The position numbers were made by a program, and so were the translations under genes. A DNA stretch of 64,000 nt from Terriglobus aquaticus (lineage in GTDB: Bacteria > Acidobacteriota > Terriglobia > Terriglobales > Acidobacteriaceae), in contig NZ_JAGSYB010000001.1 in assembly GCF_025685415.1 (NCBI RefSeq), positions 1,426,001-1,490,000 of the forward strand, read 5' to 3'. Below are positions 1-64,000 of this stretch, one piece after another. Within the stretch, counting starts at the first letter, position 1; each line of letters begins with the position of its first letter. The notes under the pieces were generated by a model. That model ran no database searches. It had not been told where the DNA came from and worked only from the letters and a program-made list of their open reading frames with translations.

Positions 1-897
1 CGGCTCGAACTCGTGGAGCATCTTGGCCGCCATCACTGTCCCGTGCCACGTGCGGAAGTCTTTGGCCGTGAAGTGCTGGCCCGTAATCTCGCGCAGATAC
101 TCGTTCACCGCCTGCGAATCGATCACGTGGTGGTCGCCGTCGTGGTCGACATATTGAAACAGCTCGTGACCGGGAATCTCTTCGCACTGGCGGATAATGC
201 GGGCCAGCCGGCGATCGTGCAGGTGAATAGTGTGGTGAACGCGGCTCTTTCCCTGGAAACTGAAGGTGATTTCCGAGCCATGCACGTCGACATGCTCGTG
301 CTGCATGGTCGTCAGCCCATACGAGTGGTTTTCGCGAGCGTATTCGGTGTTTCCCACCCGGATATGGGTGACCTCCATCAGGCTGACAATGGTCGCCAAC
401 ACCTTGTTGCGGGGCATGCCGTGCAGTCCCAGGTCGTGGTGTACGCGAGCGCGAATTCCGGGAAGCGCCTCGGCAAAATGGGTCATGCGCTCGTACTTGT
501 TCTCGTCGCGGATGGCGCGCCACTTAGGGTGGTAGCGGCTCTGCTTGCGTCCACGGGCGTCGCGGCCGGTGGCCTGCAGATGGCCGTTGGCCTCTTTGCA
601 GATCCAGACCTGTTCCCACGCTGGGGGGATCACCAGCGACTTGATGCGGGCCAGGGTTTCCGCATCCTTTACCGCTGTCCCGTCAGGCATGAAGTAGCGG
701 AAGCTGCCACGGAAGCGCTTGCGGGAGATGCCCGGGCGATGATCGGTAACGTAGCGAAGACCCGCAGCCTTGGCGAAGTCCGCCGGATCGTTCAGAACAC
801 TCATCGACTCGACGGGGGCCGTTGACTTTTGGCGCTTCTGTCGGGACGAGGTCGCAGGCCGTTGCTGCCGGGAAGAGGATGGGTTGCGCTTACGCAT
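1..897 (-). CDS. DNA topoisomerase IB, C-terminus cut by window edge
   Basis: Type IB topoisomerase, which relaxes supercoils through a 3'-phosphotyrosyl nick. The minus-strand reading runs off the left edge and 299 codons are visible. Seen: a basic N-terminal tail (1-30), then the bacterial topo IB core with GRDARGRKQSRYHPKW at 111-126, IRVGNTEYAREN at 179-190 and TGQHFTAKDFRTWHGT at 272-287. These hold the conserved Arg/Lys residues of the active site. The catalytic Tyr lies near the C-terminus in this family and is outside the window. ATG codons at 897, 915 and 921 are all in frame, with a stop just upstream and no clear ribosome site, so the exact start is open; 897 is used here. Confidence 0.9.
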   Translation of the reverse strand, partial: MRKRNPSSSRQQRPATSSRQKRQKSTAPVESMSVLNDPADFAKAAGLRYVTDHRPGISRKRFRGSFRYFMPDGTAVKDAETLARIKSLVIPPAWEQVWICKEANGHLQATGRDARGRKQSRYHPKWRAIRDENKYERMTHFAEALPGIRARVHHDLGLHGMPRNKVLATIVSLMEVTHIRVGNTEYARENHSYGLTTMQHEHVDVHGSEITFSFQGKSRVHHTIHLHDRRLARIIRQCEEIPGHELFQYVDHDGDHHVIDSQAVNEYLREITGQHFTAKDFRTWHGTVMAAKMLHEFEP

Positions 898-1004
898 CGC
901 CTGAGTTGGATGCATCGTCATGATGCGGCGTTCGGATTAGGTGATGGGGAGCGGAGCCGGTTTGCCTGTGGCGAGAGAGCGAGCTTCCCCTTGGTGATAA
1001 CAAG

Positions 1005-1036
1005 AAAGGCGCGTGCACTCAGGTGCACGCGCCTTT
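1005..1036. terminator. Strong bidirectional hairpin terminator
   Basis: Perfect 14-bp stem (1005-1018 with 1023-1036) around the tetraloop TCAG. A-rich on one side and T-rich on the other, it sits directly after the stop of the BON-domain gene at 1054 and upstream of the topoisomerase gene. Confidence 0.85.
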
Positions 1037-1053
1037 GCTTCAGCGAGTCGTTC

Positions 1054-2517
1054 TCAGTAGTAGTAGCCGCGAGGGTAAGCGTAAGGGTATGGATACGGTG
1101 CCGGGCCGTAACCGTAGCCCGGCGGGGGCAGTGGCCGGCGAGCTCCTTCAGGGCCCGCGTAGCTGCCCAGGCGCTGCATCTCCGCCTCAGAGACAGTCAA
1201 AAGGCTGACCGGAGCCGTGAGTGGGAAGCGCAACAGCGCCTCTGCCGGAATGTGCGCGTTGCCTCCACCGCTGGCTGCGGCAGCGCCGAGGCCGGCAGCG
1301 CCACCCACGCCGGCACCGATTGCAGCGCCGGTTCCGCGACCCGCGATGGCACCAATGATCGCGCCCACGGCCGCGCCCCCGATCGCGGAGTTTACGGACT
1401 GTGCCGCCTTGTCGCGACCCGTCACGGTGAACGTCTGGCTTTGCAGCGGGATATTCTGCCCGCCAAGGTGCAGCGCCGTCAACTGGAGCGTGAGGCTCCC
1501 GCGACCTTTCAGCGCACCAGCACCCTTCGCGTCCACAACGGTTCCCTGCACCTCGGCACCGCGTGGAATCGCGATCAGACCGTTGGCGAGAATGTCGTTC
1601 TCAACCACGGCCGTGAAGTTGGTGCCCGGTTCGGCGTCGCCGCTGGAGAGCCAGCGCGTGATGCGGACGGGCAGCACCACACCCGGAGCGATGGTGACGT
1701 GTTGACCCGCCGGCTGACCGCCCTGCGGCCCGTAACCGTACGGTGCTGGCTGACCATAACCCTGCTGAGCCTCCCACTGGCGGCGATACATGCCGGGCGT
1801 TGGCTGCTGCGGATAACCCTGATTGTTCGCGTACGGACCCTGCTGCTGCGGATAGCCCTGCTGTTGCGGATAGCCCTGCTGAGGGTACTGCTGTGGCGCG
1901 CCTTGCGGATATCCCTGTTGTGGATACTGTGGCGCGTTTGCCTGCGGGTACTGTTGCGGTGGCGCACCCTGCGGATATCCCCCCTGAGGGTACCCGGGCT
2001 GCGGCTGCGGGTAGGTCTGACCGACCTGCTGCTGACTGTTCGGCATTGGGTACGCCTGCTGCTGTGGCGGCAGTGGCTGAGCGGTCTGGCCTGCGGGAGC
2101 AGGTGCCTGGTTCGGCAGACTCTGCTGTGACGTGGCGTCCGGCTCATTCAACGCCGCCATCCCGGCCTGCTCATTTGCGGCTTGCTCAGTCGCTGAGCCC
2201 GTGGTTGTGCCCGCCTGATCTCCCGCAGTGCCGATGGTGAGCTGGTCGACGACTTTCTTGACACCGACGGTGTGCGCCACGACCTGCTCGGCTGCGTTGC
2301 GCGTCTGCTCATCGGGCACAGAACCGGACAGGGTCACCGTGCCGAACGCGGTAGTGGTTTGGATCTGCTGCGAGGCCAAGCGATTGTCCGCGGCCATCGC
2401 CTTCAGGACGCTCGCCTGGATGGCTGCGTCGCTGGTGGTGGATTGCTGTGCGGCTGCGCCGCCAGCCAGAACGGCAGACATGGCGATCGCTGCCAGAAAT
2501 CGATACCTTTGTTGCAT
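1054..2517 (-). CDS. Exported BON-domain protein with P/Q/G/Y-rich tract and glycine zipper
   Basis: 487 residues, function unknown. Domains: signal peptide 1-23; one BON domain about 30-97 (GTVTLSGSVPDEQTRNAAEQ), a fold linked to phospholipid or envelope binding; a Gln/Pro/Gly/Tyr low-complexity tract about 130-270 with repeated YPQQGYPQ-like units; a folded beta-rich region about 275-370; a Gly/Ala zipper about 378-418 that could insert in a membrane; and a Pro/Tyr tail. A GGAG lies 8 nt before the ATG. The gene stands alone between a terminator and an ECF-like promoter (2561-2589). A periplasmic or outer-membrane structural or stress role is inference. Confidence 0.85.
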   Translation of the reverse strand: MQQRYRFLAAIAMSAVLAGGAAAQQSTTSDAAIQASVLKAMAADNRLASQQIQTTTAFGTVTLSGSVPDEQTRNAAEQVVAHTVGVKKVVDQLTIGTAGDQAGTTTGSATEQAANEQAGMAALNEPDATSQQSLPNQAPAPAGQTAQPLPPQQQAYPMPNSQQQVGQTYPQPQPGYPQGGYPQGAPPQQYPQANAPQYPQQGYPQGAPQQYPQQGYPQQQGYPQQQGPYANNQGYPQQPTPGMYRRQWEAQQGYGQPAPYGYGPQGGQPAGQHVTIAPGVVLPVRITRWLSSGDAEPGTNFTAVVENDILANGLIAIPRGAEVQGTVVDAKGAGALKGRGSLTLQLTALHLGGQNIPLQSQTFTVTGRDKAAQSVNSAIGGAAVGAIIGAIAGRGTGAAIGAGVGGAAGLGAAAASGGGNAHIPAEALLRFPLTAPVSLLTVSEAEMQRLGSYAGPEGARRPLPPPGYGYGPAPYPYPYAYPRGYYY

Positions 2518-2560
2518 GGTGCTGCTCCACGCGGGACGGAAACGTCGCGCCCGCTAGCCG

Positions 2561-2589
2561 TTCAGACGCAATTTACTGCGGGAAGTTGC
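2561..2589 (-). promoter_or_regulatory. Candidate ECF-sigma promoter of the BON-domain gene
   Basis: On the minus strand GCAACTT (2589-2583) and CGTCTGAA (2568-2561) are separated so that AAC and CGTC lie 16 nt apart. This is the AAC-N16-CGTC layout typical of group IV (ECF) sigma factors. Predicted transcript start is about 37 nt before the ATG at 2517. Confidence 0.45.
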
Positions 2590-2603
2590 GCGCGAGAAAA
2601 GGC

Positions 2604-3308
2604 TCAGCTTCGGCCCTGACGCGTCACCCGGATCAGCACTTCCAGAATGCGCGTTGCAGCCTTGATCGACGCCCTCCAATCGCCCGAAACCTTGGACACT
2701 CCGCCGTACCGGACGCGGTAGCTGACCGGAATCTCCTGGACGCGCAGGTGGTGCTGCACTGCCTTAATCTGCATTTCCAGATTCCAGCCATAGGTGCGCT
2801 CCTGCATCTTCAAGCGGTCCAGGGCATCGCGGCGGATGGCGCGAAAGGCGCACATGTCGGTGTACCGGAAGCCGTATACCAGCCGGACGATTTGCCCGAC
2901 GAACCAGCCGGCGAAAACTTGCGATCCGAGCATGGAGCCCGGCTGACGGACACGGCCCCGCCGGTCTCCGCCCAGTCGCGTCCCCAGGACAAGGTCCTGC
3001 TCGCCTCGCTGGATCGGAGCCACCAGTTCTGGGAGATGCGTTGGAACGTCCGCACCGTCGCCATCCATGAAGACCAGGATTTCGGATGCCGCGGAAGCGG
3101 CGGCCACGCCAGCCAGGCATGCCGAGCCATAGCCTCGCGCTGCTCGAACCACGCGGGCACCCGCCGCTGCTGCAACCTCCGCAGTCGCGTCCGTGCTGCC
3201 GTTGTCGACGACCAGGCACTCCTGGATTTCGGCCCAGGGCAGCTCATTGACCGTATAGCCGATCGACTCCGCTTCATTGAGCGCGGGAATGATGACCGAA
3301 ACACTCAT
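2604..3308 (-). CDS. GT2 family glycosyltransferase (polyprenyl-phosphate sugar synthase type)
   Basis: 234 residues with a single GT-A fold and no membrane segment. Seen: SVSVIIPALNEAESIG at the N-terminus, a VVDNGSTDAT nucleotide-binding segment near 35 and the metal-binding FMDGDGADVP near 80. The size and motifs match dolichyl/undecaprenyl-phosphate mannose or glucose synthases, which charge a lipid carrier with one sugar. It is last in a four-gene operon, and its ATG overlaps the TGA of the preceding membrane transferase by 4 nt (3305-3308). Inference: it makes the lipid-linked donor used by that membrane enzyme. The sugar cannot be read from sequence. Confidence 0.85.
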   Translation of the reverse strand: MSVSVIIPALNEAESIGYTVNELPWAEIQECLVVDNGSTDATAEVAAAAGARVVRAARGYGSACLAGVAAASAASEILVFMDGDGADVPTHLPELVAPIQRGEQDLVLGTRLGGDRRGRVRQPGSMLGSQVFAGWFVGQIVRLVYGFRYTDMCAFRAIRRDALDRLKMQERTYGWNLEMQIKAVQHHLRVQEIPVSYRVRYGGVSKVSGDWRASIKAATRILEVLIRVTRQGRS

Positions 3309-4702
3309 CGCGCGGCCTCACTCGTCACCGCCCGCCAAGGCAGGGGCAGATGCAAGCTGCCCCGATACTTTCGCCACAGTAGCCAAAGCAGCAATGCAAC
3401 TGCGCTCGCGCCGTAGGTCCAGCTATTCGCATGGAACATCTTCGGACCCGGTTCCGCGTACTGCGTCGTCAGCCAGTAGAAAACGCTGTAGACATAGACG
3501 ATGCCTGGCAGTTCCGGCAACAGAACCAGGAACGGCAGCAGCCACGCCACGTACCAGGGGTAATGCGGCGAAAACAGCAGCATCAGAGCGAATGCCAGTG
3601 CTGCCGCGGGTCTCAGAAAGGCTGTGCCCGGCATCTGGCTCGCACGCCAGCACCACAGCATCAGCGGCAGAAACACGGCAGCGCAAAAGGCGAGAAACGC
3701 CGGTGTGCCCAGACCTCTGAAACCGGGAACATGCCGCGCAGCTTCCAGGAGGAAATAGCGAGTACCAGAGTCCATGCCCTCCTCCGCTGCGTATCCGCCG
3801 GCAAAACCGAACACTTTCATGCCCACACTGGAGTACACCGCATATCCGGCAACAATCACCGACACGACAGCAGCCGGCATGCGCCAGTCGCGACGCTTCC
3901 ACAACGCGGGAAACAGCAGCAACGGGTAGAACTTGATCATCACGGCCGCGCCCAACGCAAAGCCGGTGAGCCAGGGACGATCTCGCAACCGGAACAGAAG
4001 CGCCAGGCACACGGCGGCGATCAGCGCAGCATCCAGGTGTCCGCTGGAACCGAACTCCCAAATGCATAGCGGGCTCCAGGCGTAGAGGATGACCTCTTCC
4101 CTGCGGCGACCCATCTGCTCCAGCATATTCGCCAGGGCAAATACCGTCACGCCTTCCAGCGCGTACATGGTCAGCTTCATCAGCGTGAGCGTCGGCGAGA
4201 ACCAGGTGGCGATCCAGAACAGCATCTGCGCCACTGGCGGGTAGATAGTCGGCGCATAATCGCGACGATTGATGTACGGGAAAATATCGTCTTCCTGGAG
4301 CCATCGCAGGTGCTCGTTACCCGGGAAATAGCGGTAGGGATTGATGCCGTGGTGCTGCACATATCCGTCCCAGACATATCGGTAGATGTCACTGGACAGG
4401 TGTGGCTCCGGCGTCAGCAGCGCCAGGCGGCACAACAACGCGGTGCCAACGATGATCCAGAACGAGCGGCGATCCGTCGGCTGCGTCCACACCACGAGTC
4501 CTGCGGCCAGAGACACGGCCAGAGCACAGGTAGACGTTTCGGAGTAGCCGATCACAAACGTGTCGAACTCAACGGCAAGATGACGCGACAGGAAGAGGAG
4601 CGCCAGGCCGAGCAGCACGAGGACGACGTTCGTGCTCCCTGGTGAGCCGCGGTACAGCAGCGAACGCCAACTCATAGGGTGAGTCTCAATGTCGTGCTTC
4701 AT
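3305..4702 (-). CDS. Polytopic GT87/DUF2029-like mannosyltransferase
   Basis: 465 residues with roughly ten or more hydrophobic segments. The first extracytoplasmic loop has SSDIYRYVWDGYVQHHGINPY, the acidic, Trp/Tyr-rich loop seen in GT-C enzymes of the GT87/DUF2029 group that take sugar from a polyprenyl-phosphate donor. The ATG at 4702 overlaps the upstream TGA by 4 nt, and the TGA overlaps the GT2 start, so translation is probably coupled. Met10 is an alternative start. Acceptor and sugar are unknown. Being flanked by a cytosolic GT2 suggests the pair adds sugars on the periplasmic face of the inner membrane. Confidence 0.8.
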   Translation of the reverse strand: MKHDIETHPMSWRSLLYRGSPGSTNVVLVLLGLALLFLSRHLAVEFDTFVIGYSETSTCALAVSLAAGLVVWTQPTDRRSFWIIVGTALLCRLALLTPEPHLSSDIYRYVWDGYVQHHGINPYRYFPGNEHLRWLQEDDIFPYINRRDYAPTIYPPVAQMLFWIATWFSPTLTLMKLTMYALEGVTVFALANMLEQMGRRREEVILYAWSPLCIWEFGSSGHLDAALIAAVCLALLFRLRDRPWLTGFALGAAVMIKFYPLLLFPALWKRRDWRMPAAVVSVIVAGYAVYSSVGMKVFGFAGGYAAEEGMDSGTRYFLLEAARHVPGFRGLGTPAFLAFCAAVFLPLMLWCWRASQMPGTAFLRPAAALAFALMLLFSPHYPWYVAWLLPFLVLLPELPGIVYVYSVFYWLTTQYAEPGPKMFHANSWTYGASAVALLLWLLWRKYRGSLHLPLPWRAVTSEAAR

Positions 4703-5502
4703 GAACGAGACGAGGTCGGCGCAGTGCGCCAGGAAACTTCGCCTGCCGAGGCGAGATCTGCGAGGAAGGCGCGGGTTGCAGCGGCGTCGAAGCCCTCCGT
4801 GGTCGCGAAATGAGGGCGGTTCCCGTCCAGCAGCTCGGCAGCCAAGACCCGCAAAGTGGAAGCGTCGTCCACGTCATACCAGACCGGCAGGTGCACGACC
4901 TCGATCCCGGCTTCGCTGCAGCGCTCCAGCGTCTCCGCGTGCACGAACTCCGTACTCCAGGTGATGCGCTCGAACGGTTCCGGGTGTGCCCGTTTCAGGC
5001 CGATCAGGTAGTATCCGCCATCGTGCGACCCGCCCAACACCAAGCGGTCGCCGGGCTGGTTCAGCGCGTCCACCGCCTGCTGCAACGCGGCGTGCGGCAA
5101 GGTGGGCGAATCGGAGTCGATCAGGCAGACAGCACCGAACCCGCACGATAGAAGATCCGTTGCAGCAAGATGAAGACGTTCGCCGAACCCGTCACCGCGC
5201 TGCAGAATCAGCGAAAACCCGTCCGGCGCGATGCCGGCAAATGCTGCTTCTTCGCCGGCCGGCGTGTAGCAGAGCACACCGCGGCCGCCCCGTACCTCCG
5301 CGATGTTTCGCGTGGTGTCGCGCAGAAAACAGATGTTCAGTGCGGCCGTCTGCTCCAGCGTCAACGGCGGAGACAGGCGAGTCTTCACCTTCCCCGGTCG
5401 TGGGGCCTTGGTCATGACCGCCAGGGCGCAGTGTCCGGCAAGCTCGGGGTTCGATTCGGAGGGCCGCAGCAGCGGATACGGCGTCGGCGCCACGTCAGGC
5501 AA
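4699..5502 (-). CDS. DUF2064/TIGR04282 glycosyltransferase-like protein (CofC-related fold)
   Basis: 267 residues. AVMTKAPRPGKVKTRL near residue 30 is the family signature and resembles the nucleotide-binding loop of nucleotidyltransferases. CLIDSDSPTLP and LGGSHDGGYYLIGL complete the conserved core. Members are usually encoded next to GT2 and GT-C genes in glycan or glycolipid clusters, as here, but the reaction is not established. It overlaps the methyltransferase stop by 8 nt upstream and the membrane transferase start by 4 nt downstream. Confidence 0.82.
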   Translation of the reverse strand: MPDVAPTPYPLLRPSESNPELAGHCALAVMTKAPRPGKVKTRLSPPLTLEQTAALNICFLRDTTRNIAEVRGGRGVLCYTPAGEEAAFAGIAPDGFSLILQRGDGFGERLHLAATDLLSCGFGAVCLIDSDSPTLPHAALQQAVDALNQPGDRLVLGGSHDGGYYLIGLKRAHPEPFERITWSTEFVHAETLERCSEAGIEVVHLPVWYDVDDASTLRVLAAELLDGNRPHFATTEGFDAAATRAFLADLASAGEVSWRTAPTSSRS

Positions 5503-6247
5503 TGCACGGCTCCAGCAGGTCGGCTGTGTTCACAGCCGAGACTTCTTCCACACCAGCCGGCTTGGTGCAGACCGCAAACTGGTAGCGGCCGTCGCGGCGG
5601 AATACGATGTCCTGCCACGGCTGCGCCTGGACCAGGCCACCAAACTCCGCCTCGGTCATGGTGGTCACACGGTGAGGCTCAACGTAAGGTACCTTGGTGA
5701 ACGAGGAAAGCTTCGCCAGAAGCCACATGGCGCTGAGCGGAAACTGTGTCCGCGCGCTTTGTACCGGCTCGGCGACAAAGCACTTTCCGCCCGGCCGAAG
5801 TACCCGGAAGATCTCGCGCATTACATCGTCGCGGTTGGGCACGACGAGAAACAGGCGTGACACGACAATGCTGTCCACAGTGCCGACGGTCGCCGGAAGC
5901 TGGTGAACATCCGCCTGGTGAAAGCTGCAGTTTTGTAGTTTCATGGCAGCCGCGCGAGTGCGCGCTCGGGTCAGCAGCGCCTTGCTCAAGTCAATGCCGG
6001 TGGTTCGAATGTGAGGATAGTTTTCAGCGAAGCGACAGGCATAGAAGCCGGGACCACAGCCAAGCTCCAGCAGGTGTGTGCCGGCCGGCGGGCCTTCCCC
6101 ACCCCACAAGCCGTCGGCTATCTCCGGCGAATGGTCATGAAACAGGTGTTCTCGACACAGTGCGTAAAACCAGCCGCAGCGCTCGAACAGGCTATCGGAG
6201 GGGGGACAACAGCCACCCACGATGTCGGTGCTGACTGGTTCTGCCAT
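5495..6247 (-). CDS. Class I SAM-dependent methyltransferase
   Basis: 250 residues from the ATG at 6247, chosen because GGAG lies 9 nt upstream; a longer reading to 6343 lacks support. Motif I is LLELGCGPGFYACRFAE, motif post-I is TTGIDLSKALL, and FRVLRPGGKCFVAEP follows; this is a standard Rossmann methyltransferase related to the UbiE/Methyltransf_11 group. The Cys pair in GGCCPPSD near the N-terminus is unusual. First gene of the four-gene glycan operon, so its substrate may be a sugar or lipid intermediate of that pathway (inference). Confidence 0.85.
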   Translation of the reverse strand: MAEPVSTDIVGGCCPPSDSLFERCGWFYALCREHLFHDHSPEIADGLWGGEGPPAGTHLLELGCGPGFYACRFAENYPHIRTTGIDLSKALLTRARTRAAAMKLQNCSFHQADVHQLPATVGTVDSIVVSRLFLVVPNRDDVMREIFRVLRPGGKCFVAEPVQSARTQFPLSAMWLLAKLSSFTKVPYVEPHRVTTMTEAEFGGLVQAQPWQDIVFRRDGRYQFAVCTKPAGVEEVSAVNTADLLEPCIA

Positions 6248-6347
6248 GACTTCGCACTCCACCCGGCACCTGGGCCGATTTCTAACTTGCTTCCAAAAGC
6301 GCCGGGGTCGCGCAAGCCCGCGCGCAACTGCCTGACCATGCACTTGG

Positions 6348-6369
6348 ATGCTAAGAACAGCCTAAGCAT
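6348..6369. promoter_or_regulatory. Imperfect inverted repeat over the -10 and start region of the glycan operon
   Basis: ATGCTAAG (6348-6355) and CTAAGCAT (6362-6369) form 8-nt arms matching at 7 of 8 positions around AACAGC. The repeat overlaps the predicted -10 box of the minus-strand promoter and its transcript start, the usual place for a repressor operator. No regulator gene lies next to it. Confidence 0.4.
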
Positions 6370-6394
6370 ACGGGCTGGCGCGCGGTGACGGCAA
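6365..6394 (-). promoter_or_regulatory. Candidate sigma-70 promoter of the methyltransferase/glycosyltransferase operon
   Basis: On the minus strand TTGCCG (6394-6389), an 18-nt spacer and TATGCT (6370-6365). It would give a leader of about 110 nt before the ATG at 6247. Confidence 0.45.
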
Positions 6395-6431
6395 TCACGA
6401 GATTTGCGCCGTACAAAACCGTTCGCGGAGG

Positions 6432-8669
6432 TTATGGATGATCCGCAACTCTGCCCTGCACGGCGTCATCAAAGGCAATCCCATTCTTCTGCAGGAGGTC
6501 TCCCAACGCGCGGTCGAGGGCCAGTTGGGCCTTTTGATAATCGGATCGTGCGGCGACCTCGGTCGCGCGCGCCTGGGCAAGGTAGGCCTCGTCTTGCACA
6601 ATCAGGTAGTTGGTGCTGGCGCCCACTGAAAACTTGTCGATTTCTGCCTGCAGCAATTGCTGTTGGTAGTTGCGGCTCTCAACTGCCGCGGCGTATGCCT
6701 GGTGCGCGTTCTCCAGCGCCACGGTTGCGTTTTCCACCTGCTGCCGAACATCGTTTTCCAGCTTCGCAGCCCGGCCCTGCGACTGACGAAGTTGAACCTG
6801 GTCGCGTGCCGCATCGGCCTGGGCGATGCGGTTCCGCAGCGGTAGATTGAGCTGGATCCCGCCCTGATAGATCGTCGACAAGCGCAGACCGCCCTGGGTC
6901 AGCGCGGCCGGCGTGGTCGCCACGCCGGTACCCGGCGATCCCACAAGCTGGTATGGGACCAGCGACGAGCCCCGGGTCTGCACGTTTGCGTACACGTTCA
7001 GCAGGGGCTTCACCGCGTTGGCCGTGCCCCGTGCGGCAATCTCGTTTGCCTGCACCTGGATGCCGGCCTGCAGCAGGTCGGGGCGCGTTGCAAGCGCATC
7101 GGAGGTCAGCCGCGGCACGTCGAGTTGTGGTGGGGCATCCGGAACATCGATGTGGTCGGTCGGAACGATGGACGCAAACTGCGCGCCGGGGTCACTGAGG
7201 CGCCTAAGCAGGTTCTGCCGAAGGATGACCTCCTGCTGGCGGTATTCCCCACGAGCCTGGATCAGATCCAGCCGGCTCGCCGCCAATAGCGCCTGCACGC
7301 GCGTCAGCTCGATGGGTGCCAGCGTTCCTTCGGCCACCTGGTTCTGATCGTCGCGGAAGAGCCGTTCGGCCGCGGCCAGAGCATCTTCGCGAACCCCGAT
7401 GTTTTCCCCGAGCGACACCAGGTCGTAGTACAGCCTTGATATGCCGTAGACCGTCTCGAGCAGTTGCTGCTCAAACAGGAGTCGCGAGACCTGCTGATCG
7501 AGGCGCGCGATGCGCACAAACCGTAAATTCACCTGCCTGCCGCGGCCGCGTAACAGCGACTGCGTAAAGGTGAAGTTGGTGGAGGGCGCGTGAAATGGGT
7601 TGTACTGCGAATTGTTGGCGTAGAGCACCTGGGGCGCGTTGCTGACGAACGCCTCAATCTGAGCGCCAAACGAGAAGCCCTGCTGGTAATCGACACCCGT
7701 ATTCACGAAGTCGAGCGGGGGCGTATTCACATTGGTGCCGCCACTCCCCGTTCCTGTGCCGGTTCCGCTTCCCGTAGTGGTGGTGGATTCCAGCGATTTC
7801 TGGTCAGAGCGCCGCAGATAGCCGGCCTGCCCCGTGACCACAGGATCGAACAGCGGCGTCTGCGGCCCGGGCGCGTAGGCGAAGCCATTGGTTTGGCTCA
7901 GCGATTGCTGCACGGTGTTCCCGGCCTGGGTGATCTGGCTAAGGTCGGTTACCTGGGGCGCGGTGGCCGCGGTTGTGCCATCTGTAGCTGCGTTCAGCAG
8001 AGGGCTCGTCTGCGCACCCACACCTGGTGCCGTTTGCGTGATCGTGTAATCGATCCCGCGAAGATTGCCGCCGCCACGGGCGCGGGTCAGGTCCGTGTCG
8101 GCCAACAGCAGGTTGTACCGGCTCACCTCCACGTCCAGGTTGTTCTCCACCGCGAGCGCCACGGCGTCGTGCAGAGAAAGGTATAGCTTGCCGTCTCGCA
8201 CCAGCGAGTCGATCCGAACGGAAGTTGCTGTGGGCAACTCCGGCACATGCGCTGCGCGGTACGGGGCGATGAGTCGGATAGGACTCGTCTGGAACGCGGC
8301 CGGGGCCTCTCTCCGCGGCAGTTGCGAATCGCCACGCACCTGCTGCGTTTGGGAATTTCCACCGACCGCGCCGGGAAGTTCCGGTGTCAGCGGCTCCACA
8401 TCGCGCAGGTCGACCGAACTGCCGTCCGGCCGGGGCAGAGGCGCGTCCGGAGATGCGGTTGGTTGCTGCTGCCCAGGCACGGCCTGCTGGCCCGGCGCCT
8501 GGGGCACAGCGGGCAGCGCTGTCTGCGGTGCCGTGTACGGAGCCGGCTGCTGCCGCCCTTGCGGGTCCTGCTGAGCGGCGGCGGCGGACGCAACAAGAAC
8601 TACCGCAGCCACGCCGATCGGCAGAGCCATCCGATTCAGAGAAACGATGGACCGAATGCCAGAGATCAT
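6432..8669 (-). CDS. TolC-family outer-membrane efflux channel
   Basis: 745 residues, well above the roughly 450-500 usual for the family. A signal peptide is followed by a Pro/Gln-rich region up to about residue 110. Two long alpha-helical hairpin repeats characteristic of TolC proteins follow, in the C-terminal half: helical stretches around ISRLYYDLVSLGENIGVRE and the final QAQLALDRALGDLLQKNGI. A Gly/Thr/Ser-rich insert (TTTTGSGTGTGTGSGG) interrupts the first half. The ATG overlaps the TGA of the adaptor gene (8666-8669). It would form the exit duct of the tripartite RND pump encoded upstream. Confidence 0.9.
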   Translation of the reverse strand: MISGIRSIVSLNRMALPIGVAAVVLVASAAAAQQDPQGRQQPAPYTAPQTALPAVPQAPGQQAVPGQQQPTASPDAPLPRPDGSSVDLRDVEPLTPELPGAVGGNSQTQQVRGDSQLPRREAPAAFQTSPIRLIAPYRAAHVPELPTATSVRIDSLVRDGKLYLSLHDAVALAVENNLDVEVSRYNLLLADTDLTRARGGGNLRGIDYTITQTAPGVGAQTSPLLNAATDGTTAATAPQVTDLSQITQAGNTVQQSLSQTNGFAYAPGPQTPLFDPVVTGQAGYLRRSDQKSLESTTTTGSGTGTGTGSGGTNVNTPPLDFVNTGVDYQQGFSFGAQIEAFVSNAPQVLYANNSQYNPFHAPSTNFTFTQSLLRGRGRQVNLRFVRIARLDQQVSRLLFEQQLLETVYGISRLYYDLVSLGENIGVREDALAAAERLFRDDQNQVAEGTLAPIELTRVQALLAASRLDLIQARGEYRQQEVILRQNLLRRLSDPGAQFASIVPTDHIDVPDAPPQLDVPRLTSDALATRPDLLQAGIQVQANEIAARGTANAVKPLLNVYANVQTRGSSLVPYQLVGSPGTGVATTPAALTQGGLRLSTIYQGGIQLNLPLRNRIAQADAARDQVQLRQSQGRAAKLENDVRQQVENATVALENAHQAYAAAVESRNYQQQLLQAEIDKFSVGASTNYLIVQDEAYLAQARATEVAARSDYQKAQLALDRALGDLLQKNGIAFDDAVQGRVADHP

Positions 8670-10399
8670 CGGCCGCTCGACTTTCCGCCGTCGGCTTTCT
8701 GCTGCGGACCGTGCTGCTGCACATTCTGGCCCTGCTGCGATGTCCCGTTGTTCTGGCCACGCTTGCCCTGATTGTTGGTGCTCTCCGCTTGCGAATTCAC
8801 AATGCTCTGGTCGCCGTACTGGTTGGGTCCACTGTCGGGCGTCTGGTGTGTTTGGGCCTGGGCACCCTTTCCAGTTGCGTCATTCTCGCTGCGCTGCATC
8901 AATTGCGGCCGTACGACGGCGCCTTCGCGAACGTCGTCCGTAACGCTGGTGATCACCGTGTCGCCGTCGCGCAGGCCGCTGACGATCTCGACGGACGGAC
9001 CATAGTCTCGGCCGATTGACACCGGCGTCATGTGTACGTGGTTGGTGGGGTCGACCACGGCCAGCGTGGTCCGGTCGTTGCGGATCACCACCGCGTCACC
9101 CGGAACTGCAAGCGGAGCCTCCCCGCGGACCTGCTGGAACGACACAACCGTGTACATCCCGGGAAACAGCTTGCCGCCGCGATTGTCGATATCGACCTCC
9201 GTGAGCATGGTCCGAGTGTTCTGGTCCAGCGAATCGGCCGTGCGCGTCACGGTGCCTTGCACCGGCGGGCCGCCCATGCGCTCCTGCACAAACACGGCCG
9301 CGTTCATCCCCTTGCGGACGCTGGTGGCGTACCCCTCAGGGACGCTGACCAGAATGCGGAGCGTATCGATTTGCGAGATGACAAAAATGGCCCCACCCTG
9401 CGCGCCGCCTGTGGTCGGGGCCGCGCCTGTCGACGTGCTTCCGCTGGAGCCGCTGTTATTTGCGGAGGCCACTCCGGCCGTGCCGCCGTTGCTGGACGAC
9501 GTGGTCGGGTTGGGCGCGCTCATGGCAGCACCATTCGAGCCGACCAGGGCGCCCACATCTGCATTGCGCTGCGTCACCACACCGTCGAACGGCGCGGTCA
9601 CCCGCTCATAGCTCTGCAACGCAATCACCCGCAAGAGGTTCGCGCGATAGCTTTCCACGTTGCGCTGGGACGATGCGACCGTGGCTAGCTGAGTGCGGTA
9701 GTCGGTCTCGCGCTGGTCGCCATCCTGCCGGGAAAATACACCCTTGGCGACCAGAGTGCGCCAACGCTCCCAGGTGACCCGCGACAGGTCGAGCTGCGCC
9801 TGCTGCTGTGCCTCCTGCGCTTCGGCCTGGCGCAACTGCTCTCGTGCCTGGTCCACCTGCTGGTCCAATTCCGGCGCATCGATCAGGGCCAGCAACTGCC
9901 CCTTGCGGACGTGATCGCCGATGTCGACAAAGCGCTTCTTCACGTAGCCATTGGCACGCGCAAACACATAGGCGTCGGTGAAGGATGAAGTGGTTCCCGG
10001 CACAGTAAGCTGGCCAGGCGCCGCTGTCCGGCTCACCTTGACCACATCGACCCTGGGGTTCTCGCGTTCGCGCTGTTGCGCCTCTGCCTGGATGCGCTTG
10101 TTGCGGTTGTGGCGCGGCAGATAGCCGATGAAAAAGATGAGTAGAAGCACGGCAATCCCGACCGCTGCCCAGAACAGAATTGGCCTCCAGTTCCGGCGCT
10201 TATGGCGGTGGTGCTTGTCATAGTCCTGCTGGACTTCCCTGTCGTGCGCCACCTGCTCATGGCGCTTGTGAGCGGCCTGGCGCGCAAGCGACTCTTCCCG
10301 TTCCCATTCGGCGCGGGTCATCCGGCGATCGGGATCTTCGGAGACCTCGCGAAGGCGCTCGTCTTCCGGATAGATTCGCTGCTGCAGGTCGTCGCTCAT
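8666..10399 (-). CDS. RND efflux periplasmic adaptor (HlyD/AcrA-type)
   Basis: 577 residues. The first 71 residues are a highly charged, probably helical cytoplasmic tail, followed by a membrane segment about 72-94. The adaptor core follows: lipoyl-like halves around VRKGQLLALIDAPELDQQ and ERVTAPFDGVVTQRNADVG with a coiled-coil hairpin between them, a beta-barrel and the membrane-proximal domain. A Ser/Thr/Gly-rich insert lies in the middle and a Gln/Asn/Gly-rich tail at the end. Most AcrA-type adaptors begin with a lipoprotein signal or a short anchor, so the long cytosolic tail is unusual. Lies 54 nt after the permease gene and overlaps the TolC gene. Confidence 0.9.
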   Translation of the reverse strand: MSDDLQQRIYPEDERLREVSEDPDRRMTRAEWEREESLARQAAHKRHEQVAHDREVQQDYDKHHRHKRRNWRPILFWAAVGIAVLLLIFFIGYLPRHNRNKRIQAEAQQRERENPRVDVVKVSRTAAPGQLTVPGTTSSFTDAYVFARANGYVKKRFVDIGDHVRKGQLLALIDAPELDQQVDQAREQLRQAEAQEAQQQAQLDLSRVTWERWRTLVAKGVFSRQDGDQRETDYRTQLATVASSQRNVESYRANLLRVIALQSYERVTAPFDGVVTQRNADVGALVGSNGAAMSAPNPTTSSSNGGTAGVASANNSGSSGSTSTGAAPTTGGAQGGAIFVISQIDTLRILVSVPEGYATSVRKGMNAAVFVQERMGGPPVQGTVTRTADSLDQNTRTMLTEVDIDNRGGKLFPGMYTVVSFQQVRGEAPLAVPGDAVVIRNDRTTLAVVDPTNHVHMTPVSIGRDYGPSVEIVSGLRDGDTVITSVTDDVREGAVVRPQLMQRSENDATGKGAQAQTHQTPDSGPNQYGDQSIVNSQAESTNNQGKRGQNNGTSQQGQNVQQHGPQQKADGGKSSGR

Positions 10400-10453
10400 C
10401 GTGGTAGGTTCCGTCCCCGTGCGCCGCGTGTCGCGGTCTGGTGGTGCGTATGG

Positions 10454-13400
10454 CTACGCGGTTCTTGGTTGTGCGCTGCCGGGAGCCTGCGATGCCGATT
10501 GCGCGGCCCGCTCCTTCTCCTCGGCCTCTTCCCGCTCGGTTTGCTCGATCTCCTCGGCCCAGTTCTTCGGCGCGTCCTTGCGCAACCAGGAGTACATGAT
10601 GGGAACCACAAACAGGGTTCCAAGGGTGGCAAACATCAAGCCGCCGATCACGGCGCGCCCAAGCGGAGCGTTCTGCTCCCCGCCTTCGCCCAGCGCCAGA
10701 GCCATTGGGAGCATGCCGATGATCATGGCCAGCGCGGTCATGACTACAGGCCGCAAGCGTGTGAAGCCTGCGTTCTCCGCAGCTTCGATGTTGTTACGTC
10801 CAGCGATTCGCTCGTCATTGGCAAACACGACCATCAGGATCGAGTTTGCTGTAGCGACACCGATGGTCATGATGGAGCCCATGAGCGAAGGCACGTTGAA
10901 GGTGGTGCCGGTCAGGAAGAGCATCCATAGGATGCCCGCGAAACCCACTGGCAGAGACATGAGGATGATCAGCGGATCGAGCCAGCTTTGAAAATTCACC
11001 GCCATAAGCAGATAAACCAGGATGATGGCGAAGATGATGCCGAGACCCAGCCGCTCAAACGAACTGGTCATCGTTTGCACCTCACCGCGCAGAGCGATCT
11101 GCGACCCCTTCGGAACATCCTTGCCCGCGCGGTCGATGATCTTGCGGATATCGCTGGCCACGCCACCCAGATCCCGCTGATCGACGTCTGCGTAAATGTC
11201 ATACGTTGGCTGAATGTTGTAGTGGTCAATGATTACGGGCGTGATGTCGCGCTCGAAGTTCGCAACGTTGCCCAGCAATTGGCTCACGTTACCGGCAGGA
11301 CCGGTCACCGGAATGCGCGACATAGCCTGCATCGAGTCGATGCGATACTGCGGGGTCTGCACCACAACCTGGTAGTTCACCCCGGAGAGTGGGTTCAGCC
11401 ATTCGTTCGGCGCGGTCTGTCCCGTGCCGGTCAGCGAGATCAACATGCTTTGTGCAACATCCTGCTGAGTCAGGCCGATCTGGCGCGCTTTGAGCCTGTC
11501 TACGTTGACATTCACCGTGGGCAGTGCCACCTGCTGGTGGATGTGCGCATCCGCAATGCCTGGGATTGCCTGCACCTGTTTCAGCAGTTGCTGCGCGAGC
11601 TGGTAATTCTGCCGTGCGCGACCGGCAACCTGGATATCGATCGGCGCTGGCAGACCGAAATCAAGAATCTGATTCGTGATGTTGGCCGGTTCGAAAAAGA
11701 ACGTCGCCTCCGGAAATTTGTCATGCAGATCGTGCCGCAACAGCCGTTGATATTCCTGCGTGTGACGCTTGCCCGGCTTTAAGGAGATGAGGATCTCGCC
11801 GTCTGTGTCGGAGGTCGCACCTCCAGAGGTAAACGCGAGGTTGATACCGCCGTTGGGCAGACCGATGTTGTCCAGGATCAGCGTGACCTCGTCGGCCGGT
11901 AGGAGGTGCCGGATCTCTCGCTCAACGCTGGCGAAGTAAAGCTCTGAGTCTTCGGGCCGCATGCCTTCCGGCGGATAGACGTGGAGCCGCATCTGCCCGG
12001 AATCGACATAGGGGAAGAAGTCCTGACCGATGAAAAACAGCAATGGCAAGGAGAGCACCACGAAGAGACCGAAGCCGGCGATGGTCAGGCCCTTGTTGTC
12101 GAGCGTCCAGGCCAACACCTTGCGATATTGATCGCGACGGCGATCGAACCAAGCGTCGAACTTGTGGTGCCACCGCCAGAGAAAGTTCCGCTCCGCTTCC
12201 TTCTCACTCGCGCCTTCATCCTGGTACAGCGGCAGTTCGGCCGCCAGCAGGAAGTGCATCATCGTTGGCAGTAGCGTTCGCGACAGGAAGTACGACGCGA
12301 GCATGGCGAAGACAACGGCCATGGCGAGCGGCGTAAAGAGGAACCGCGCAGGTCCTGTGAGCAGAAGCACGGGGGTGAAAACGATGCATATGGACAACGT
12401 GGACACGAATGCCGGGGTGGCCACTTGCTGCGCACTATCGAGAATGGATCGCACCAGCGGCTTCTTCTCGCTCATGTTGCGGTGCGTGTTCTCGATCTCG
12501 ACCGTTGCATCGTCGACCAGGATGCCGACAGCAAGGGCCAGGCCGCCCAACGTCATCACGTTGATGGTCTGACCAAGGGCATACAGGATGACCAGCGACG
12601 TGGCGATCGAGAGTGGAATGGAAGTGCAGACGATGAGGGTGGACCGCCACGATCCAAGAAACAACAGGATCATCAAGCCGGTCAGCGTCGCGGCGATGAT
12701 CGCCTCGCGCACTACTTCGCTGATGGACTCACGCACAAAGATGGACTGGTCGAACAGCGGTGTGATCTCCAGGCCGGGAATGCCTGCCTCGATCTGGGGC
12801 AGCATCTTTTTCACGCCATTCACAATGTCCAGCGTGCTGGTCTGGCCGTTCTTGAGTACGGTCAACAGAGCGCCACGCTTGCCGTTCTCGCGAACGACGT
12901 TGACCTGTGGTGCGGAGCCGAGGCGTACCTGCGCCACGTCCTTCATTTGGACCACCGCCCCGTTAGCGGCGCGGATTGGCATGTCGTTCATCGCGCTGAC
13001 CAACGCGGGCGACGAGTTCAGCTTGATGATGAACTCTCGATCGCCCATGCGCGCGACACCGGCGGGCAGAATCAGATTCTGCTGGTTCAGCGCGGTCGAA
13101 ATATCCTGGGCTGCAAGGTGGTGCGAGTACAGCAGGTTCGGATCGATATCCACCTGCACCTGGCGCACCTTGCCCCCGTACGGCAGAGGCACGGAAGCAC
13201 CCTGCACGTTGGCCAGCCGCGGTCGGACAAACGAGGTGCCGTCGTCGTATAGATCTTCTTCCGTGAGCCCTTGACCATTCAGAGCGAGCTGAACGATGGG
13301 CACGCTCGAAGCGTCGTATTTGATGATGTTGGGCGGGTATGTGCCCGGCGGCAGGATGCGCAGAATCGTTTGCACCACCGCGGTGATCTGCGACAACGCG

Positions 13401-13711
13401 AGCTCCACCTTTACGGTGGGCTGAAAGTACACGCGAATGACGGACACACCCTGGTAGCTTTCGCTGGACGTGTGTTCGATGTCGTTGACAGTGGTGGACA
13501 GAGCCCGCTCGCACACGGTGACGATGCGGCCTTCCATGTCCTGTGGAGGCAGTCCGCTATAGCTCCAAACAATCGTGACAACAGGAATGTTGATGTACGG
13601 ATAGATATCTTTCGGCGCAGTGATCACCGTGCCGATGCCAAGCAGCATGATGAGCATCGATAACACGACAAACGTATACGGGCGCCGCAGCGCCAGGCGT
13701 ACGATCCACAT
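10454..13711 (-). CDS. RND-family efflux transporter permease
   Basis: 1085 residues, the usual size, with the two-fold repeat of twelve membrane helices and two large periplasmic loops. TM4 carries GILVDDATVEIENTHRN, whose Asp-Asp pair matches the proton-relay residues of AcrB. In the region equivalent to AcrB TM10 the sequence is IGVATANSILMVVFAND: Ala stands where AcrB has the relay Lys. It therefore belongs to a branch other than classical AcrB. The C-terminus adds a charged Glu/Ala tail. First gene of the operon; the divergent xylB starts 109 nt away. Substrate unknown. Confidence 0.93.
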   Translation of the reverse strand: MWIVRLALRRPYTFVVLSMLIMLLGIGTVITAPKDIYPYINIPVVTIVWSYSGLPPQDMEGRIVTVCERALSTTVNDIEHTSSESYQGVSVIRVYFQPTVKVELALSQITAVVQTILRILPPGTYPPNIIKYDASSVPIVQLALNGQGLTEEDLYDDGTSFVRPRLANVQGASVPLPYGGKVRQVQVDIDPNLLYSHHLAAQDISTALNQQNLILPAGVARMGDREFIIKLNSSPALVSAMNDMPIRAANGAVVQMKDVAQVRLGSAPQVNVVRENGKRGALLTVLKNGQTSTLDIVNGVKKMLPQIEAGIPGLEITPLFDQSIFVRESISEVVREAIIAATLTGLMILLFLGSWRSTLIVCTSIPLSIATSLVILYALGQTINVMTLGGLALAVGILVDDATVEIENTHRNMSEKKPLVRSILDSAQQVATPAFVSTLSICIVFTPVLLLTGPARFLFTPLAMAVVFAMLASYFLSRTLLPTMMHFLLAAELPLYQDEGASEKEAERNFLWRWHHKFDAWFDRRRDQYRKVLAWTLDNKGLTIAGFGLFVVLSLPLLFFIGQDFFPYVDSGQMRLHVYPPEGMRPEDSELYFASVEREIRHLLPADEVTLILDNIGLPNGGINLAFTSGGATSDTDGEILISLKPGKRHTQEYQRLLRHDLHDKFPEATFFFEPANITNQILDFGLPAPIDIQVAGRARQNYQLAQQLLKQVQAIPGIADAHIHQQVALPTVNVNVDRLKARQIGLTQQDVAQSMLISLTGTGQTAPNEWLNPLSGVNYQVVVQTPQYRIDSMQAMSRIPVTGPAGNVSQLLGNVANFERDITPVIIDHYNIQPTYDIYADVDQRDLGGVASDIRKIIDRAGKDVPKGSQIALRGEVQTMTSSFERLGLGIIFAIILVYLLMAVNFQSWLDPLIILMSLPVGFAGILWMLFLTGTTFNVPSLMGSIMTIGVATANSILMVVFANDERIAGRNNIEAAENAGFTRLRPVVMTALAMIIGMLPMALALGEGGEQNAPLGRAVIGGLMFATLGTLFVVPIMYSWLRKDAPKNWAEEIEQTEREEAEEKERAAQSASQAPGSAQPRTA

Positions 13712-13807
13712 CCCTGCTTCTTTCCCTTGCTGATGTCAGTGCGTTGGATGCAAAAACATTGTGGAGTGTGCCAGCGATCGCAATTGGCAGACAGTTGTTG
13801 ATCAGGC

Positions 13808-13813
13808 GACAAT
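13808..13813 (+). promoter_or_regulatory. -10-like box 6 nt before xylB
   Basis: GACAAT ends 6 nt before the ATG, with TTGGCA (13784-13789) 18 nt upstream of it. Transcription would start at or next to the ATG, giving a leaderless mRNA; no Shine-Dalgarno site is visible. Confidence 0.45.
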
Positions 13814-13819
13814 GCCGGT

Positions 13820-15337
13820 ATGACAACGGCATCCGCGTTTCTGGGCATTGACTGCGGCACACAAGGAACCAAGGCGCTGCTGCTGCAGCAGGATGGCAAG
13901 ACCCTGGGCCGCGGCTACGCCAAGCACGACATCATCGAGCGCGCCAATGGAGCGCGCGAGCAGGATCCGCGATGGTGGGTGGATGCGTTGAAAACGAGTG
14001 TGGCCGCTGCCATGGCCTCGCACCCGAACGCTGCTGTGCAGGGCATCGGCATCTCGGGTCAACAACACGGGCTGGTTGTGTTGGACGAAGCGAACGAGGT
14101 CATTCGTCCCGCCAAACTTTGGAACGACACGGAAACCGCGCCGCAGAATGAAAAGCTGCTGACCCACTTCGGTGGACCGGAAGCATGGATAGAGCGGTTC
14201 GGCATCGTCCCGCGAACGGGCTACACCGTAAGCAAGCTGCTTTGGCTGAAAGAGGTTGAGCCGCAGAACTTCGCGCGAGTGCGCCACATCCTCCTGCCGC
14301 ATGAGTACTTGAACCTCTGGTTGACCGGAAACCTTCGTGCGGAATACGGCGACGCCTCCGGAACCGGGTACTTCGACCCGCGCAGCCGCAAGTGGATTGC
14401 CGAGGTGCTGCAGTGGATTGACGGAGGAAGCGGTCAGTTGGTCTCAGCACTGCCGCAGCTGATCACGCCGGAAGACGCCGTCGGCAAGCTCCGCCCCGAG
14501 ATCGCGGACGAGCTTGGACTACCGCACGACTGCCTGGTTGCAAGCGGCGGTGGCGACAACATGATGGGAGCTCTGGGCACCGGCAACGTGAAACAGGGCG
14601 TGGTGACCATGAGCCTCGGAACATCGTCTACGGTGTACAGCTATCGCGACGCTCCCGCCGAGGATCGCAGCGGCAACGTTGCGCCCTTCTGCAGCAGCAG
14701 TGGCGGGTGGCTGCCGCTGGTCTGCACGATGAACGCGACCAACGTGGTCACACAAACAGTGGAACTGATCGGCAGCACTGTAGCCGCTCTGGAACCCGCA
14801 TTGCAGAACACACCGCCCGGCGCCGATGGCCTGGTGTGGCTTCCATTTCTGAATGGCGAGCGCACCCCCGACCTGCCCTCCGCACGCGGCACGCTGCTGG
14901 GCGTCTCAGCAAACAACTACACGCAACAGCACCTGATCCGCGCCATGGTGGAAGGCGTCAGCTTCGGCATCCTCGCAGGCTTGGAGCTGATCCTGCAAGG
15001 CGCCGCTGCGCAAACCGTACAACTGATCGGTGGCGGCGCGAAGTCGGCCGAATGGCGGCAACTGCTGGCGGATGCAACGGGCGCAACGATTCAGGTGCCT
15101 GCGGAGGAAGAAGCAGGCTGCCTCGGTGCCGCCATTCAGGCGATGTACGCGTGCGGCTGCGCCGCGGGAGACGGCGGTTCGTTTCAGGAGTTGGCCGACC
15201 GCTATGTGCGCGTGGATGATTCCAAGACGGCGAGGCCGAACCCTGCGAACCGTGATCTCTACCGTGCAGCCATGCGCGCTTACCAGGATGCACTTCACCA
15301 CCAGTATCCGGAGACGGCAGGCAGCAGCGCAACATAG
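13820..15337 (+). CDS. xylB: Xylulokinase
   Basis: 505 residues, FGGY carbohydrate kinase. It phosphorylates D-xylulose to xylulose 5-phosphate for the pentose phosphate pathway. Seen: the N-terminal phosphate loop LGIDCGTQGTKALLL, the xylulokinase-type GISGQQHGLVVLD near 75 and AKLWNDTET, and GGGAKSAEWRQLLAD in the C-terminal domain. No xylA or xylose regulator lies beside it. truB follows after a short gap and may be cotranscribed. A GH43 enzyme and sugar transporters elsewhere in the window fit growth on pentosans. Confidence 0.93.
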   Translation: MTTASAFLGIDCGTQGTKALLLQQDGKTLGRGYAKHDIIERANGAREQDPRWWVDALKTSVAAAMASHPNAAVQGIGISGQQHGLVVLDEANEVIRPAKLWNDTETAPQNEKLLTHFGGPEAWIERFGIVPRTGYTVSKLLWLKEVEPQNFARVRHILLPHEYLNLWLTGNLRAEYGDASGTGYFDPRSRKWIAEVLQWIDGGSGQLVSALPQLITPEDAVGKLRPEIADELGLPHDCLVASGGGDNMMGALGTGNVKQGVVTMSLGTSSTVYSYRDAPAEDRSGNVAPFCSSSGGWLPLVCTMNATNVVTQTVELIGSTVAALEPALQNTPPGADGLVWLPFLNGERTPDLPSARGTLLGVSANNYTQQHLIRAMVEGVSFGILAGLELILQGAAAQTVQLIGGGAKSAEWRQLLADATGATIQVPAEEEAGCLGAAIQAMYACGCAAGDGGSFQELADRYVRVDDSKTARPNPANRDLYRAAMRAYQDALHHQYPETAGSSAT

Positions 15338-15369
15338 CAGAGCCGCGCTCTGCTGTAATGGGAGAGTTC

Positions 15370-16260
15370 ATGCAAGCCGCTCCTATTCACGGTCTCCTGA
15401 TTCTCGATAAGCCCGCGGGCCTCACCTCGCACGACGTGGTTGCGCTGGCCCGGCGCGCCACGAACGAGCGCTCCATCGGACACCTGGGAACGCTCGATCC
15501 CATGGCCACCGGCGTGCTCCCGCTTCTGATCGGCAAGTGGACGCGGCTGGCTTCGTTCTTCTCCACCGCAGAGAAGCTCTATACCGGCACCATCCGCTTC
15601 GGCTTCAGCACCGATACTTTCGACGCCGAGGGCGAGCGCATGAGCGAGCCGGAGCCGCTGACGCGCTCACTGGAAGAGCTACGCGCCCTAGCAGAGAAGT
15701 TTCGTGGAGAGATCGATCAGATGCCGCCGGTATTTTCGGCGAAGAAGATCGATGGCGTTCCCGCATACAAGCTTGCGCGGCAGGGCAAGCCCGTCGCTTT
15801 GAAGACATCACGCATCACCATCCATAACTTCACGCTCGATGCTTTGGACGGCGACACGGCCGAGTTCAGCATCCATGTGTCGTCCGGGGGTTACGTGCGT
15901 TCGGTGGCGCATGAACTGGGTCAGCTAGCCGGGTGCGGTGCGCACTTGAGCAGCCTGCGCAGGGTGCAGGCCGGACCCTTCACGCTGCAGCAGGCATGTA
16001 CCCGCGACCAGTTGATCGACGCGGTGAACCACGGAAACGTGCGCGATCTCCTGCTTCACCCGAGGACAATCCTGCCGGAGTTCCCCGCCGTCGCAGCGGA
16101 CGAGTCGTCTCTGACCAAACTGCGCAACGGACAGGCAGCGAACCTGCCGGAGTATTCGCAAAGCAGGATGGTTAAGGTGTTTCGCGGTCAAACGGAGCTG
16201 GCAGCGATATGCAGGCGCGTGGCCGGAACCCTGTTCCAGCCGCACCTCAACCTCGTGTAA
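15370..16260 (+). CDS. truB: tRNA pseudouridine(55) synthase
   Basis: 296 residues. TruB converts U55 in the T loop of tRNA to pseudouridine. Seen: GLLILDKPAGLTSHDVV, the catalytic-Asp motif SIGHLGTLDPMATGVLPL near residue 40, and YTGTIRFGFSTDTFD. The C-terminal PUA-like portion is short. The ATG at 15370 is preferred over 15358 because GGGAG lies 6 nt before it. It lies 32 nt after xylB on the same strand and ends 9 nt before the convergent tesA gene. Confidence 0.95.
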   Translation: MQAAPIHGLLILDKPAGLTSHDVVALARRATNERSIGHLGTLDPMATGVLPLLIGKWTRLASFFSTAEKLYTGTIRFGFSTDTFDAEGERMSEPEPLTRSLEELRALAEKFRGEIDQMPPVFSAKKIDGVPAYKLARQGKPVALKTSRITIHNFTLDALDGDTAEFSIHVSSGGYVRSVAHELGQLAGCGAHLSSLRRVQAGPFTLQQACTRDQLIDAVNHGNVRDLLLHPRTILPEFPAVAADESSLTKLRNGQAANLPEYSQSRMVKVFRGQTELAAICRRVAGTLFQPHLNLV

Positions 16261-16269
16261 TCGACATAC

Positions 16270-17019
16270 CTATTTCTTCAGCATCGGCTGCAGAAAGCCG
16301 AAGATATTCTTCGCGACCTGCCGGCAGCCCTGAGCAGTGGGGTGCACCCCATCCTGCTGGATGCTTCCGCTCACGCCCCACACGCCCTGTAGCAGAAACG
16401 GGTAAAGCGGGACGGAATACTTGTCTGCGACCACGTGGTACGTGCGGTTGAACTCCTGAATGTAAGCCTGGCCGAACTGCGGCGGCAGCGTGATGCCGGC
16501 AAGCGCAACTTCGGTTCCGCTGGATTTCAGTCGCTGAACGATCGCGTCCAGGTTGGCTCGCGAACTTGCAACGGGCACTCCGCGCAGACCGTCGTTGCCG
16601 CCGAACTCCACCACCGCGATGGCCGGATGCAAGGCGAGTACGCGGTCGACGCGCGCCAGACCGTCCTTCGTGGTTTCCCCACTGATGCCCAAGTTGACCA
16701 CGCGGTAGTGATACCCGGCCTTGTCCAGCAGGCCTTGCAGGCGCGACGGATAGGAGTCGGCTGCGTCTACGCCGTAGCCGGCAGTCAGGCTGTCGCCAAA
16801 GCAGGCGATCACAGGGCGACCGTCATCGACGGCCTGTTGTTCCGTGGTGCTCATAGGCTTGGAATGTGCTCGCGCAATGGCCGCCTGGTAGTTAACGGCG
16901 CTGTTCTGGTTTTCGGATTGGCGTGTGGCCTGGCCGGGTTTGCATCCGTTCAGCCAAAGAGGGAGCAGGAAAAGCAGGGTAACCAACAACAGGAGCCGGG
17001 TTCGAGAGAGGTTAGGCAT
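16270..17019 (-). CDS. tesA: SGNH/GDSL esterase, TesA/TAP family lipoprotein
   Basis: 249 residues from the ATG at 17019. Residues 1-25 are a hydrophobic signal ending in the lipobox LNGC, so it is probably a lipoprotein. Block I CFGDSLTAGYG carries the nucleophile Ser, NLGISGETT is block II, VVEFGGNDGLRG block III, and QQDGVHPTAQG holds the catalytic Asp and His. The family includes E. coli TesA (thioesterase I, arylesterase, lysophospholipase). It is divergent from a ybbA-ybbP-like ABC pair, the same arrangement as in E. coli. CATGAT lies 7 nt before the ATG; no ribosome site is seen. Confidence 0.9.
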   Translation of the reverse strand: MPNLSRTRLLLLVTLLFLLPLWLNGCKPGQATRQSENQNSAVNYQAAIARAHSKPMSTTEQQAVDDGRPVIACFGDSLTAGYGVDAADSYPSRLQGLLDKAGYHYRVVNLGISGETTKDGLARVDRVLALHPAIAVVEFGGNDGLRGVPVASSRANLDAIVQRLKSSGTEVALAGITLPPQFGQAYIQEFNRTYHVVADKYSVPLYPFLLQGVWGVSGSIQQDGVHPTAQGCRQVAKNIFGFLQPMLKK

Positions 17020-17026
17020 AGCGTCA

Positions 17027-17032
17027 ATCATG
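17027..17032 (-). promoter_or_regulatory. -10-like box 7 nt before tesA
   Basis: CATGAT on the minus strand ends 7 nt before the ATG at 17019. It fits a leaderless transcript. Confidence 0.35.
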
Positions 17033-17045
17033 TGAGATGCAGTGC

Positions 17046-17051
17046 GATACT
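17046..17051 (+). promoter_or_regulatory. -10-like box 6 nt before ybbA
   Basis: GATACT ends 6 nt before the GTG at 17058. It supports that GTG as start and a leaderless transcript. Confidence 0.45.
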
Positions 17052-17057
17052 GAGCGC

Positions 17058-17795
17058 GTGAGTTCCACGCCAAGCATCCGCGTTTCCAACCTGATCAAGA
17101 CCATCCGCAACGGTTCCCGAACGGTCGAAATCCTTCGGGGCATCAGCTTTGACGTGACGGCCGGCGAGTTCGTCGCCATGGTCGGCGCGTCGGGCTCCGG
17201 CAAAAGCACGCTGCTCGGTCTGCTGGCCGGGCTCGACACACCCACCAGCGGCAACGTCAATCTGAACGGAACCGAGATCAGCTACCTGAAAGAGGACGAT
17301 CTTGCAGCCGTCCGGGGCCGTCTGATCGGCTTTGTCTTCCAGAGTTACCAGTTAATCCCCACGTTGACCGCGCTGGAAAACGTGTTGCTGCCCTACGAAC
17401 TGAACAGCAAGGGTCAGGAGCGCGAAGGCCTGGAACGTGCCCGGGGCCTGCTGGATGCAGTGGGTCTTGCGGATCGCGGAGATCATTATCCTGTTCAGCT
17501 CTCCGGCGGCGAACAGCAGCGGGTCGCCCTGGCACGCGCGTTTGTTCTGCGTCCGCCCATCGTGCTGGCCGACGAGCCTACCGGCAACCTGGACTCGCGC
17601 AACGGCGCGCAGGTGATGGACCTCCTGCTGAACCTGAACCGGAAGGAAGGAACCACGCTTGTGCTGGTCACGCACGACCCTGCCGTTGCTGCGCACGCGT
17701 CTCGCACGCTGACCATACGCGATGGCGCGTTGGTTTCCGATCAGCGCAATGACGCCTTCCCAGGGAGCACCAGCACTAATCCGAGGTTCGGCTGA
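17058..17795 (+). CDS. ybbA: ABC transporter ATP-binding protein, YbbA/LolD type
   Basis: 245 residues from GTG 17058; an ATG at 17037 is in frame but lacks support. Walker A is GASGSGKST, the Q loop is FVFQSYQLIPTLTALEN, the signature is LSGGEQQRVALARAF and Walker B is IVLADEPTGNLDS. This is the MacB/LolD class that works with FtsX-type permeases. The stop TGA overlaps the ATG of the permease by one base. In E. coli ybbA-ybbP is likewise divergent from tesA. The substrate is not established, but lipid or lipoprotein handling in the envelope is the usual suggestion. Confidence 0.93.
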   Translation: MSSTPSIRVSNLIKTIRNGSRTVEILRGISFDVTAGEFVAMVGASGSGKSTLLGLLAGLDTPTSGNVNLNGTEISYLKEDDLAAVRGRLIGFVFQSYQLIPTLTALENVLLPYELNSKGQEREGLERARGLLDAVGLADRGDHYPVQLSGGEQQRVALARAFVLRPPIVLADEPTGNLDSRNGAQVMDLLLNLNRKEGTTLVLVTHDPAVAAHASRTLTIRDGALVSDQRNDAFPGSTSTNPRFG

Positions 17796-20365
17796 TGGCA
17801 GCGCTTCCTTGGTCCACGGCGGCGCGCGTCGCCTGGCGAGAGTTGCGAGCCTCGCGCACCAAATTCCTCTTCGTGGTTCTCAGCGTCGCTGTTGGCGTGG
17901 CGGCGCTTACAGGCGTGCGCGGCTTTTCCGCATCGTTTCGACATACTCTGCTGATCCGCGCTCGGTCGATTTTGGCAGGCGATTTGGGCGCAAGGATGTT
18001 TCAGCAGCCCACACCAAAGCAACTTGCATTGCTGGACCATGCCGCAGCCGGGCTTCGCCGCACCACCGTCACAGAGATGGCGTCCATGGCCACCGCCGCG
18101 AACTCGATGGATCCATTGCTGGTCGCGCTCAAGGCCATCGACCCCCGCGAATATCCCTACTATGGCCGGGTCGATCTGCAGCCGTCCATGCCCTTGGAAC
18201 AGGCCGTCGGCAACGATTCGGTTGCGGTCGGTGAAGATCTGCTGATTCGCCTCCGCTTACATGTGGGCGACAGCATCACGCTCGGTGACCGCACCTTTCG
18301 CATTGCCGCCGTGGTCGAGAGCGAGCCGGATCGCTTGTCTGGTGCCTTTGCCGCAGGACCGCGGGTGCTCTCGAGCCAGCAGCAATTGGCGGAAACACAC
18401 CTGCTGGCCACCGGTTCGCGTGCGAGCGAGCGATTCCTCTTCAAACTTCCATCACCCGACGATCGTGTCGTGGCAAAGCTCAAGGCTGCGGTCGAGGAAG
18501 CCCTGCCGGAAGCGAACGTCTCCGACTATCGGGAGACCAATCCGGCGATCACTGTTGCGCTGGATCGCGCGACAGACATCCTCTCCCTCGTCTCTCTGGT
18601 GGCACTGGTGCTGGGCGCGCTGGGCGTGGCGATGGCCATGCGCACCCATCTGCTGGAGCGGCTTGACTCCATCGCCATCATGAAGTCGCTGGGTGCCCAG
18701 AGCAGCAGCGTAGTTCGCATTTATCTTCTGCAAACCATCTTCCTGGGGCTGCTGGGCGGGGTTGTCGGCGTGCTGCTGGGCGTTGCGGTGCAGGTTGCGC
18801 TGCCGCTGCTGCTTGGCCGCATGTTGGGACTCTCGCCAGAGCTGCACATCGCGGGCAGCGCAGTGCTTACCGGCATCCTTACGGGGCTGATCATCACGGT
18901 CCTGTTTACGCTGCCGCCACTGCTCGACATCCGCAACGTTCGTCCCATATCTATCTTGCGGCGCGCCGTGGATGCGGAGCCCGCTCCGGCACTGCAACAG
19001 CTGCGTCAACGCCTGCGTGCCAACCTTGTACAGGTGGGCGCTATGGTGCTGATTTTGGCCGGTCTGGCCACCATTGCCGGTGTGCTTTCCGAGTCTCGCA
19101 AGGCTGGCCTGATCTTTGTGGTCGCTCTGGTCGCGGTATTGCTGGCTCTCATCGCTGCGGCAGCTTTGCTGCTTTGGATCCTGCGGCGCACCTTACAGCG
19201 CACGCGATTTTCGCTACCGCCTGCAGTGCGCCACGGGCTGGCGAATCTGTATCGTCCCGGCAATCCCTCAGCCGCTCTGTTGGCTGCGCTTGGCTTGGGT
19301 GTGATGCAGGTTGCTATCGTCTTCTTTCTCGGCCAGGCCTTCACGCACGAGCTGAAGCTGTCCACGCGCACGGACCTACCCAACGTCTTTCTGGTCGACA
19401 TCGCCGATAACGAACTACTCGGTCTACAGAGTCTGCTGAAGCAGCAGCCGGAGGTTCGCGGCACGCCGGAATTTGTTCCCGTGCTGTCCTCGCGCATCCT
19501 GTCGGTGGACGGGGTTCCAGCCGCTCAATTGAAGCTGAAGAACTTCCCTCAGCGCATGCTGCAAAGCATTACGCTCACCTGGTCGGAGACGCTCCCCGAG
19601 GGCACGACGGTGCTGCAGGGTAAGTTCTGGCAGCCTGGCGAAACGCGGGCGCAACTCGCCATCGGCGAACGTCACGCGGAACGCCTTGGTGTAAAGCTGC
19701 ACTCGCACATCGTCTTCGCAGCCGGCAGCGACGCGGATCGACCGATCGATGCAGAGGTCTCAGCCATCGTTCGCTCCGACGGTCAGCACGCGTACTCGCG
19801 CGCCGAATTCATCCTGCCGCGCGCGCCGCTCGACGGCATTTCGGAGGTCTGGTACGGCGCGGTGCATTCCGACCCGAACCAGGTAGGCGAACTGCAACGG
19901 GCGTTGTACGCAAAGTATCCGACCGTCACCGTGATCAACGTGGCGCAGGCGTTTGAGCAGCTGCGGAAGATCCTTGTGCAGGTTCAGCTTGTGGTGCAGT
20001 TCCTTGCAGGTTTCTCCATCTTTGCCGGATTAGTCATTCTGGCATCAGCCGTGGCAGGCACGCGCTACCGCCGCGTGCGCGAGGTGGTTGTCCTGAAAAC
20101 GCTCGGCGCTACCCGTTTGCGCATCGGATCCATCTTCACGATCGAATTCGCCGTGCTCGGCCTGGTCGCCGGCCTTGTCGGCCTGCTCTTCGCCAATCTC
20201 AGCACGCGGGCGCTGCTGCGCCAAATGGACCTGGGCTACCACCTGAACGCGGCCGAGAACCTCGGCATGTGGATCCTTGTCGCGCTGCTCACCGTGGCGA
20301 CGGGATGGCTTGCAAGCTACCGCATTCTGGGCCAGAAACCACTGGAAGTATTGCGCGAAGAATAA
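17795..20365 (+). CDS. ybbP: FtsX-like ABC transporter permease, YbbP type
   Basis: 856 residues, two FtsX-type modules. A helix at about 20-45 is followed by a large MacB-like periplasmic domain. Then come membrane helices around 270-370 (LVSLVALVLGALGVAMAM), a second helix set near 415-460, a second periplasmic domain, and terminal FtsX helices (FAGLVILASAVAGTRYRRV ... GWLASYRILGQKPLEVLREE). Size and layout match YbbP. It is coupled to the ATPase gene by a TGATG overlap. Its stop is only 2 nt from the convergent glycosyltransferase stop. Confidence 0.92.
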   Translation: MAALPWSTAARVAWRELRASRTKFLFVVLSVAVGVAALTGVRGFSASFRHTLLIRARSILAGDLGARMFQQPTPKQLALLDHAAAGLRRTTVTEMASMATAANSMDPLLVALKAIDPREYPYYGRVDLQPSMPLEQAVGNDSVAVGEDLLIRLRLHVGDSITLGDRTFRIAAVVESEPDRLSGAFAAGPRVLSSQQQLAETHLLATGSRASERFLFKLPSPDDRVVAKLKAAVEEALPEANVSDYRETNPAITVALDRATDILSLVSLVALVLGALGVAMAMRTHLLERLDSIAIMKSLGAQSSSVVRIYLLQTIFLGLLGGVVGVLLGVAVQVALPLLLGRMLGLSPELHIAGSAVLTGILTGLIITVLFTLPPLLDIRNVRPISILRRAVDAEPAPALQQLRQRLRANLVQVGAMVLILAGLATIAGVLSESRKAGLIFVVALVAVLLALIAAAALLLWILRRTLQRTRFSLPPAVRHGLANLYRPGNPSAALLAALGLGVMQVAIVFFLGQAFTHELKLSTRTDLPNVFLVDIADNELLGLQSLLKQQPEVRGTPEFVPVLSSRILSVDGVPAAQLKLKNFPQRMLQSITLTWSETLPEGTTVLQGKFWQPGETRAQLAIGERHAERLGVKLHSHIVFAAGSDADRPIDAEVSAIVRSDGQHAYSRAEFILPRAPLDGISEVWYGAVHSDPNQVGELQRALYAKYPTVTVINVAQAFEQLRKILVQVQLVVQFLAGFSIFAGLVILASAVAGTRYRRVREVVVLKTLGATRLRIGSIFTIEFAVLGLVAGLVGLLFANLSTRALLRQMDLGYHLNAAENLGMWILVALLTVATGWLASYRILGQKPLEVLREE

Positions 20366-20367
20366 CC

Positions 20368-21540
20368 CTACTGCGGGTACTCTCTTCCCTTCCACGAAAC
20401 CTGCTTGGCGAGACCGACCTGCTGCCAGGACCGTACCAGCAACAGCGCGAGTAGGGGCAGAGCAAACACGGCCAGCGCGATGTCGATCGCATTTGCTCCT
20501 GACCGGCGTGTCCGTGTCCAGTAGCGCAGAATCACTCGCAGCCAAAGGACCCAGAACGCTGCTCGTTGCCACAGCAGCCACGGCAGCGACAGGCTGAGCA
20601 CCGGCAGGCCTACCAAAAGAACGAAGTCCAGTATTCGTGCCGCGGCCAGCCATACCGGCCGCGGAAACAAGAGGGCCAGGTTCTTCGTCCAGCCTGCCAT
20701 CATCTCGCCTGTGGTGCGATACATGCGCGCCGCCACGCTTTCTGGCGCATACCGCAGGCGAATGCCGTGGCGGCGCTTCAGCAAACGCGCCAGGGCCACA
20801 TCCTCCAACACGCGATCCGCAACGGCCTGATGGCCGCCTACGCTGAAGTAAGCCGCCCTCTGCACCAGCAGGAACTGCCCGTTTGCCGCGGCGATCGGAC
20901 TTCCAGGATCGTTGACGAGCTTTGGTGGATACGCCGTCGCTAGTTCTGAGAACACCAGAGGCAAAAGGGCGCGCTGCACTACGTTGGCCGCGATCTGCCG
21001 CGGCGAGTAGCTCAGCATCGCCACGCCGTGCCGTTCCGCTTCGATCACGGCCCGATGCGTCGTTCCAGGCTCATGCAGCGTGTCGGCATCGGTGAACAGC
21101 AGCCACTTCGCCGTCCGCGCCACAGGCTGATTTACTCCAAACCACAGGGCGGCATTCTTGCCGGTGAACCCGTGCCGTCTCGCCTGCAGTTGCGGAGCGC
21201 GCAAGACGTGCACTCCTTCGTGCTTGCCTGCGACATCCTGCGCAATGCGTAGGGTGTCGTCCGACGATTCGTCGTCGATCACAAAGATGTGCCAGTGCCG
21301 GCCCAACTGAAACCCGTCGCCTGACTGTCCGATCAGCGATGCCAAGCACCCTGGCAGATTATGCGCCTCGTTGCGAGCCGGGATCAGTACGGACAACTCG
21401 TGGGTGTCAGCCTCGTCCTGCTCCAACTCCACATAGGACCGCGACCGCAGCGAGGATGCCGGGTGCGTGGGCGCACTTCCATCCAGCCGCAAAGTAAACT
21501 CCGGCTCCTGTGATGCTGTTTGCTGTTCCGGGTCGACCAT
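20368..21540 (-). CDS. Membrane-anchored GT2 glycosyltransferase (HpnB/CrtQ-like)
   Basis: 390 residues. After about 48 polar residues the GT-A fold begins with LSVLIPARNEAHNLPG, then IFVIDDESSDDT and the metal-binding LLFTDADTLHEPGTT. FTGKNAALWFGV, the acceptor-site VLEDVALARLLKRRHG and two to three C-terminal membrane helices resemble hopanoid-associated (HpnB) and carotenoid (CrtQ) glycosyltransferases. No hopanoid or carotenoid gene is in the window, so the substrate stays open. A GTG near 21435, close to the fold boundary, is an alternative start. The TATGAT 8 nt before ATG 21540 favours the long form. Confidence 0.82.
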   Translation of the reverse strand: MVDPEQQTASQEPEFTLRLDGSAPTHPASSLRSRSYVELEQDEADTHELSVLIPARNEAHNLPGCLASLIGQSGDGFQLGRHWHIFVIDDESSDDTLRIAQDVAGKHEGVHVLRAPQLQARRHGFTGKNAALWFGVNQPVARTAKWLLFTDADTLHEPGTTHRAVIEAERHGVAMLSYSPRQIAANVVQRALLPLVFSELATAYPPKLVNDPGSPIAAANGQFLLVQRAAYFSVGGHQAVADRVLEDVALARLLKRRHGIRLRYAPESVAARMYRTTGEMMAGWTKNLALLFPRPVWLAAARILDFVLLVGLPVLSLSLPWLLWQRAAFWVLWLRVILRYWTRTRRSGANAIDIALAVFALPLLALLLVRSWQQVGLAKQVSWKGREYPQ

Positions 21541-21547
21541 CGCTTCG

Positions 21548-21554
21548 TATCATA
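21548..21554. promoter_or_regulatory. Shared symmetric -10 box between divergent GT2 and TlpA-like genes
   Basis: TATCATA reads as TATCAT on the plus strand, 7 nt before GTG 21561, and as TATGAT on the minus strand, 8 nt before ATG 21540. The two start codons are only 20 nt apart. One core could drive both genes as leaderless transcripts. Confidence 0.5.
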
Positions 21555-21560
21555 GGACCT

Positions 21561-22067
21561 GTGCTGCCCTCCTTCCGCTTCGTCCGCCGTTTCGCCGCGC
21601 TCGTGCTGCCATGTGCCCTGCTGGTTGCCAGCGGCTGCAACCGGGGCGACCACCCGCAACAGGTCTCGCAGCAAGCGCCGGATTTTGTGGTTCGCGACGG
21701 TGCGCGCACGGTCCGCCTGCAGGATTATCGGGGCAAGACGGTCGTCCTGAACTTCTGGGCCACATGGTGTGCGCCCTGCCTGGACGAGTTGCCGAGCCTG
21801 CAACAGATGCAGCAGCAGGTGCCGCAGGTGCAAGTGCTGGCGGTGTCCATCGATGACGACCCCGTGGCCTACGCCGATTTCCTGAAGCAATACAAGCTGA
21901 AGCTGTTCAGTGTGCGAGATGGATCCGAAGGCGCGAACCTCCGCTTCGGATCGATCCGCGTTCCAGAAACGTTTGTGATCGACCGCAACGGTGTCATTCG
22001 CCGGAAATTCGTCGGTCCGCAGGACTGGACGTCGCCCGAAATCGAGAGCTTCCTGACGAAGCTGTAG
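21561..22067 (+). CDS. TlpA-like thiol-disulfide oxidoreductase, probable lipoprotein
   Basis: 168 residues from GTG 21561; an ATG at 21510 would overlap the divergent gene. The N-terminus RFVRRFAALVLPCALLVASG then Cys is a lipoprotein signal with lipobox VASGC. The thioredoxin fold has QAPDFVVRDGARTVRLQDY, the redox site NFWATWCAPCLDELPSL (CXXC) and the cis-Pro loop SIRVPETFVIDRNG. Members reduce or relay electrons to periplasmic thiols, for example in cytochrome c maturation. It ends 2 nt from the convergent dehydrogenase gene. Confidence 0.9.
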   Translation: MLPSFRFVRRFAALVLPCALLVASGCNRGDHPQQVSQQAPDFVVRDGARTVRLQDYRGKTVVLNFWATWCAPCLDELPSLQQMQQQVPQVQVLAVSIDDDPVAYADFLKQYKLKLFSVRDGSEGANLRFGSIRVPETFVIDRNGVIRRKFVGPQDWTSPEIESFLTKL

Positions 22068-22068
22068 A

Positions 22069-25000
22069 TTAGCGTCGTCGCCAGAACCACACCGCGACGC
22101 CTGCAGCTACCGCCGCACCCACGCCCAAACGCACTCGCGCGCGCCGACGCTCCTCCAACAGAGGCCGGCGAGCAAGTTCTTCCGGTGCAGCTGTGTTCCT
22201 GTCAGGATGGCTCGCCAGGTCCAGCAACTCCGCGAGGTGCACGCCATGGCGGGAGGCGTTTTGCGAAATGGCCTCCCGGCATGAGAAACCGTCGGCCAGC
22301 ACCGCCGTGGACATCGGGGCTTCCCGAACTGTGGGCAGGAGGACGCGCTCTGCGAGCGCCTGCGACACGTCGAAGTTTTCTTTCTCGAAGCCGAACGGAC
22401 CCGCCATACCGCAGCAACCCGAATCCAGCACCGTGGCGCGAGCGCCCATGCGCTGCAGCACCTCTTCTTCGGCGCTCATCTTCATCAACGCCTTGTGGTG
22501 GCAATGGCCCTGGACAGTCACCTCCACGGGCCAGTGGGGCGGCTGCCAATCCGGAGCGTGCTTCTGAAGGAACTCCGACAAGAGATACGTCTGATCGCGG
22601 AGCCGCTGCGCCCGCGGATCCCCGGGCAACATCTCGGTCAACTCGTCGCGGAAGACCGACGCACAGCTCGGCTCCAACACGACGACCGGCATGCCCGCGT
22701 CCAACTCCGCTTCGATGCTGTCCAGGGTTCGCTGCAAATAAGCTTTTGCCTGGTCCAGCAAGCCGAAGTCATACAGCGGTCGTCCGCAGCAAACGTGCCC
22801 GCGGGGCACATGCACCCGGAAGCCTGCTGATTCCAACACCCGCTGCGCAGCGGACGAAACCTGCGGCTGAAAGTAGTTGTTGAACGTGTCCGGCCAGAGC
22901 AGGACATCGCGCACACCGCGTCTGTTGCCGGGCGCGCTCATCGGTCCAGCCGACTTACGAATAGATTGATAGCTGCGAGCCGCGAACTGCGGAATAGCGC
23001 GCTGCTGTGCCACTCCAAGCAGCGCCTTCGCCAGGAACGCCACGCCCGGCACACGCAGCAGCAAATTGAGTGCCTCGGGCGAGGTCCACGAAGCAAGCCG
23101 CGCCCACTGGTCGATAAACCCGAACGCATAGGCCCGCAACGGTCGCCGATGCATTCGATGATAGTGGGCCATGAACTCGGCCTTGTACGTGGCCATGTCC
23201 ACGTTCACGGGGCACTCACTCTTGCAGGCCTTGCAGCTCAGGCACAGCTCCAGCGTCTCCTTCACGTCTTCGTCGTCCCACAGCGCCTCGCCCACACCGC
23301 CGCCCAGCACTTCACCCTGCAGCATTTCAAACAGCGCGTGCGCCCGGCCACGCGTCGAGTGCCGTTCGTCCCGCGTGGCCATGTAGCTGGGGCACATGGT
23401 GCCGCCGACCTCTTTGCGACACTTGCCGACACCAACGCAGCGCTCTGCCGCATGCGCAAAGCTGCCTCCATCGCTTGCATACGCAAAGTGCAGATTGGCG
23501 GGCTCCGCTGGCGCAAAGTCCGCGCCGTAGCGAAGATCGGCGTGCGGCTGGCGGGCGCGGATGAGCTTGCCGGGATTCATCTTGCCGGCTGGATCCCAGA
23601 GGTCCTTGAAGCGCTCAAACGCGCGCATCAGTTCCGAGCCGTACATCTTTTCCAGCAGCGCGCCCCGTGCCTGTCCGTCGCCGTGCTCTCCGCTCAGCGA
23701 CCCGCCGAAGCTGACCGTCAGATCGGCGGCCCGGTCCAGAAACGCGCGAAAGTGCCGGATGCCCGCTTCGCTGCGCAGATCAAAGTCGATGCGCACATGC
23801 ACGCACGCCTGCCCGAAGTGACCATAGAACGCGGTGTCGTACCCGAACTCGTCCAGCAGGGCGCGGAAGGCGCGCAGGTACGCGCCCAGCTTTTCCGGCG
23901 CAACCGCGTGATCCTCCCAACCTTCCCATCCAGGCTTCTGCCCCGGCACAAAGGCGGTCGCACCCAACGCTGCCTCGCGAACCTCCCACAACCGGCGCTG
24001 CTCCCTCACAGGCTTGATCAGCAGCGCCTGCGCTACTCCGCCCACCAGCGAGTCTGCAAAAGCCGCAGCCCGCTCCTGGCTCTCAGCTTCAGTGTCGGCG
24101 CCGAACTCTACGTACAGCCAGCCGTTACCCGCAGGCAGCAGACCGATGCTCGCCAGCAGCATCGACTTGCGGCGCATGAATTCGACCAGCTTGCCGTCGA
24201 AACCTTCCACAGCGATCGGCTGGTGCTCCAGGATTGCGGGGACATGATCGGCTGCGACGAAGATGTCCGGAAAACCGACCACGACCAGCGTTCGACACGA
24301 TGGATTGCGCTTGAGGCGCAACTTCGCCGAGAGAATCACGACGCAGGTGGCTTCGCTACCGACCAGCGCCCGCGCCACATTGAAGCTCCGCTCCGGCAGC
24401 AGTTCATTCAGGTTGTAGCCGCTGACTCGCCGCGGGATATCCGGAAAGCGTTCACGCACCAGCGCGCCGTACTGGTCGCGCAGCTCAAGCAACTCCTGGT
24501 AGATCTCGGCGCGGCGATCGCGCCCCGCGAGGATTCGCGCAAGCTCCGCTTCGTTGGTCTCACCAGCGGTAAGGATCGTGCCGTCGTACAGCAGCACTTC
24601 AAGCTCAAGCGTATTGTCGTCCGTCTTGCCGCCAAACAGGGCGTGCGAGCCGCAGGAGTTGTTGCCCAGCATGCCGCCCAACGTGCAATGCGAATGCGTT
24701 GCAGGATCCGGTGCGAAGAACCACCCAAGCGGTTTGACGACCGCCTGCAACGCATCCAGCACGATGCCGGGCTCCACGCGAACCCAGCCTGCATCGGCGT
24801 CCACCTCAAGCACGTGGTGCATGTATCGGGAAAAGTCGAGAATGACCGCCACGTTTGTACATTGGCCGGCAAGCGACGTGCCTGCGCCGCGCGAAAGCAG
24901 CGGAGCTCCGAAGCTACGGCACACCGCCACCGCCGCGATGACGTCTTCGCGCGTGCGCGGCAGAACTACGCCGATAGGGATGTGCCGGTAGTTCGACGCA

Positions 25001-25170
25001 TCGGTCGCGTAGAGGGCTCGCGTTCCGCGATCGAACTGAACGTCACCCGTGACCGCCTGCCGGAGAGCTGCTTCCAGCTCCCCGGCCTGATCGAAATTGT
25101 CTGGAGAATACGCGTGCGACGACGGAGGTAGCGGCGCAATCTGCACCAGGTCCGGCAAGGTGGTACTCAT
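22069..25170 (-). CDS. FAD-linked oxidase fused to Fe-S oxidoreductase (YdiJ-like), C-terminal membrane anchor
   Basis: 1033 residues from ATG 25170, chosen over 25182 because TATGCT lies 7 nt upstream. Order: PCMH-type FAD-binding domain (LLSRGAGTSLAGQ, GNNSCGSHALFGGK); FAD-oxidase C-terminal domain with SGEHGDGQARG; a ferredoxin-like segment with CVGVGKCRKEVGGTMCPSY and CLSCKACKSECP for 4Fe-4S clusters; then two CCG-type cysteine domains (HVCCGRPLYDFG, LDSGCCGMAG). This is the one-chain GlcD-GlpC architecture of E. coli YdiJ, whose relatives oxidise D-2-hydroxy acids such as D-lactate or D-2-hydroxyglutarate. The last 21 residues form a hydrophobic helix ending WFWRRR, which may anchor it to the membrane. 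Confidence 0.92.
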   Translation of the reverse strand: MSTTLPDLVQIAPLPPSSHAYSPDNFDQAGELEAALRQAVTGDVQFDRGTRALYATDASNYRHIPIGVVLPRTREDVIAAVAVCRSFGAPLLSRGAGTSLAGQCTNVAVILDFSRYMHHVLEVDADAGWVRVEPGIVLDALQAVVKPLGWFFAPDPATHSHCTLGGMLGNNSCGSHALFGGKTDDNTLELEVLLYDGTILTAGETNEAELARILAGRDRRAEIYQELLELRDQYGALVRERFPDIPRRVSGYNLNELLPERSFNVARALVGSEATCVVILSAKLRLKRNPSCRTLVVVGFPDIFVAADHVPAILEHQPIAVEGFDGKLVEFMRRKSMLLASIGLLPAGNGWLYVEFGADTEAESQERAAAFADSLVGGVAQALLIKPVREQRRLWEVREAALGATAFVPGQKPGWEGWEDHAVAPEKLGAYLRAFRALLDEFGYDTAFYGHFGQACVHVRIDFDLRSEAGIRHFRAFLDRAADLTVSFGGSLSGEHGDGQARGALLEKMYGSELMRAFERFKDLWDPAGKMNPGKLIRARQPHADLRYGADFAPAEPANLHFAYASDGGSFAHAAERCVGVGKCRKEVGGTMCPSYMATRDERHSTRGRAHALFEMLQGEVLGGGVGEALWDDEDVKETLELCLSCKACKSECPVNVDMATYKAEFMAHYHRMHRRPLRAYAFGFIDQWARLASWTSPEALNLLLRVPGVAFLAKALLGVAQQRAIPQFAARSYQSIRKSAGPMSAPGNRRGVRDVLLWPDTFNNYFQPQVSSAAQRVLESAGFRVHVPRGHVCCGRPLYDFGLLDQAKAYLQRTLDSIEAELDAGMPVVVLEPSCASVFRDELTEMLPGDPRAQRLRDQTYLLSEFLQKHAPDWQPPHWPVEVTVQGHCHHKALMKMSAEEEVLQRMGARATVLDSGCCGMAGPFGFEKENFDVSQALAERVLLPTVREAPMSTAVLADGFSCREAISQNASRHGVHLAELLDLASHPDRNTAAPEELARRPLLEERRRARVRLGVGAAVAAGVAVWFWRRR

Positions 25171-25177
25171 CAGCACG

Positions 25178-25183
25178 AGCATA
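25178..25183 (-). promoter_or_regulatory. -10-like box 7 nt before the FAD/Fe-S dehydrogenase gene
   Basis: TATGCT on the minus strand ends 7 nt before ATG 25170. It marks that ATG rather than 25182 as the likely start of a leaderless mRNA. Confidence 0.45.
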
Positions 25184-25226
25184 CGCGCTTGGCGGCGCGA
25201 CTTGCACCTTGCCTGCCTGGGCCGAT

Positions 25227-26090
25227 TTAGGAGGTGTAAGGCGCGAGCGGCGGGACGTCGTAACCCATGTCACGCAGTACCTTGCGCATGTACTCCTGGC
25301 TCTTGCGCACGCCGGGTACCGGGTCGTCTGCCTTGATCTCGTATTCCAGATCGACGTAGCCGGGATAGCTGATGTCGATCAGCGCCTTGAAGATCTTCGC
25401 CACTGGCATCACGCCTTCGCCCACCGCCACCTGGCTCTCGCGGCTGTGGGGATCTGCAAGATCCTTCAAGTGGCAGTCGTACAGCCTCTTGCCGGCCATG
25501 TTCACCGCTTCCACCGGATCGGTGCCCGCGCGCAGCGTATGACCGAAGTCGATGCAGTATCCGACGCGATGATCCAGCGGCTCAATGAACTTCTGGATAT
25601 CGAAGGGCGACGGCCATTCTTTGTCCTCAGGTCCGTGATTGTGGATGGCCATGCGGATGTCGTACTGGGAACAAAAGTGCGCGACCCGGCCTAAAGCCTC
25701 ATGCGAAGGAGATCCGACGAACAATGGGATCTTTGCCGCTTTCAGATATTCAAAGGACGGCCGAACCGCCTCGTCCGTGTCGGTCTTGAAGTAGATGGTG
25801 CCGGCGGCCGTCAGCCGGATGCCCGCATCGCGAAACACCTGCGCACGCTGCGCAACCGTGTCCAGCGGCTCCATGGGCAGGTGGAAGTCCGGCTTAATGT
25901 TCAGGTCCCGCAAACCCAACTGCTGCAGCATCTGGATCATCTGCGGAGTCTTGAAGCTGCGAAAGCTGTAGGAGCACTGGCCGAATTTCAGCGGCGACGC
26001 CTTTGCCGCGAGCACCGGGAACGGAAACATGGCTGCTGCGGAAACGAGTGCTGCACCGCGCAGCACGTCACGGCGAGTGGTAGTCGTCAT
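25227..26090 (-). CDS. Tat-exported sugar phosphate isomerase/epimerase-like TIM barrel
   Basis: 287 residues from ATG 26090. The N-terminus TTTTRRDVLRGAALVSAAAM is a twin-arginine signal, so the folded protein goes to the periplasm. The xylose-isomerase-like TIM barrel (AP_endonuc_2 group) shows the metal-site residues in AIHNHGPE, GYCIDFGHTLRAG, YDCHLKDL and a final Glu in YVDLEYE. These exported members are common in polysaccharide degraders, but their substrates are mostly undefined. It lies 45 nt after the GH43 gene, with its own TACATT box in the gap, so it may be both cotranscribed and separately transcribed. Confidence 0.87.
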   Translation of the reverse strand: MTTTTRRDVLRGAALVSAAAMFPFPVLAAKASPLKFGQCSYSFRSFKTPQMIQMLQQLGLRDLNIKPDFHLPMEPLDTVAQRAQVFRDAGIRLTAAGTIYFKTDTDEAVRPSFEYLKAAKIPLFVGSPSHEALGRVAHFCSQYDIRMAIHNHGPEDKEWPSPFDIQKFIEPLDHRVGYCIDFGHTLRAGTDPVEAVNMAGKRLYDCHLKDLADPHSRESQVAVGEGVMPVAKIFKALIDISYPGYVDLEYEIKADDPVPGVRKSQEYMRKVLRDMGYDVPPLAPYTS

Positions 26091-26097
26091 GCGCGCC

Positions 26098-26103
26098 AAT
26101 GTA
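26098..26103 (-). promoter_or_regulatory. -10-like box 7 nt before the isomerase-like gene
   Basis: TACATT on the minus strand ends 7 nt before ATG 26090. It fits an internal leaderless promoter between the GH43 and isomerase-like genes. Confidence 0.4.
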
Positions 26104-26135
26104 CATGCTGCGCACAACGCACGTCCACCCGGCGA

Positions 26136-27224
26136 CTACTGAGTGTGAGAAGGCTTCGGCAATGGCTGCGACGTTGGCACGGGTGAGCCGAAAACGGGAA
26201 GACCGTTGCTATCCCACGTAAACGGCTGCGCCCGCGGCGAACGCTGCCCTCCGCATCCCTCACCCGAAGCGTCATTCGCGTGGTACAGCAGCCAATCCTG
26301 TTTGCCATCCGGCGAGCGGAAAAAGCTGTTGTGCCCCGTTCCAAACACCCCAGCAGATTTGTCCATGCGAAAGACGAAATGGTCGAGCTTGGTCCATGAC
26401 TTTGGATCCAGCAGGTTGCTGCCGCGGCGCGCCTGCAACAGGCCAAGTGCGTAGTAGTCCGTCCAGCAGCCCGACGCGGAGTACGTGAGAAAAATGTCGT
26501 CGCCGTGCTGCAGGATCTCTGGCCCTTCGTTTACGTCCACATGGGGCAGCGCCGGGTCGCTCAACAGATCGCCCACCTGCTCCCACGGGTACTCCGGCCG
26601 CGAGAGCCGCACCCGCTCGGAGTCGACCGTCCAAGGGTTCTTCAGGTGCGCGATGTAGATGTCCTGCTCGCCATTGCTGTCGCCGGGCCAGCCCGCCCAC
26701 AGCAGATACTTCTGTCCGTCTATCTCTGCGACAGTAGCGTCGATGGCCCACTTGTTCGTCGAGTCCGTCACTTGTCCTTTCATCTGCCAGCTGCCGCTTA
26801 GCGGGTCGTCTGACGCGTTCTCCAGCACGAACAGGCGATGCGTCTCGTTCCTTCCGGAATCCGCAGCGAAGTACAGGTACCAGCGCCCGTCCAGGCGGTG
26901 CAGCTCCGGCGCCCAGATGTCGCGGCTGGTCGGACCGTCCGCGGGTGGGGTCCAGACCACGCGGTGGACCGCATGGGCCAGATCGGTCATGTCCCGGGTC
27001 GCCCACAGGGTCAGGTTCCGGCCTGTCGTCTGGGTATAGAAGTAGGTGCCGCGGTACTGCGTGACCCAGGGGTCCGCACCATGTGGCAGCAGAGGGTTGG
27101 TGAACGTGTCACTTGCCGCGGAGGCGGTCTGCGCCAACAAGCCAGGCGGTGCGCACTGCGCACTAACAACCGCACAGGACACCAACACCGCTGTACGAAG
27201 CCAGAAGCCGAAACGGGCGATCAT
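26136..27224 (-). CDS. Secreted glycoside hydrolase family 43 protein
   Basis: 362 residues from ATG 27224, set by AAGGAG 4 nt upstream; a longer reading to 27269 lacks a ribosome site. Signal peptide about 1-34. The five-bladed beta-propeller carries the GH43 residues: the general base Asp in LLPHGADPWVT, the pKa-modulating Asp in KWAIDATVAEIDG, and the general acid Glu in VNEGPEIL. Members cleave arabinan, xylan or arabinoxylan side chains, and specificity cannot be set here. FGTGHNSFFRSPDG is the conserved metal/His region. It lies between a TonB-like gene and the isomerase-like gene on one strand. Confidence 0.9.
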   Translation of the reverse strand: MIARFGFWLRTAVLVSCAVVSAQCAPPGLLAQTASAASDTFTNPLLPHGADPWVTQYRGTYFYTQTTGRNLTLWATRDMTDLAHAVHRVVWTPPADGPTSRDIWAPELHRLDGRWYLYFAADSGRNETHRLFVLENASDDPLSGSWQMKGQVTDSTNKWAIDATVAEIDGQKYLLWAGWPGDSNGEQDIYIAHLKNPWTVDSERVRLSRPEYPWEQVGDLLSDPALPHVDVNEGPEILQHGDDIFLTYSASGCWTDYYALGLLQARRGSNLLDPKSWTKLDHFVFRMDKSAGVFGTGHNSFFRSPDGKQDWLLYHANDASGEGCGGQRSPRAQPFTWDSNGLPVFGSPVPTSQPLPKPSHTQ

Positions 27225-27278
27225 GAGTCTCCTTCCGCCATGGCCACTGTTTCGACGCAAGCAAGCCACGCGCTCACC

Positions 27279-28883
27279 CTACTGCAATTCGAATTCGACG
27301 ACTGCCATGGCCGCGCTCGGCGTTGCTTTGCCGGCAGACAGGTAGGGTTTGAACCTCCACTGTTGTACCGCATCCAGGGCCGCATCGCGCAGGGGCGGTG
27401 GCCCGCTGATGACGCGAGCACTACCGATCGAACCATCCCGGTCGATCGTCGCCTGAATTTTCACCTCACCTTGCACGCGTGCCGACGCAGCGCCAGCAGG
27501 GTACTGCGGAGACGGACTGTAGACCAAGTTGCCGGCCATCATGCCGAGGCAGGTTGCGCGCACCAGGGCGTGAACCGAAGTACCCGGCACTGGCCGGACC
27601 GCGCCTGAGGCCAGATCGGGCGCGCGCAGTTCCGCGGCCAGTACTGGATCGTCGGAAAGCCCGGAGTTCCCTGCCTCTCCCGGATGCCGCCTCAGCAGTC
27701 GCGGAGATCTGCGCCTGCCGTTGTCGTCAGCATCGGCGGCATACGCCGGCAGCCTTGGAGAGTCCAGTTGGCGGCTAAGCGCATCGGCCGGCACCGGCGC
27801 CGTAAGCGAGGGCTGCCGCGCAGTCTTGGCCACCGCGCTGCCGGGAAACAATGAAGCCGGACTGGCCGAGCTCGCGGTCAAACTGGCGGAGGGCGGGCTG
27901 ACCCGGATGATGGGCGCACCTGCGTTTGCGCTTAGCACGGGCTGACTGACATCGCTTGGCGAGGGCGTCGGAGCGGCCGCCGATGCGTTCCCTTCACTCG
28001 CCCCCTGTCGCGATGGTGGGGGGTGCAGAGTGGTGGAACTCGGCACCGTGCTTCGCGACGACGCAATATCGGCACGATCTCTGGGCGCGGTGGCCGTCGT
28101 GGCATTCGGAGTGGCTTGTTCCCGCGCCGAAGCGCCACCCGTCGGCGACTTCGGCACATTCGCTGACGGGACCACCGTCACCTCTCCCGGCGTTGTGGAC
28201 CTGCTCCGTTGCCACAGCGCCAGCAGCGCTGCCAGGACAACCGCCGCGGCCACAACCCAGAGGGCGCGCTGATCCTTGCGCCGGGACACGCCTGCATCGA
28301 GTACACCCACCTGACTCGGCCTGCCAGGTTGATTTGGAGACTCGACCCGACGGTTCTCCAGGGTGCGGCGATCCTCCCGGCGAGGAAGCACCGGGCGTGG
28401 CTCTGCTTGCACCGCTCCATCACGAAGTGGCAACTCTGGCTCGCGCGCTTTCACCGCTGGATCGTGTGCTGGCATCGCTAGGGGCTGCTTTGGCTCGGTT
28501 CGCGCCTGAGGACCAGCCATCATCGCGTCACCGCGGTTCGGCGTGCCGTCGAACGAATGCTTCGTTTCCATCAGGAAACGAAGGAGGGCGTGCGCGTCGT
28601 CTTCGTTGATCTCCGCCGCCCAACGCACACCAGCCCCGGCAACCGCCACGATTGCAAGCAGGTCCGGGGAGCGCAAAGGCACATCGCTCTCGTCCAGAAT
28701 CACCCATAAATGCGAACTCAGATCACGGTGGAATGATGGGTCTTCCAGCAGCCGCATGACGATCTGGTGAACCGAGGATGAATCGTCCAGCGGGACCCCA
28801 GCCAGCGAGAAGAACTTGCGCAGCGACGCGATTTCTCCGGGAAAATTCGCGGAGACCTCCTGAAGTTCGACGGGCTGAAGCAT
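27279..28883 (-). CDS. TonB-like energy transducer with unusual N-terminal domain
   Basis: 534 residues. Residues 1-115 form a globular, probably cytosolic domain without a motif I recognise. A Pro/Arg-rich linker leads to a membrane helix about 207-224, then a Ser/Thr/Pro-rich periplasmic spacer to about 445, and a TonB C-terminal domain about 455-534 (VQGEVKIQATIDRDGSIGSA, DAVQQWRFKPYLSAG). TonB links the proton-motive force to outer-membrane receptors through ExbB-ExbD. No exbBD or TonB-dependent receptor lies nearby. Classical TonB has only a short cytosolic tail, so the N-terminal domain is a notable addition. GGAGG lies 4 nt before the ATG. Confidence 0.8.
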   Translation of the reverse strand: MLQPVELQEVSANFPGEIASLRKFFSLAGVPLDDSSSVHQIVMRLLEDPSFHRDLSSHLWVILDESDVPLRSPDLLAIVAVAGAGVRWAAEINEDDAHALLRFLMETKHSFDGTPNRGDAMMAGPQARTEPKQPLAMPAHDPAVKAREPELPLRDGAVQAEPRPVLPRREDRRTLENRRVESPNQPGRPSQVGVLDAGVSRRKDQRALWVVAAAVVLAALLALWQRSRSTTPGEVTVVPSANVPKSPTGGASAREQATPNATTATAPRDRADIASSRSTVPSSTTLHPPPSRQGASEGNASAAAPTPSPSDVSQPVLSANAGAPIIRVSPPSASLTASSASPASLFPGSAVAKTARQPSLTAPVPADALSRQLDSPRLPAYAADADDNGRRRSPRLLRRHPGEAGNSGLSDDPVLAAELRAPDLASGAVRPVPGTSVHALVRATCLGMMAGNLVYSPSPQYPAGAASARVQGEVKIQATIDRDGSIGSARVISGPPPLRDAALDAVQQWRFKPYLSAGKATPSAAMAVVEFELQ

Positions 28884-28983
28884 GAACCTCCTGCGTTCCT
28901 CTGCCGTCTATCGTATTCGCAGCACACGGGCAGGGCGACGGACGTCCGCGTAATAGCGCGGCCCGATGTCTGCCTCTTTTGTG

Positions 28984-30606
28984 CTATCGGAAACGCTCGT
29001 CGGCGCCGCTTTCGCTTCGGACGCAATGAGTCATCGCGTAAGTCTGTGACAGGACGCTTGCGTCTCGGCTGCAGGTGTAACCGCGTGCCTGCAACGCGGC
29101 GGGAACCCACGTGTCTCCTGACATCACGGGCGCTACCAGGTACACGTCATGGCCGGGCTTGTAGTCGCGATACTCCGTTAGCGCAAACGGCAGCACGCCA
29201 GCCACCACAAAGCGCTGCAGCACCACCTCAGGGATGCCGTCCGGGATAGTGCGATAGCCATCCGCATCCGTGATCATGCGCAGCCGTTTCCGTTCCTCGG
29301 GTCGCGCGTACCACCAGAGCGTGGGAAACGCCAGAGGACTGGCAATCACCTCATCGTGCGTGAAGATCGCCGCGTTTGCTTCCGTTGGAGAGACGCGAGG
29401 ATCTTCCTTCAGAAAACGACGGAGCGCAGAAAGAGGAAGCACGATCAGAAGAACCGCAATCCCAAACTGTACCGCGGGCAGCCTGCGCCACGCCGCTGCG
29501 GCGAGCCCCACCCCAAGAAGCAATGGTGCGCACAGATAGGTTGGCGAAGCATAACGCGGAAAGAAATAGTGGTTTGCCGCGCCGGCTGCAAAGGCGAGCA
29601 CGGCAGCAGCATACAGCGCCAGCGCTGCGAGCAGCGGGAACTCCAGGTCGCGTCCTGCCTCGTTCTCTGCCCACTGCTGCCCCGCTGAACGCCGTTTCAT
29701 CAGCAGGCTCAGACCAGCCACAACCGCCAGCAAGATCGCCTGCCACCGCCGCTCCACGGGGATGGCCAGCACCTCCAGCAGCTTGGCCAAGGTTGGCAGG
29801 CCCGGCGTTCTTGCCGACATGGGAACCAAGCTCATGTAGCGCGCTTGAATCTGGTGGGCGAGTATGAAGTCAAAGCCGAAGGCTGTTGCCGAAAGCGCAA
29901 CCGCTAGCAAGAGGCGCTTGTCCGCGCGTCTCGTCCGGTACCAGTACAGAAGTTCGCCCGCAACGATCGGAACGAGCGTGTATAGCAGGCTGAGCGCGTG
30001 GATCGTCGCGGCAAACACAATCGTGAGCGCAAGCGGCCACAAACTTGTTCGGATTCCCGCCGCTCGCCGGTTGCGATACGTGTCGTAGAACAGCAGGCTG
30101 GCGGCCGACACCGCCATCAACGCGGCGTAGGGCCGAATGGTGAACATGAACTCCACGCCGCGCGACGCCGTCAGAAGCGCCGCGCTACAGAGTCCGGCAA
30201 GCGGTGCACCGCGACGCTCGAACAAGAGAAAGAGGCAAAGCACGGCCATCATCATGGCCAGAGCGGACACCGCGTGAACTCCAACTGCCTGAGGCAACGG
30301 CAGCAGCAATCCCAAGCGTGCGGCCACATGGCTGAAGGGTGGCTGGCTATCGGCGGGCACGGCGGCCAGATAGGCGTGCCACGACGGTGCTTCAGCCGTC
30401 AGCACTGTGCTGATCTGGTCGAACTCCATGGCCCGCGGCTGAACCAGGATCGTAAAGCGCGCGCCAAGAAACACCAGCAGCACCGCCAGGCCAACCCAGG
30501 CGCCACGGCGTTGCCACACTGGCGCGCCGGAGGACGGCGCTTTAGAACGTGCTACGTCGGTTGTTGAAGCAAAGAAGTGGCCTTGGCCCGGCAGCGCAGA
30601 CATCAT
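28984..30606 (-). CDS. GT-C type polytopic membrane glycosyltransferase
   Basis: 540 residues with about ten membrane helices and a soluble C-terminal domain of about 120 residues. The first loop has QPRAMEFDQISTVLTAE, an acidic site where GT-C/PMT-like enzymes place their catalytic Asp or Glu, followed by DSQPPFSHVAARL. This resembles ArnT/PMT and RgtA-D-like proteins that move a sugar from a polyprenyl-phosphate donor to lipid or protein. Substrate unknown. TATGCT lies 8 nt before the first of two adjacent ATGs. Same strand as, and 100 nt upstream of, the TonB-like gene. Confidence 0.75.
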   Translation of the reverse strand: MMSALPGQGHFFASTTDVARSKAPSSGAPVWQRRGAWVGLAVLLVFLGARFTILVQPRAMEFDQISTVLTAEAPSWHAYLAAVPADSQPPFSHVAARLGLLLPLPQAVGVHAVSALAMMMAVLCLFLLFERRGAPLAGLCSAALLTASRGVEFMFTIRPYAALMAVSAASLLFYDTYRNRRAAGIRTSLWPLALTIVFAATIHALSLLYTLVPIVAGELLYWYRTRRADKRLLLAVALSATAFGFDFILAHQIQARYMSLVPMSARTPGLPTLAKLLEVLAIPVERRWQAILLAVVAGLSLLMKRRSAGQQWAENEAGRDLEFPLLAALALYAAAVLAFAAGAANHYFFPRYASPTYLCAPLLLGVGLAAAAWRRLPAVQFGIAVLLIVLPLSALRRFLKEDPRVSPTEANAAIFTHDEVIASPLAFPTLWWYARPEERKRLRMITDADGYRTIPDGIPEVVLQRFVVAGVLPFALTEYRDYKPGHDVYLVAPVMSGDTWVPAALQARGYTCSRDASVLSQTYAMTHCVRSESGADERFR

Positions 30607-30614
30607 CTCGTCTC

Positions 30615-30620
30615 AGCATA
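30615..30620 (-). promoter_or_regulatory. -10-like box 8 nt before the GT-C gene
   Basis: TATGCT on the minus strand ends 8 nt before ATG 30606. No Shine-Dalgarno site is seen. Confidence 0.4.
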
Positions 30621-30670
30621 TCTGTGAGCAGTTCCGGCGCGGTGGTGCGAACCTCTCCGGCTTGCCGCCG

Positions 30671-31942
30671 TCACCCGGCCGCGACGCTCAACGAGCTTTC
30701 GCTTGGCGCATGACGCGCGCCCAACACCTGCAGCAGCGCAGATACCACCAGGGCCGCAACTGTCACGCCAAGGCCCCAGCGCAGATTGCTGCGATCGCTC
30801 ACAAAGCCGATGATGCGCGGCGAAGGCACATCGCCCAGCAGGTGGATCAGGAAAAGCTGACCGGCGAGCGCAGTCGCCCGCACCTGTGCCGAAACCGAGT
30901 TGACGATCGCCGCATTCACCGGTCCGCTGGCGAGGAACAGCGTGAATTCCGCCAGCGCGAGCGCCGGCAACATTGTCTTGACCGGGCCAAAGAAGCAAAG
31001 CAGCGCAAACGGAATGCAGAGCGCCGGGCCGAGCGCGCTGACCCAGTACAACGCGCGATGATCGCGAGGCAGCCAGCGCTGCGCTATCCACCCTCCGGCG
31101 GCCGTGCCCAGCAGTCCCGTTGCGGCAGTAATTGCGCCTACGGTGAAGCCCGCGCTCGACGAACTCATGTGCGCCTCGCGCTGCAGAAATGAAGGGATCC
31201 AGGCCGAGATGCCGCCGATCGTGAAGGTCGACATCGCGTAGCCGAGCGTCGCGAACAGATAGGCCGGGTTCTTGAGCAAGCCGAGGTAGTTGTCCATCCG
31301 CGCTGCGCCGCGTTTGGCCTGAGCCGTCTCCCCCTCGTCCAGCCCTCCACGCTTCGGCTCGCGCATTAGGAAAAGGATTGCAAGTGCTAACAGGAGACCC
31401 GGTATCGCCGAAACATAGAAGGCGCTGCGCCAGCCATGCACCTGTCCCAACCAACCGCCGGCGGCGTACCCGATCGCGGCACCCACCGGGATTGCGATGT
31501 TGAAGATGGTCAGCGCGCGATTCCGCTGTTCCGGGGGATAGAAGTCCGACAGAAGCGCCGGGCCAAAAATGCCAAAGCTGGCTTCCCCAATGCCGAGCGC
31601 CGCATGCCGCACCAGCAACGCGTCGAAACTGTGCACCAAGGCGCTGAACAGGTTCACCGTGCTCCAGAACAGAGCGCCGATCACGATCAGCGGCTTGCGC
31701 GGAAAGTGATCGCCCAGCCAGCCAGTAGCCGGAGCGGCAATCACATACGTGATGAAGAAGTACGTCACCAGCGACCCGAGCCGCTCGTCGCTCACATGGA
31801 ACTCGGCCTTGACCAGCTCCTGCACGCCGTTCAACACATACCGGTCGATGTAGTTGACCAGGTTCAACCCGGTCAGCAACACCAACGCAACGGTTGCAGC
31901 CTTTGCATCGGCCCTGCGGTGACTACTTGCGTGTTCCGTCAT
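30671..31942 (-). CDS. MFS transporter, spinster-like
   Basis: 423 residues with twelve predicted helices. NLVNYIDRYVLNGV in TM1 and GWLGDHFPRKPLIVIG in the loop between TM2 and TM3 are typical of the Spns-like MFS branch; the conserved Glu/Gly region LGIGEASFGIFGPALLSDFYP follows. Bacterial members are proton-driven carriers of organic anions, sugars or lipids, and the substrate cannot be called. TAGTCT lies 7 nt before the ATG. It is divergent from the SnoaL-like gene and heads a long minus-strand run, 64 nt from the GT-C gene. Confidence 0.88.
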   Translation of the reverse strand: MTEHASSHRRADAKAATVALVLLTGLNLVNYIDRYVLNGVQELVKAEFHVSDERLGSLVTYFFITYVIAAPATGWLGDHFPRKPLIVIGALFWSTVNLFSALVHSFDALLVRHAALGIGEASFGIFGPALLSDFYPPEQRNRALTIFNIAIPVGAAIGYAAGGWLGQVHGWRSAFYVSAIPGLLLALAILFLMREPKRGGLDEGETAQAKRGAARMDNYLGLLKNPAYLFATLGYAMSTFTIGGISAWIPSFLQREAHMSSSSAGFTVGAITAATGLLGTAAGGWIAQRWLPRDHRALYWVSALGPALCIPFALLCFFGPVKTMLPALALAEFTLFLASGPVNAAIVNSVSAQVRATALAGQLFLIHLLGDVPSPRIIGFVSDRSNLRWGLGVTVAALVVSALLQVLGARHAPSESSLSVAAG

Positions 31943-31949
31943 CGCGAAG

Positions 31950-31955
31950 AGACTA
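31950..31955 (-). promoter_or_regulatory. -10-like box 7 nt before the spinster-like MFS gene
   Basis: TAGTCT on the minus strand ends 7 nt before ATG 31942. It fits a leaderless transcript. Confidence 0.4.
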
Positions 31956-32064
31956 GCAGGTCACAGCGGCATCGCGAACCGCTACTTATCGCGCTTTGCC
32001 CAGCAGTTTGTTGGAACTACGGTCCTACGGACGCCGTACCTCCCTGTACACAGGAGTCCAATGC

Positions 32065-32547
32065 ATGAGAGTTCTTCGCGCGGCAGTGATCTGCCTGCCT
32101 CTCGCAAACGTGGGTGCTATGCAAGCACAAACAATTCTGGATGCCATTCAGCGTGTCTTCGACCACCAGATGGATGCCTGGGCGCGTGGCGACGCCCATG
32201 CCTTTGCTGCAGATTTCGCTCCGGACGCAGTCTTTGTCACCGTGCGCGGTGACTTCGTCCAGGGCCGTCCCGGGATTCAGGCCAACCACGCCTTCATCTT
32301 CAGCGGCCCGTACAGGGGCAGCAAGCTAAAGGAGTCCGTAGACGTTATTCGCTTCCCCGCTCCAGGTGTCGCGGTGGCTCACCTTTCGGTCGAGCTCTCC
32401 AACGTCGCCGCTTTCCCGCCCGGCATCACTCCAAGCGAGCCTGGCCTGTTGCGCACGCGCTTTCTCCTCGTCCTCACGCAACAGAACGACACCTGGCAGA
32501 TCAGCTCCGCCCAGAACACGATCGTGGTTTCCCAACCACTGCGCTGA
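32065..32547 (+). CDS. Exported SnoaL/SgcJ-like NTF2-fold protein
   Basis: 160 residues from ATG 32065, set by AGGAG 8 nt upstream. Signal peptide about 1-22. The rest is an NTF2-like alpha-beta barrel of the SgcJ/EcaC type: DHQMDAWARGDAHAFAADFAPDAVFVT with the helix-turn typical of the family, a loop HAFIFSGPYRGSKL and a closing strand WQISSAQNTIVV. Many such proteins are described only by fold, and a specific reaction is not supported. It is single and divergent from the MFS gene. GGAACT and CGTACC 17 nt apart (32013-32040) hint weakly at an ECF-type promoter. Confidence 0.8.
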   Translation: MRVLRAAVICLPLANVGAMQAQTILDAIQRVFDHQMDAWARGDAHAFAADFAPDAVFVTVRGDFVQGRPGIQANHAFIFSGPYRGSKLKESVDVIRFPAPGVAVAHLSVELSNVAAFPPGITPSEPGLLRTRFLLVLTQQNDTWQISSAQNTIVVSQPLR

Positions 32548-32604
32548 CCGCTCTCTCATACCAGCAGCCGACCATGGATGGCCGGCGCTTCGGTCTGCCC
32601 GGGA

Positions 32605-33030
32605 CTACACAGCCCGGGGCGGCACTTCGGTCTGGTTCACCGGCCGCGGATACCGCGCCCAAACCACCGTGCTGATACCGCCGCGCGGACGAAAGTCGCC
32701 CTTCACCTCGGCCCACACCGGGTCGGTCGCCTTTACGACGTCATTAAGAATCTGGTTGCAGATGTTTTCCTGGAAGATACCTAGATTGCGGTAGCAGAAG
32801 AGATATTCCTTCAGCGACTTCAGTTCCAGGCAATGCTCCTTGGGCATGTAGCGTATTTCGATCTTGCCGAAGTCCGGCAGGCCCGTCTTGGGGCACACGC
32901 TCGTAAACTCCGGATCGTCGATCAGGATCTCGTATCCGGCAAAGCTGTTCTTCCAGGTTTCAATCTCGGGAAACTTGGTGTCGAGCCCCGCCACTGCGTG
33001 CTCGTCGGTGTACCGTTCGCTCAAAGCCAT
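32605..33030 (-). CDS. queF: NADPH-dependent 7-cyano-7-deazaguanine reductase
   Basis: 141 residues, the short unimodular QueF (YkvM type). It reduces preQ0 to preQ1 in queuosine biosynthesis. Seen: the catalytic Cys in FTSVCPKTGLPDFG near residue 47, the QueF motif ELKSLKEYLFCYRN near 70 and the substrate-binding Glu in FQENICNQI. No other queuosine gene and no preQ1 riboswitch lies beside it. TAAACT is 6 nt before the ATG, with no ribosome site. Confidence 0.96.
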   Translation of the reverse strand: MALSERYTDEHAVAGLDTKFPEIETWKNSFAGYEILIDDPEFTSVCPKTGLPDFGKIEIRYMPKEHCLELKSLKEYLFCYRNLGIFQENICNQILNDVVKATDPVWAEVKGDFRPRGGISTVVWARYPRPVNQTEVPPRAV

Positions 33031-33036
33031 GCGTCA

Positions 33037-33042
33037 AGTTTA
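33037..33042 (-). promoter_or_regulatory. -10-like box 6 nt before queF
   Basis: TAAACT on the minus strand ends 6 nt before ATG 33030. It fits a leaderless transcript. Confidence 0.45.
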
Positions 33043-33068
33043 CTTAAGTTGCCTTGCGGAAACGAAGC

Positions 33069-33093
33069 GGCCCGCCACGGATCATGGCGGGCC
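33069..33093 (-). terminator. Hairpin terminator after the M48 protease gene
   Basis: Nine-bp GC stem (33069-33077 with 33085-33093) around a 7-nt loop. It lies 28 nt past the M48 stop in the direction of transcription and just ahead of queF. Confidence 0.6.
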
Positions 33094-33121
33094 TTCATCG
33101 CTTCGGCGTACCTATTCGGGG

Positions 33122-34321
33122 TCAGTCGCGACGGCCAAGCGTCGGCCGATCGTCGCCCTTGTCTTGCTGCGATCCGCTGCTGCCGTTTGGATCGTTGTTG
33201 CTGGCGCTGGTACGGCGCAGCGTCGGCTTGTTCGGATCCTTCTTGTCGTCGATCTTGCGCTTGTTCTGGATGCGCGCCAGCCGCGCCTTCACGTCGTCAA
33301 ACTCGCTGGTGGTCACCAGGTAGTCCGGCCGCGCGGGCAGGATCGTCGCAATCTCTTCTTCTGAACGAGCAATGCGATCCGGGGTCTGCGGATGGTCCGA
33401 GAATGCGCGGCCGAGGACGCCAGGCTTCCGCTTCTCCAGCGCATTCAACTTTTCGAACATGGTCACCAGGCCCTGCGGGTCGTATCCGGAACGGTAGGCA
33501 TACTGCACGCCCAGCCAATCGGCCTGTGCCTCAAATCCGCGGCTGAACTTCAGGAACGTGAGCGGGATGGCGAGTTGCGAAGCCTCGTAGATACCGTATG
33601 CCGTATATCCGCCCATGAAGATCAGCGGCACGGTGCTTAACTGCATGTACTCTGCGCGCGTCATCTGGCGGGCGGCATGGTGCGCGGCCACGTGAGCAAT
33701 CTCGTGCGCCATCACGCCGGCCAGCTCGCTTTCGTTGTCGGCGGCCAGGATCAGGCCGCTGTTCACGTAGAAGTAGCCGCCCGGGAGCGCCATAGCGTTA
33801 ATCTCGTCAGAGTCGATCACCTTGATCGTGAACGGCACCTTGGCATCGCTGTTCTTCACCAGGTTCTGGCCCACCCGGTTGATGTACTCCGTCACCACCG
33901 GGTCCGTGATCATGCGCGAGGTCCGCTCGACTTCCATGGCGTACTGTTTTCCATTCCGGACTTCCCAGTCCGTGGAAAACCAGTTGCCCATGCCGCGGCC
34001 GCCAATGTCGCGCGTCCCGGCCGCGTTCACATCCTCATCGGAGCCCTTCTTGATGTCCTTTTTCAGGTCGTCGCCGGGATCGGGGATCGGCTCGTTGTTG
34101 TTCTTATTGGCCTCATCGCGCGCCTTGTCCAGGTCCTCTTTGCTCGCGGTGGGCGGCGGTCCGTTGGTGGGGCCGCTGTTTGGCACCTTTGCTGGGTCCT
34201 GTTGAGTTCCGGGGGTACCGGTCGGGGCGGTCGCCGGGGCAGGCGTGGTGGTCTGCGCACCGGCCAGACCGGCCGTTGTCGCGCAAAGCGTGGCGATCAA
34301 TGCGAGAGTCCGCAATTGCAT
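33122..34321 (-). CDS. Exported M48-family metalloprotease
   Basis: 399 residues from ATG 34321, chosen for AGGAG 8 nt upstream. Signal peptide 1-22. A Pro/Thr-rich stretch to about 70 precedes the peptidase domain. The zinc motif is in GVMAHEIAHVAAHHAARQM (HEXXH), with the third ligand Glu in FEAQADWLGVQYAY. NAMALPGGYFYVNSGLI is the conserved upstream element of this M48 subgroup (Oma1/BepA/LoiP). No TPR repeats follow, unlike BepA, and the tail is Lys/Asp/Ser-rich. Probably a periplasmic envelope quality-control protease (inference). Confidence 0.92.
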   Translation of the reverse strand: MQLRTLALIATLCATTAGLAGAQTTTPAPATAPTGTPGTQQDPAKVPNSGPTNGPPPTASKEDLDKARDEANKNNNEPIPDPGDDLKKDIKKGSDEDVNAAGTRDIGGRGMGNWFSTDWEVRNGKQYAMEVERTSRMITDPVVTEYINRVGQNLVKNSDAKVPFTIKVIDSDEINAMALPGGYFYVNSGLILAADNESELAGVMAHEIAHVAAHHAARQMTRAEYMQLSTVPLIFMGGYTAYGIYEASQLAIPLTFLKFSRGFEAQADWLGVQYAYRSGYDPQGLVTMFEKLNALEKRKPGVLGRAFSDHPQTPDRIARSEEEIATILPARPDYLVTTSEFDDVKARLARIQNKRKIDDKKDPNKPTLRRTSASNNDPNGSSGSQQDKGDDRPTLGRRD

Positions 34322-34434
34322 GGGGTGTACTCCTGGGCCGGACAGACGGGCGCAGTCCTCCCTAAGCAATTAGACGCTGATTCTGACAAGTTGTCGCGCC
34401 GCCATGCGCCAAGCCGATCGCATCCCACAGGGTT

Positions 34435-35865
34435 ATGAATCAGGGTGAAGAGATCCGGCAAGAAAGTGACTCGCTGGGAGCAGTCGATGTGCCTGCGCTG
34501 GCGCTGTATGGCGCGCAAACGGTCCGGGCGATCGAAAATTTCCCGATCAGCGGCCTCACCGCGAGCCCCTACCTCATCCGCGCCATCGCTGCGATCAAGC
34601 TAGCCGCGGCACAGGCGAACGGCACGCTGGGCCTCCTCACTGTCGACCAGGCCCGGGCGATCCGGCAGGCCGCGCAGGAGGTCCTCGATGGCCGGTTCCA
34701 TGACCAGTTCCCCGTTGACGTCTTCCAGGCGGGCGCCGGTGTCAGCTTTCACATGAACGCGAACGAGGTGATTGCCAACCGCGCGAACCAGATCCTGGCG
34801 CCGGACGCCGTCACCCTGGGCACCTACGTACCCGTACACCCCAACGATCACGTGAACTACGGCCAAAGCACCAACGACGTCTTCCCCACGGCCATGCGCG
34901 TCAGCGCCCTGCTCGCCATCCGCGATCTGCAACCCGTGCTCACCTCGCTCGCTGAAGCGTTCGACGGGAAGGCGCAGGAGTTCGATCCGATCCTGAAGTC
35001 CGGGCGCACCCACCTGCAGGACGCCACGCCGATCCGCATGGGCCAGGAGTTCGCCGCGTACGCCCGTGCTATCCGCAGCGCCGCGTCAGCTATCTCCACG
35101 GCTGCGGAGCCGTTGCACGAACTGGGTCTGGGAGGCTCCGCCGTCGGCACCGGCATCAACACGCATCCCGAGTACCGTGCGCTCGCCATCCGCAACCTGG
35201 CCCGCGTTACCGACCTGCCGCTCCGGCCCGCGGACGACATGCGCTTCGCCATGCAGTCCTGCGCGAGCGTTGCCACGCTCTCCGGTGCACTCCGGTCGCT
35301 CGGACTCGAGATCGTGCGCATCTCCAACGACTTGCGCCTGCTCGCCTCGGGTCCCAACACCGGCCTGCGCGAAATCGATCTGCCTCCCCTGCAACCGGGG
35401 TCCAGCATCATGCCGGGCAAGGTCAACCCGGTGCTAGCGGAGCTTGCAGCGATGATCGGATTCCAAGTCGCCGGCAACGACACCGCGATCGCCTTGGCGG
35501 TACAGGCCGGCCAGTTGGAACTGAACGTGATGATGCCGACCATGACGCACAACCTGCTGCAGTCCATCACCATCCTCACGAACTTTCTGCGTGAGTTCGA
35601 TCATCGCTGCATCCGCGGCATCACTGCCAACGCGGATCGATGCGCGCTGTATGCCGCTTCGACCGTGGCACTTGCCACGGCGCTGAACCCCTACATCGGC
35701 TACCGGCGGGCGGCGGAGGTGGCAAAGCAGTCCGTTCAGACTGGCCGAAGCATCATCGAAATCGTCCGGTCGGAGAAGCTGCTGAGCGAAGCACAGATCG
35801 CCACCATCCTGGACGCGCGCGCCATGACGGAGCCTCGCGCCCCAGAAGAAAAGCCCACCGCATAG
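34435..35865 (+). CDS. aspA: Aspartate ammonia-lyase (aspartase/fumarase superfamily)
   Basis: 476 residues. It deaminates L-aspartate to fumarate and ammonia. The superfamily signature GSSIMPGKVNPVLAE carries the catalytic Ser loop; other conserved blocks are SGRTHLQDATPIRMGQE and GLGGSAVGTGINTHPEY. Against class II fumarase, the N-terminal YGAQTVRAIENFPISG and AVQAGQLELNVMMP read as aspartase, but the separation is by pattern only. Single gene, divergent from the M48 protease. Confidence 0.85.
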   Translation: MNQGEEIRQESDSLGAVDVPALALYGAQTVRAIENFPISGLTASPYLIRAIAAIKLAAAQANGTLGLLTVDQARAIRQAAQEVLDGRFHDQFPVDVFQAGAGVSFHMNANEVIANRANQILAPDAVTLGTYVPVHPNDHVNYGQSTNDVFPTAMRVSALLAIRDLQPVLTSLAEAFDGKAQEFDPILKSGRTHLQDATPIRMGQEFAAYARAIRSAASAISTAAEPLHELGLGGSAVGTGINTHPEYRALAIRNLARVTDLPLRPADDMRFAMQSCASVATLSGALRSLGLEIVRISNDLRLLASGPNTGLREIDLPPLQPGSSIMPGKVNPVLAELAAMIGFQVAGNDTAIALAVQAGQLELNVMMPTMTHNLLQSITILTNFLREFDHRCIRGITANADRCALYAASTVALATALNPYIGYRRAAEVAKQSVQTGRSIIEIVRSEKLLSEAQIATILDARAMTEPRAPEEKPTA

Positions 35866-35894
35866 GTGAGCTTTCGCTCAGCGGAAACTGCGAG

Positions 35895-36674
35895 CTACTG
35901 CCGGCCGAAGCGATACACCAGGCCCACGTTCACGCCAACACTATTTTGCACCGTGCTGCCGAACGTCGTCGCTACATAGGTTGGCTGGATTCGGGCAGCG
36001 AGATTGTTGTAGAGGTTGTAATCCAGGTTTGCGGAAACGCTGAACGTCGGGTTCGCGTTGGAATCCTTCCACAACCCGATGTTCTGGCTGGGCAGTCCCT
36101 TGGCGTCACCACCGAACTTGCTCAGGGTCACGCCGCCCTCGCCCAGGAAGCTGACAGAGTACTTTTCCTTGCCAAGGAACCGGTACTGCACACCACCCAT
36201 GAAGTTGTAGTGGCTGATCTGCGGACGATAGATCAGGTTCTGTGCAAGCTGGTTCGGGATCTTTGCATTGCCGTAATTGCCGCGAACGTCACCGACCACG
36301 CCCCAGCGCTCGTTCCACTGCCGTACACCGTTAGCCCAGAAGTTGACCTCGTTGATGCGTAGGAGCTCGGATCCCGGATGGAAGCGCAGGTAGCCGCCAC
36401 CTCCGCCTACCTCGTACCGGTGCGAGTACGCATCGTGAATGTTGCGGGCAATGCGAGCCTGCCGGTTCGCGTTATACCGGCGTCCGCCGGTCGCAGGATT
36501 GGTGCGTGCCGGAGGCGTGCTCTGGGGCGCCGCTTGGGTGGGTGCGGCGGCCGGCGCAGACGCGTCCTGGCTGCTGGAGGAGGTCGAGTTTTGTGAAAAC
36601 GCGGGAACGGCGCACAGCGCCAGGGTGGCGGTAGCGCACAGCGCGCGCACACCCGTTGTGGTGGAACGGAACAT
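35895..36674 (-). CDS. Outer-membrane beta-barrel protein
   Basis: 259 residues from ATG 36674, set by GAGGAG about 10 nt upstream; the longer reading to 36905 is not supported. Signal peptide about 1-27, then a Ser/Ala/Pro/Gln linker to about 60. The rest alternates aromatic and polar residues in strands, for example YEVGGGGGYLRFHP and NFMGGVQYRFLG, and ends in VGLVYRFGRQ, close to an aromatic C-terminal BAM signal. It resembles small OmpA/OmpW-like barrels; function unknown. GTAAC and GTTCTAA (36767-36740, minus strand) weakly resemble an ECF promoter. Confidence 0.8.
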   Translation of the reverse strand: MFRSTTTGVRALCATATLALCAVPAFSQNSTSSSSQDASAPAAAPTQAAPQSTPPARTNPATGGRRYNANRQARIARNIHDAYSHRYEVGGGGGYLRFHPGSELLRINEVNFWANGVRQWNERWGVVGDVRGNYGNAKIPNQLAQNLIYRPQISHYNFMGGVQYRFLGKEKYSVSFLGEGGVTLSKFGGDAKGLPSQNIGLWKDSNANPTFSVSANLDYNLYNNLAARIQPTYVATTFGSTVQNSVGVNVGLVYRFGRQ

Positions 36675-36795
36675 CAACCAATACTCCTCAAGCGGCTCGG
36701 GCGGTGCTACGTTCAGTCCAGCGGAACCCGCCTCACTCATTAGAACATCCAGCGGCGGAAAGGTTACGTCGTTCAGCCTGGCTCCCTCCCGTTTC

Positions 36796-37449
36796 ATGCC
36801 GAAATCTTCCAACTCGTACACCGGCGGCTCGGGCAGGCGCCGGGCCAAACCCGCTGCCCGACGCAGTGGTGCCGGCCGCTTCTTTGTTGGCCTGGCGTCG
36901 GGCATTCTGCTCAGCGCGGCGGCGATTCCGGCCTACTTCTACTTCGGCCATCCGCCTGTTGCCGTGTCCGACAAGCCCGCGCTCTGGGAACACCTGACCG
37001 AGAGAGTTGCCGTTGACCGGCGGATGGCGCGCGACGCCCGGCCTGCGCCCTTCCCTGCCGGCGAAGACGCGTTCGAAGGCGCAGCCCGGACCTACCGCTC
37101 GCAATGTGCACAGTGTCACGGCTCGCCCGCACTCGAGTCGCAAACGGGTGCCGCCATGGTGCCGCGGGCGCAGCAGTTCTTCACCCGCGACCGACGAGCG
37201 ACCGCCGCCAGACCTGCCGGCGAGCTCTACTGGGCAACAGCGTTCGGCATCCGGCGTTCCGGCATGCCGGCGTACCGCAAGTCGCTCAGCAATACGCAGC
37301 TGTGGCAGCTGGCGCTGCTGCTGCACAGCGCCGACCAGGAGCTGCCCGATCCCGTTCGCGACGTGCTGAACCCGACGCTGCCGGCCACCGCTCCCACGGG
37401 TGTCCAGCCCGCAGAGGCCCGCGCTGCTCAGACCTCACGACCGCGCTGA
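36796..37449 (+). CDS. Membrane-anchored c-type cytochrome
   Basis: 217 residues from the first usable ATG at 36796. The longer reading from 36439 runs antisense through the divergent barrel gene and is rejected. A basic N-terminal tail is followed by one membrane helix (GLASGILLSAAAIPAYFYFG, about 34-53). A cytochrome c domain has the haem site SQCAQCHGSP (CXXCH) near 112, and a plausible axial Met in RRSGMPAYR. Ends with a Pro/Ala tail. It lacks an obvious partner oxidase or dehydrogenase gene nearby. No ribosome site is visible, so the start is uncertain. Its stop is immediately next to the convergent DUF481 stop. Confidence 0.82.
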   Translation: MPKSSNSYTGGSGRRRAKPAARRSGAGRFFVGLASGILLSAAAIPAYFYFGHPPVAVSDKPALWEHLTERVAVDRRMARDARPAPFPAGEDAFEGAARTYRSQCAQCHGSPALESQTGAAMVPRAQQFFTRDRRATAARPAGELYWATAFGIRRSGMPAYRKSLSNTQLWQLALLLHSADQELPDPVRDVLNPTLPATAPTGVQPAEARAAQTSRPR

Positions 37450-38607
37450 TCAGCGGAGCGAATACGCCAGCCCCGTGGTGAATTGCACGCTGTTCTTGCG
37501 ATACCCAGGCGACGGGTTGTTCAGATAGTCGTCTGTGCCGTTTAGGTTCACACTCAACCGCTGCAGCAGCGGCATCGTGAACCCGAGCGCCAGATGCCCG
37601 GAGTAAGCGTCCAGGTTGTTCCACGCCGGCAGGAACGAGAAGTTCTCCGTCAAGGTCAGCTTGCGGGGAAAGGCCCGCCGATAGCTTTCGCTGATCGTGG
37701 ATCCGATCAGGTTCTGGTTTGAAGTTGCCGTCAGGAACTGCTGCTTCTCGTAGTGCGTGTCCGCCTTCAGGTCCAACTGGTGCACCGGCGTACTGAACGG
37801 CGTGAAGCCGAATCCCGCACCATACACCTGCTGCAACTGCAGTCCTTGCGAGAAGTTGTGATCGAACGCGGTGTCTGCCAGCAGGTACAGCCGCTTGCTT
37901 GTGTACTCATCCCGCTCGCCGTCCGCGTGAAAGATGCTCGTCTTTACCGTCGACGCTAGCGTCGGAGCTGCTGTCGGATCACTCGCCGGCAGTTCCGGCG
38001 TGGTCAGCGTCCCATAGGTTTCCTGCACATTCACCGTGGTCTTGTTCCGAGCACGGAAGTACGTCAGCACCGGAACTTGCCGCACCAGCGAGCCGCCCAC
38101 GTTCACCGTGCCGCCATGCTGCGTACTTTGCACAAAGGTAGTGCCCAGGTTCACGGTCCCATTCCAGCCATCCAGAGGACCGGCGCGGTGCACCAGGTCC
38201 TTGGTATAGGTGGCGCCGTCGACAATGTAAGCCACATCTTTCAGGGGAATGGCTGGTTGTGCCGTGCCGCTTGTGGACTGCACCACGCCCGCGGCCGTGA
38301 CTACGATCTGCTGCGGCTTCAGCGCCTGCGACTCCTTCACCGGCGCACCGTGCCGCAGAACGGCAAATGTCCCCGCGGTCTGCAGTTCTTTCACTTTGCT
38401 CAGCGGCACAGTCACGTCACCTACGTTGTCGCTGTGGAACACAACCGTGTCGTTCACCCCGCGCAGCAGCTTTCCGGTCAGCCGATCGCCATTGACGAAC
38501 GTAAGTACGTCGGCAGCTGGTGCAGCAGCCTGCGCCCACGCCGGCGCGCCGCAAAGGATGACCCACAACACCCCAAATACCTTCGCCGCATCAGTCCAAA
38601 CCCGCAC
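37450..38607 (-). CDS. DUF481-family outer-membrane protein
   Basis: 385 residues from GTG 38607, chosen because AGGAGG lies 6 nt upstream; GTG 38613 is in frame. Signal peptide about 1-26. Residues 30-140 form a small beta domain (LTFVNGDRLTGKLLRG, repeated as PLKDVAYIVDG). The DUF481 barrel follows with strands such as GTVNLGTTFVQST, KRLYLLADTAFDHNF and the closing FTTGLAYSLR. Members are thought to sit in the outer membrane and none is firmly assigned a function. Stop codons of this gene and the cytochrome gene abut with no spacing. Confidence 0.88.
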   Translation of the reverse strand: MRVWTDAAKVFGVLWVILCGAPAWAQAAAPAADVLTFVNGDRLTGKLLRGVNDTVVFHSDNVGDVTVPLSKVKELQTAGTFAVLRHGAPVKESQALKPQQIVVTAAGVVQSTSGTAQPAIPLKDVAYIVDGATYTKDLVHRAGPLDGWNGTVNLGTTFVQSTQHGGTVNVGGSLVRQVPVLTYFRARNKTTVNVQETYGTLTTPELPASDPTAAPTLASTVKTSIFHADGERDEYTSKRLYLLADTAFDHNFSQGLQLQQVYGAGFGFTPFSTPVHQLDLKADTHYEKQQFLTATSNQNLIGSTISESYRRAFPRKLTLTENFSFLPAWNNLDAYSGHLALGFTMPLLQRLSVNLNGTDDYLNNPSPGYRKNSVQFTTGLAYSLR

Positions 38608-38736
38608 ACTCACCCTCCTGCTTCAGGCTACCCGCAACCTTGAATAGCCCAGCATCACAGACGGCACGTGGCAGCAGCGCGCAAGGCCAGCGCAACTCCT
38701 TCAAGCAAAGCGAGACGGTCTACTCTAAGCGAAGCC

Positions 38737-39426
38737 ATGCCCTTTCCTTACAGCAGCCTGCCGATTCCAATCCCACCGGCAGCCCGGCTCTCGGCGACGC
38801 TGTTTCACTTTTTCGAGATCACGGCGATTGTGCTGGGCGCGCTGGGCGGTGGCCTTGTCTCGCGCCGCGACCGCAGGTTCCGCTTCGACATAACCGGCAT
38901 CGTTGGTCTGGGACTCATCTCCGGTGTAGGCGGCGGTATCGTTCGAGATGTCATGCTCAACGAAGGCCCTCCGCTTTCGCTGGAGCACCCTTCCTACCTT
39001 GCTTACGCCCTGCTTGGCGCCGCGCTCTCCCTCATCTTCGGCCGCTCCATCGGGCCTCGCATCCTCGCATTCATGTCGCTGGTCGATGCGCTTTCGCTCG
39101 GCTTCTTCACCGTGGCAGGCTCCACGCGAGCCATGAACGCTGGCCTGGGCTTCTTGCCCTGCCTGCTGCTCGGCGTTACCACCGCTGTCGGAGGTGGGTC
39201 GCTGCGCGACATCTTTTCCGGCCAGTCGCCGAAAGTGTTTCAGGAGGGAGAACCCTACGCCCTGGTATCCGCCATCGCGGCGCTCCTGTTCCTCCTGCTG
39301 CAAAAGATCGGGATCGCGGTCAATCAGGCGGCGGCCGTTGGCACACTCGCCGGATTCGCCCTGCGTATGCTGGCCATCCGTTATGGCTGGCGGACCCATC
39401 GCGTGCAGCACCTTTCCGACCACTAA
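38737..39426 (+). CDS. TRIC/UPF0126-family membrane channel protein
   Basis: 229 residues from ATG 38737. Seven predicted helices in two repeats of three plus one, with the family's glycine motifs GLISGVGGGIVRDVMLNEG and GVTTAVGGGSLRDIFSGQ. These correspond to the pore-lining GGG...RD elements of prokaryotic TRIC trimeric cation channels (E. coli YadS/YicG group). Probably a monovalent cation channel in the inner membrane. TACTCT lies 10 nt before the ATG and no clear ribosome site is seen. Divergent from the DUF481 gene; ends 6 nt from the convergent binding-protein gene. Confidence 0.88.
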   Translation: MPFPYSSLPIPIPPAARLSATLFHFFEITAIVLGALGGGLVSRRDRRFRFDITGIVGLGLISGVGGGIVRDVMLNEGPPLSLEHPSYLAYALLGAALSLIFGRSIGPRILAFMSLVDALSLGFFTVAGSTRAMNAGLGFLPCLLLGVTTAVGGGSLRDIFSGQSPKVFQEGEPYALVSAIAALLFLLLQKIGIAVNQAAAVGTLAGFALRMLAIRYGWRTHRVQHLSDH

Positions 39427-39432
39427 GCCGGG

Positions 39433-40320
39433 CTACAAAGCGGATCGCCGGCGAAAGTCACGGATCACGTCCGCAGGGTCGCGATGCTCGCCCTCGACGG
39501 CCTGGTTCATGGCCTGCATGTCAGCTTCCGTGCACTTGCCGGCAAGCCGTTGCAGCGCCCGCGCAACTGCGGGGTGAGCTTGCAGCGTGTCTTCACGCAC
39601 CACCGGCATGGCCTCGTAAGGCGGAAAGTAGTGCTGGTCGTCCGCAAGCACCACCAGATGCATGGTTGCGATCGCGCCATCGGTGGAGTTCCCAGAAACG
39701 ATATCCACCTGGTGGTTCGCCATCGCTCGATACAGCAGGCCAAGATCCATCACCCGCGGTGTGCCTTGAAACTGGAGGTGATACTGCTGCTCCATGCCGC
39801 GCAAGCCGTCCGGCCGCTCCTCGAATTCGTACCCTACGCCCAGCCGCAACTGTGAGGCGGCGGTGTGCAGTTCGCTCAACTTGGTTACATGCAGCCGCTG
39901 CGCATCGTCGGCGCGCATCACCATGGCAAAAGTGTTCTCGAATCCGAGCGACGGCATGACTCGCACGCCTTTTTCCGCGTACAAGCGCGTGATCGTGGCA
40001 CGCACGCGGTCCCGGTCGCGATCGACCGGCTGCTTGAAGATGGAGCTGAGCGCCGTGCCCGAGTACTCCACGTACGCGTCGATGCGCCCCGCGAGCAGCG
40101 CCTGATGCGCGATGTAACTGCCCGCCAAATAGAAACGCCGGTCGACCTTCTCGCCTTCCGCCTCAATCTCCTGCGCCAGCAACTCGCCCAGCAGTACCTG
40201 CTCGGTAAAGTTCTTTGCTCCGATCACCACGTGCGAACCCCGCGGCGGATCGCACGCCGAAAGGCACAGGAGACAGATGCTCAGCAGCCCGCATACCAAG
40301 GCCCGCTGGGCAGCGCTCAC
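39433..40320 (-). CDS. Osmoprotectant-type ABC substrate-binding lipoprotein (OpuCC/OsmF-like)
   Basis: 295 residues from GTG 40320, which overlaps the permease TGA in a GTGA; GGAGAG lies just upstream. The longer reading to 40587 would overlap the permease deeply and is rejected. Signal with lipobox CLSAC. The OpuAC-type domain shows VVIGAKNFTEQVLLGELLA, IDAYVEYSGTALSSIFK, VMPSLGFENTFAMVMR and SGNSTDGAIATMHLVVLADD. This family binds choline, glycine betaine or related quaternary amines. Last gene of the operon. Confidence 0.9.
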   Translation of the reverse strand: MSAAQRALVCGLLSICLLCLSACDPPRGSHVVIGAKNFTEQVLLGELLAQEIEAEGEKVDRRFYLAGSYIAHQALLAGRIDAYVEYSGTALSSIFKQPVDRDRDRVRATITRLYAEKGVRVMPSLGFENTFAMVMRADDAQRLHVTKLSELHTAASQLRLGVGYEFEERPDGLRGMEQQYHLQFQGTPRVMDLGLLYRAMANHQVDIVSGNSTDGAIATMHLVVLADDQHYFPPYEAMPVVREDTLQAHPAVARALQRLAGKCTEADMQAMNQAVEGEHRDPADVIRDFRRRSAL

Positions 40321-40949
40321 GGTTCTCTCCGCACGGCAAATCGATGCTCTGCCAGCCCCAGCACCGCATCCAGCACAAGCGCCAGCAGCGCCGACGGGAT
40401 CGCGCCCGCAAGCACAAACCGGTTGTCCACAGACGCCACGCCCCGGAAGATCATCTCGCCCAGACCACCGGCCCCGATCGCCGCCGCGATCGTGGCCACG
40501 CCCACACAGGTCACCGTTGCCGTGCGGAGCCCCGCAAGGATCACACTTGCCGAAAGCGGCAACTCCACTTCGATTAGCCGCTGCCACTCGGTCATGCCCA
40601 GCGCCCGGCTCACGTCGATCAGGGATGGATCGACGCCGCGTATGCCCGCATACGTGTTGCGCAGGATCGGCAGCAGGGCATACCCGGTGAGCGCAACAAT
40701 GGCAAGCCGCGCGGCGCGATCCCCCAGGAACGGCACCGGCAGCAGCAATCCAAACAACGCTAGTGAAGGCACGGTCTGCACCACGTTTGCAAAGCCGATC
40801 ACGGGCCGTGCCCAGCGTTCATGCCGCGTTAGCCAGATGCCGGCGGGCAGCGCGATGAGCGTTGCCAGTAAGACCGACCAGCCCGTCAGCCACAAGTGCT
40901 CCACCGTCAGCCGGCCCAGTTCATATCCGTGCTCGCGGAGAAAGTTCAT
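40317..40949 (-). CDS. Osmoprotectant-type ABC permease (OpuCB/YehW-like)
   Basis: 210 residues with about six helices. The EAA-like loop is SRALGMTEWQRLIEVELPLS and the N-terminus shows HLWLTGWSVLLATLIALPAG, as in OpuCB/OpuBB permeases. The ATG overlaps the ATPase TGA by 4 nt (40946-40949), and the TGA overlaps the binding-protein GTG. OpuC and Yeh systems carry two permease genes, but only one is present here, so the channel may be a homodimer. Confidence 0.9.
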   Translation of the reverse strand: MNFLREHGYELGRLTVEHLWLTGWSVLLATLIALPAGIWLTRHERWARPVIGFANVVQTVPSLALFGLLLPVPFLGDRAARLAIVALTGYALLPILRNTYAGIRGVDPSLIDVSRALGMTEWQRLIEVELPLSASVILAGLRTATVTCVGVATIAAAIGAGGLGEMIFRGVASVDNRFVLAGAIPSALLALVLDAVLGLAEHRFAVRREP

Positions 40950-41743
40950 GATCCCTGCTCCGCTTCGGGCGTGAACCGCTGCACCGCGCGCACGTAGTCC
41001 ACAACGCCGGGTTCGGTGGATTCGAGCACCTCTCCCGAGGAGAGGTCGGCATACACGCGGCCATCCGCCACAAACAGAATGCGGTGCGCGAGGAAGATGG
41101 CCTCCTGCAAGTCGTGCGTCACGATCAGCGCCGTGGTCCCGAACCGCGCCAGCAGGTCGCGCAGCATGGCCTGCATCTCCGCGCGGGTCAGCGGGTCCAA
41201 TGCGCCAAACGGCTCATCGAGCAGCAGCAGCTTCGGCGAAGTTGCCAGCGCGCGCGCCAGCCCAACCCGCTGACGCTGACCGCCGGAGAGCTCGTGAGGC
41301 AGCCGGTCCGCGTATTGCGTCGACGGCAGGCCGACCGTGTCCAGCAACTCGGCCGCCCGCTGGTTCCGTTCCACATCTGGCTTGCCTAGCAGTTCCAACG
41401 GCAGCGCCACATTGCGGCCGACACTCATGTGCGGGTAGAGTCCGGTTTCCTGGATCACGTACCCGATCGAGCGTCGCAGGTCGCGCAGGTCGTCAGCCTT
41501 CGAGCGCGCATGCACCGTGTGTCCCAATACACGGACTTCGCCCTCGGTCGGCAGCACAAGCCCATTCACCGTGCGGAGAAGCGTCGTCTTGCCGGAACCG
41601 GAACGCCCCAGCAACGCCGTCGTCGTTCCTGGCTCCAGTTGCAGGGAAACATCGTCCAGAATTCGCCGATTTTCGGTCCCGGAAACAGCAAACGGCGGCG
41701 TGAAGCTCACACGGGTGAACGTCACGCCGCCGTTGTCGGTCAC
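40946..41743 (-). CDS. Osmoprotectant-type ABC ATPase (OpuCA-like)
   Basis: 265 residues, GTG start 3 nt after the kinase stop, with no ribosome site of its own, suggesting coupled translation. Walker A GRSGSGKTTLL, Q loop YVIQETGLYPHMSVGRN, signature LSGGQRQRVGLARAL, Walker B LLLLDEPFGALDPLTR, switch His in LIVTHDLQEAI. It ends soon after the ATPase core and lacks the tandem CBS domains that sense ionic strength in longer OpuA/OpuC ATPases. Energises the permease encoded downstream. Confidence 0.92.
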   Translation of the reverse strand: MTDNGGVTFTRVSFTPPFAVSGTENRRILDDVSLQLEPGTTTALLGRSGSGKTTLLRTVNGLVLPTEGEVRVLGHTVHARSKADDLRDLRRSIGYVIQETGLYPHMSVGRNVALPLELLGKPDVERNQRAAELLDTVGLPSTQYADRLPHELSGGQRQRVGLARALATSPKLLLLDEPFGALDPLTRAEMQAMLRDLLARFGTTALIVTHDLQEAIFLAHRILFVADGRVYADLSSGEVLESTEPGVVDYVRAVQRFTPEAEQGS

Positions 41744-41746
41744 GCG

Positions 41747-42931
41747 TTATTCGTAGGTGTCCGGCTGGTCTGCTTCGTCGTTCGCAGCAGCGCGGGCTCC
41801 GGCCGCGTTGCCGCCCAGCGTGTCCAGACGGCCGCTAGGCTCGTCCAGGTCCTCACCACCTGCCGGCTCCTGCAGGTCCTCACCCGCATCCTCCGGTCCC
41901 ACCTGCGGCGCAGTTAGCGATCCGCCGGCGCTGCCGTCCAGGCCGTCGTTTTCTCTCAGGTGCTGCTCGCGTCCTTGTGACGCGTCGTCGAAGCTTCCGT
42001 TCGGATCATCCAGGTCCAGCGCCATCTTCTCCTCCGGCTCCGCAGGCACGGGTGCGTTGAAGTGCTCGGCGGTCGGCTCTGCCGTTGCGGCCTGCGTGTT
42101 GCCCGGCTGACCCTTCACACGAACCACCGTGATCTTAGAGAAGCCTTCGCGGAAAGAGGGTGGCCGCAGACGCTCTGCCATCTTCTGCATCACATCGTCC
42201 GCCACGCGACGGTCCCGGCGCGAGTTGCGCTCCATGCACACGGAGAGCGGCACATCGAAATACACGGCCTGTGCCTCGTATCCGAACGACTTCGCCATCT
42301 TGATCCACTGCCGCCGCTCATGCGCCGACAGGTTGGTCGCATCCACATAGTTCCACGGCATTTTGGCAATCAGCCGCGCCCGCAGCAGTGACCGCAGCGT
42401 AGAAAACACTAATCCGCTGTAGCGCTGGTCGGTAATGTCGTCGAACAATATGGTCCGAAGCATGTCGCTGCTCAGCGGGGTCACGCCACGCCGCTTGTAC
42501 CAGGTAGTTTTTCCGGAACCGGGCAAGCCGATCGCCAGCACCACGTAACCCTTTGGAGCGGCCTGGTTGCCCTCGCCCGCACCCACCGGTTGCGGTTCCG
42601 CGGGCGGTGTCGCCAGCGACTCCGGCTGAGTCTCCAGCACGATGGCACCGGGCTGGCCGGCGTTCGTGTCCAGGTCCTCTTCCGCTGCCCGATCCTCTCC
42701 GGCTTCTGCATCGCTACCCGCGGCTGCCGTTACGTCATCCAGCAGTTCCGCCGGATCGTTGTCGTCAGCTTCCGCCTTTTGCGGAACCTCAGGATAGGAG
42801 GGGCGTAGTGCGGCCGGCTGACCGGTCGGAATCTCCTGCCCGATTTTACCAGTGGCCTCGCTATTGTTCGGGCCACGTTTTGATCGTCTTCTCATTCTGT
42901 CGCGCATCCAGTTGCGCGTTCCTTCGCGCAT
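41747..42931 (-). CDS. AAA_33-type P-loop kinase with acidic low-complexity flanks
   Basis: About 394 residues from ATG 42931; an in-frame GTG at 42976 with GGTGG upstream is an alternative. The basic N-terminus (RDRMRRRSKRG) leads into an acidic, Pro/Glu-rich stretch to about 145. The kinase core follows: Walker A VLAIGLPGSGKTTWYKR, then PLSSDMLRTILFDD, a lid-like NYVDATNLSAHERRQW and VYFDVPLSVCMERNSRRDRRV. This matches the polynucleotide-kinase-like predicted kinases. The last 110 residues are again acidic and disordered. Substrate unknown. Cotranscription with the ABC operon (3-nt gap) is likely. Confidence 0.78.
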   Translation of the reverse strand: MREGTRNWMRDRMRRRSKRGPNNSEATGKIGQEIPTGQPAALRPSYPEVPQKAEADDNDPAELLDDVTAAAGSDAEAGEDRAAEEDLDTNAGQPGAIVLETQPESLATPPAEPQPVGAGEGNQAAPKGYVVLAIGLPGSGKTTWYKRRGVTPLSSDMLRTILFDDITDQRYSGLVFSTLRSLLRARLIAKMPWNYVDATNLSAHERRQWIKMAKSFGYEAQAVYFDVPLSVCMERNSRRDRRVADDVMQKMAERLRPPSFREGFSKITVVRVKGQPGNTQAATAEPTAEHFNAPVPAEPEEKMALDLDDPNGSFDDASQGREQHLRENDGLDGSAGGSLTAPQVGPEDAGEDLQEPAGGEDLDEPSGRLDTLGGNAAGARAAANDEADQPDTYE

Positions 42932-43002
42932 GTGCTGCTTTCTCTCAGGTTGGAACTGCATCCCGGACCGCGTCACAGGTCCACCGGGGCTCAGTCGCTT
43001 CT

Positions 43003-43008
43003 AGCATA
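43003..43008 (-). promoter_or_regulatory. -10-like box upstream of the kinase-ABC operon
   Basis: TATGCT on the minus strand. It would start transcription about 20 nt before GTG 42976 or 65 nt before ATG 42931. No convincing -35 element. Confidence 0.3.
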
Positions 43009-43151
43009 CCGTGCGGGGTGCACGCAAAACGGTGCAATCTGTCGTTGCTGCCAGCCGGCGGCTGCGGCATGCTCTGGCCATCGCCAGCTAAAATGAGATC
43101 GATGCGCCCGGAGCCTTCCGGCGCAGACACATACGCACCAATGGGAGTCGC

Positions 43152-44162
43152 ATGGCTGTAAAGGTTGGAATCAACGGCTTTGGCCGGATCGGCCGCAATG
43201 TCTTTCGCACCGCGCTGGGCAATCCTGAAATCGAATTTGTCGCGGTCAACGACCTCACCAGCCCCGCCACGCTGGCGCACCTGCTGAAGTACGACTCGAT
43301 CCTCGGCAACCTGAAGAACGAGGTCACCGCCGGTGACGACTACATCAGCGTGGACGGCAAAAAGATCAAAGTCTTCGCCGAACGCGATCCCGCCAAGCTG
43401 CCCTGGGCTGAAGTGGGCGCACAGGTCGTCGTCGAGTCCACCGGCCACTTCACCGACGCCACCAAGGCCAAGGCACACCTGGGCGAGACCGTGAAGAAGG
43501 TGATCATCTCCGCTCCAGCGACGAACGAGGACGCGACCATTGTCCTAGGTGTGAACGAGGGCATCTACGACGCGGCGAAGCACCACGTGGTCAGCAACGC
43601 AAGCTGCACCACCAACTGCCTCGCACCGGTGGTCAAGGTGCTGCACGACACCTTCGGCATCACCAGCGGCATCATGACGACGATCCACAGCTACACCAAC
43701 GATCAGGTCATCCTGGACTTCCCGCACAAAGACATTCGCCGTGCTCGTGCCGCCGCGCTCAGCATGATCCCCACCTCCACCGGCGCTGCGAAAGCCCTCA
43801 AGCTCGTCATCCCGGAGATGGCCGGCAAGCTCGACGGCTTCGCCATCCGCGTCCCCACACCCAACGTCTCGGTCGTCGACCTCACCTTCAACACGGAGAA
43901 GCCGATCACCATCGAATCCATAAACGCTGCCCTGAAGCAGGCATCGCTTGAAGGTCCGCTGAAGGGCTATCTCGGGTTCACGGACGAAGAGTTGGTCTCT
44001 GCTGACTTCCGAGGCGATTCGCGTTCCTCCATCGTCGATTCCAAGCTGACCAAGGTGGTCGGTGACAAGACCGGCAAGGTCATCAGTTGGTACGACAACG
44101 AGTGGGGCTACAGCTCGCGCGTGAAGGACATGATCCTGTTCCTCGCAGCCAAGGGGCTCTAA
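43152..44162 (+). CDS. gapA: Glyceraldehyde-3-phosphate dehydrogenase, type I
   Basis: 336 residues. Oxidises glyceraldehyde 3-phosphate to 1,3-bisphosphoglycerate with NAD. N-terminal NAD-binding [13 protein letters not shown]; catalytic Cys152 in [10 protein letters not shown]; active-site His and phosphate-site residues in the following SYTNDQ and [10 protein letters not shown] segments; C-terminal [20 protein letters not shown] lies about 6 nt before the ATG. A TAAAAT box at 43089-43094 may be its -10. It heads a glycolytic set gapA, DUF2164, pgk, tpiA, though a hairpin follows gapA. Confidence 0.97.
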
Positions 44163-44174
44163 CCAGAACTCCAG

Positions 44175-44205
44175 AACGGTCCAGCCAAACTCCGGCTGGA
44201 CCGTT
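44175..44205 (+). terminator. Hairpin after gapA
   Basis: Twelve-bp stem (44175-44186 with 44194-44205), 7-nt loop, then TT. It lies between gapA and DUF2164, so it may end or attenuate gapA transcription before the downstream genes. Confidence 0.7.
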
Positions 44206-44225
44206 TTCGCATGGAGGAGACCGTT

Positions 44226-44507
44226 TTGGCCGCATCCCTCGAAATCACCGCCCCGCTTCGCGCACAGGCCATCAGTTCCATCCAGCGGTACGCGGAAGAG
44301 AACCTGGGCGACCCGCTCGGAGATCTCGCCGCCGGCAACCTCCTCGACTACTTCCTCTCGGAGATCGCACCGCTCATCTACAATCAGGCCGTCTCCGACG
44401 TGCAGGAGCGCCTGCAGCATCGCATCGGCGAACTTCACGGCGAAATCTACGCTGACACCTTCCAGTACTGGACCCGTCTCGAGAAGCGCCGCAAATCGCG
44501 CAGCTGA
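44226..44507 (+). CDS. DUF2164 family protein
   Basis: 93 residues from TTG 44226, preferred because GGAGGAG (44213-44219) lies exactly 6 nt before it; the in-frame ATG at 44211 overlaps that site and has none of its own. Seen: ISSIQRYAEENLGDPLGDLAAGNLLDYF and, after it, SEIAPLIYNQAVSDVQER, the DUF2164 pattern. Small cytosolic helical protein of unknown function. Its place between gapA and pgk suggests cotranscription with glycolytic genes rather than a known role in them. Confidence 0.85.
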   Translation: MAASLEITAPLRAQAISSIQRYAEENLGDPLGDLAAGNLLDYFLSEIAPLIYNQAVSDVQERLQHRIGELHGEIYADTFQYWTRLEKRRKSRS

Positions 44508-44576
44508 CAAACGGAGCTCACACGCCCTTGCGAACCTCAACGGACATCCCCGCATCTACCCGCATCTAGGAGAACC

Positions 44577-45791
44577 ATGGACTTCCTCTCCATCCGCGAC
44601 CTCGACCTGCACGGCAAGCGCGTCTTCATTCGCGTCGACTTCAACGTCCCGCTCTCGAAAGACGGCGGTGAGATCCTTGACGACACCCGCATCCGCGAGA
44701 CGCTGCCAACCATCGAGTTCGCCCTGCGCGCCAAAGCCCGCGTCATCCTCGCCGCCCACCTTGGGCGACCCAAGGGGCAGCGCGTCGAAAGCATGAGCCT
44801 GCGTCCCGTGGTCGACCGCCTCCGCATGCTGCTCGACGCTGATCTCGGTGCATCGCGCAATGTGGCGTTTTCTCCGGACTGCGTTGGCGAAATCGCGCAC
44901 GAGCTGGTGGATCATCTCGAGTACGGCCAGGCGCTCCTCCTCGAAAACCTGCGCTTTCACGCGGGTGAAGAGAAGAACGATCCTGAGTTCGCCAAGCAGC
45001 TTGCCAGCCTGGCCGATGTCTTCGTCAACGACGCCTTCGGCGCTGCTCATCGCGCTCACGCTTCCACGGAAGGCATCACGCACTTCGTCTCACAAAGCGC
45101 CGCGGGACTGCTGCTGGAGAAAGAACTGAGCTATCTCGGCAAGGCACTCGATCAGCCCGATCGCCCTTTCGTTGCCATCATCGGCGGCGCCAAGGTTTCA
45201 GACAAGATCGAAGTCATCGACAACCTGCTCAACAAAGTCGATGCGCTCCTGATCGGTGGTGGCATGGCGTACACCTTCCTCAACGCCAAGGGTCAGAAGA
45301 CCGGCAAAAGTCTTGTCGAAGCCGACAAGGTCGACGTCGCTGCCGCAGCGTTGAAGAAAGCGGAAGAGAAGGGCGTATGCCTCCTCTTGCCCGTCGATCA
45401 CGTGCTTGCCGACCGTTTCGCCGCCGACGCAACGACGCAGATCTTTGATGGCACGGGTGACTTCCCTGCGGAACAGATGGCCCTCGACATCGGCCCGAAA
45501 ACAATTGAGCTCTTCACGGAAGAGATCCGCCCCGCACGTCTCATTATCTGGAATGGCCCCATGGGAGTCTTCGAAATGCCAGCCTTCGCCAAAGGCACCA
45601 TCGCCGTCGCTCATGCCGTTGCCGACAACGAAGATGCAACCACAATCGTCGGCGGCGGCGATTCGGTCTCGGCAGTCCACGCGGCCGGCGTTGCCGATCG
45701 CATCAGCCACATCTCCACCGGTGGCGGCGCCTCGCTGGAGTTCCTGGAAGGAAAAACATTGCCCGGTGTTGCGGCGCTCACGCGCCGCTAG
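44577..45791 (+). CDS. pgk: Phosphoglycerate kinase
   Basis: 404 residues. Transfers phosphate from 1,3-bisphosphoglycerate to ADP. Seen: [18 protein letters not shown] with the family signature, [46 protein letters not shown] and the C-terminal GGGDSVSAV nucleotide loop. TAGGAG lies 5 nt before the ATG. Lies 69 nt after DUF2164 and 83 nt before tpiA; a weak 7-bp hairpin with a long loop lies between pgk and tpiA. Confidence 0.97.
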
Positions 45792-45874
45792 GCCCGCATG
45801 CATGTGAGCCGGCTGAGGGATTGCCCTTTCGCGCCGGCTTGCCTAACCTTGCCCTACGCCTGAGGACGAACTGT

Positions 45875-46633
45875 ATGCGCAAGAAAATCATTGCGGCCAA
45901 CTGGAAGATGTACAAGAACCCGAGGGAGTCTCTTTCTTTCCTCGACACATTCTTGCCTCTGGTTGCCGGACACGAGCGCGATGAAATCCTGATCTTCCCC
46001 ACCGCCACGTCCCTGTCCACCGTCATCGACCGCGTGGAAGGCACCAACGTGCATGCCGGCGCCCAGACCATGCACTGGCTCAACGAGGGTCCATTTACCG
46101 GCCAAACGTCGCCCACCATGCTCACCAGCATCGGCACCACGCACGTTCTGCTGGGCCACTCCGAACGCCGCCTCTACGCCAACGAGAGCTACGAGCACGT
46201 CAACCTGAAGCTGAAAGCCGCGATCGCGCACGACCTCATCCCGATACTCTGCCTTGGCGAAATGTTGGCGGACCGCCAAACCGGCTACACCAAAGACACG
46301 CTGCTGGCCCAAATGGGCGCAGCCCTGGCAAACTTGCCCACCGAAAAGGCGCAGACTCTCGTCATCGCGTACGAGCCCGTCTGGGCCATCGGCACCGGTT
46401 CCACAGCAACCCCGGACGTTGCGGACCAGGCTCATGCCATCATTCGCGGCGACCTGAAGAACCGCTTCGGTCCCGTTGTGGCCGATGCCGCTCGCATTCT
46501 GTATGGCGGGTCCGTCAAGCCGGACAACGTCAGTGCACTGCTGGCCATGCCCAACATTGATGGTGCCCTGATCGGCGGAGCCAGCCTGGATCCACACTCG
46601 CTCGCGTTGATGGTCCAGTACGCCGCACAGTAG
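45875..46633 (+). CDS. tpiA: Triose-phosphate isomerase
   Basis: 252 residues from ATG 45875, set by GAGGA about 9 nt upstream; a longer reading to 45821 is not supported. Interconverts dihydroxyacetone phosphate and glyceraldehyde 3-phosphate. N-terminal IIAANWKMYKN with the active-site Lys; the electrophile His in VLLGHSERR; catalytic Glu in VIAYEPVWAIGTG; phosphate loop RILYGGSVKPDN. Last of the glycolytic set, followed by a strong terminator. Confidence 0.97.
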   Translation: MRKKIIAANWKMYKNPRESLSFLDTFLPLVAGHERDEILIFPTATSLSTVIDRVEGTNVHAGAQTMHWLNEGPFTGQTSPTMLTSIGTTHVLLGHSERRLYANESYEHVNLKLKAAIAHDLIPILCLGEMLADRQTGYTKDTLLAQMGAALANLPTEKAQTLVIAYEPVWAIGTGSTATPDVADQAHAIIRGDLKNRFGPVVADAARILYGGSVKPDNVSALLAMPNIDGALIGGASLDPHSLALMVQYAAQ

Positions 46634-46651
46634 TGATTTGTCCGCAACGAG

Positions 46652-46679
46652 AAAGGGCGTCCCTACCGGGACGCCCTTT
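46652..46679. terminator. Strong bidirectional terminator after tpiA
   Basis: Perfect 12-bp stem (46652-46663 with 46668-46679) around TACC, followed by T residues. It also lies just past the small minus-strand gene ending at 46686, so it can serve both directions. Confidence 0.88.
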
Positions 46680-46685
46680 TTGCAC

Positions 46686-46859
46686 CTAGCGGCGGTAATA
46701 GGGCCGGTGGTGGCGGTAGTACGGACGGTGATAGGGCCGATGGTAGAAATGCCGACGGTACGGCGGCCGGCGGTACGGCTGGGCAAAGGCGCCAGCGGTC
46801 GCAGTCAACCCGACAACCATCAACAGAGCGGTTACAACAAAGCGCAACATCCTTGTCAT
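46686..46859 (-). CDS. Small exported His/Tyr/Arg/Pro-rich protein
   Basis: 57 codons. Residues 1-27 form a signal peptide (basic MTRMLRF, hydrophobic core, cleavage near AFAQ). The predicted mature part is only about 30 residues and consists almost entirely of Pro, Tyr, Arg and His in units such as YRRPPYRR, HRPYHRPYYR and HHRPYYRR. A GGAG lies about 10 nt before the ATG, an ECF-like promoter lies just upstream, and a terminator lies 7 nt past the stop. These signals on both sides argue for a real gene. Metal, anionic-polymer or surface binding is possible but unproven. Confidence 0.7.
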   Translation of the reverse strand: MTRMLRFVVTALLMVVGLTATAGAFAQPYRRPPYRRHFYHRPYHRPYYRHHRPYYRR

Positions 46860-46896
46860 GCGAGAAAACTCCAGAGGCGGAAAAGTCCTTGCCGCC

Positions 46897-46925
46897 TAAG
46901 ACGTCATCCACGCGCGAGATGTTGC
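46897..46925 (-). promoter_or_regulatory. Candidate ECF-sigma promoter of the small His/Tyr-rich gene
   Basis: GCAAC (46925-46921) and CGTCTTA (46903-46897) on the minus strand, AAC-N17-CGTC. Predicted start is about 30 nt before the ATG. Resembles the BON-gene promoter at 2561-2589. Confidence 0.4.
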
Positions 46926-46928
46926 GTT

Positions 46929-47483
46929 CTACCGAACCACGCCAGCCTCACGAAACGGCCAGTACACAAACTCGGCCTTGCCATAGATCAAGGCCTTGGC
47001 CACTGGGCCAAACTCCCGGCTGTCAAACGAGATGGAGCGGTGATCTCCCATCACGTAATACTCCCCTGCGGGAATCTCTGTTTCGGGCTCGGAGCGCTCA
47101 TCCGCGTATCGCGCCGGAACGTACGGTTCCTGCAACGCCACACCATTGATGTACACCGTGCCGTGCTGAATGGAGACCCGATCCCCTGGCAAACCGATCA
47201 CCCGCTTGATGTAGCTCTTTGAAAGATCACGCGGATATTGGAACACCACGACATCGCCCCGGTGAATCTGTCCCACCCGGTACGCGATTTTGCTGATGAA
47301 TAAGCGATCCTGGTCCTGCAGCATCGGCACCATGCTGGTGCCTTCCACGCGAACCGGCTGATACAGAAAAAGGATGATCAGCAGCGACGCAATCACCGCG
47401 ATCACGACATCGCGCGCCCACTCATTGCGGGTGCTGTCGCCCTTACCTGCCCGCCCGCTGCCCCCACTGCGCTGCCATGCCAA
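46929..47483 (-). CDS. lepB: Signal peptidase I
   Basis: 184 residues. Cleaves signal peptides of exported proteins at the periplasmic face. One N-terminal membrane helix (VVIAVIASLLIILFLYQPV), the nucleophile Ser in VEGTSMVPML, the general-base Lys in SYIKRVIGLPGD, and GEYYVMGDHRSISFDSREFG (box E). The start appears to be TTG 47483: an in-frame stop lies upstream and there is no in-frame ATG before the catalytic region. GGAGG lies 12 nt upstream. Confidence 0.95.
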   Translation of the reverse strand: MAWQRSGGSGRAGKGDSTRNEWARDVVIAVIASLLIILFLYQPVRVEGTSMVPMLQDQDRLFISKIAYRVGQIHRGDVVVFQYPRDLSKSYIKRVIGLPGDRVSIQHGTVYINGVALQEPYVPARYADERSEPETEIPAGEYYVMGDHRSISFDSREFGPVAKALIYGKAEFVYWPFREAGVVR

Positions 47484-47628
47484 GGTGTTCTGTCGCCTCC
47501 GTGGTCTCCTTCAGATACAGACGCACGCTCACCCACAATAGCGCACTCGTGCCAAAGTAACGCCCTCGCGTCAAACCGCATCGTACGTCCGTTGCACTAG
47601 AATAGAGTTGGCGAGAGACGGAGATCTT

Positions 47629-48606
47629 ATGCCCGCAACGACTATGGAGCCAGAAACCAAGTTGAACGCCCAGCAAGGTACGCGGGACAACGTCCCTGCA
47701 GCCCTTCCAAATCTCGCGACGGAGCGGCCCAACGAGGCGGCCGAGGGCCTGGACACCAAGTCTGCCATCGACATCGCGCGCATCATCAACGCCGAGGACA
47801 CCAAGGTTGCCGGGGCTGTAAAGAAGGCGCTCCCCGAAGTTGCCAGGGTGATCGACCTGGTGGCGCGCAGTCTTCGTGACGGTGGTCGCCTCATCTACGT
47901 CGGCGCCGGCTCGTCTGGCCGCATTGCGGCGCTCGACTCCTCCGAATGCCCGGCAACCTTCTCGACCTTGCCCGCTCAGGTGCAATACATTATGTGCGGA
48001 GGCCCGAAAGCGTTGGCCAGCGCCGCGGACGTGAACGAGGACTCGCCGGAGATGGGCCATCGTGACATCGCAAAGCGACGCCCCACGCGCAAAGACGTGA
48101 TCATCGGCATCTCCGCCTCGGGTCGCACCCCCTACGTGGTCGGCGCCGTTGAGTACGCCAAGGCGCGCGGCGCAAAGACCGCCGCTATCGTCTGCAATCG
48201 CGACTCCGCTCTTGCCGAGGTGGCTGACATCACCATCACGGCCGAGGTAGGCCCGGAAGTAATCAGCGGTTCCACCCGGCTGAAAGCCTCCTCCGCCCAG
48301 AAGATGATCACCAATATGATCACCACGGGCGCGATGACGCGGCTTGGCTATGTGTACGACAACCTGATGGTCAACGTACACATGAAGAACGCCAAGCTGG
48401 TCGAGCGCGGCATCAACGTGCTCATGCGGCTGACCGGCGTGGACCGCGAAACCGCAATCCGAACCATCAAGTCCTCCGGCAAGTCCATTCCCCTCGCCGC
48501 GGTGATGCTCAAGGCGGGTGTCGACAAGATGGAAGCTCTCCGCCGGCTGCAGAAAGCTGACGGAAACGTCCGGCTGGCCATCGAAGACTCACGCCTCGAA
48601 CTCTAG
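47629..48606 (+). CDS. murQ: N-acetylmuramic acid 6-phosphate etherase
   Basis: 325 residues from ATG 47629, set by GGAG 6 nt upstream. Cleaves the lactyl ether of MurNAc 6-phosphate to GlcNAc 6-phosphate in peptidoglycan recycling. The SIS domain shows LIYVGAGSSGRIAALDSSE and GISASGRTPYVVGAVEYAK; EVISGSTRLKASSAQKMI and ITTGAMTRLGYVYDNLMVN are the MurQ-specific blocks. No kinase (AnmK, MurK) or transporter for its substrate lies next to it. Divergent from lepB. Confidence 0.95.
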   Translation: MPATTMEPETKLNAQQGTRDNVPAALPNLATERPNEAAEGLDTKSAIDIARIINAEDTKVAGAVKKALPEVARVIDLVARSLRDGGRLIYVGAGSSGRIAALDSSECPATFSTLPAQVQYIMCGGPKALASAADVNEDSPEMGHRDIAKRRPTRKDVIIGISASGRTPYVVGAVEYAKARGAKTAAIVCNRDSALAEVADITITAEVGPEVISGSTRLKASSAQKMITNMITTGAMTRLGYVYDNLMVNVHMKNAKLVERGINVLMRLTGVDRETAIRTIKSSGKSIPLAAVMLKAGVDKMEALRRLQKADGNVRLAIEDSRLEL

Positions 48607-48625
48607 CGTTTCATCCCATCTGGTC

Positions 48626-48650
48626 TCAGCCCGGTCCTTGGCCGGGCTGA
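48626..48650. terminator. Hairpin between convergent murQ and M24 peptidase genes
   Basis: Nine-bp GC stem (48626-48634 with 48642-48650) with a 7-nt loop, lying between convergent stops. No clear T tract. Confidence 0.5.
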
Positions 48651-48660
48651 ACTGTTGTAT

Positions 48661-49953
48661 CTAGACTGCGAAGGGCTCGGTCAGGCTGTGACTCTGGGGT
48701 GTGAACCACTCGCCACCGTTTGGCGTTACGACCATGTCATCTTCCAGGCGCACACCGAATTCGCCGCTCAGGTAAATGCCAGGTTCGTCGCTAAAGGTCA
48801 TGTTCGCCTGCATGGGCGTGGCATTTCCGCGCACCAGGTACGTCCACTCGTGCATGTCCATGCCGATGCCATGCCCCAGCCGGTGCGTGAACGTCTTGTA
48901 GTCCGGTCCAAAACCCGCGTCGGTGATCACCTTACGCGCCGCTGCATCGACGCTCTGGCACTCGTTCCCGCTCTTCGCCGCCTCCCGCGCCGCAGTCTGC
49001 GCTTTCCGCACCACCTCAAACACCCGCTGCATCTTGTCCGTCGGTGTGCCGTACACGAACGTGCGCGAGATATCGGAGTAGTAGCCCTCCACCGTGCATC
49101 CATCGTCGATCAGCACAATGTCGTTTTCGCGAATCACCTGCGGGGTCACCGACCCATGCGGCAGGGCGCTGTAGATGCCCGTCTCGCACGACGCAAAACC
49201 CGGAAACCCAACGCGGCTGTACGCTGCCGCAACCAGCGCACTGAAGTCGCTGGTCGCCATTCCGGGATGGCCCGCCTTCCATGCGGCTTCATACACCTCA
49301 AACGTCACCTGGTTCGCCAGTCGCATCAGGGCGAGTTCGGCTGGGCTCTTGATCATGCGGCAGCCCGCGCTCACCGGCGTCCCATCCACGATGTGCCAAC
49401 CCGGGCAGGCCTTAGCAATGCCGTCTGCAAATACAAAGGGCGTCTTCTCCTCAATGCCCAGCGATCCGGTGCGCAGCCCTGCGTCCATCAGTCCCTTGCT
49501 CACCAGCTTGTACGGGCTCTCATTCTCCAGCCACGTGTACACGCGAATGGTATCGCCACCCGGCACTGTGGACAGCCGCTCGCGCACCCGCGCTTCCTCG
49601 AAGAAAGGACACACGATGAATGCCGCGCCGCGTGCAGGGATCACGTAGGCCATCATGCGCTCACTATTGCCCCAGCGCAGACCTGTGAAGTAGACCAGCG
49701 AGGTGCCGCCCGCCAGCAGAAGCGCGCCCATCTTCTGCTGTTGCAGCAGCTCTTGGGCCCGCTGCACACGCCGCGCACGCTCGTCGTTGCTGATCGGTAC
49801 GGCTTCGCTTTTGCGGTTCTTCAGCGCAGCGATGGAAGGCGGCAACGCACGGTTTGCATCAGCGTGATCCGGGACGCGCTGAGCCTGTAGGCCGTCACTG
49901 ACCATCGCTCCGGTTGCAATCAGACTGCTCTGCAGAAAGCGGCGACGCTGCAT
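48661..49953 (-). CDS. Tat-exported M24-family (Xaa-Pro type) metallopeptidase
   Basis: 430 residues. MQRRRFLQSSLIATGAMV resembles a Tat signal. A creatinase-like N-terminal domain (LLLAGGTSLVYFTGLRWGNSE) precedes the pita-bread domain. Dimetal ligands are visible: Asp in IVLIDDGCTVEGYYSDISRTF, His in HRLGHGIGMDMHEW, Glu in TFSDEPGIY, and Glu in GVRLEDDMVV. Substrates of exported M24 members are mostly proline-containing peptides. AAGGAG lies 7 nt before the ATG. Confidence 0.9.
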   Translation of the reverse strand: MQRRRFLQSSLIATGAMVSDGLQAQRVPDHADANRALPPSIAALKNRKSEAVPISNDERARRVQRAQELLQQQKMGALLLAGGTSLVYFTGLRWGNSERMMAYVIPARGAAFIVCPFFEEARVRERLSTVPGGDTIRVYTWLENESPYKLVSKGLMDAGLRTGSLGIEEKTPFVFADGIAKACPGWHIVDGTPVSAGCRMIKSPAELALMRLANQVTFEVYEAAWKAGHPGMATSDFSALVAAAYSRVGFPGFASCETGIYSALPHGSVTPQVIRENDIVLIDDGCTVEGYYSDISRTFVYGTPTDKMQRVFEVVRKAQTAAREAAKSGNECQSVDAAARKVITDAGFGPDYKTFTHRLGHGIGMDMHEWTYLVRGNATPMQANMTFSDEPGIYLSGEFGVRLEDDMVVTPNGGEWFTPQSHSLTEPFAV

Positions 49954-50050
49954 CGCTGACTCCTTCTTCTCGCGTCACCTGTTTGGTGCGCGCTTGCCTC
50001 TAGGTGTGTTCTTTCAACATACACGCACGTTGAATTCGCCCAGTGCTGGC

Positions 50051-50076
50051 GCAACCTTTTGCACGCTTGGGGTCTA
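50051..50076 (+). promoter_or_regulatory. Candidate ECF-sigma promoter of the CpxP/Spy-like gene
   Basis: GCAACC (50051-50056) and GGTCTA (50071-50076), AAC-N15-GGTC. Predicted start is about 40 nt before the ATG at 50126. Less perfect than the two other copies. Confidence 0.35.
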
Positions 50077-50125
50077 TGAGTACAGAGCGCGGCACACAAG
50101 CCGCCGACACAAAAGGAGCACTCGC

Positions 50126-50536
50126 ATGAAGCACGCACTGTTTACCGCTGCACTCATCCTTGGTTCTCTCACCTCTGCTTCTGCGATGGCCCAGGCGCCT
50201 GCACAGGACCCTGCGCCCGCGCAGCAGCAGCGCCAAATGCACCACGACCCACACCGCCAGGCCATGCACCTGAGCAAGAAGCTCGGCCTCTCCGCCGATC
50301 AGACTGCCAAGCTGGAGCCGATCCTGGCCCAGCACCGCGACCAAGTGGAGGCGCTGCGGCAGAACACGGCTCTCACGGCCGAGCAGCGGCACGCGCAGAT
50401 GCGCGATCTGAACCGCAACACGCACCAGCAACTGGCAGGCGTACTCACCCCCGACCAGATGCAGCAGTGGAAGGCGATGCGCAAGGAGCACAAGCATCGT
50501 GAGGATGCAGGAGCGTCCGCGCCCACCGGTGTCTAA
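50126..50536 (+). CDS. CpxP/Spy-like periplasmic helical protein
   Basis: 136 residues from ATG 50126, set by AAAAGGAG 7 nt upstream. Signal peptide 1-23, then a Gln/Pro/His-rich stretch (QQQRQMHHDPHRQ). A helical hairpin carries two LTXXQ-like elements, LGLSADQTAKL and GVLTPDQMQQW, as in CpxP, Spy and related metal or envelope-stress proteins. The His-rich head and HKHRED tail could bind metal (inference). Single gene followed by a strong terminator. Confidence 0.83.
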   Translation: MKHALFTAALILGSLTSASAMAQAPAQDPAPAQQQRQMHHDPHRQAMHLSKKLGLSADQTAKLEPILAQHRDQVEALRQNTALTAEQRHAQMRDLNRNTHQQLAGVLTPDQMQQWKAMRKEHKHREDAGASAPTGV

Positions 50537-50559
50537 CCCGTTTTCTCCCGGGTCTGACA

Positions 50560-50588
50560 AGAACGGCTGCCGACCCGGCAGCCGTTCT
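50560..50588 (+). terminator. Strong terminator after the CpxP/Spy-like gene
   Basis: Perfect 13-bp stem (50560-50572 with 50576-50588), ACC loop, followed by GTTTT. Confidence 0.9.
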
Positions 50589-50660
50589 GTTTTGCACCGC
50601 TCTCTCGGCCAAAACGCACCCAACTCGGCACCTCGTACCATCGCCGCGGCCACCCCGCCG

Positions 50661-50666
50661 TACACT
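50661..50666 (+). promoter_or_regulatory. -10-like box 6 nt before murA
   Basis: TACACT ends 6 nt before ATG 50673, with no Shine-Dalgarno site. It fits a leaderless transcript. Confidence 0.5.
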
Positions 50667-50672
50667 CGATCT

Positions 50673-51953
50673 ATGGACAAGTTCGTCGTTCGGGGAGGCA
50701 ATCCCCTTCTCGGCACCATCAAGGTTTCCGGCGCCAAGAATTCCGCTCTTCCCTGCATGGCCGCTGCCATCCTCACCGAAGAAGAAGTCGTTCTCGAAAA
50801 CATTCCGCAGGTCCGCGACATCGAGACCGAGCGCAAGCTGCTCGAGTCTATGGGTGCCACTTGCGAACTGGGCTATGGCCGCGCGCAGCACCGCACGACT
50901 ATCCAATGCGCCGTCCTGAGCGACCCGGAAGCGAAGTACGAGATCGTGAAAACCATGCGCGCCTCCTCGCTGGTGCTTGGGCCGCTGGTGGCGCGCACCG
51001 GCATGGCTCGTGTGGCGGCACCCGGCGGCTGTGCAATCGGTGGACGCCCCATCGATCTGCACCTGAAGGGCCTGGAACTGATGGGTGCGAAGATCACCCA
51101 GGAGCACGGCTACATCGAGGCCCGCACCGATCGGCTCAAGGGCGCGCACATTCTCTTTGACAAGATCACCGTCACCGGTACCGAGGACCTGCTCATGGCC
51201 GCCGTTCTAGCCGACGGCGAAACCTTGATGGAGAACTGCGCCCAGGAGCCGGAAGTCACCGACCTCGCTGCCATGCTCACCGGCATGGGCGCCCACATCG
51301 AAGGCGCTGGCACCAGCACCATCCGCGTGCAGGGCGTAAGCAAATTGAATGGCGTCAAACATCGCATCAATCCCGACCGCATCGAGGCTGGCACCTTCCT
51401 CGTCGCCGGTGCGATCAGCGGTGGCGACCTCAACGTCGACTGCTGCAACCCGAAGCACCTGGCCGCGGTCATCGCCAAGCTGGAAGAGTGTGGCGTTCGT
51501 TTGGACGTCGGCAAAGACAGCATCCGCGTTCGCAGCGAGGGCAAGCTGAAGGCCGCCGACATGGCGACCGTGGAATACCCCGGCTTCCCAACCGACATGC
51601 AGGCCCAGTTCATGGCTCTTGCAACGCAGTGTGAAGGCACCTCGGTCATTACTGAAAACATCTTTGAGAATCGCTTCATGCACGTCAGCGAGCTGAATCG
51701 CATGGGTGCCAACATCAAGGTGGACGGCCGCACCGCGACCGTTCGCGGCGGCACTCCCCTGCAATCAGCGGCGGTCATGTGCAGCGATCTGCGAGCATCG
51801 GCCTCACTGGTCCTCGCGGCACTCATCGCAGACGGCGAAACCATTCTTGATCGCGTTTACCACATCGATCGTGGGTACGAGCGCATCGAGGAGAAGCTGC
51901 GAGGCGTCGGCGCGCAGATTCGCCGCATGGGCGAGGTTTTCGGCAAGCGCTGA
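50673..51953 (+). CDS. murA: UDP-N-acetylglucosamine 1-carboxyvinyltransferase
   Basis: 426 residues from ATG 50673; the longer reading from 50499 runs through the preceding gene's end and terminator. First committed step of peptidoglycan synthesis, adding enolpyruvate to UDP-GlcNAc. FVVRGGNPLLGTIKVSGAKN at the N-terminus, the catalytic Cys in APGGCAIGGRPIDLHL (the residue targeted by fosfomycin is Cys here, not Asp), and GFPTDMQAQFMAL in the second half. Single gene with its own terminator at 52014. Confidence 0.97.
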   Translation: MDKFVVRGGNPLLGTIKVSGAKNSALPCMAAAILTEEEVVLENIPQVRDIETERKLLESMGATCELGYGRAQHRTTIQCAVLSDPEAKYEIVKTMRASSLVLGPLVARTGMARVAAPGGCAIGGRPIDLHLKGLELMGAKITQEHGYIEARTDRLKGAHILFDKITVTGTEDLLMAAVLADGETLMENCAQEPEVTDLAAMLTGMGAHIEGAGTSTIRVQGVSKLNGVKHRINPDRIEAGTFLVAGAISGGDLNVDCCNPKHLAAVIAKLEECGVRLDVGKDSIRVRSEGKLKAADMATVEYPGFPTDMQAQFMALATQCEGTSVITENIFENRFMHVSELNRMGANIKVDGRTATVRGGTPLQSAAVMCSDLRASASLVLAALIADGETILDRVYHIDRGYERIEEKLRGVGAQIRRMGEVFGKR

Positions 51954-52013
51954 AGCGTTCGCCACTCGACCATCTCCGCCTCCGCCATCGTCCGCCGAAC
52001 GTCATGATCCCTC

Positions 52014-52042
52014 GCGCGGGAGCAAGATTCCAGCTCCCGCGC
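52014..52042 (+). terminator. Hairpin terminator after murA
   Basis: Ten-bp GC stem (52014-52023 with 52033-52042) with a 9-nt loop and a short T run, 60 nt past the murA stop. Confidence 0.65.
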
Positions 52043-52085
52043 TTGCTACCATGGGCACATCCTTGCAACTCCAGGTGCCCCGCCG

Positions 52086-53735
52086 ATGAAGCTCATCCTG
52101 CCGCGTCTGTTCGCATGTGTCCTGTCCGCTTCGCTCGCTTTGCCGACGTATGCGGAACTGCCACTTGTCCCTGAGCGCACCGACTGGTCCACTCCCGCGG
52201 CCGCGTGGTGGTCTCACGTGCAATACCTTGCCGACGACAAGCTGGAGGGCCGCCGTGCGGGCACCCCCGGCTATGACAAAGCGGTCGCCTACGTGGAGGA
52301 ACAGTTCCGCCAAATTGGCCTAGTGCCGGCTGGCGTGAACGGGTACAGGCAGCCGGTAAGCTTGACGCCTTACCAGGTGGATGGCGAAAAATCCTCAGCG
52401 CGGCTGGAGACTTCCGCCGGCGCGCAAACCTTCACAGTGGGCAAAGAGCTTCAGGTGTCTCAGGACTCCAAATCCGAAGTCAGTGCACCACTCGTGTTTG
52501 TGGGGTACGGTCTTCGCATTCCGCGCAAGCACGTCGACGACTACACCGGCGTAGATTTAAAAGGCAAGATCGCGGTCTTCTTCAACGCGCCGCCCGAGCG
52601 GCTGCAAGGCCCGCAGCGCGCCTATGCACGGGGTGCCGACCAGCGGTGGCGGGAACTGCGCGCTACCGGCGCCATCGGCATGCTTTCGCTCGCCCTGCCC
52701 CGCTACATCCCAGGACAGGAGAAGATGACGCCCGACCAGATCGCCAAGGCGCAGCCCCAAAGCGCGGGCGGCCAGCGCGTCACCTTCACCGACGCGGAGA
52801 CCTTCGGCTTGCCGGGCCTGCAGTTTAGTGGCAGCATTGCCGACGCGAAGGCCGCGGAGAAGCTCTTCGCCGGCACCGGGCACACCTACGCGGAGCTGCT
52901 CGACCTCGCCAAGGCGGGCAAGCCGCTCCCGTCTTTCCCCATCGCAGGCACCTTTGCGGCGCACACCTTGGTCCAGCGCAGCACGCCCGTCAACGCTCCG
53001 AATGTCGTCGGCATGTTGCCGGGTTCAGACTCGCGCCTGAAGAACGAATACGTTGTCGTAAGTGCTCACCTGGACCACCTTGGCATCGGCCGCGAGATCG
53101 ATGGCGACAAGCTCTACAACGGTGCCATGGACAACGCGAGCGGCATCGCCTCGCTCATCGAATGCGCCAAGCTGCTGGCCGCACAGCCACACCCGAAGCG
53201 CTCCGTGATCTTCATCGCGCTTGTGGGCGAAGAGCTCGGCGAACTCGGCTCGCAGTATTTCGCCACCAAGCCCACAGTGCCGAAGCAGCAGATCGTCGCC
53301 GACCTGAACATGGACATGTACCTTCCGCTCTTCCCGTTGCGCTTTCTTGAGGTGCAGGGGCTCGGCGAATCGACCTTGGGCAACGACGCCCGCGCCGTCT
53401 GCCAGTTGAACGACGTGGAAGTGCAGTTCGACAAGCAGCCGGACGAGAACCGGTTCGTCCGTTCCGACCAGGTCAACTTCGTGAAGCAGGGCATTCCTGC
53501 GCTCGCCTTCAAGTTCGGCTGGACGCCTGATTCGCCGGAAGAGAAGACCTTCAACGACTGGGTCAAGACGCGCTATCACAAGCCTTCCGACGACCTGAAC
53601 CAGCCAGTCGACAAAGTAGCGGCAGCGCAGTTCACCCTGGTTCTCGCCCAGCTCACCACCCGTGTTGCCAACGAACAGCCACGCCCCTCATGGTACCCCG
53701 AAAGCAGCTTCAGCAACACCGTCGCAGCCCGGTAG
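52086..53735 (+). CDS. Exported M28-family aminopeptidase with PA-like insert
   Basis: 549 residues. Signal peptide 1-23. A PA-type insert (about 130-310, with VGYGLRIP and GVDLKGKIAVFF) splits the peptidase domain. Zinc ligands of M28: His and Asp in VVVSAHLDHLG and YNGAMDNASGIA, the catalytic Glu in LVGEELGELGSQYF, Asp in DLNMDMYLPL, and His in TRYHKPSDDL. Members release N-terminal residues from peptides outside the cytoplasm, which fits a peptide-scavenging role. Single gene; the next gene, proC, starts 90 nt later. Confidence 0.93.
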   Translation: MKLILPRLFACVLSASLALPTYAELPLVPERTDWSTPAAAWWSHVQYLADDKLEGRRAGTPGYDKAVAYVEEQFRQIGLVPAGVNGYRQPVSLTPYQVDGEKSSARLETSAGAQTFTVGKELQVSQDSKSEVSAPLVFVGYGLRIPRKHVDDYTGVDLKGKIAVFFNAPPERLQGPQRAYARGADQRWRELRATGAIGMLSLALPRYIPGQEKMTPDQIAKAQPQSAGGQRVTFTDAETFGLPGLQFSGSIADAKAAEKLFAGTGHTYAELLDLAKAGKPLPSFPIAGTFAAHTLVQRSTPVNAPNVVGMLPGSDSRLKNEYVVVSAHLDHLGIGREIDGDKLYNGAMDNASGIASLIECAKLLAAQPHPKRSVIFIALVGEELGELGSQYFATKPTVPKQQIVADLNMDMYLPLFPLRFLEVQGLGESTLGNDARAVCQLNDVEVQFDKQPDENRFVRSDQVNFVKQGIPALAFKFGWTPDSPEEKTFNDWVKTRYHKPSDDLNQPVDKVAAAQFTLVLAQLTTRVANEQPRPSWYPESSFSNTVAAR

Positions 53736-53825
53736 CACCAAAGGCAGGCGTACTCTTAAAGGTGAGGCGTTCGTGTTGATGGTCCATGGCCACCACTTCG
53801 CTATGTAGGACTGAACTAACCATTT

Positions 53826-54686
53826 ATGCAAGAAGACATCCTCACCTACGAACTCCCCACCGCGCCCGCCGCCCTCCCCGGCATCACCGTCGCCGTGCTC
53901 GGCACCGGCAAGATGGGCGGCATCTTGCTGCAGGCATTCCTCAAGAACAACCTGCTGCACCCGGAACAGATTCGAGCCACCGTCGCTCACCCGGATCGTG
54001 CCCACGCGCTGTCGGCGCAGTATTCGGTTGAGGTAACGACGGACAATCTGGAAGCGGCCCGCGCTGCCGACGTGATCCTGCTCGGCGTCAAGCCCATCCA
54101 GGTACCTGCCGTTGTCGAGCAGATTCGGCCCGCCCTCACGCCAGACAAGCTCCTGCTCTCCTTTGCGGCTTCCGTCAAGACTTCTGCGATCGAGCAAGCA
54201 GCGGGCATCGATCTAGGCGTCGTGCGCGCCATGCCCAACACACCCGCTATGCTGGCGGCCGGCATCACCGCTCTGTGCAGCGGCCGATTCGTCACACCGC
54301 AGCAGATGGACATCGCACAGCGTATCTTCAGCACGGTCGGCCGTACGGTCATCGTCGATGAGAAGCACATGGACGCCGTCACCGGTCTTTCCGGCTCCGG
54401 CCCGGCGTTCCTCTACATCGTGATCGAGGCCCTGGCCGAGGCCGGAGTCAACGTGGGCCTGCCGCGCGACGTCGCCACTCAGCTCGCCGCTCAGACGACC
54501 TACGGCTCTGCCCGTATGGTGCTGGAAACCGGCTATCATCCCGCGCTGCTCAAAGACGCCGTCACCACGCCGGCCGGCTGCACCGTCGACGGCATTCTGG
54601 AGCTGGAAGAAGGTGGCCTGCGCGTCACCCTCATCAAGGCCGTCAAGCGCGCGACACAGCGTGCCCGGGAACTCGCCGCAGGCTAA
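53826..54686 (+). CDS. proC: Pyrroline-5-carboxylate reductase
   Basis: 286 residues. Last step of proline synthesis, NAD(P)H-dependent. An N-terminal extension of about 18 residues precedes the Rossmann motif VAVLGTGKMGGILLQAF. VILLGVKPIQVP, VVRAMPNTPAMLAAGITAL and the C-terminal signature AQTTYGSARMVLETGYHPALLKDAVTTPAGCT are all present in order. No good ribosome site before the ATG. ctaA follows 4 nt after the stop. Confidence 0.95.
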   Translation: MQEDILTYELPTAPAALPGITVAVLGTGKMGGILLQAFLKNNLLHPEQIRATVAHPDRAHALSAQYSVEVTTDNLEAARAADVILLGVKPIQVPAVVEQIRPALTPDKLLLSFAASVKTSAIEQAAGIDLGVVRAMPNTPAMLAAGITALCSGRFVTPQQMDIAQRIFSTVGRTVIVDEKHMDAVTGLSGSGPAFLYIVIEALAEAGVNVGLPRDVATQLAAQTTYGSARMVLETGYHPALLKDAVTTPAGCTVDGILELEEGGLRVTLIKAVKRATQRARELAAG

Positions 54687-54690
54687 CTCA

Positions 54691-55641
54691 ATGGCGACCA
54701 CACTTCCAGCACCGGTCCGAACAGGCGGCATCGACCGCAAGTTGACCTACTTTGCCTGGTTGACGCTCGGCTGGAACGTGCTTGTGGTCATCTTCGGAGC
54801 GGTCGTCCGCTCCACGGGTTCGGGGGCGGGTTGCGGTAACCACTGGCCGCTCTGCAACGGCGAAGTCATTCCCGTCTCGCCGGGATTGCATACGGTCATC
54901 GAGTTCACCCATCGCATGATGACCGGTGTCTCCGGCTGGCTGGTCCTCGGTCTTCTTCTGGCAGTGCTCCGCTGGAAGCCCCGTCCTGACCCGGCCCGCA
55001 AGGCTGCAGTAGCCACCATGGGCTTCCTCATCCTGGAAGCTCTGCTGGGCGCAGTTCTGGTGAAGCTCGGATACGTGACCGGGAATCGCTCGACTGGCCG
55101 CGTCGTGGCGCTTGCGATCCACCTCACGAACACCCTCACGCTGGTCGCGTTTCTAACGCTGACAGCTTGGCTCGTCTCGGGCCGCCCCAAGCCCAGGCTC
55201 GCGCTGGGTGCATGGCTCACGCTCGTCGTCACTGCGCTCATGGGCGTCAGCGGTTCCCTGGCAGCGCTTGGCGACACCTTGTTCCCGGCAACCTCGCTGC
55301 GCGCCGCATTTGCGCAGGACTTTACCGCCGGAGCGCCGATGCTTCTGCGCCTCCGCACGGTACATCCAGTCAGTGTGGTGCTCGCCACCGGCGCTCTGCT
55401 GTGGGCGGTGACCCGTGTCAACCGGAGTAAGCGGCTGGCCTCGTGGACGCTTGCACTCTTTGCGTCGCAGATCGTCGCAGGCATCGTCGATCTTGTCCTG
55501 CTGGCGCCGTGGTGGATGCAGGTGGTGCACCTCCTTGGGGCGGACCTGTACTGGGTTTCGCTGCTGCTGCTGCTTTTCTCGACAGACGCCGTTCCGGAAG
55601 CAAACTGGGCACCGCAAATGAAAACGCCGGCGACAAGCTGA
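54691..55641 (+). CDS. ctaA: Haem A synthase (COX15/CtaA family)
   Basis: 316 residues from ATG 54691, 4 nt after proC. Oxidises the C8 methyl of haem O to make haem A for cytochrome c oxidase. Eight helices in two four-helix repeats. Haem-ligand His candidates lie in IEFTHRMMTGVSG and VVALAIHLTNTL of the first half and LRTVHPVSVVLA and VVHLLGADLYW of the second; the paired-Cys loop GSGAGCGNHWPLCNGE matches CtaA. No oxidase genes lie beside it. The distal hairpin at 55623-55659 overlaps the stop. Confidence 0.92.
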   Translation: MATTLPAPVRTGGIDRKLTYFAWLTLGWNVLVVIFGAVVRSTGSGAGCGNHWPLCNGEVIPVSPGLHTVIEFTHRMMTGVSGWLVLGLLLAVLRWKPRPDPARKAAVATMGFLILEALLGAVLVKLGYVTGNRSTGRVVALAIHLTNTLTLVAFLTLTAWLVSGRPKPRLALGAWLTLVVTALMGVSGSLAALGDTLFPATSLRAAFAQDFTAGAPMLLRLRTVHPVSVVLATGALLWAVTRVNRSKRLASWTLALFASQIVAGIVDLVLLAPWWMQVVHLLGADLYWVSLLLLLFSTDAVPEANWAPQMKTPATS

Positions 55642-55659
55642 GAGCTCATCGCCGGCGTT
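55623..55659. terminator. Hairpin terminator overlapping the ctaA stop
   Basis: Eleven-bp GC stem (55623-55633 with 55649-55659), followed by CTTCTGT, between the convergent ctaA and LEA-like genes. Confidence 0.7.
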
Positions 55660-55671
55660 CTTCTGTCGCGC

Positions 55672-55998
55672 TTAGTGCTTATCCGTTACCGCGTCCTTAG
55701 TCTTGTCATAGGCCTTCTCGGTTCCATGGGCTGTCGCCTTGGCAGCCTTTTCTGTCCCGTGTTTGGTCGCGTCCCAGCCTTCTTTGGTCTTTTCTTCGGT
55801 CACGTTTGCGGCCTTCTTGGTTCCGCGCTTTGACTTGCGATACGTGGTCTTGGTGCCCTTCTTCACGGCGCGGCCGGTGTCCTTGGTCGCGGCAGCCGTT
55901 TCGTGGCCGGCGTTCTTGGCGTCCTGATTGGCCGTCTGGGCAACGACGGGGGCCGCGATCAGGGTGGCGGCCAGCATGCATGCAGCAAACTTGTTCAT
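55672..55998 (-). CDS. Exported Lys/Thr/Ala-rich, LEA-like repeat protein
   Basis: 108 residues from ATG 55998, set by GAGGAG 6 nt upstream. Signal peptide 1-20. The mature part is a highly charged, low-complexity helix with loose 11-residue units: DTGRAVKKGTK, KSKRGTKKAAN, TKEGWDATKHG, TEKAAKATAHG, TEKAYDKTKD. This resembles group 3 LEA or apolipoprotein-like amphipathic repeats; such proteins are linked to desiccation and membrane protection, but function here is inference. Single gene. Confidence 0.75.
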   Translation of the reverse strand: MNKFAACMLAATLIAAPVVAQTANQDAKNAGHETAAATKDTGRAVKKGTKTTYRKSKRGTKKAANVTEEKTKEGWDATKHGTEKAAKATAHGTEKAYDKTKDAVTDKH

Positions 55999-56108
55999 AC
56001 GTTCTCCTCGCACACGGTGCGCAAAACTTCTACCGGTGTAGATGACTGAACCCGGGTCTTCGTTGGTCGTTGCGCATAATCACTCCCGCAATCCATACAC
56101 CGCGCGGC

Positions 56109-56138
56109 GCTTCCATCCTCTGAATCCGGTCCTGTATA
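56109..56138 (+). promoter_or_regulatory. Candidate sigma-70 promoter of the FucP-like gene
   Basis: TTCCAT (56109-56114), 18-nt spacer, TATAGT (56133-56138). Leader of about 65 nt. This is the only strong element in the 213-nt gap 55999-56211, the longest without a gene in the window. Confidence 0.4.
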
Positions 56139-56211
56139 GTCCCCACATCCGGCCATCTACGTGTCGGAACACCGCAACAGATCGCCGCTCGGGCGAAACG
56201 GATCGAGGAAT

Positions 56212-57522
56212 ATGGCAGGCATCAGCAGCGCACCGGCGAACTTCGCCGCCGCACCGTCACACACTAATCGCGGTGCGCTCACCATTGTGACCACGCTGTT
56301 CTTCATGTGGGGTTTTTGCACGGTGCTCAATGACGCACTGATCCCACATCTTCAATCGATTTTCTCTCTCAGCTATCTGCAGGCATCGCTGATTCAGCTT
56401 GCCTTCTTCACCTCGTACTTCATCTTTGCCCAGCCTGCGGGTTGGCTGGTCGAGCGCATCGGATACCAGCGCACCATGGTCGTCGGCCTCGTCGTCATGG
56501 CTGCCGGAGCTCTGCTGTTCCTGCCTGCCGCCAGTACGGCAATTTACGGGATCTTTCTTGGCGCTCAGGTTGTGCTCGCCGCCGGCGTGACCCTGCTTCA
56601 GGTCGCAGCCAATCCCTACGTCACCATCCTTGGTCCGCCTGAGACCGCTGGCAGCCGCCTCAACCTGACACAGGCTTTCAATACGCTCGGCGACACCGTC
56701 GCGCCATACTTCGGCAGCATGCTCATTCTGGGCCGCGCCACAACGGAAACGGCTCCAACCGATGCCGCTGGTGTGGCCGCGTACCACATCCGCCAGGCAA
56801 GCACGGTTCGGTTGCCTTACATCCTGATCGCGTCGATCCTCATCCTGCTCGGCGTCGCCATCGCCCTCTTCCGCTTTCCCCGGCTTGAAGTCACACGCGA
56901 CTTCCGCCCCAGCGACTTGACGCCGTCAAGCGACAGCATCTGGAAGCATCCGCACGTGTGGCTGGGCGCCATCGCCATCTTTATTTACGTGGGTGCCGAG
57001 GTTTCTGTCGGCAGCTTCCTTGCCAAGTTCATCGCCGATCCCGCAATCGGCGGAATGACGCTCGAATCGGCGACCAAGATGGTCACCTTCTACTGGGCTG
57101 GCATGATGGCCGGGCGTTTCGCCGGTTCCTACGTCATGCAGAAGGTCGCATCGCACAAGCTGCTGGCCGCAGCCGGTCTGGGTGGCTTCCTGGTTGTGCT
57201 TGCGTCCGTATTCACGACCGGTCACACCGCCATGTGGTTCATTCTTGCGGTTGGCCTGTTCAACTCCATCATGTTCCCGACCATCTTCACTCTGGGCGTG
57301 GCAGAGGTCGGCCCGCTAACCGGTCGCGCTTCCGGTCTGCTGGTCCAGGGCATCGTCGGTGGCGCTCTGATTCCTGTGATGATGGGCAAGCTGGCCGACA
57401 CCTACGGCATCCACCACGCGCTGCTCTTGCCCTGCGTCTGCTACCTCTTCGTCATCTTCTACGGTCTGCGGGGCTACCGTATCCACGCCGGCGAGGCACA
57501 CTCGGAGCTTCGCGCGGTCTAA
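56212..57522 (+). CDS. MFS sugar transporter, FucP/GluP-like
   Basis: 436 residues from ATG 56212, set by GAGGA about 4 nt upstream. Twelve helices. LFFMWGFCTVLNDALIPHL in TM1, FFTSYFIFAQPAGWLVERIG and AANPYVTILGPPETAGSRLN, with LTQAFNTLGDTVAPYFGS, are characteristic of the fucose/glucose-galactose:proton symporter group. Likely imports a hexose or deoxyhexose; which one is not set. Single gene with terminator. Confidence 0.9.
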   Translation: MAGISSAPANFAAAPSHTNRGALTIVTTLFFMWGFCTVLNDALIPHLQSIFSLSYLQASLIQLAFFTSYFIFAQPAGWLVERIGYQRTMVVGLVVMAAGALLFLPAASTAIYGIFLGAQVVLAAGVTLLQVAANPYVTILGPPETAGSRLNLTQAFNTLGDTVAPYFGSMLILGRATTETAPTDAAGVAAYHIRQASTVRLPYILIASILILLGVAIALFRFPRLEVTRDFRPSDLTPSSDSIWKHPHVWLGAIAIFIYVGAEVSVGSFLAKFIADPAIGGMTLESATKMVTFYWAGMMAGRFAGSYVMQKVASHKLLAAAGLGGFLVVLASVFTTGHTAMWFILAVGLFNSIMFPTIFTLGVAEVGPLTGRASGLLVQGIVGGALIPVMMGKLADTYGIHHALLLPCVCYLFVIFYGLRGYRIHAGEAHSELRAV

Positions 57523-57563
57523 CTGGACCTGCCCCGTATTTGCAATGCTTGATGACAGCAACC

Positions 57564-57599
57564 TGCGCCCGGAACGCACTCCTTTGCGTTCCGGGCGCA
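57564..57599 (+). terminator. Strong hairpin terminator after the FucP-like gene
   Basis: Fourteen-bp GC stem (57564-57577 with 57586-57599) with an 8-nt loop, then TCGTTC. Confidence 0.75.
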
Positions 57600-57621
57600 T
57601 CGTTCATTCACACGGCTGCGC

Positions 57622-57627
57622 TACCCT
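57622..57627 (+). promoter_or_regulatory. -10-like box 8 nt before ppk1
   Basis: TACCCT ends 8 nt before ATG 57636. No Shine-Dalgarno site in the gap. Confidence 0.35.
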
Positions 57628-57635
57628 AAGCCTGC

Positions 57636-59873
57636 ATGGCACGACGCAAAGCTCAGCCCGCAAAACAGGACCCCGGCCCTGAACACCGCTTCTTCAATCG
57701 CGACGAGAGCTGGCTGCGCTTCAACGCCCGCGTGCTGGAAGAAGCCGCCGACCCGACCAATCCGCTGCTGGAACGAGTCAAGTTCCTTTCCATCACGGCC
57801 TCCAACCTCGACGAATTTGTAGAGGTCCGAGTAGCCTCCATCCTCCAGCGCATCGAAGACGGCTTCACCGTTCCGGCCGAAATGGACGACGACGGTCTAT
57901 CCGAGCAGGCGCGTCTCGACGCGCTGGCCGACCAGCTCCATCGCTTTGTTCACGCGCAGTACGACTGCTGGACCCGCGATCTACTGCCAGCCCTGGCAGC
58001 GCAAAAGATCGAGGTGCTGGGTTGGCAGGATCTTGACGCACCATCGCAGGAAGCCGCGGAAACCTACTACCGCAACGAGGTCGATCCACTTCTTACCCCG
58101 GTCACCATCGATCCCTCGCACCCGTTCCCACGCGTTCTGAATAAGGCGCTGTGCCTTGCCCTGTTGCTGCGCCGCAAGCGCGGGAAGGCCAACAGCCTGG
58201 GCGTTATCACCGTTCCGCGCTCGCTCAACCGCATGGTCCCGCTCCCAGGCCCTGCGGGAGCGGTCCGCTTCGTTCCATTGCACGAAGTTATCGAAGCGCA
58301 CGCTCCGCGCCTCTTCCCCGGGTACCAGATCCTTAGTTGCTCGCCCTTCCGCGTTACCCGGAACAGCAACCTTTACCTGCAGGAGGAAGAGTCCCGCTCC
58401 CTTCTGGAGAGCGTGCGTGAAGAGCTTCATAACCGGCGAAAGGGTGACGTCGTCCGTCTTGAGATCGAGAGTGGCGCGGACGAAGCTCTGCTGGAAGATT
58501 TGCGGATGAATTTCGATCTGGATCGCTGGCAGATTTTTCGGACCGATGGACAGGTCAATCTCACCCGGATTGCCGACCTCTATTCCGCCGTGGATCGCCC
58601 TGATCTCAAATTCCCCAAGTTTCAGCCGCGCGAGTTCGCTTTCAGCCGCGATAGTTCCGGCGCGCCACTCAACATCTTCGAGACGCTGCGCGGCCATGAC
58701 ATCCTGCTGCATCATCCCTTTGACAGCTACAGCACGGTCGAAAAGTTTATGGAAGCGGCGGCGCACGACCCGCAGGTTGTCAGCATTAAGCAGACGCTCT
58801 ACCGCACTTCGTCCAACTCACCGCTCTTCCACGCCTTGCTCGAGGCCGCTCCCACGACCGACGTTACCGTCGTCGTGGAACTCATGGCCCGCTTCGATGA
58901 AGATTCCAACATCCGCTGGGCGCGCAGCCTGGAAGATGCCGGCGTGCAGGTGTATCACGGCCTCATCGGTCACAAAACCCATGCCAAGCTCGCCCTTCTT
59001 GTGCGCCGCGATCCCGACGGCGCGATCCGCCGCTATGCTCACCTCGGCACCGGCAACTACAACTCGGTCACCGCCCGCTTCTACACCGACATCAGCTTTC
59101 TCACCGCCAATCCGGCCATTACAGCGGCCGTTTCGCGCGTGTTCAACTACCTGACGGCGCAGGCCGAGCAACAAAGCTACCGGCCGCTTCTGGTCTCGCC
59201 CATCACCCTGGCTCGAGACCTGCTGGACCTCATCGCACGGGAAGCCGAACACGCCCGGAACGGCCGACCCGCCCGCATCATTGCCAAGATGAACGCCCTG
59301 CTCGACGGTAAGACGGTCACCGCCCTCTACGAAGCCTCGCAGGCAGGCGTGGAGATCGATCTAATTGTTCGCGGCATGTGCTCCCTGCGGCCGGGTGTGC
59401 GCGGTCTAAGCGAGCGCATTCGTGTCCGTTCCATCGTCGGCCGCTTCCTGGAGCACAGCCGCATTTTCTTCTTCGCGAACGGGAGCGACGTTGCCGTCGG
59501 AAGCCCGGGCGACACCAGCGAGGTCTTCTGCGGTTCGGCAGACTGGATGCCGCGAAATCTCTACGATCGCTGCGAAGCTGTCTTCCCCGTGGTCGCCAGC
59601 GCTTTGCGAAGCCGCCTTCGCAATGAGATCCTGGAGACGTATCTTCAGGACAGCGTGAAAGCTCGCCTGCTGCAACCATCGGGCGAATACATCCGGGTTC
59701 CTCGCCAGCAGCCGGCCATTGAGGCTCAGGCTCGCTTTATGGCCCTGGTTACCGACCCCAACGCCGCCCAGCCACTCGCGCCCACGGCCGAAACCGCGTC
59801 AGCCGGAAAGGCCGAGCAGGCCACTTCACCTTCGAAGCCGCGGACCCCACGCAGGCGCGTTAAGACACAGTAA
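57636..59873 (+). CDS. ppk1: Polyphosphate kinase 1
   Basis: 745 residues, slightly longer than the usual 690-720 because of a Lys/Thr/Ala/Pro-rich tail. Polymerises the gamma-phosphate of ATP into polyphosphate. The N domain opens with HRFFNRDESWLRFNARVLEEA and SITASNLDEFVEVRVA. The PLD-like catalytic domains carry SIKQTLYRTSSNSP, the phospho-His region GLIGHKTHAKLALLVRR, LGTGNYNSVTARFYTDI, and the second His/Asn site HSRIFFFANGSDVAVG. Single gene, terminated by 59892-59914. Confidence 0.97.
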   Translation: MARRKAQPAKQDPGPEHRFFNRDESWLRFNARVLEEAADPTNPLLERVKFLSITASNLDEFVEVRVASILQRIEDGFTVPAEMDDDGLSEQARLDALADQLHRFVHAQYDCWTRDLLPALAAQKIEVLGWQDLDAPSQEAAETYYRNEVDPLLTPVTIDPSHPFPRVLNKALCLALLLRRKRGKANSLGVITVPRSLNRMVPLPGPAGAVRFVPLHEVIEAHAPRLFPGYQILSCSPFRVTRNSNLYLQEEESRSLLESVREELHNRRKGDVVRLEIESGADEALLEDLRMNFDLDRWQIFRTDGQVNLTRIADLYSAVDRPDLKFPKFQPREFAFSRDSSGAPLNIFETLRGHDILLHHPFDSYSTVEKFMEAAAHDPQVVSIKQTLYRTSSNSPLFHALLEAAPTTDVTVVVELMARFDEDSNIRWARSLEDAGVQVYHGLIGHKTHAKLALLVRRDPDGAIRRYAHLGTGNYNSVTARFYTDISFLTANPAITAAVSRVFNYLTAQAEQQSYRPLLVSPITLARDLLDLIAREAEHARNGRPARIIAKMNALLDGKTVTALYEASQAGVEIDLIVRGMCSLRPGVRGLSERIRVRSIVGRFLEHSRIFFFANGSDVAVGSPGDTSEVFCGSADWMPRNLYDRCEAVFPVVASALRSRLRNEILETYLQDSVKARLLQPSGEYIRVPRQQPAIEAQARFMALVTDPNAAQPLAPTAETASAGKAEQATSPSKPRTPRRRVKTQ

Positions 59874-59891
59874 CGTACCTGGCAAAAGGAC

Positions 59892-59914
59892 GGGGCCAGC
59901 AATCCGCTGGCCCC
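59892..59914. terminator. Hairpin between convergent ppk1 and Ig-repeat genes
   Basis: Nine-bp GC stem (59892-59900 with 59906-59914), AATCC loop, then TCCTCT. Confidence 0.75.
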
Positions 59915-59953
59915 TCCTCTCCGATCCGTTCGTTCCCGTAGCAACGTGCGTAC

Positions 59954-62900
59954 CTACTGCACCGTGACCGGCAAGGTGTACGTGTGCCGCAGCGTCCCAT
60001 CACTCGATGTCGCTGTGATGGTCAGCAACTGCGTCCCCAGCGGCGTTCCAGAACTTCCAGTGCCTCCACCGCCTCCACTAGTACCGCCCGAGGATGTACC
60101 GCCGCCATTCAGGTTGTTGGTGGAATCCACCATGCCCAGACCGCAACCATTCGTCAGGACTACGGAGAAGCACAGCATCAACAGGACCGCTCCAATCCGC
60201 CGTGTGCGACGGAACGGCACCAGCAACAGGGCCGCGAGAGTCGCGCCAGCGCCGCCCAACATCCCGTCGGAATAGCTTGGCGCGCCGCTCGCGCTCTGCA
60301 CCGCGGTAGTCACCGTCAGCCCAACTGAACCGCCCGCCATCACCGTGGACGGCTGAAACGCGCAGGTAATCTGGCTGCCACCGGGCGGCGTACAGGTCAG
60401 CACGACCGACGAGTTGAACCCGCTTGTGACGGACAGGCTGGCGGTACCGCTGACTGTGCCGCCCCGCGGGACCGTCAGGCTCCCCGGATTCAACGACACA
60501 CTAAAGTCGCCGAAGTTGACGGACGCTGACGCAGAAGTCGACGGGAGAAAGATCCCGTCGCCGCTGTAGACCGCTGAAAAGCTGTGCGGCCCCGCAATCG
60601 ACCCATACACGTTGGTCGCGGCGGTGGACTGGTTCGTGCCCGTCGCGCTCAGCGTGGCGGTGCCTAACGTGATCTGGCTTCCGCCGCGCACGTCGTAGAA
60701 GGTGACCGTCCCGCTTGGAATACCAATCAGGCTGGCATCGCCTCCGGTCAGCGTGGCGGTCAACTGAATCGTCTGCCCTGCATTGGCATAGATCATGCTC
60801 GGCTGCAGACTGATCGCAGACGCCACCCTCGCTGGTGAAACCACCACCGCAGAAGACCTGCTGCCGTAGCAAGTGGTGTCGCCGCCATACACCGCGGTCA
60901 ACGAGTCGCTGCCCACCGGCAGCTTGCCCGCTACGCTCACCGTTCCGCCACTCAGCGTTCCGTTCGCGACAAACACGTTGTTCGACAGAAACGTCACCTG
61001 TCCCGTGCAGTTCACGCTTGGCGCTACGGACGCCACCGCCGCGGGAAAGCTAGGGGCTACGATCGCAGTGAACGTCGTACTCTGGCCCGCCAGCGGCTGC
61101 GCGGGCAACAGCGTGAGCGTCGTCGTGGAGGCCACCTTGCCCAGCGCCACAGCCAATGTTGTGGCGGTTGACGTGCTTCCCGAATAGTTAGAATCGCCGC
61201 TATACACCGCAGTAATCGAGTGCGTTCCCACCTGCAGCGCCGCCAGGTTCAAGGTCACGAACCCGTTGCCCAGCGTCGCCGTTCCAACCACACCCTGCAG
61301 ACTCGACCGGAAGGTAATCGTTCCTGTTGGAGCTCCGGTCGCATACGAAGCTGGCGTGACCGTAGCCGTGAACGATGCACTCGATCCGAAGTTGAGCGTG
61401 GTTGGACTGATCGACAGCGCGGTGCTCGTCGTCACCAGAGGCGCGCTCACGACCACGGCAGCAGAGTTCGCAGGACTATAGCTGGTGTCGCCGCTATACG
61501 CCGCGACCAAGCTGTTGGTGGCCCCGCTCAGCGATGCCGTATACGTGCCTGCACCGTTGTTCAGCGTCACGCTGGCAATCTGCACGCCATTGTTCTGAAT
61601 GGCTACCGTTCCCGTGGGAACCGTCGTGCTTCCACTGGGTGCCGCGACCGAGATCGCCAGGTCGTACTTCTGCGTAGCCGAGTTCGCCACGGTAGCTTCC
61701 GGTGTGCTGGTCAGCGTCACCGTCGGGGTCGCCGTCGTCACCATAGCGGCAAAACTGGTCGGCTGGTTGCAGGCAAAGCTGCCGTTGCTCGTGCAATTGG
61801 CCTGCAGTGTGAGCTTGCCCAGCGTGGTTGCCGGCACGTTGACGACTGTGCTCGCGCTGCTGCTGGTGCTGCTGGACAGAGTCGCCGTGTAAGTAGTCGG
61901 CGTGGCGGAGGTGAATGCGGTCACCGTAACAGGTCCGCTTGGAACTCCCACGCCGCTTGATGATTTTGCCGTTACCGTCACGGGAATGGTCCCGCCCAGC
62001 TTTGTGTTGGGAGCGGTCGCCGTCAGAACCACATCTTCCGGTGTAACGGTGCTCGTAACGATGTTGCTGGTCCCTGGCGCAAACGTAGCGTCACCGCTAT
62101 AGGTCCCAGACAGGTCATAGACATCGCCCGGCAGCGTAGTAGTGCTGAAGGAGGCAACGCCTTTCGAATCCAGAGAGCTGGGCCCGAGCGTGGCCGTACC
62201 GCCAGACCGGCCCTTGAGCGTCGCCGTAACCGTGCCGGTCGGCGTTCCACCGGTGCCTGTAACGGTATACGTCAGCCCCAACGCCTGCCCGTGCGTGACC
62301 GTCGTGTTTGACACAGCAAGAGCGACATTCACGCCTGTTGCGCCGGTTGCCAGCGCTCTCACCAGGGCCGCCACGTTCACGGCTCCCAGGCCGTCGGTCG
62401 CCGTCCATGTCCCCTCCGGCGCGTTCGGGTCTTCGTGCGTGAAGATGCCGTGACCCACGGCCAGCCGATACAGTTGCGGCGCCAGCGGACCCACTCGCCC
62501 GTGCTGCACGGCAAACGTCTGCAACGCCTGCAAAAGCCCTGCAACATCCGGCAACACCCCATCCGGCAGAGCGCGATTTCCATCGGCAGGCAATCCTGCA
62601 GCCGCCTGCCACTCGGGTCGGCTCGTCGCATCCTGAGAGGTCTGCACAAGCCCAGCCGCATTCGACAACATCGCCACGCTGGCGGTGTCGCTGCCGGCGC
62701 CGCCACTGGTCGTCTGCAGGACGGTGATGCCCTCCGCTGCCGCTTCGGCGAGCAGTTCCTGCCACTCCTGGGCAGCACTCGCGTCCACGGGTGGCACGGT
62801 CACAGCTGCCGCTGCATTCGACTCAACCGCATCCGCCAACACGGAAACGGCGTCGCCGGCGATCACCACTTGCGCTCCCGGGATACGGTCCAACTTCGGA

Positions 62901-63364
62901 CGCGAATCCGCAGCAAACGACACCGTCGCCGCCCCCACGGCCGCTCGGGGCGCCAAGTCCACTCGGAATGCCCGACGCACCTGTGCCGCGGTCCCGCGGA
63001 ACGCGATACGCATTCCGTTCGTCGCCGTGCCGTCCACCTGGAATCCCTGCTGCCGAAGCCAATCAGCGGCAGCCTGCCGGGTGGTCGCGTCCGGCGCAAA
63101 CCGGTTTGCGAACTCTTCGGGCGTAATCCAGCGGCGATACTCTGCCGCCCCCGGCGTCTGCTGCGCCTTCAGCAGCGCCTCAAGGGAGGCCTGCTGCTCG
63201 TCCGTACGCTTCAACGTCAGCCGCAGACCACTTACCGGCAGCGAATCGGGGACCGCGCCCTGGGCGTGCACCGTGGTCGGGAACAGCATTGCAAGCGCGG
63301 CGAACACACACGCCCACACGGCGAAAAGGACCCTGCGGGGAACACGGTCGGCAAGTGGCGGCAT
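59954..63364 (-). CDS. Secreted Ig-repeat protein with kumamolisin-type pro-domain and degenerate S53 region
   Basis: 1136 residues from ATG 63364; signal peptide about 1-35. Residues 45-140 match the S53 (Pro-kumamolisin) activation domain: RWITPEEFANRFAP, WLRQQGFQVDG, AAQVRRAFRV. A shortened S53-like remnant follows (about 200-340, GITVLQTTSGGAGS). The stretch aligned with the catalytic SGTS loop reads LPDGVLPDVAGLL, and no catalytic Glu/Asp segment is seen, so it is probably not a peptidase. About six Ig-like repeats (345-930, each with YSGD or YGGD), a further beta domain, a helix with RRTRR, a Cys in TNGCGLG and a last beta module follow. Surface binding or adhesion is inferred. Confidence 0.85.
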   Translation of the reverse strand: MPPLADRVPRRVLFAVWACVFAALAMLFPTTVHAQGAVPDSLPVSGLRLTLKRTDEQQASLEALLKAQQTPGAAEYRRWITPEEFANRFAPDATTRQAAADWLRQQGFQVDGTATNGMRIAFRGTAAQVRRAFRVDLAPRAAVGAATVSFAADSRPKLDRIPGAQVVIAGDAVSVLADAVESNAAAAVTVPPVDASAAQEWQELLAEAAAEGITVLQTTSGGAGSDTASVAMLSNAAGLVQTSQDATSRPEWQAAAGLPADGNRALPDGVLPDVAGLLQALQTFAVQHGRVGPLAPQLYRLAVGHGIFTHEDPNAPEGTWTATDGLGAVNVAALVRALATGATGVNVALAVSNTTVTHGQALGLTYTVTGTGGTPTGTVTATLKGRSGGTATLGPSSLDSKGVASFSTTTLPGDVYDLSGTYSGDATFAPGTSNIVTSTVTPEDVVLTATAPNTKLGGTIPVTVTAKSSSGVGVPSGPVTVTAFTSATPTTYTATLSSSTSSSASTVVNVPATTLGKLTLQANCTSNGSFACNQPTSFAAMVTTATPTVTLTSTPEATVANSATQKYDLAISVAAPSGSTTVPTGTVAIQNNGVQIASVTLNNGAGTYTASLSGATNSLVAAYSGDTSYSPANSAAVVVSAPLVTTSTALSISPTTLNFGSSASFTATVTPASYATGAPTGTITFRSSLQGVVGTATLGNGFVTLNLAALQVGTHSITAVYSGDSNYSGSTSTATTLAVALGKVASTTTLTLLPAQPLAGQSTTFTAIVAPSFPAAVASVAPSVNCTGQVTFLSNNVFVANGTLSGGTVSVAGKLPVGSDSLTAVYGGDTTCYGSRSSAVVVSPARVASAISLQPSMIYANAGQTIQLTATLTGGDASLIGIPSGTVTFYDVRGGSQITLGTATLSATGTNQSTAATNVYGSIAGPHSFSAVYSGDGIFLPSTSASASVNFGDFSVSLNPGSLTVPRGGTVSGTASLSVTSGFNSSVVLTCTPPGGSQITCAFQPSTVMAGGSVGLTVTTAVQSASGAPSYSDGMLGGAGATLAALLLVPFRRTRRIGAVLLMLCFSVVLTNGCGLGMVDSTNNLNGGGTSSGGTSGGGGGTGSSGTPLGTQLLTITATSSDGTLRHTYTLPVTVQ

Positions 63365-63464
63365 AGATGGAATCAGTGTGGAGGAGCTGCCGCAGGGCGG
63401 CAATAGTCCCGATGGGGGACACGAAACGGGGTTCGGCACCGCAGCCTCGAGGCTTCCCAGCGGC

Positions 63465-63470
63465 TACTCT
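63465..63470 (+). promoter_or_regulatory. -10-like box 6 nt before glmU
   Basis: TACTCT ends 6 nt before ATG 63477. It fits a leaderless transcript; no ribosome site is visible. Confidence 0.5.
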
Positions 63471-63476
63471 AGGTGC

Positions 63477-64000
63477 ATGGAAGCGCTCGGAATCGTCATC
63501 ATGGCCGCCGGCAAAGGCACTCGCCTCAAAAGCAGCCGTCCCAAGGTCCTACACGCCGTCGGCGGCAAGCTGCTGCTGCAACACGTGATCGATGCTGCGC
63601 TCCAGATCGTGCCGGCATCTGCGATACAGATTGTGATCGGACACCAGGCCGAGATGGTGCGGCAGGCCGTGCAGCACACCGGCGTTCGCTTCGTCCTGCA
63701 GGCGGAGCAGCTCGGTACGGGCCACGCCCTCCAGTGCGTCAAGCAGTCCTACCTCGCGGATCGAGTCGCCCCGCCCGAGAACCTCATCGTCCTCTCCGGT
63801 GACGTACCCCTGATTCGGCCCGAGACCATCGACCGGCTCTGGCAGACCCACACCCGCGAGTCCGCCGCCATGACGATCCTGACCGCCGTGCCCGACAACC
63901 CTCACGGCTACGGCCGAGTGCTGCGCACTGCCCCGGGCTCGGCTGAGGTTCGCGCCATTGTGGAACAGAAATCGCTGACTCCCGAGCAGCTCGCCCAGCC
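63477..64000 (+). CDS. glmU: Bifunctional GlcNAc-1-phosphate uridyltransferase/GlcN-1-phosphate acetyltransferase, 3' end cut by window
   Basis: 174 codons visible. The N-terminal uridyltransferase domain has GIVIMAAGKGTRLKSSRPKVLH, the GXGTRM-like nucleotide loop with its Lys; AEQLGTGHALQ and VLSGDVPLIRPETI hold UTP and metal contacts; and NPHGYGRVLR follows. It makes UDP-GlcNAc, the substrate of MurA encoded at 50673. The acetyltransferase left-handed helix would lie beyond the edge, so bifunctionality is inferred from the family. Divergent from the Ig-repeat gene. Confidence 0.93.
   Translation, partial: MEALGIVIMAAGKGTRLKSSRPKVLHAVGGKLLLQHVIDAALQIVPASAIQIVIGHQAEMVRQAVQHTGVRFVLQAEQLGTGHALQCVKQSYLADRVAPPENLIVLSGDVPLIRPETIDRLWQTHTRESAAMTILTAVPDNPHGYGRVLRTAPGSAEVRAIVEQKSLTPEQLAQ

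Follow-up and report, generated by a model that had tools for sequence, protein, structure and literature searches.

Acidobacteriota are abundant soil bacteria whose leaderless genes, as far as seen among the literature matches listed, rest on sequence inference; none of those matches is a transcript map for the phylum. According to the available text of Zheng et al. 2011 (PMC3160421), TA-led genes carry a TANNNT motif some 12 bp ahead of the start codon, and three of three acidobacterial genomes contained such genes, with 9.7–19.4% leaderless. The trait is already known in Acidobacteria, and Terriglobus aquaticus is another member. Leaderless genes with the same anatomy are described, in the accessible portions of the literature, for Actinobacteria and Deinococcus-Thermus, which are different phyla from Acidobacteriota. 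For bidirectional promoters built on a symmetric -10 element, the passages available from Middlemiss 2023 (PMC10268837) and Warman 2026 (PMC12825309) place the two transcript starts most often 18 bp apart. In the csoR-cueA divergon of Bradyrhizobium liaoningense (PMC5057107), as excerpted, RACE mapped a leaderless gene alongside -10 elements that overlap.

We analyzed a window of 64,000 nt from T. aquaticus (GCF_025685415.1, contig NZ_JAGSYB010000001.1, positions 1,426,001–1,490,000, forward strand), in which an Rfam search gave 0 matches. A sequence-only reading had listed 13 genes with a -10-like hexamer 6–8 nt before the start codon and almost no Shine-Dalgarno (SD) sites. All 13 hexamers were found at those genes and spacings (Table 1), ten of them as strict TANNNT, while those of xylB, tesA, and ybbA deviate at the first base. 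SD sites are indeed nearly absent, as 12 of the 13 genes lack an SD 4-mer (tlpA has AGGA). Some of the listed starts had been selected to fit the motif; with start codons chosen from coding potential alone, there were 6 strict cases among 48 genes in the window. Such coding-only calls favor later starts for the tesA, isomerase-like, GT-C, and MFS genes. One gene absent from the list, starting at ATG 38737, probably has a very short leader.

Table 1. Candidate -10 boxes and the divergent gene pair in the window, with orthologue loci that carry TANNNT 6–8 nt before the start codon
Feature	Position	Strand	Start codon (distance)	Gene or remark	Orthologue loci with box
GACAAT	13808..13813	+	ATG 13820 (6 nt)	FGGY kinase 'xylB'; weakest case	0/11
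CATGAT	17027..17032	-	ATG 17019 (7 nt)	GDSL hydrolase 'tesA'	8/10, before some RTG start (two loci from one genome); control spacings also reach up to 4/10
GATACT	17046..17051	+	GTG 17058 (6 nt)	ABC ATPase 'ybbA'	1/10
Membrane GT2 glycosyltransferase	20368..21540	-	ATG 21540	Left arm; Pfam	0/9
Symmetric -10 TATCATA	21548..21554	both	TATCAT (+), GTG 21561 (7 nt); TATGAT (-), ATG 21540 (8 nt)		
TlpA-like redoxin	21561..22067	+	GTG 21561	Right arm; Pfam	8/10
TATGCT	25178..25183	-	ATG 25170 (7 nt)	FAD/4Fe-4S dehydrogenase	2/12; at 9 nt in 2 more
TACATT	26098..26103	-	ATG 26090 (7 nt)	Xylose-isomerase-like TIM barrel	5/13
TATGCT	30615..30620	-	ATG 30606 (8 nt)	'GT-C' gene, no Pfam match	None at E<=1e-30 among 20 relatives (1/21 genomes, its own)
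TAGTCT	31950..31955	-	ATG 31942 (7 nt)	Spinster-like MFS	8/10
TAAACT	33037..33042	-	ATG 33030 (6 nt)	queF	3/11 in the genus, plus several genomes from another family
TACTCT	38721..38726	+	ATG 38737 (10 nt)	Gly_transporter family (Pfam); not among the 13	
TACACT	50661..50666	+	ATG 50673 (6 nt)	murA-like	8/11, although flanks diverged
TACCCT	57622..57627	+	ATG 57636 (8 nt)	ppk1	1/7
TACTCT	63465..63470	+	ATG 63477 (6 nt)	'glmU', NTP transferase, cut by window end	7/8

Genome counts used the same motif-blind starts, with a box defined as TANNNT ending 6–8 nt before the start codon and SD 4-mers (GGAG, GAGG, AGGA) scored 3–14 nt before it. The first sample retained 606 of 630 genes, excluding those open at, or starting <110 nt from, the end of a stretch. 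The box preceded 65 of the 606, compared with 7.6 ± 2.6 (maximum 15) in 200 shuffles, an 8.6-fold excess over dinucleotide shuffles. A held-out sample of 400 kb contained 17 cases among 269 genes (3.6 ± 1.8 in 200 shuffles, maximum 10). The spacing peak was sharp, with 34 genes at 6 nt and 20 at 7 nt against a background of 2.9, and decoy ATGs inside genes were rarely preceded by the box (21/3,716 in frame, 14/2,853 out of frame). The same pipeline gave a flat result in Escherichia coli (6/156 versus 6.6 in shuffles) and an enrichment on Deinococcus plasmid MP1 (11/109 versus 1.4). Loci from Verrucomicrobia and other groups showed a weak excess (11/211 versus 3.5, maximum 8).

Expectation-maximization (EM) from a flat start recovered the same motif, with a consensus of about TAnaCT. 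Model estimates of the TA class were 13.5% of held-out genes and 23% of the training sample, the latter figure possibly being partly fitted. A deliberately wrong start led EM to drift to a version of the motif shifted by one base. Because free EM also fills a second class on shuffled sequence (28%, diffuse motif), as it does in E. coli, its class fractions alone are not evidence, whereas shuffles scored with the fixed motif are. Free EM on the 109 MP1 genes did not recover TANNNT, although the pattern count was enriched. Secondary spacings of 9, 10, and 11 nt held 0.07, 0.13, and 0.02 of the TA class, which suggests leaders of 3–4 nt for some genes. The base at -1 was a pyrimidine in 43 of 54 TA-led genes and an A in none, compared with 115 and 32, respectively, of the 201 genes that carry an SD 4-mer; a pyrimidine, and no A, is what would be expected at -1 if +1 lay on the start codon. 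The same type of -10 also occurs farther upstream of SD-led genes: between -100 and -15 of 64 selected divergent SD-led genes, TA..CT was found 18 times and TA..AT 12 times (6.5 and 4.7 expected), and TTGAC/TTGACA was without enrichment upstream of such genes. No -35 element was seen in TA-led genes, so promoter strength could not be judged.

The search suggested by the sequence-only reading, for the motif against shuffled sequence split by SD presence, bore out the class: the hexamer at 6–8 nt was far above shuffles and poor in SD sites. An SD 4-mer accompanied 3 of 65 TANNNT genes but 196 of 532 others (P = 7e-9). Tightly packed operon-internal positions, with close or overlapping same-strand neighbors, were avoided by TA-led genes (7/105 versus 59/257 SD-led), and same-strand gaps of 31–100 nt were not (28/105 versus 50/257, P = 0.16). 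A restriction of TA-led genes to the heads of transcription units was rejected, as divergent positions or gaps >100 nt accounted for 70/105 versus 148/257 (P = 0.12, not significant). That twelve of the listed genes can head their unit is possible but loose: 7 of 13 face a divergent neighbor, 2 lie >100 nt (136 and 113) after a same-strand gene, and 4 follow one at 45–91 nt. While SD rarity and the avoidance of tight operons agree with the leaderless interpretation as first proposed, the accompanying idea that SD sites are retained for exported proteins failed, since an N-terminal hydrophobic segment was present in 29/125 TA-led and 91/372 SD-led genes (P = 0.81); a shorter test (20 aa) agreed (12/105 versus 31/257).

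Orthologue loci were discarded if identity was <45%, the alignment began after residue 45, or <70 nt of upstream sequence was available. The box stood at 6–8 nt in 51 of the remaining 122 loci, compared with 2–14 of 122 for nine other spacing bands; some of these loci share one genome, one FAD/Fe-S locus is from another family, and those for ppk1 and glmU are from named contigs. Conservation was strong for murA, glmU, MFS, and tlpA, and at this spacing the box was absent for xylB and GT2 and present in a single locus each for ybbA and ppk1. Three start codons had been considered settled by the motif. Orthologues support GTG 21561 and give no such backing to GTG 17058, and ATG 25170 has some support from an aligned ATG with a box 6–9 nt upstream in four orthologues.

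Leaderless or near-leaderless transcription from a -10 box in a sizeable minority of genes is, very probably, the best explanation of these observations. A housekeeping-type -10 (about TAnaCT) lying 6–8 nt before the start codon would place the RNA polymerase start on that codon or no more than about 2 nt away. Since a start at the codon implies an mRNA with no leader or almost none, the ribosome would begin on a 5'-terminal AUG or GUG without an SD site. Chance matches in AT-richer upstream DNA, combined with free choice of starts, are a barely credible source of the class. Three of the 13 listed boxes depart from the motif, several starts had been chosen to match it, and motif-blind starts give 6 cases among 48 genes in the window, but the shuffle excess, its replication in held-out sequence, the flat E. 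coli control, and the orthologue spacing band refute chance for the class as a whole; single genes, for example xylB, may still be coincidental. It is also very unlikely that the promoters are real but the annotated starts wrong, with translation from a downstream in-frame codon that has its own leader. The starts are predictions, and the later coding-only calls noted above would suit this account; however, the distance from box to aligned start codon is constant among murA, glmU, MFS, and tlpA orthologues, and internal ATGs lack such a box. A rather doubtful, though less remote, proposal is that many transcripts have very short leaders of 2–10 nt and are SD-free but not strictly leaderless. 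The secondary spacings, the boxes at 9–11 nt in 5 of 9 GT2 orthologues, and the start codons 14–17 nt from the tlpA/GT2 box in two genus members favor it, but the main peak at 6–7 nt puts +1 on the start codon, and the -1 preference holds at that main spacing. This proposal overlaps with the leaderless explanation, which admits near-leaderless starts.

The GT2 and tlpA start codons are divergent and 20 nt apart around a single TATNATA, in which the two hexamers overlap by 5 of 6 nt. This core, with overlapping -10 elements and reciprocal -11A/-7T, recurs in 11 of the 11 loci compared within the genus (locus L255, a match at a contig end, was left out) and in 0 of 2 loci outside it, and the symmetric arrangement occurs once in the whole T. 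aquaticus genome. In 9 of the 11 loci, both halves have a start codon 7–10 nt away. TATCATA is probably one two-way promoter, from which two leaderless or near-leaderless mRNAs would arise within the 20-nt gap. Symmetric bidirectional promoters are expected to have a T at -18 on each strand, matching purine starts 18 bp apart. By coordinates, 6-nt discriminators on both sides would put the starts 18 bp apart, at non-purines here, and starts on the codons would be 21 bp apart. We lean slightly toward the 7-bp TATNATA being the shared core that starts the GT2 and TlpA-like mRNAs, with leaders of 0 to ~4 nt; the core itself has persisted across the genus. An operator for a dimeric regulator in place of a shared -10 seems unlikely. 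The core is dyad symmetric, flanks in some relatives (CTTC...GAAG) lengthen the symmetry, and an operator lies over overlapping -10 elements in the csoR-cueA case as mapped in the available text; nevertheless, the flanking arms vary (the right arm here is GGACC) while TATNATA is identical throughout the genus loci, and both the closeness of its halves to start codons and the single genomic occurrence speak against an operator.

If TATCATA is such a promoter, it would reduce the GT2-tlpA intergenic space to about 20 nt and might set both genes in competition for a single RNA polymerase site. Divergent genes with leaderless starts may be able to lie closer together than SD-led ones. Among 133 divergent pairs in the T. 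aquaticus genome, all three with a gap of <=50 nt were TA-led on both sides, as were 1/3 in family loci, 1/2 on MP1, and 0/4 in other loci; the last four look like one conserved pair. More generally, the result is a tested set of start codons, which annotation based on SD sites may overlook, and the shared TATCATA would be a compact natural case for studying how one site is shared by two polymerases and how leaderless GUG starts function outside Actinobacteria.

In common with the TA-led genes of Zheng et al. (PMC3160421), as far as the accessible text describes them, those of T. aquaticus have the weak middle positions of high-GC genomes and occur alongside SD-led genes. To that survey, our analysis adds held-out and decoy controls, the -1 base, an orthologue spacing test, and operon context. 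In the csoR-cueA divergon (PMC5057107), as far as its excerpt goes, only the csoR arm is leaderless, the cueA leader is 42 nt, and a CsoR operator extends over the site. TATCATA shares with the symmetric bidirectional promoters, according to the available passages (PMC10268837; PMC12825309), -10 elements that overlap on the two strands and have reciprocal -11A/-7T; unlike the promoters described there, both arms of TATCATA appear to start protein-coding mRNAs, with predicted leaders of 0–4 nt, from a 20-nt intergenic region.

We called genes with a codon model in 800 kb of the Terriglobus aquaticus genome (4.16 Mb, two contigs), taken as evenly spread stretches, and in the window, choosing starts by coding score and start-codon prior alone and so blind to any upstream motif. 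At these starts, a -10-like TANNNT box ended 6–8 nt upstream in 65/606 genes, compared with 7.6 ± 2.6 (maximum 15) when the last 40 nt before the start were dinucleotide-shuffled 200 times. Counts fell from 34 at a spacing of 6 nt to 20 at 7 nt and 11 at 8 nt, over a background of 2.9 per position. A further 400 kb of the genome, held out and called with the earlier model, gave 17/269 genes versus 3.6 ± 1.8 (maximum 10; 200 shuffles), and decoy intragenic ATGs carried the box at this spacing in 21/3716 cases in frame and 14/2853 out of frame. The sequence-only reading had proposed counting the motif against shuffled controls, and both samples yielded the excess. As a sequence signal, the phenomenon is real.

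That reading had listed 13 probable leaderless genes, and all 13 hexamers were located at the claimed genes with a spacing of 6–8 nt. Ten conform strictly to TANNNT, while the first base is broken in GACAAT, CATGAT, and GATACT. The reported near-absence of Shine-Dalgarno (SD) sites was borne out, with an SD 4-mer 3–14 nt upstream in 1/13 only (tlpA). Gene names agreed with Pfam, with three limits: murA reaches the EPSP-synthase family only, "glmU" is cut by the window end so that the NTP-transferase part alone is visible, and "GT-C" (28984–30606, 540 amino acids) has no match. The latter gene also had no orthologue at E ≤1e-30 in the 20 related genomes searched (12 further members of the genus and 8 of the order). 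The closest named matches of the window's Ppk1 were in Terriglobus and other Acidobacteriaceae.

Several features support the boxes being promoters of leaderless or near-leaderless transcripts. An SD 4-mer accompanied 3/65 TANNNT starts versus 196/532 other starts (P = 7e-9). At spacings of 6–7 nt, the base before the start codon was a pyrimidine in 43/54 genes, compared with 115/201 genes with an SD 4-mer (P = 0.003) and 197/343 with neither signal (P = 0.002), and was A in 0/54, as expected if the purine of the start codon is the +1 position. Among 64 selected divergent genes led by an SD site, the region from -100 to -15 contained TA..CT 18 times (6.5 ± 2.2 expected) and TA..AT 12 times (4.7 ± 2.3 expected). 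The same type of -10 is thus enriched farther upstream of these SD-led genes, and the difference therefore lies in its distance to the codon. No -35 element was seen at TA-led genes (those with the box close before the start codon) or upstream of SD-led divergent genes.

TA-led genes more often had a divergent neighbor (48/105 versus 65/257, P = 0.0003) and less often a same-strand gene within 30 nt upstream (7/105 versus 59/257, P = 0.0001), and none overlapped a same-strand gene (0/105 versus 31/257 among sampled genes), but a looser head-of-unit contrast was not significant (P = 0.12). Exported proteins, most of which were said to keep SD sites, showed no bias (29/125 TA-led versus 91/372).

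Expectation maximization with three classes, start choice included, assigned 52% of 623 genes to SD, 23% to TA, and 24% to neither. Started from a flat motif, the model arrived at this TA motif as well (T.79, A.87, C/T, A/C, C/A, T.98), with spacing weights of.35 at 6 nt,.23 at 7 nt, and.13 at 10 nt. With motifs fixed, the TA class was 1.4%–1.8% in three shuffles of the sequence, and 13.5% versus 2.6% shuffled in the held-out set. Because the sample gave 23% but the held-out set 13.5%, we judge that the TA-led share is probably about 10%–20%. A second TA spacing class occurs at 9–11 nt (e.g., ATG 38737), where leaders would be 3–4 nt.

The identical pipeline (50 shuffles per organism) showed no excess in 200 kb of Escherichia coli (6/156 genes versus 6.6; fixed-motif TA class 7.8% versus 8.4% shuffled). 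Counts were 11/109 versus 1.4 on 150 kb of Deinococcus plasmid MP1, 23/259 versus 6.1 in five genus members near murA, 11/211 versus 3.5 in Verrucomicrobia and others, and 106/756 versus 19.8 at named Acidobacteriaceae loci around ppk1, which share neighborhoods and are not independent. Across orthologues of 12 listed genes, TANNNT preceded an RTG start by 6–8 nt at 51/122 loci, a count that is not independent given the common descent and partial redundancy of these loci; nine other spacing bands gave 2 to 14 of 122. The murA box kept its 6–7 nt spacing in 8/11 orthologues although flanks differ; a 45-nt stretch upstream of murA is identical between genus genome G011 and T. roseus DSM 18391, which makes Terriglobus the most probable genus for this group. 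Boxes at 6–8 nt were seldom kept for ybbA (1/10), ppk1 (1/7), and the FAD/Fe-S gene (2/12), and were found in 0/11 orthologues for xylB and 0/9 for GT2 (5/9 at 9–11 nt). For queF (orthologues L163–L180), three genus members carry TA boxes, as do several genomes from another family, whereas other genomes have GA-rich SD-like sequences. The gene thus appears leaderless in part of the lineages and SD-led in the rest, which suggests that initiation switched within the order.

Start codons of the divergent pair
Feature	Start codon	Strand	Position in pair
GT2 glycosyltransferase	ATG 21540	-	left arm
TlpA-like redoxin	GTG 21561	+	right arm

These start codons are 20 nt apart (21541–21560). TATCAT (+) and TATGAT (-) have five bases in common within TATCATA, a candidate symmetric -10 that would serve both strands. 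The core TATNATA was present in 11/11 genus loci examined, including this one and leaving out G009 (contig end) and G012 (no close orthologue), and absent from both loci (2/2) of another family. The plus start lay 7–8 nt from its box in 9/11 genus loci (14–15 nt in two), and the minus start 7–10 nt in 9/11 (17 nt in one locus, with no such start identified in another); an opposite-strand GT2 relative occurred at 11/14 loci. In the whole genome, CAY-N5-9-TATNATA-N5-9-RTG matched only this pair, and its reversed control nowhere. Among 133 divergent pairs of the genome, both sides were TA-led in 3/3 with gaps ≤50 nt, all from the first sample, 0/3 at 51–70 nt, 3/14 at 71–100 nt, 1/36 at 101–200 nt, and 1/49 at 201–400 nt, counts that are partly circular because the TA model took part in start choice. 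The tesA/ybbA pair (38 nt by the sequence-only starts) was left out because the gene caller took a later tesA start. Gaps ≤60 nt occurred in 0/41 held-out divergent pairs and gaps ≤70 nt in 0/25 E. coli pairs; at family loci, 1/3 pairs with gaps ≤50 nt were TA-led on both sides. Compact pairs TA-led on both sides include L122:5972–6008 (gap 35 nt) and L084:7108–7155 (gap 46 nt) in this genome, and MP1 has TA-like boxes on both strands at L243:23963–23994 (gap 30 nt).

Symmetric -10 elements firing both ways are reported, 18 bp being the commonest distance between the two starts (Middlemiss 2023, PMC10268837; Warman 2026, PMC12825309), and in the bidirectional-promoter literature consulted, polymerase competition at such sites is described only under strong activation of one direction. 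The csoR-cueA pair (PMC5057107) is described as a mapped overlapping -10 pair with one arm leaderless; a literature search of one open library found no pair with both arms leaderless. Experimental work would best be aimed at the candidate two-way leaderless pair. The TA-led signal of this genome is itself of a known kind, and its estimated share agrees with the 9.7%–19.4% leaderless genes reported for three Acidobacteria genomes (Zheng et al. 2011, PMC3160421).
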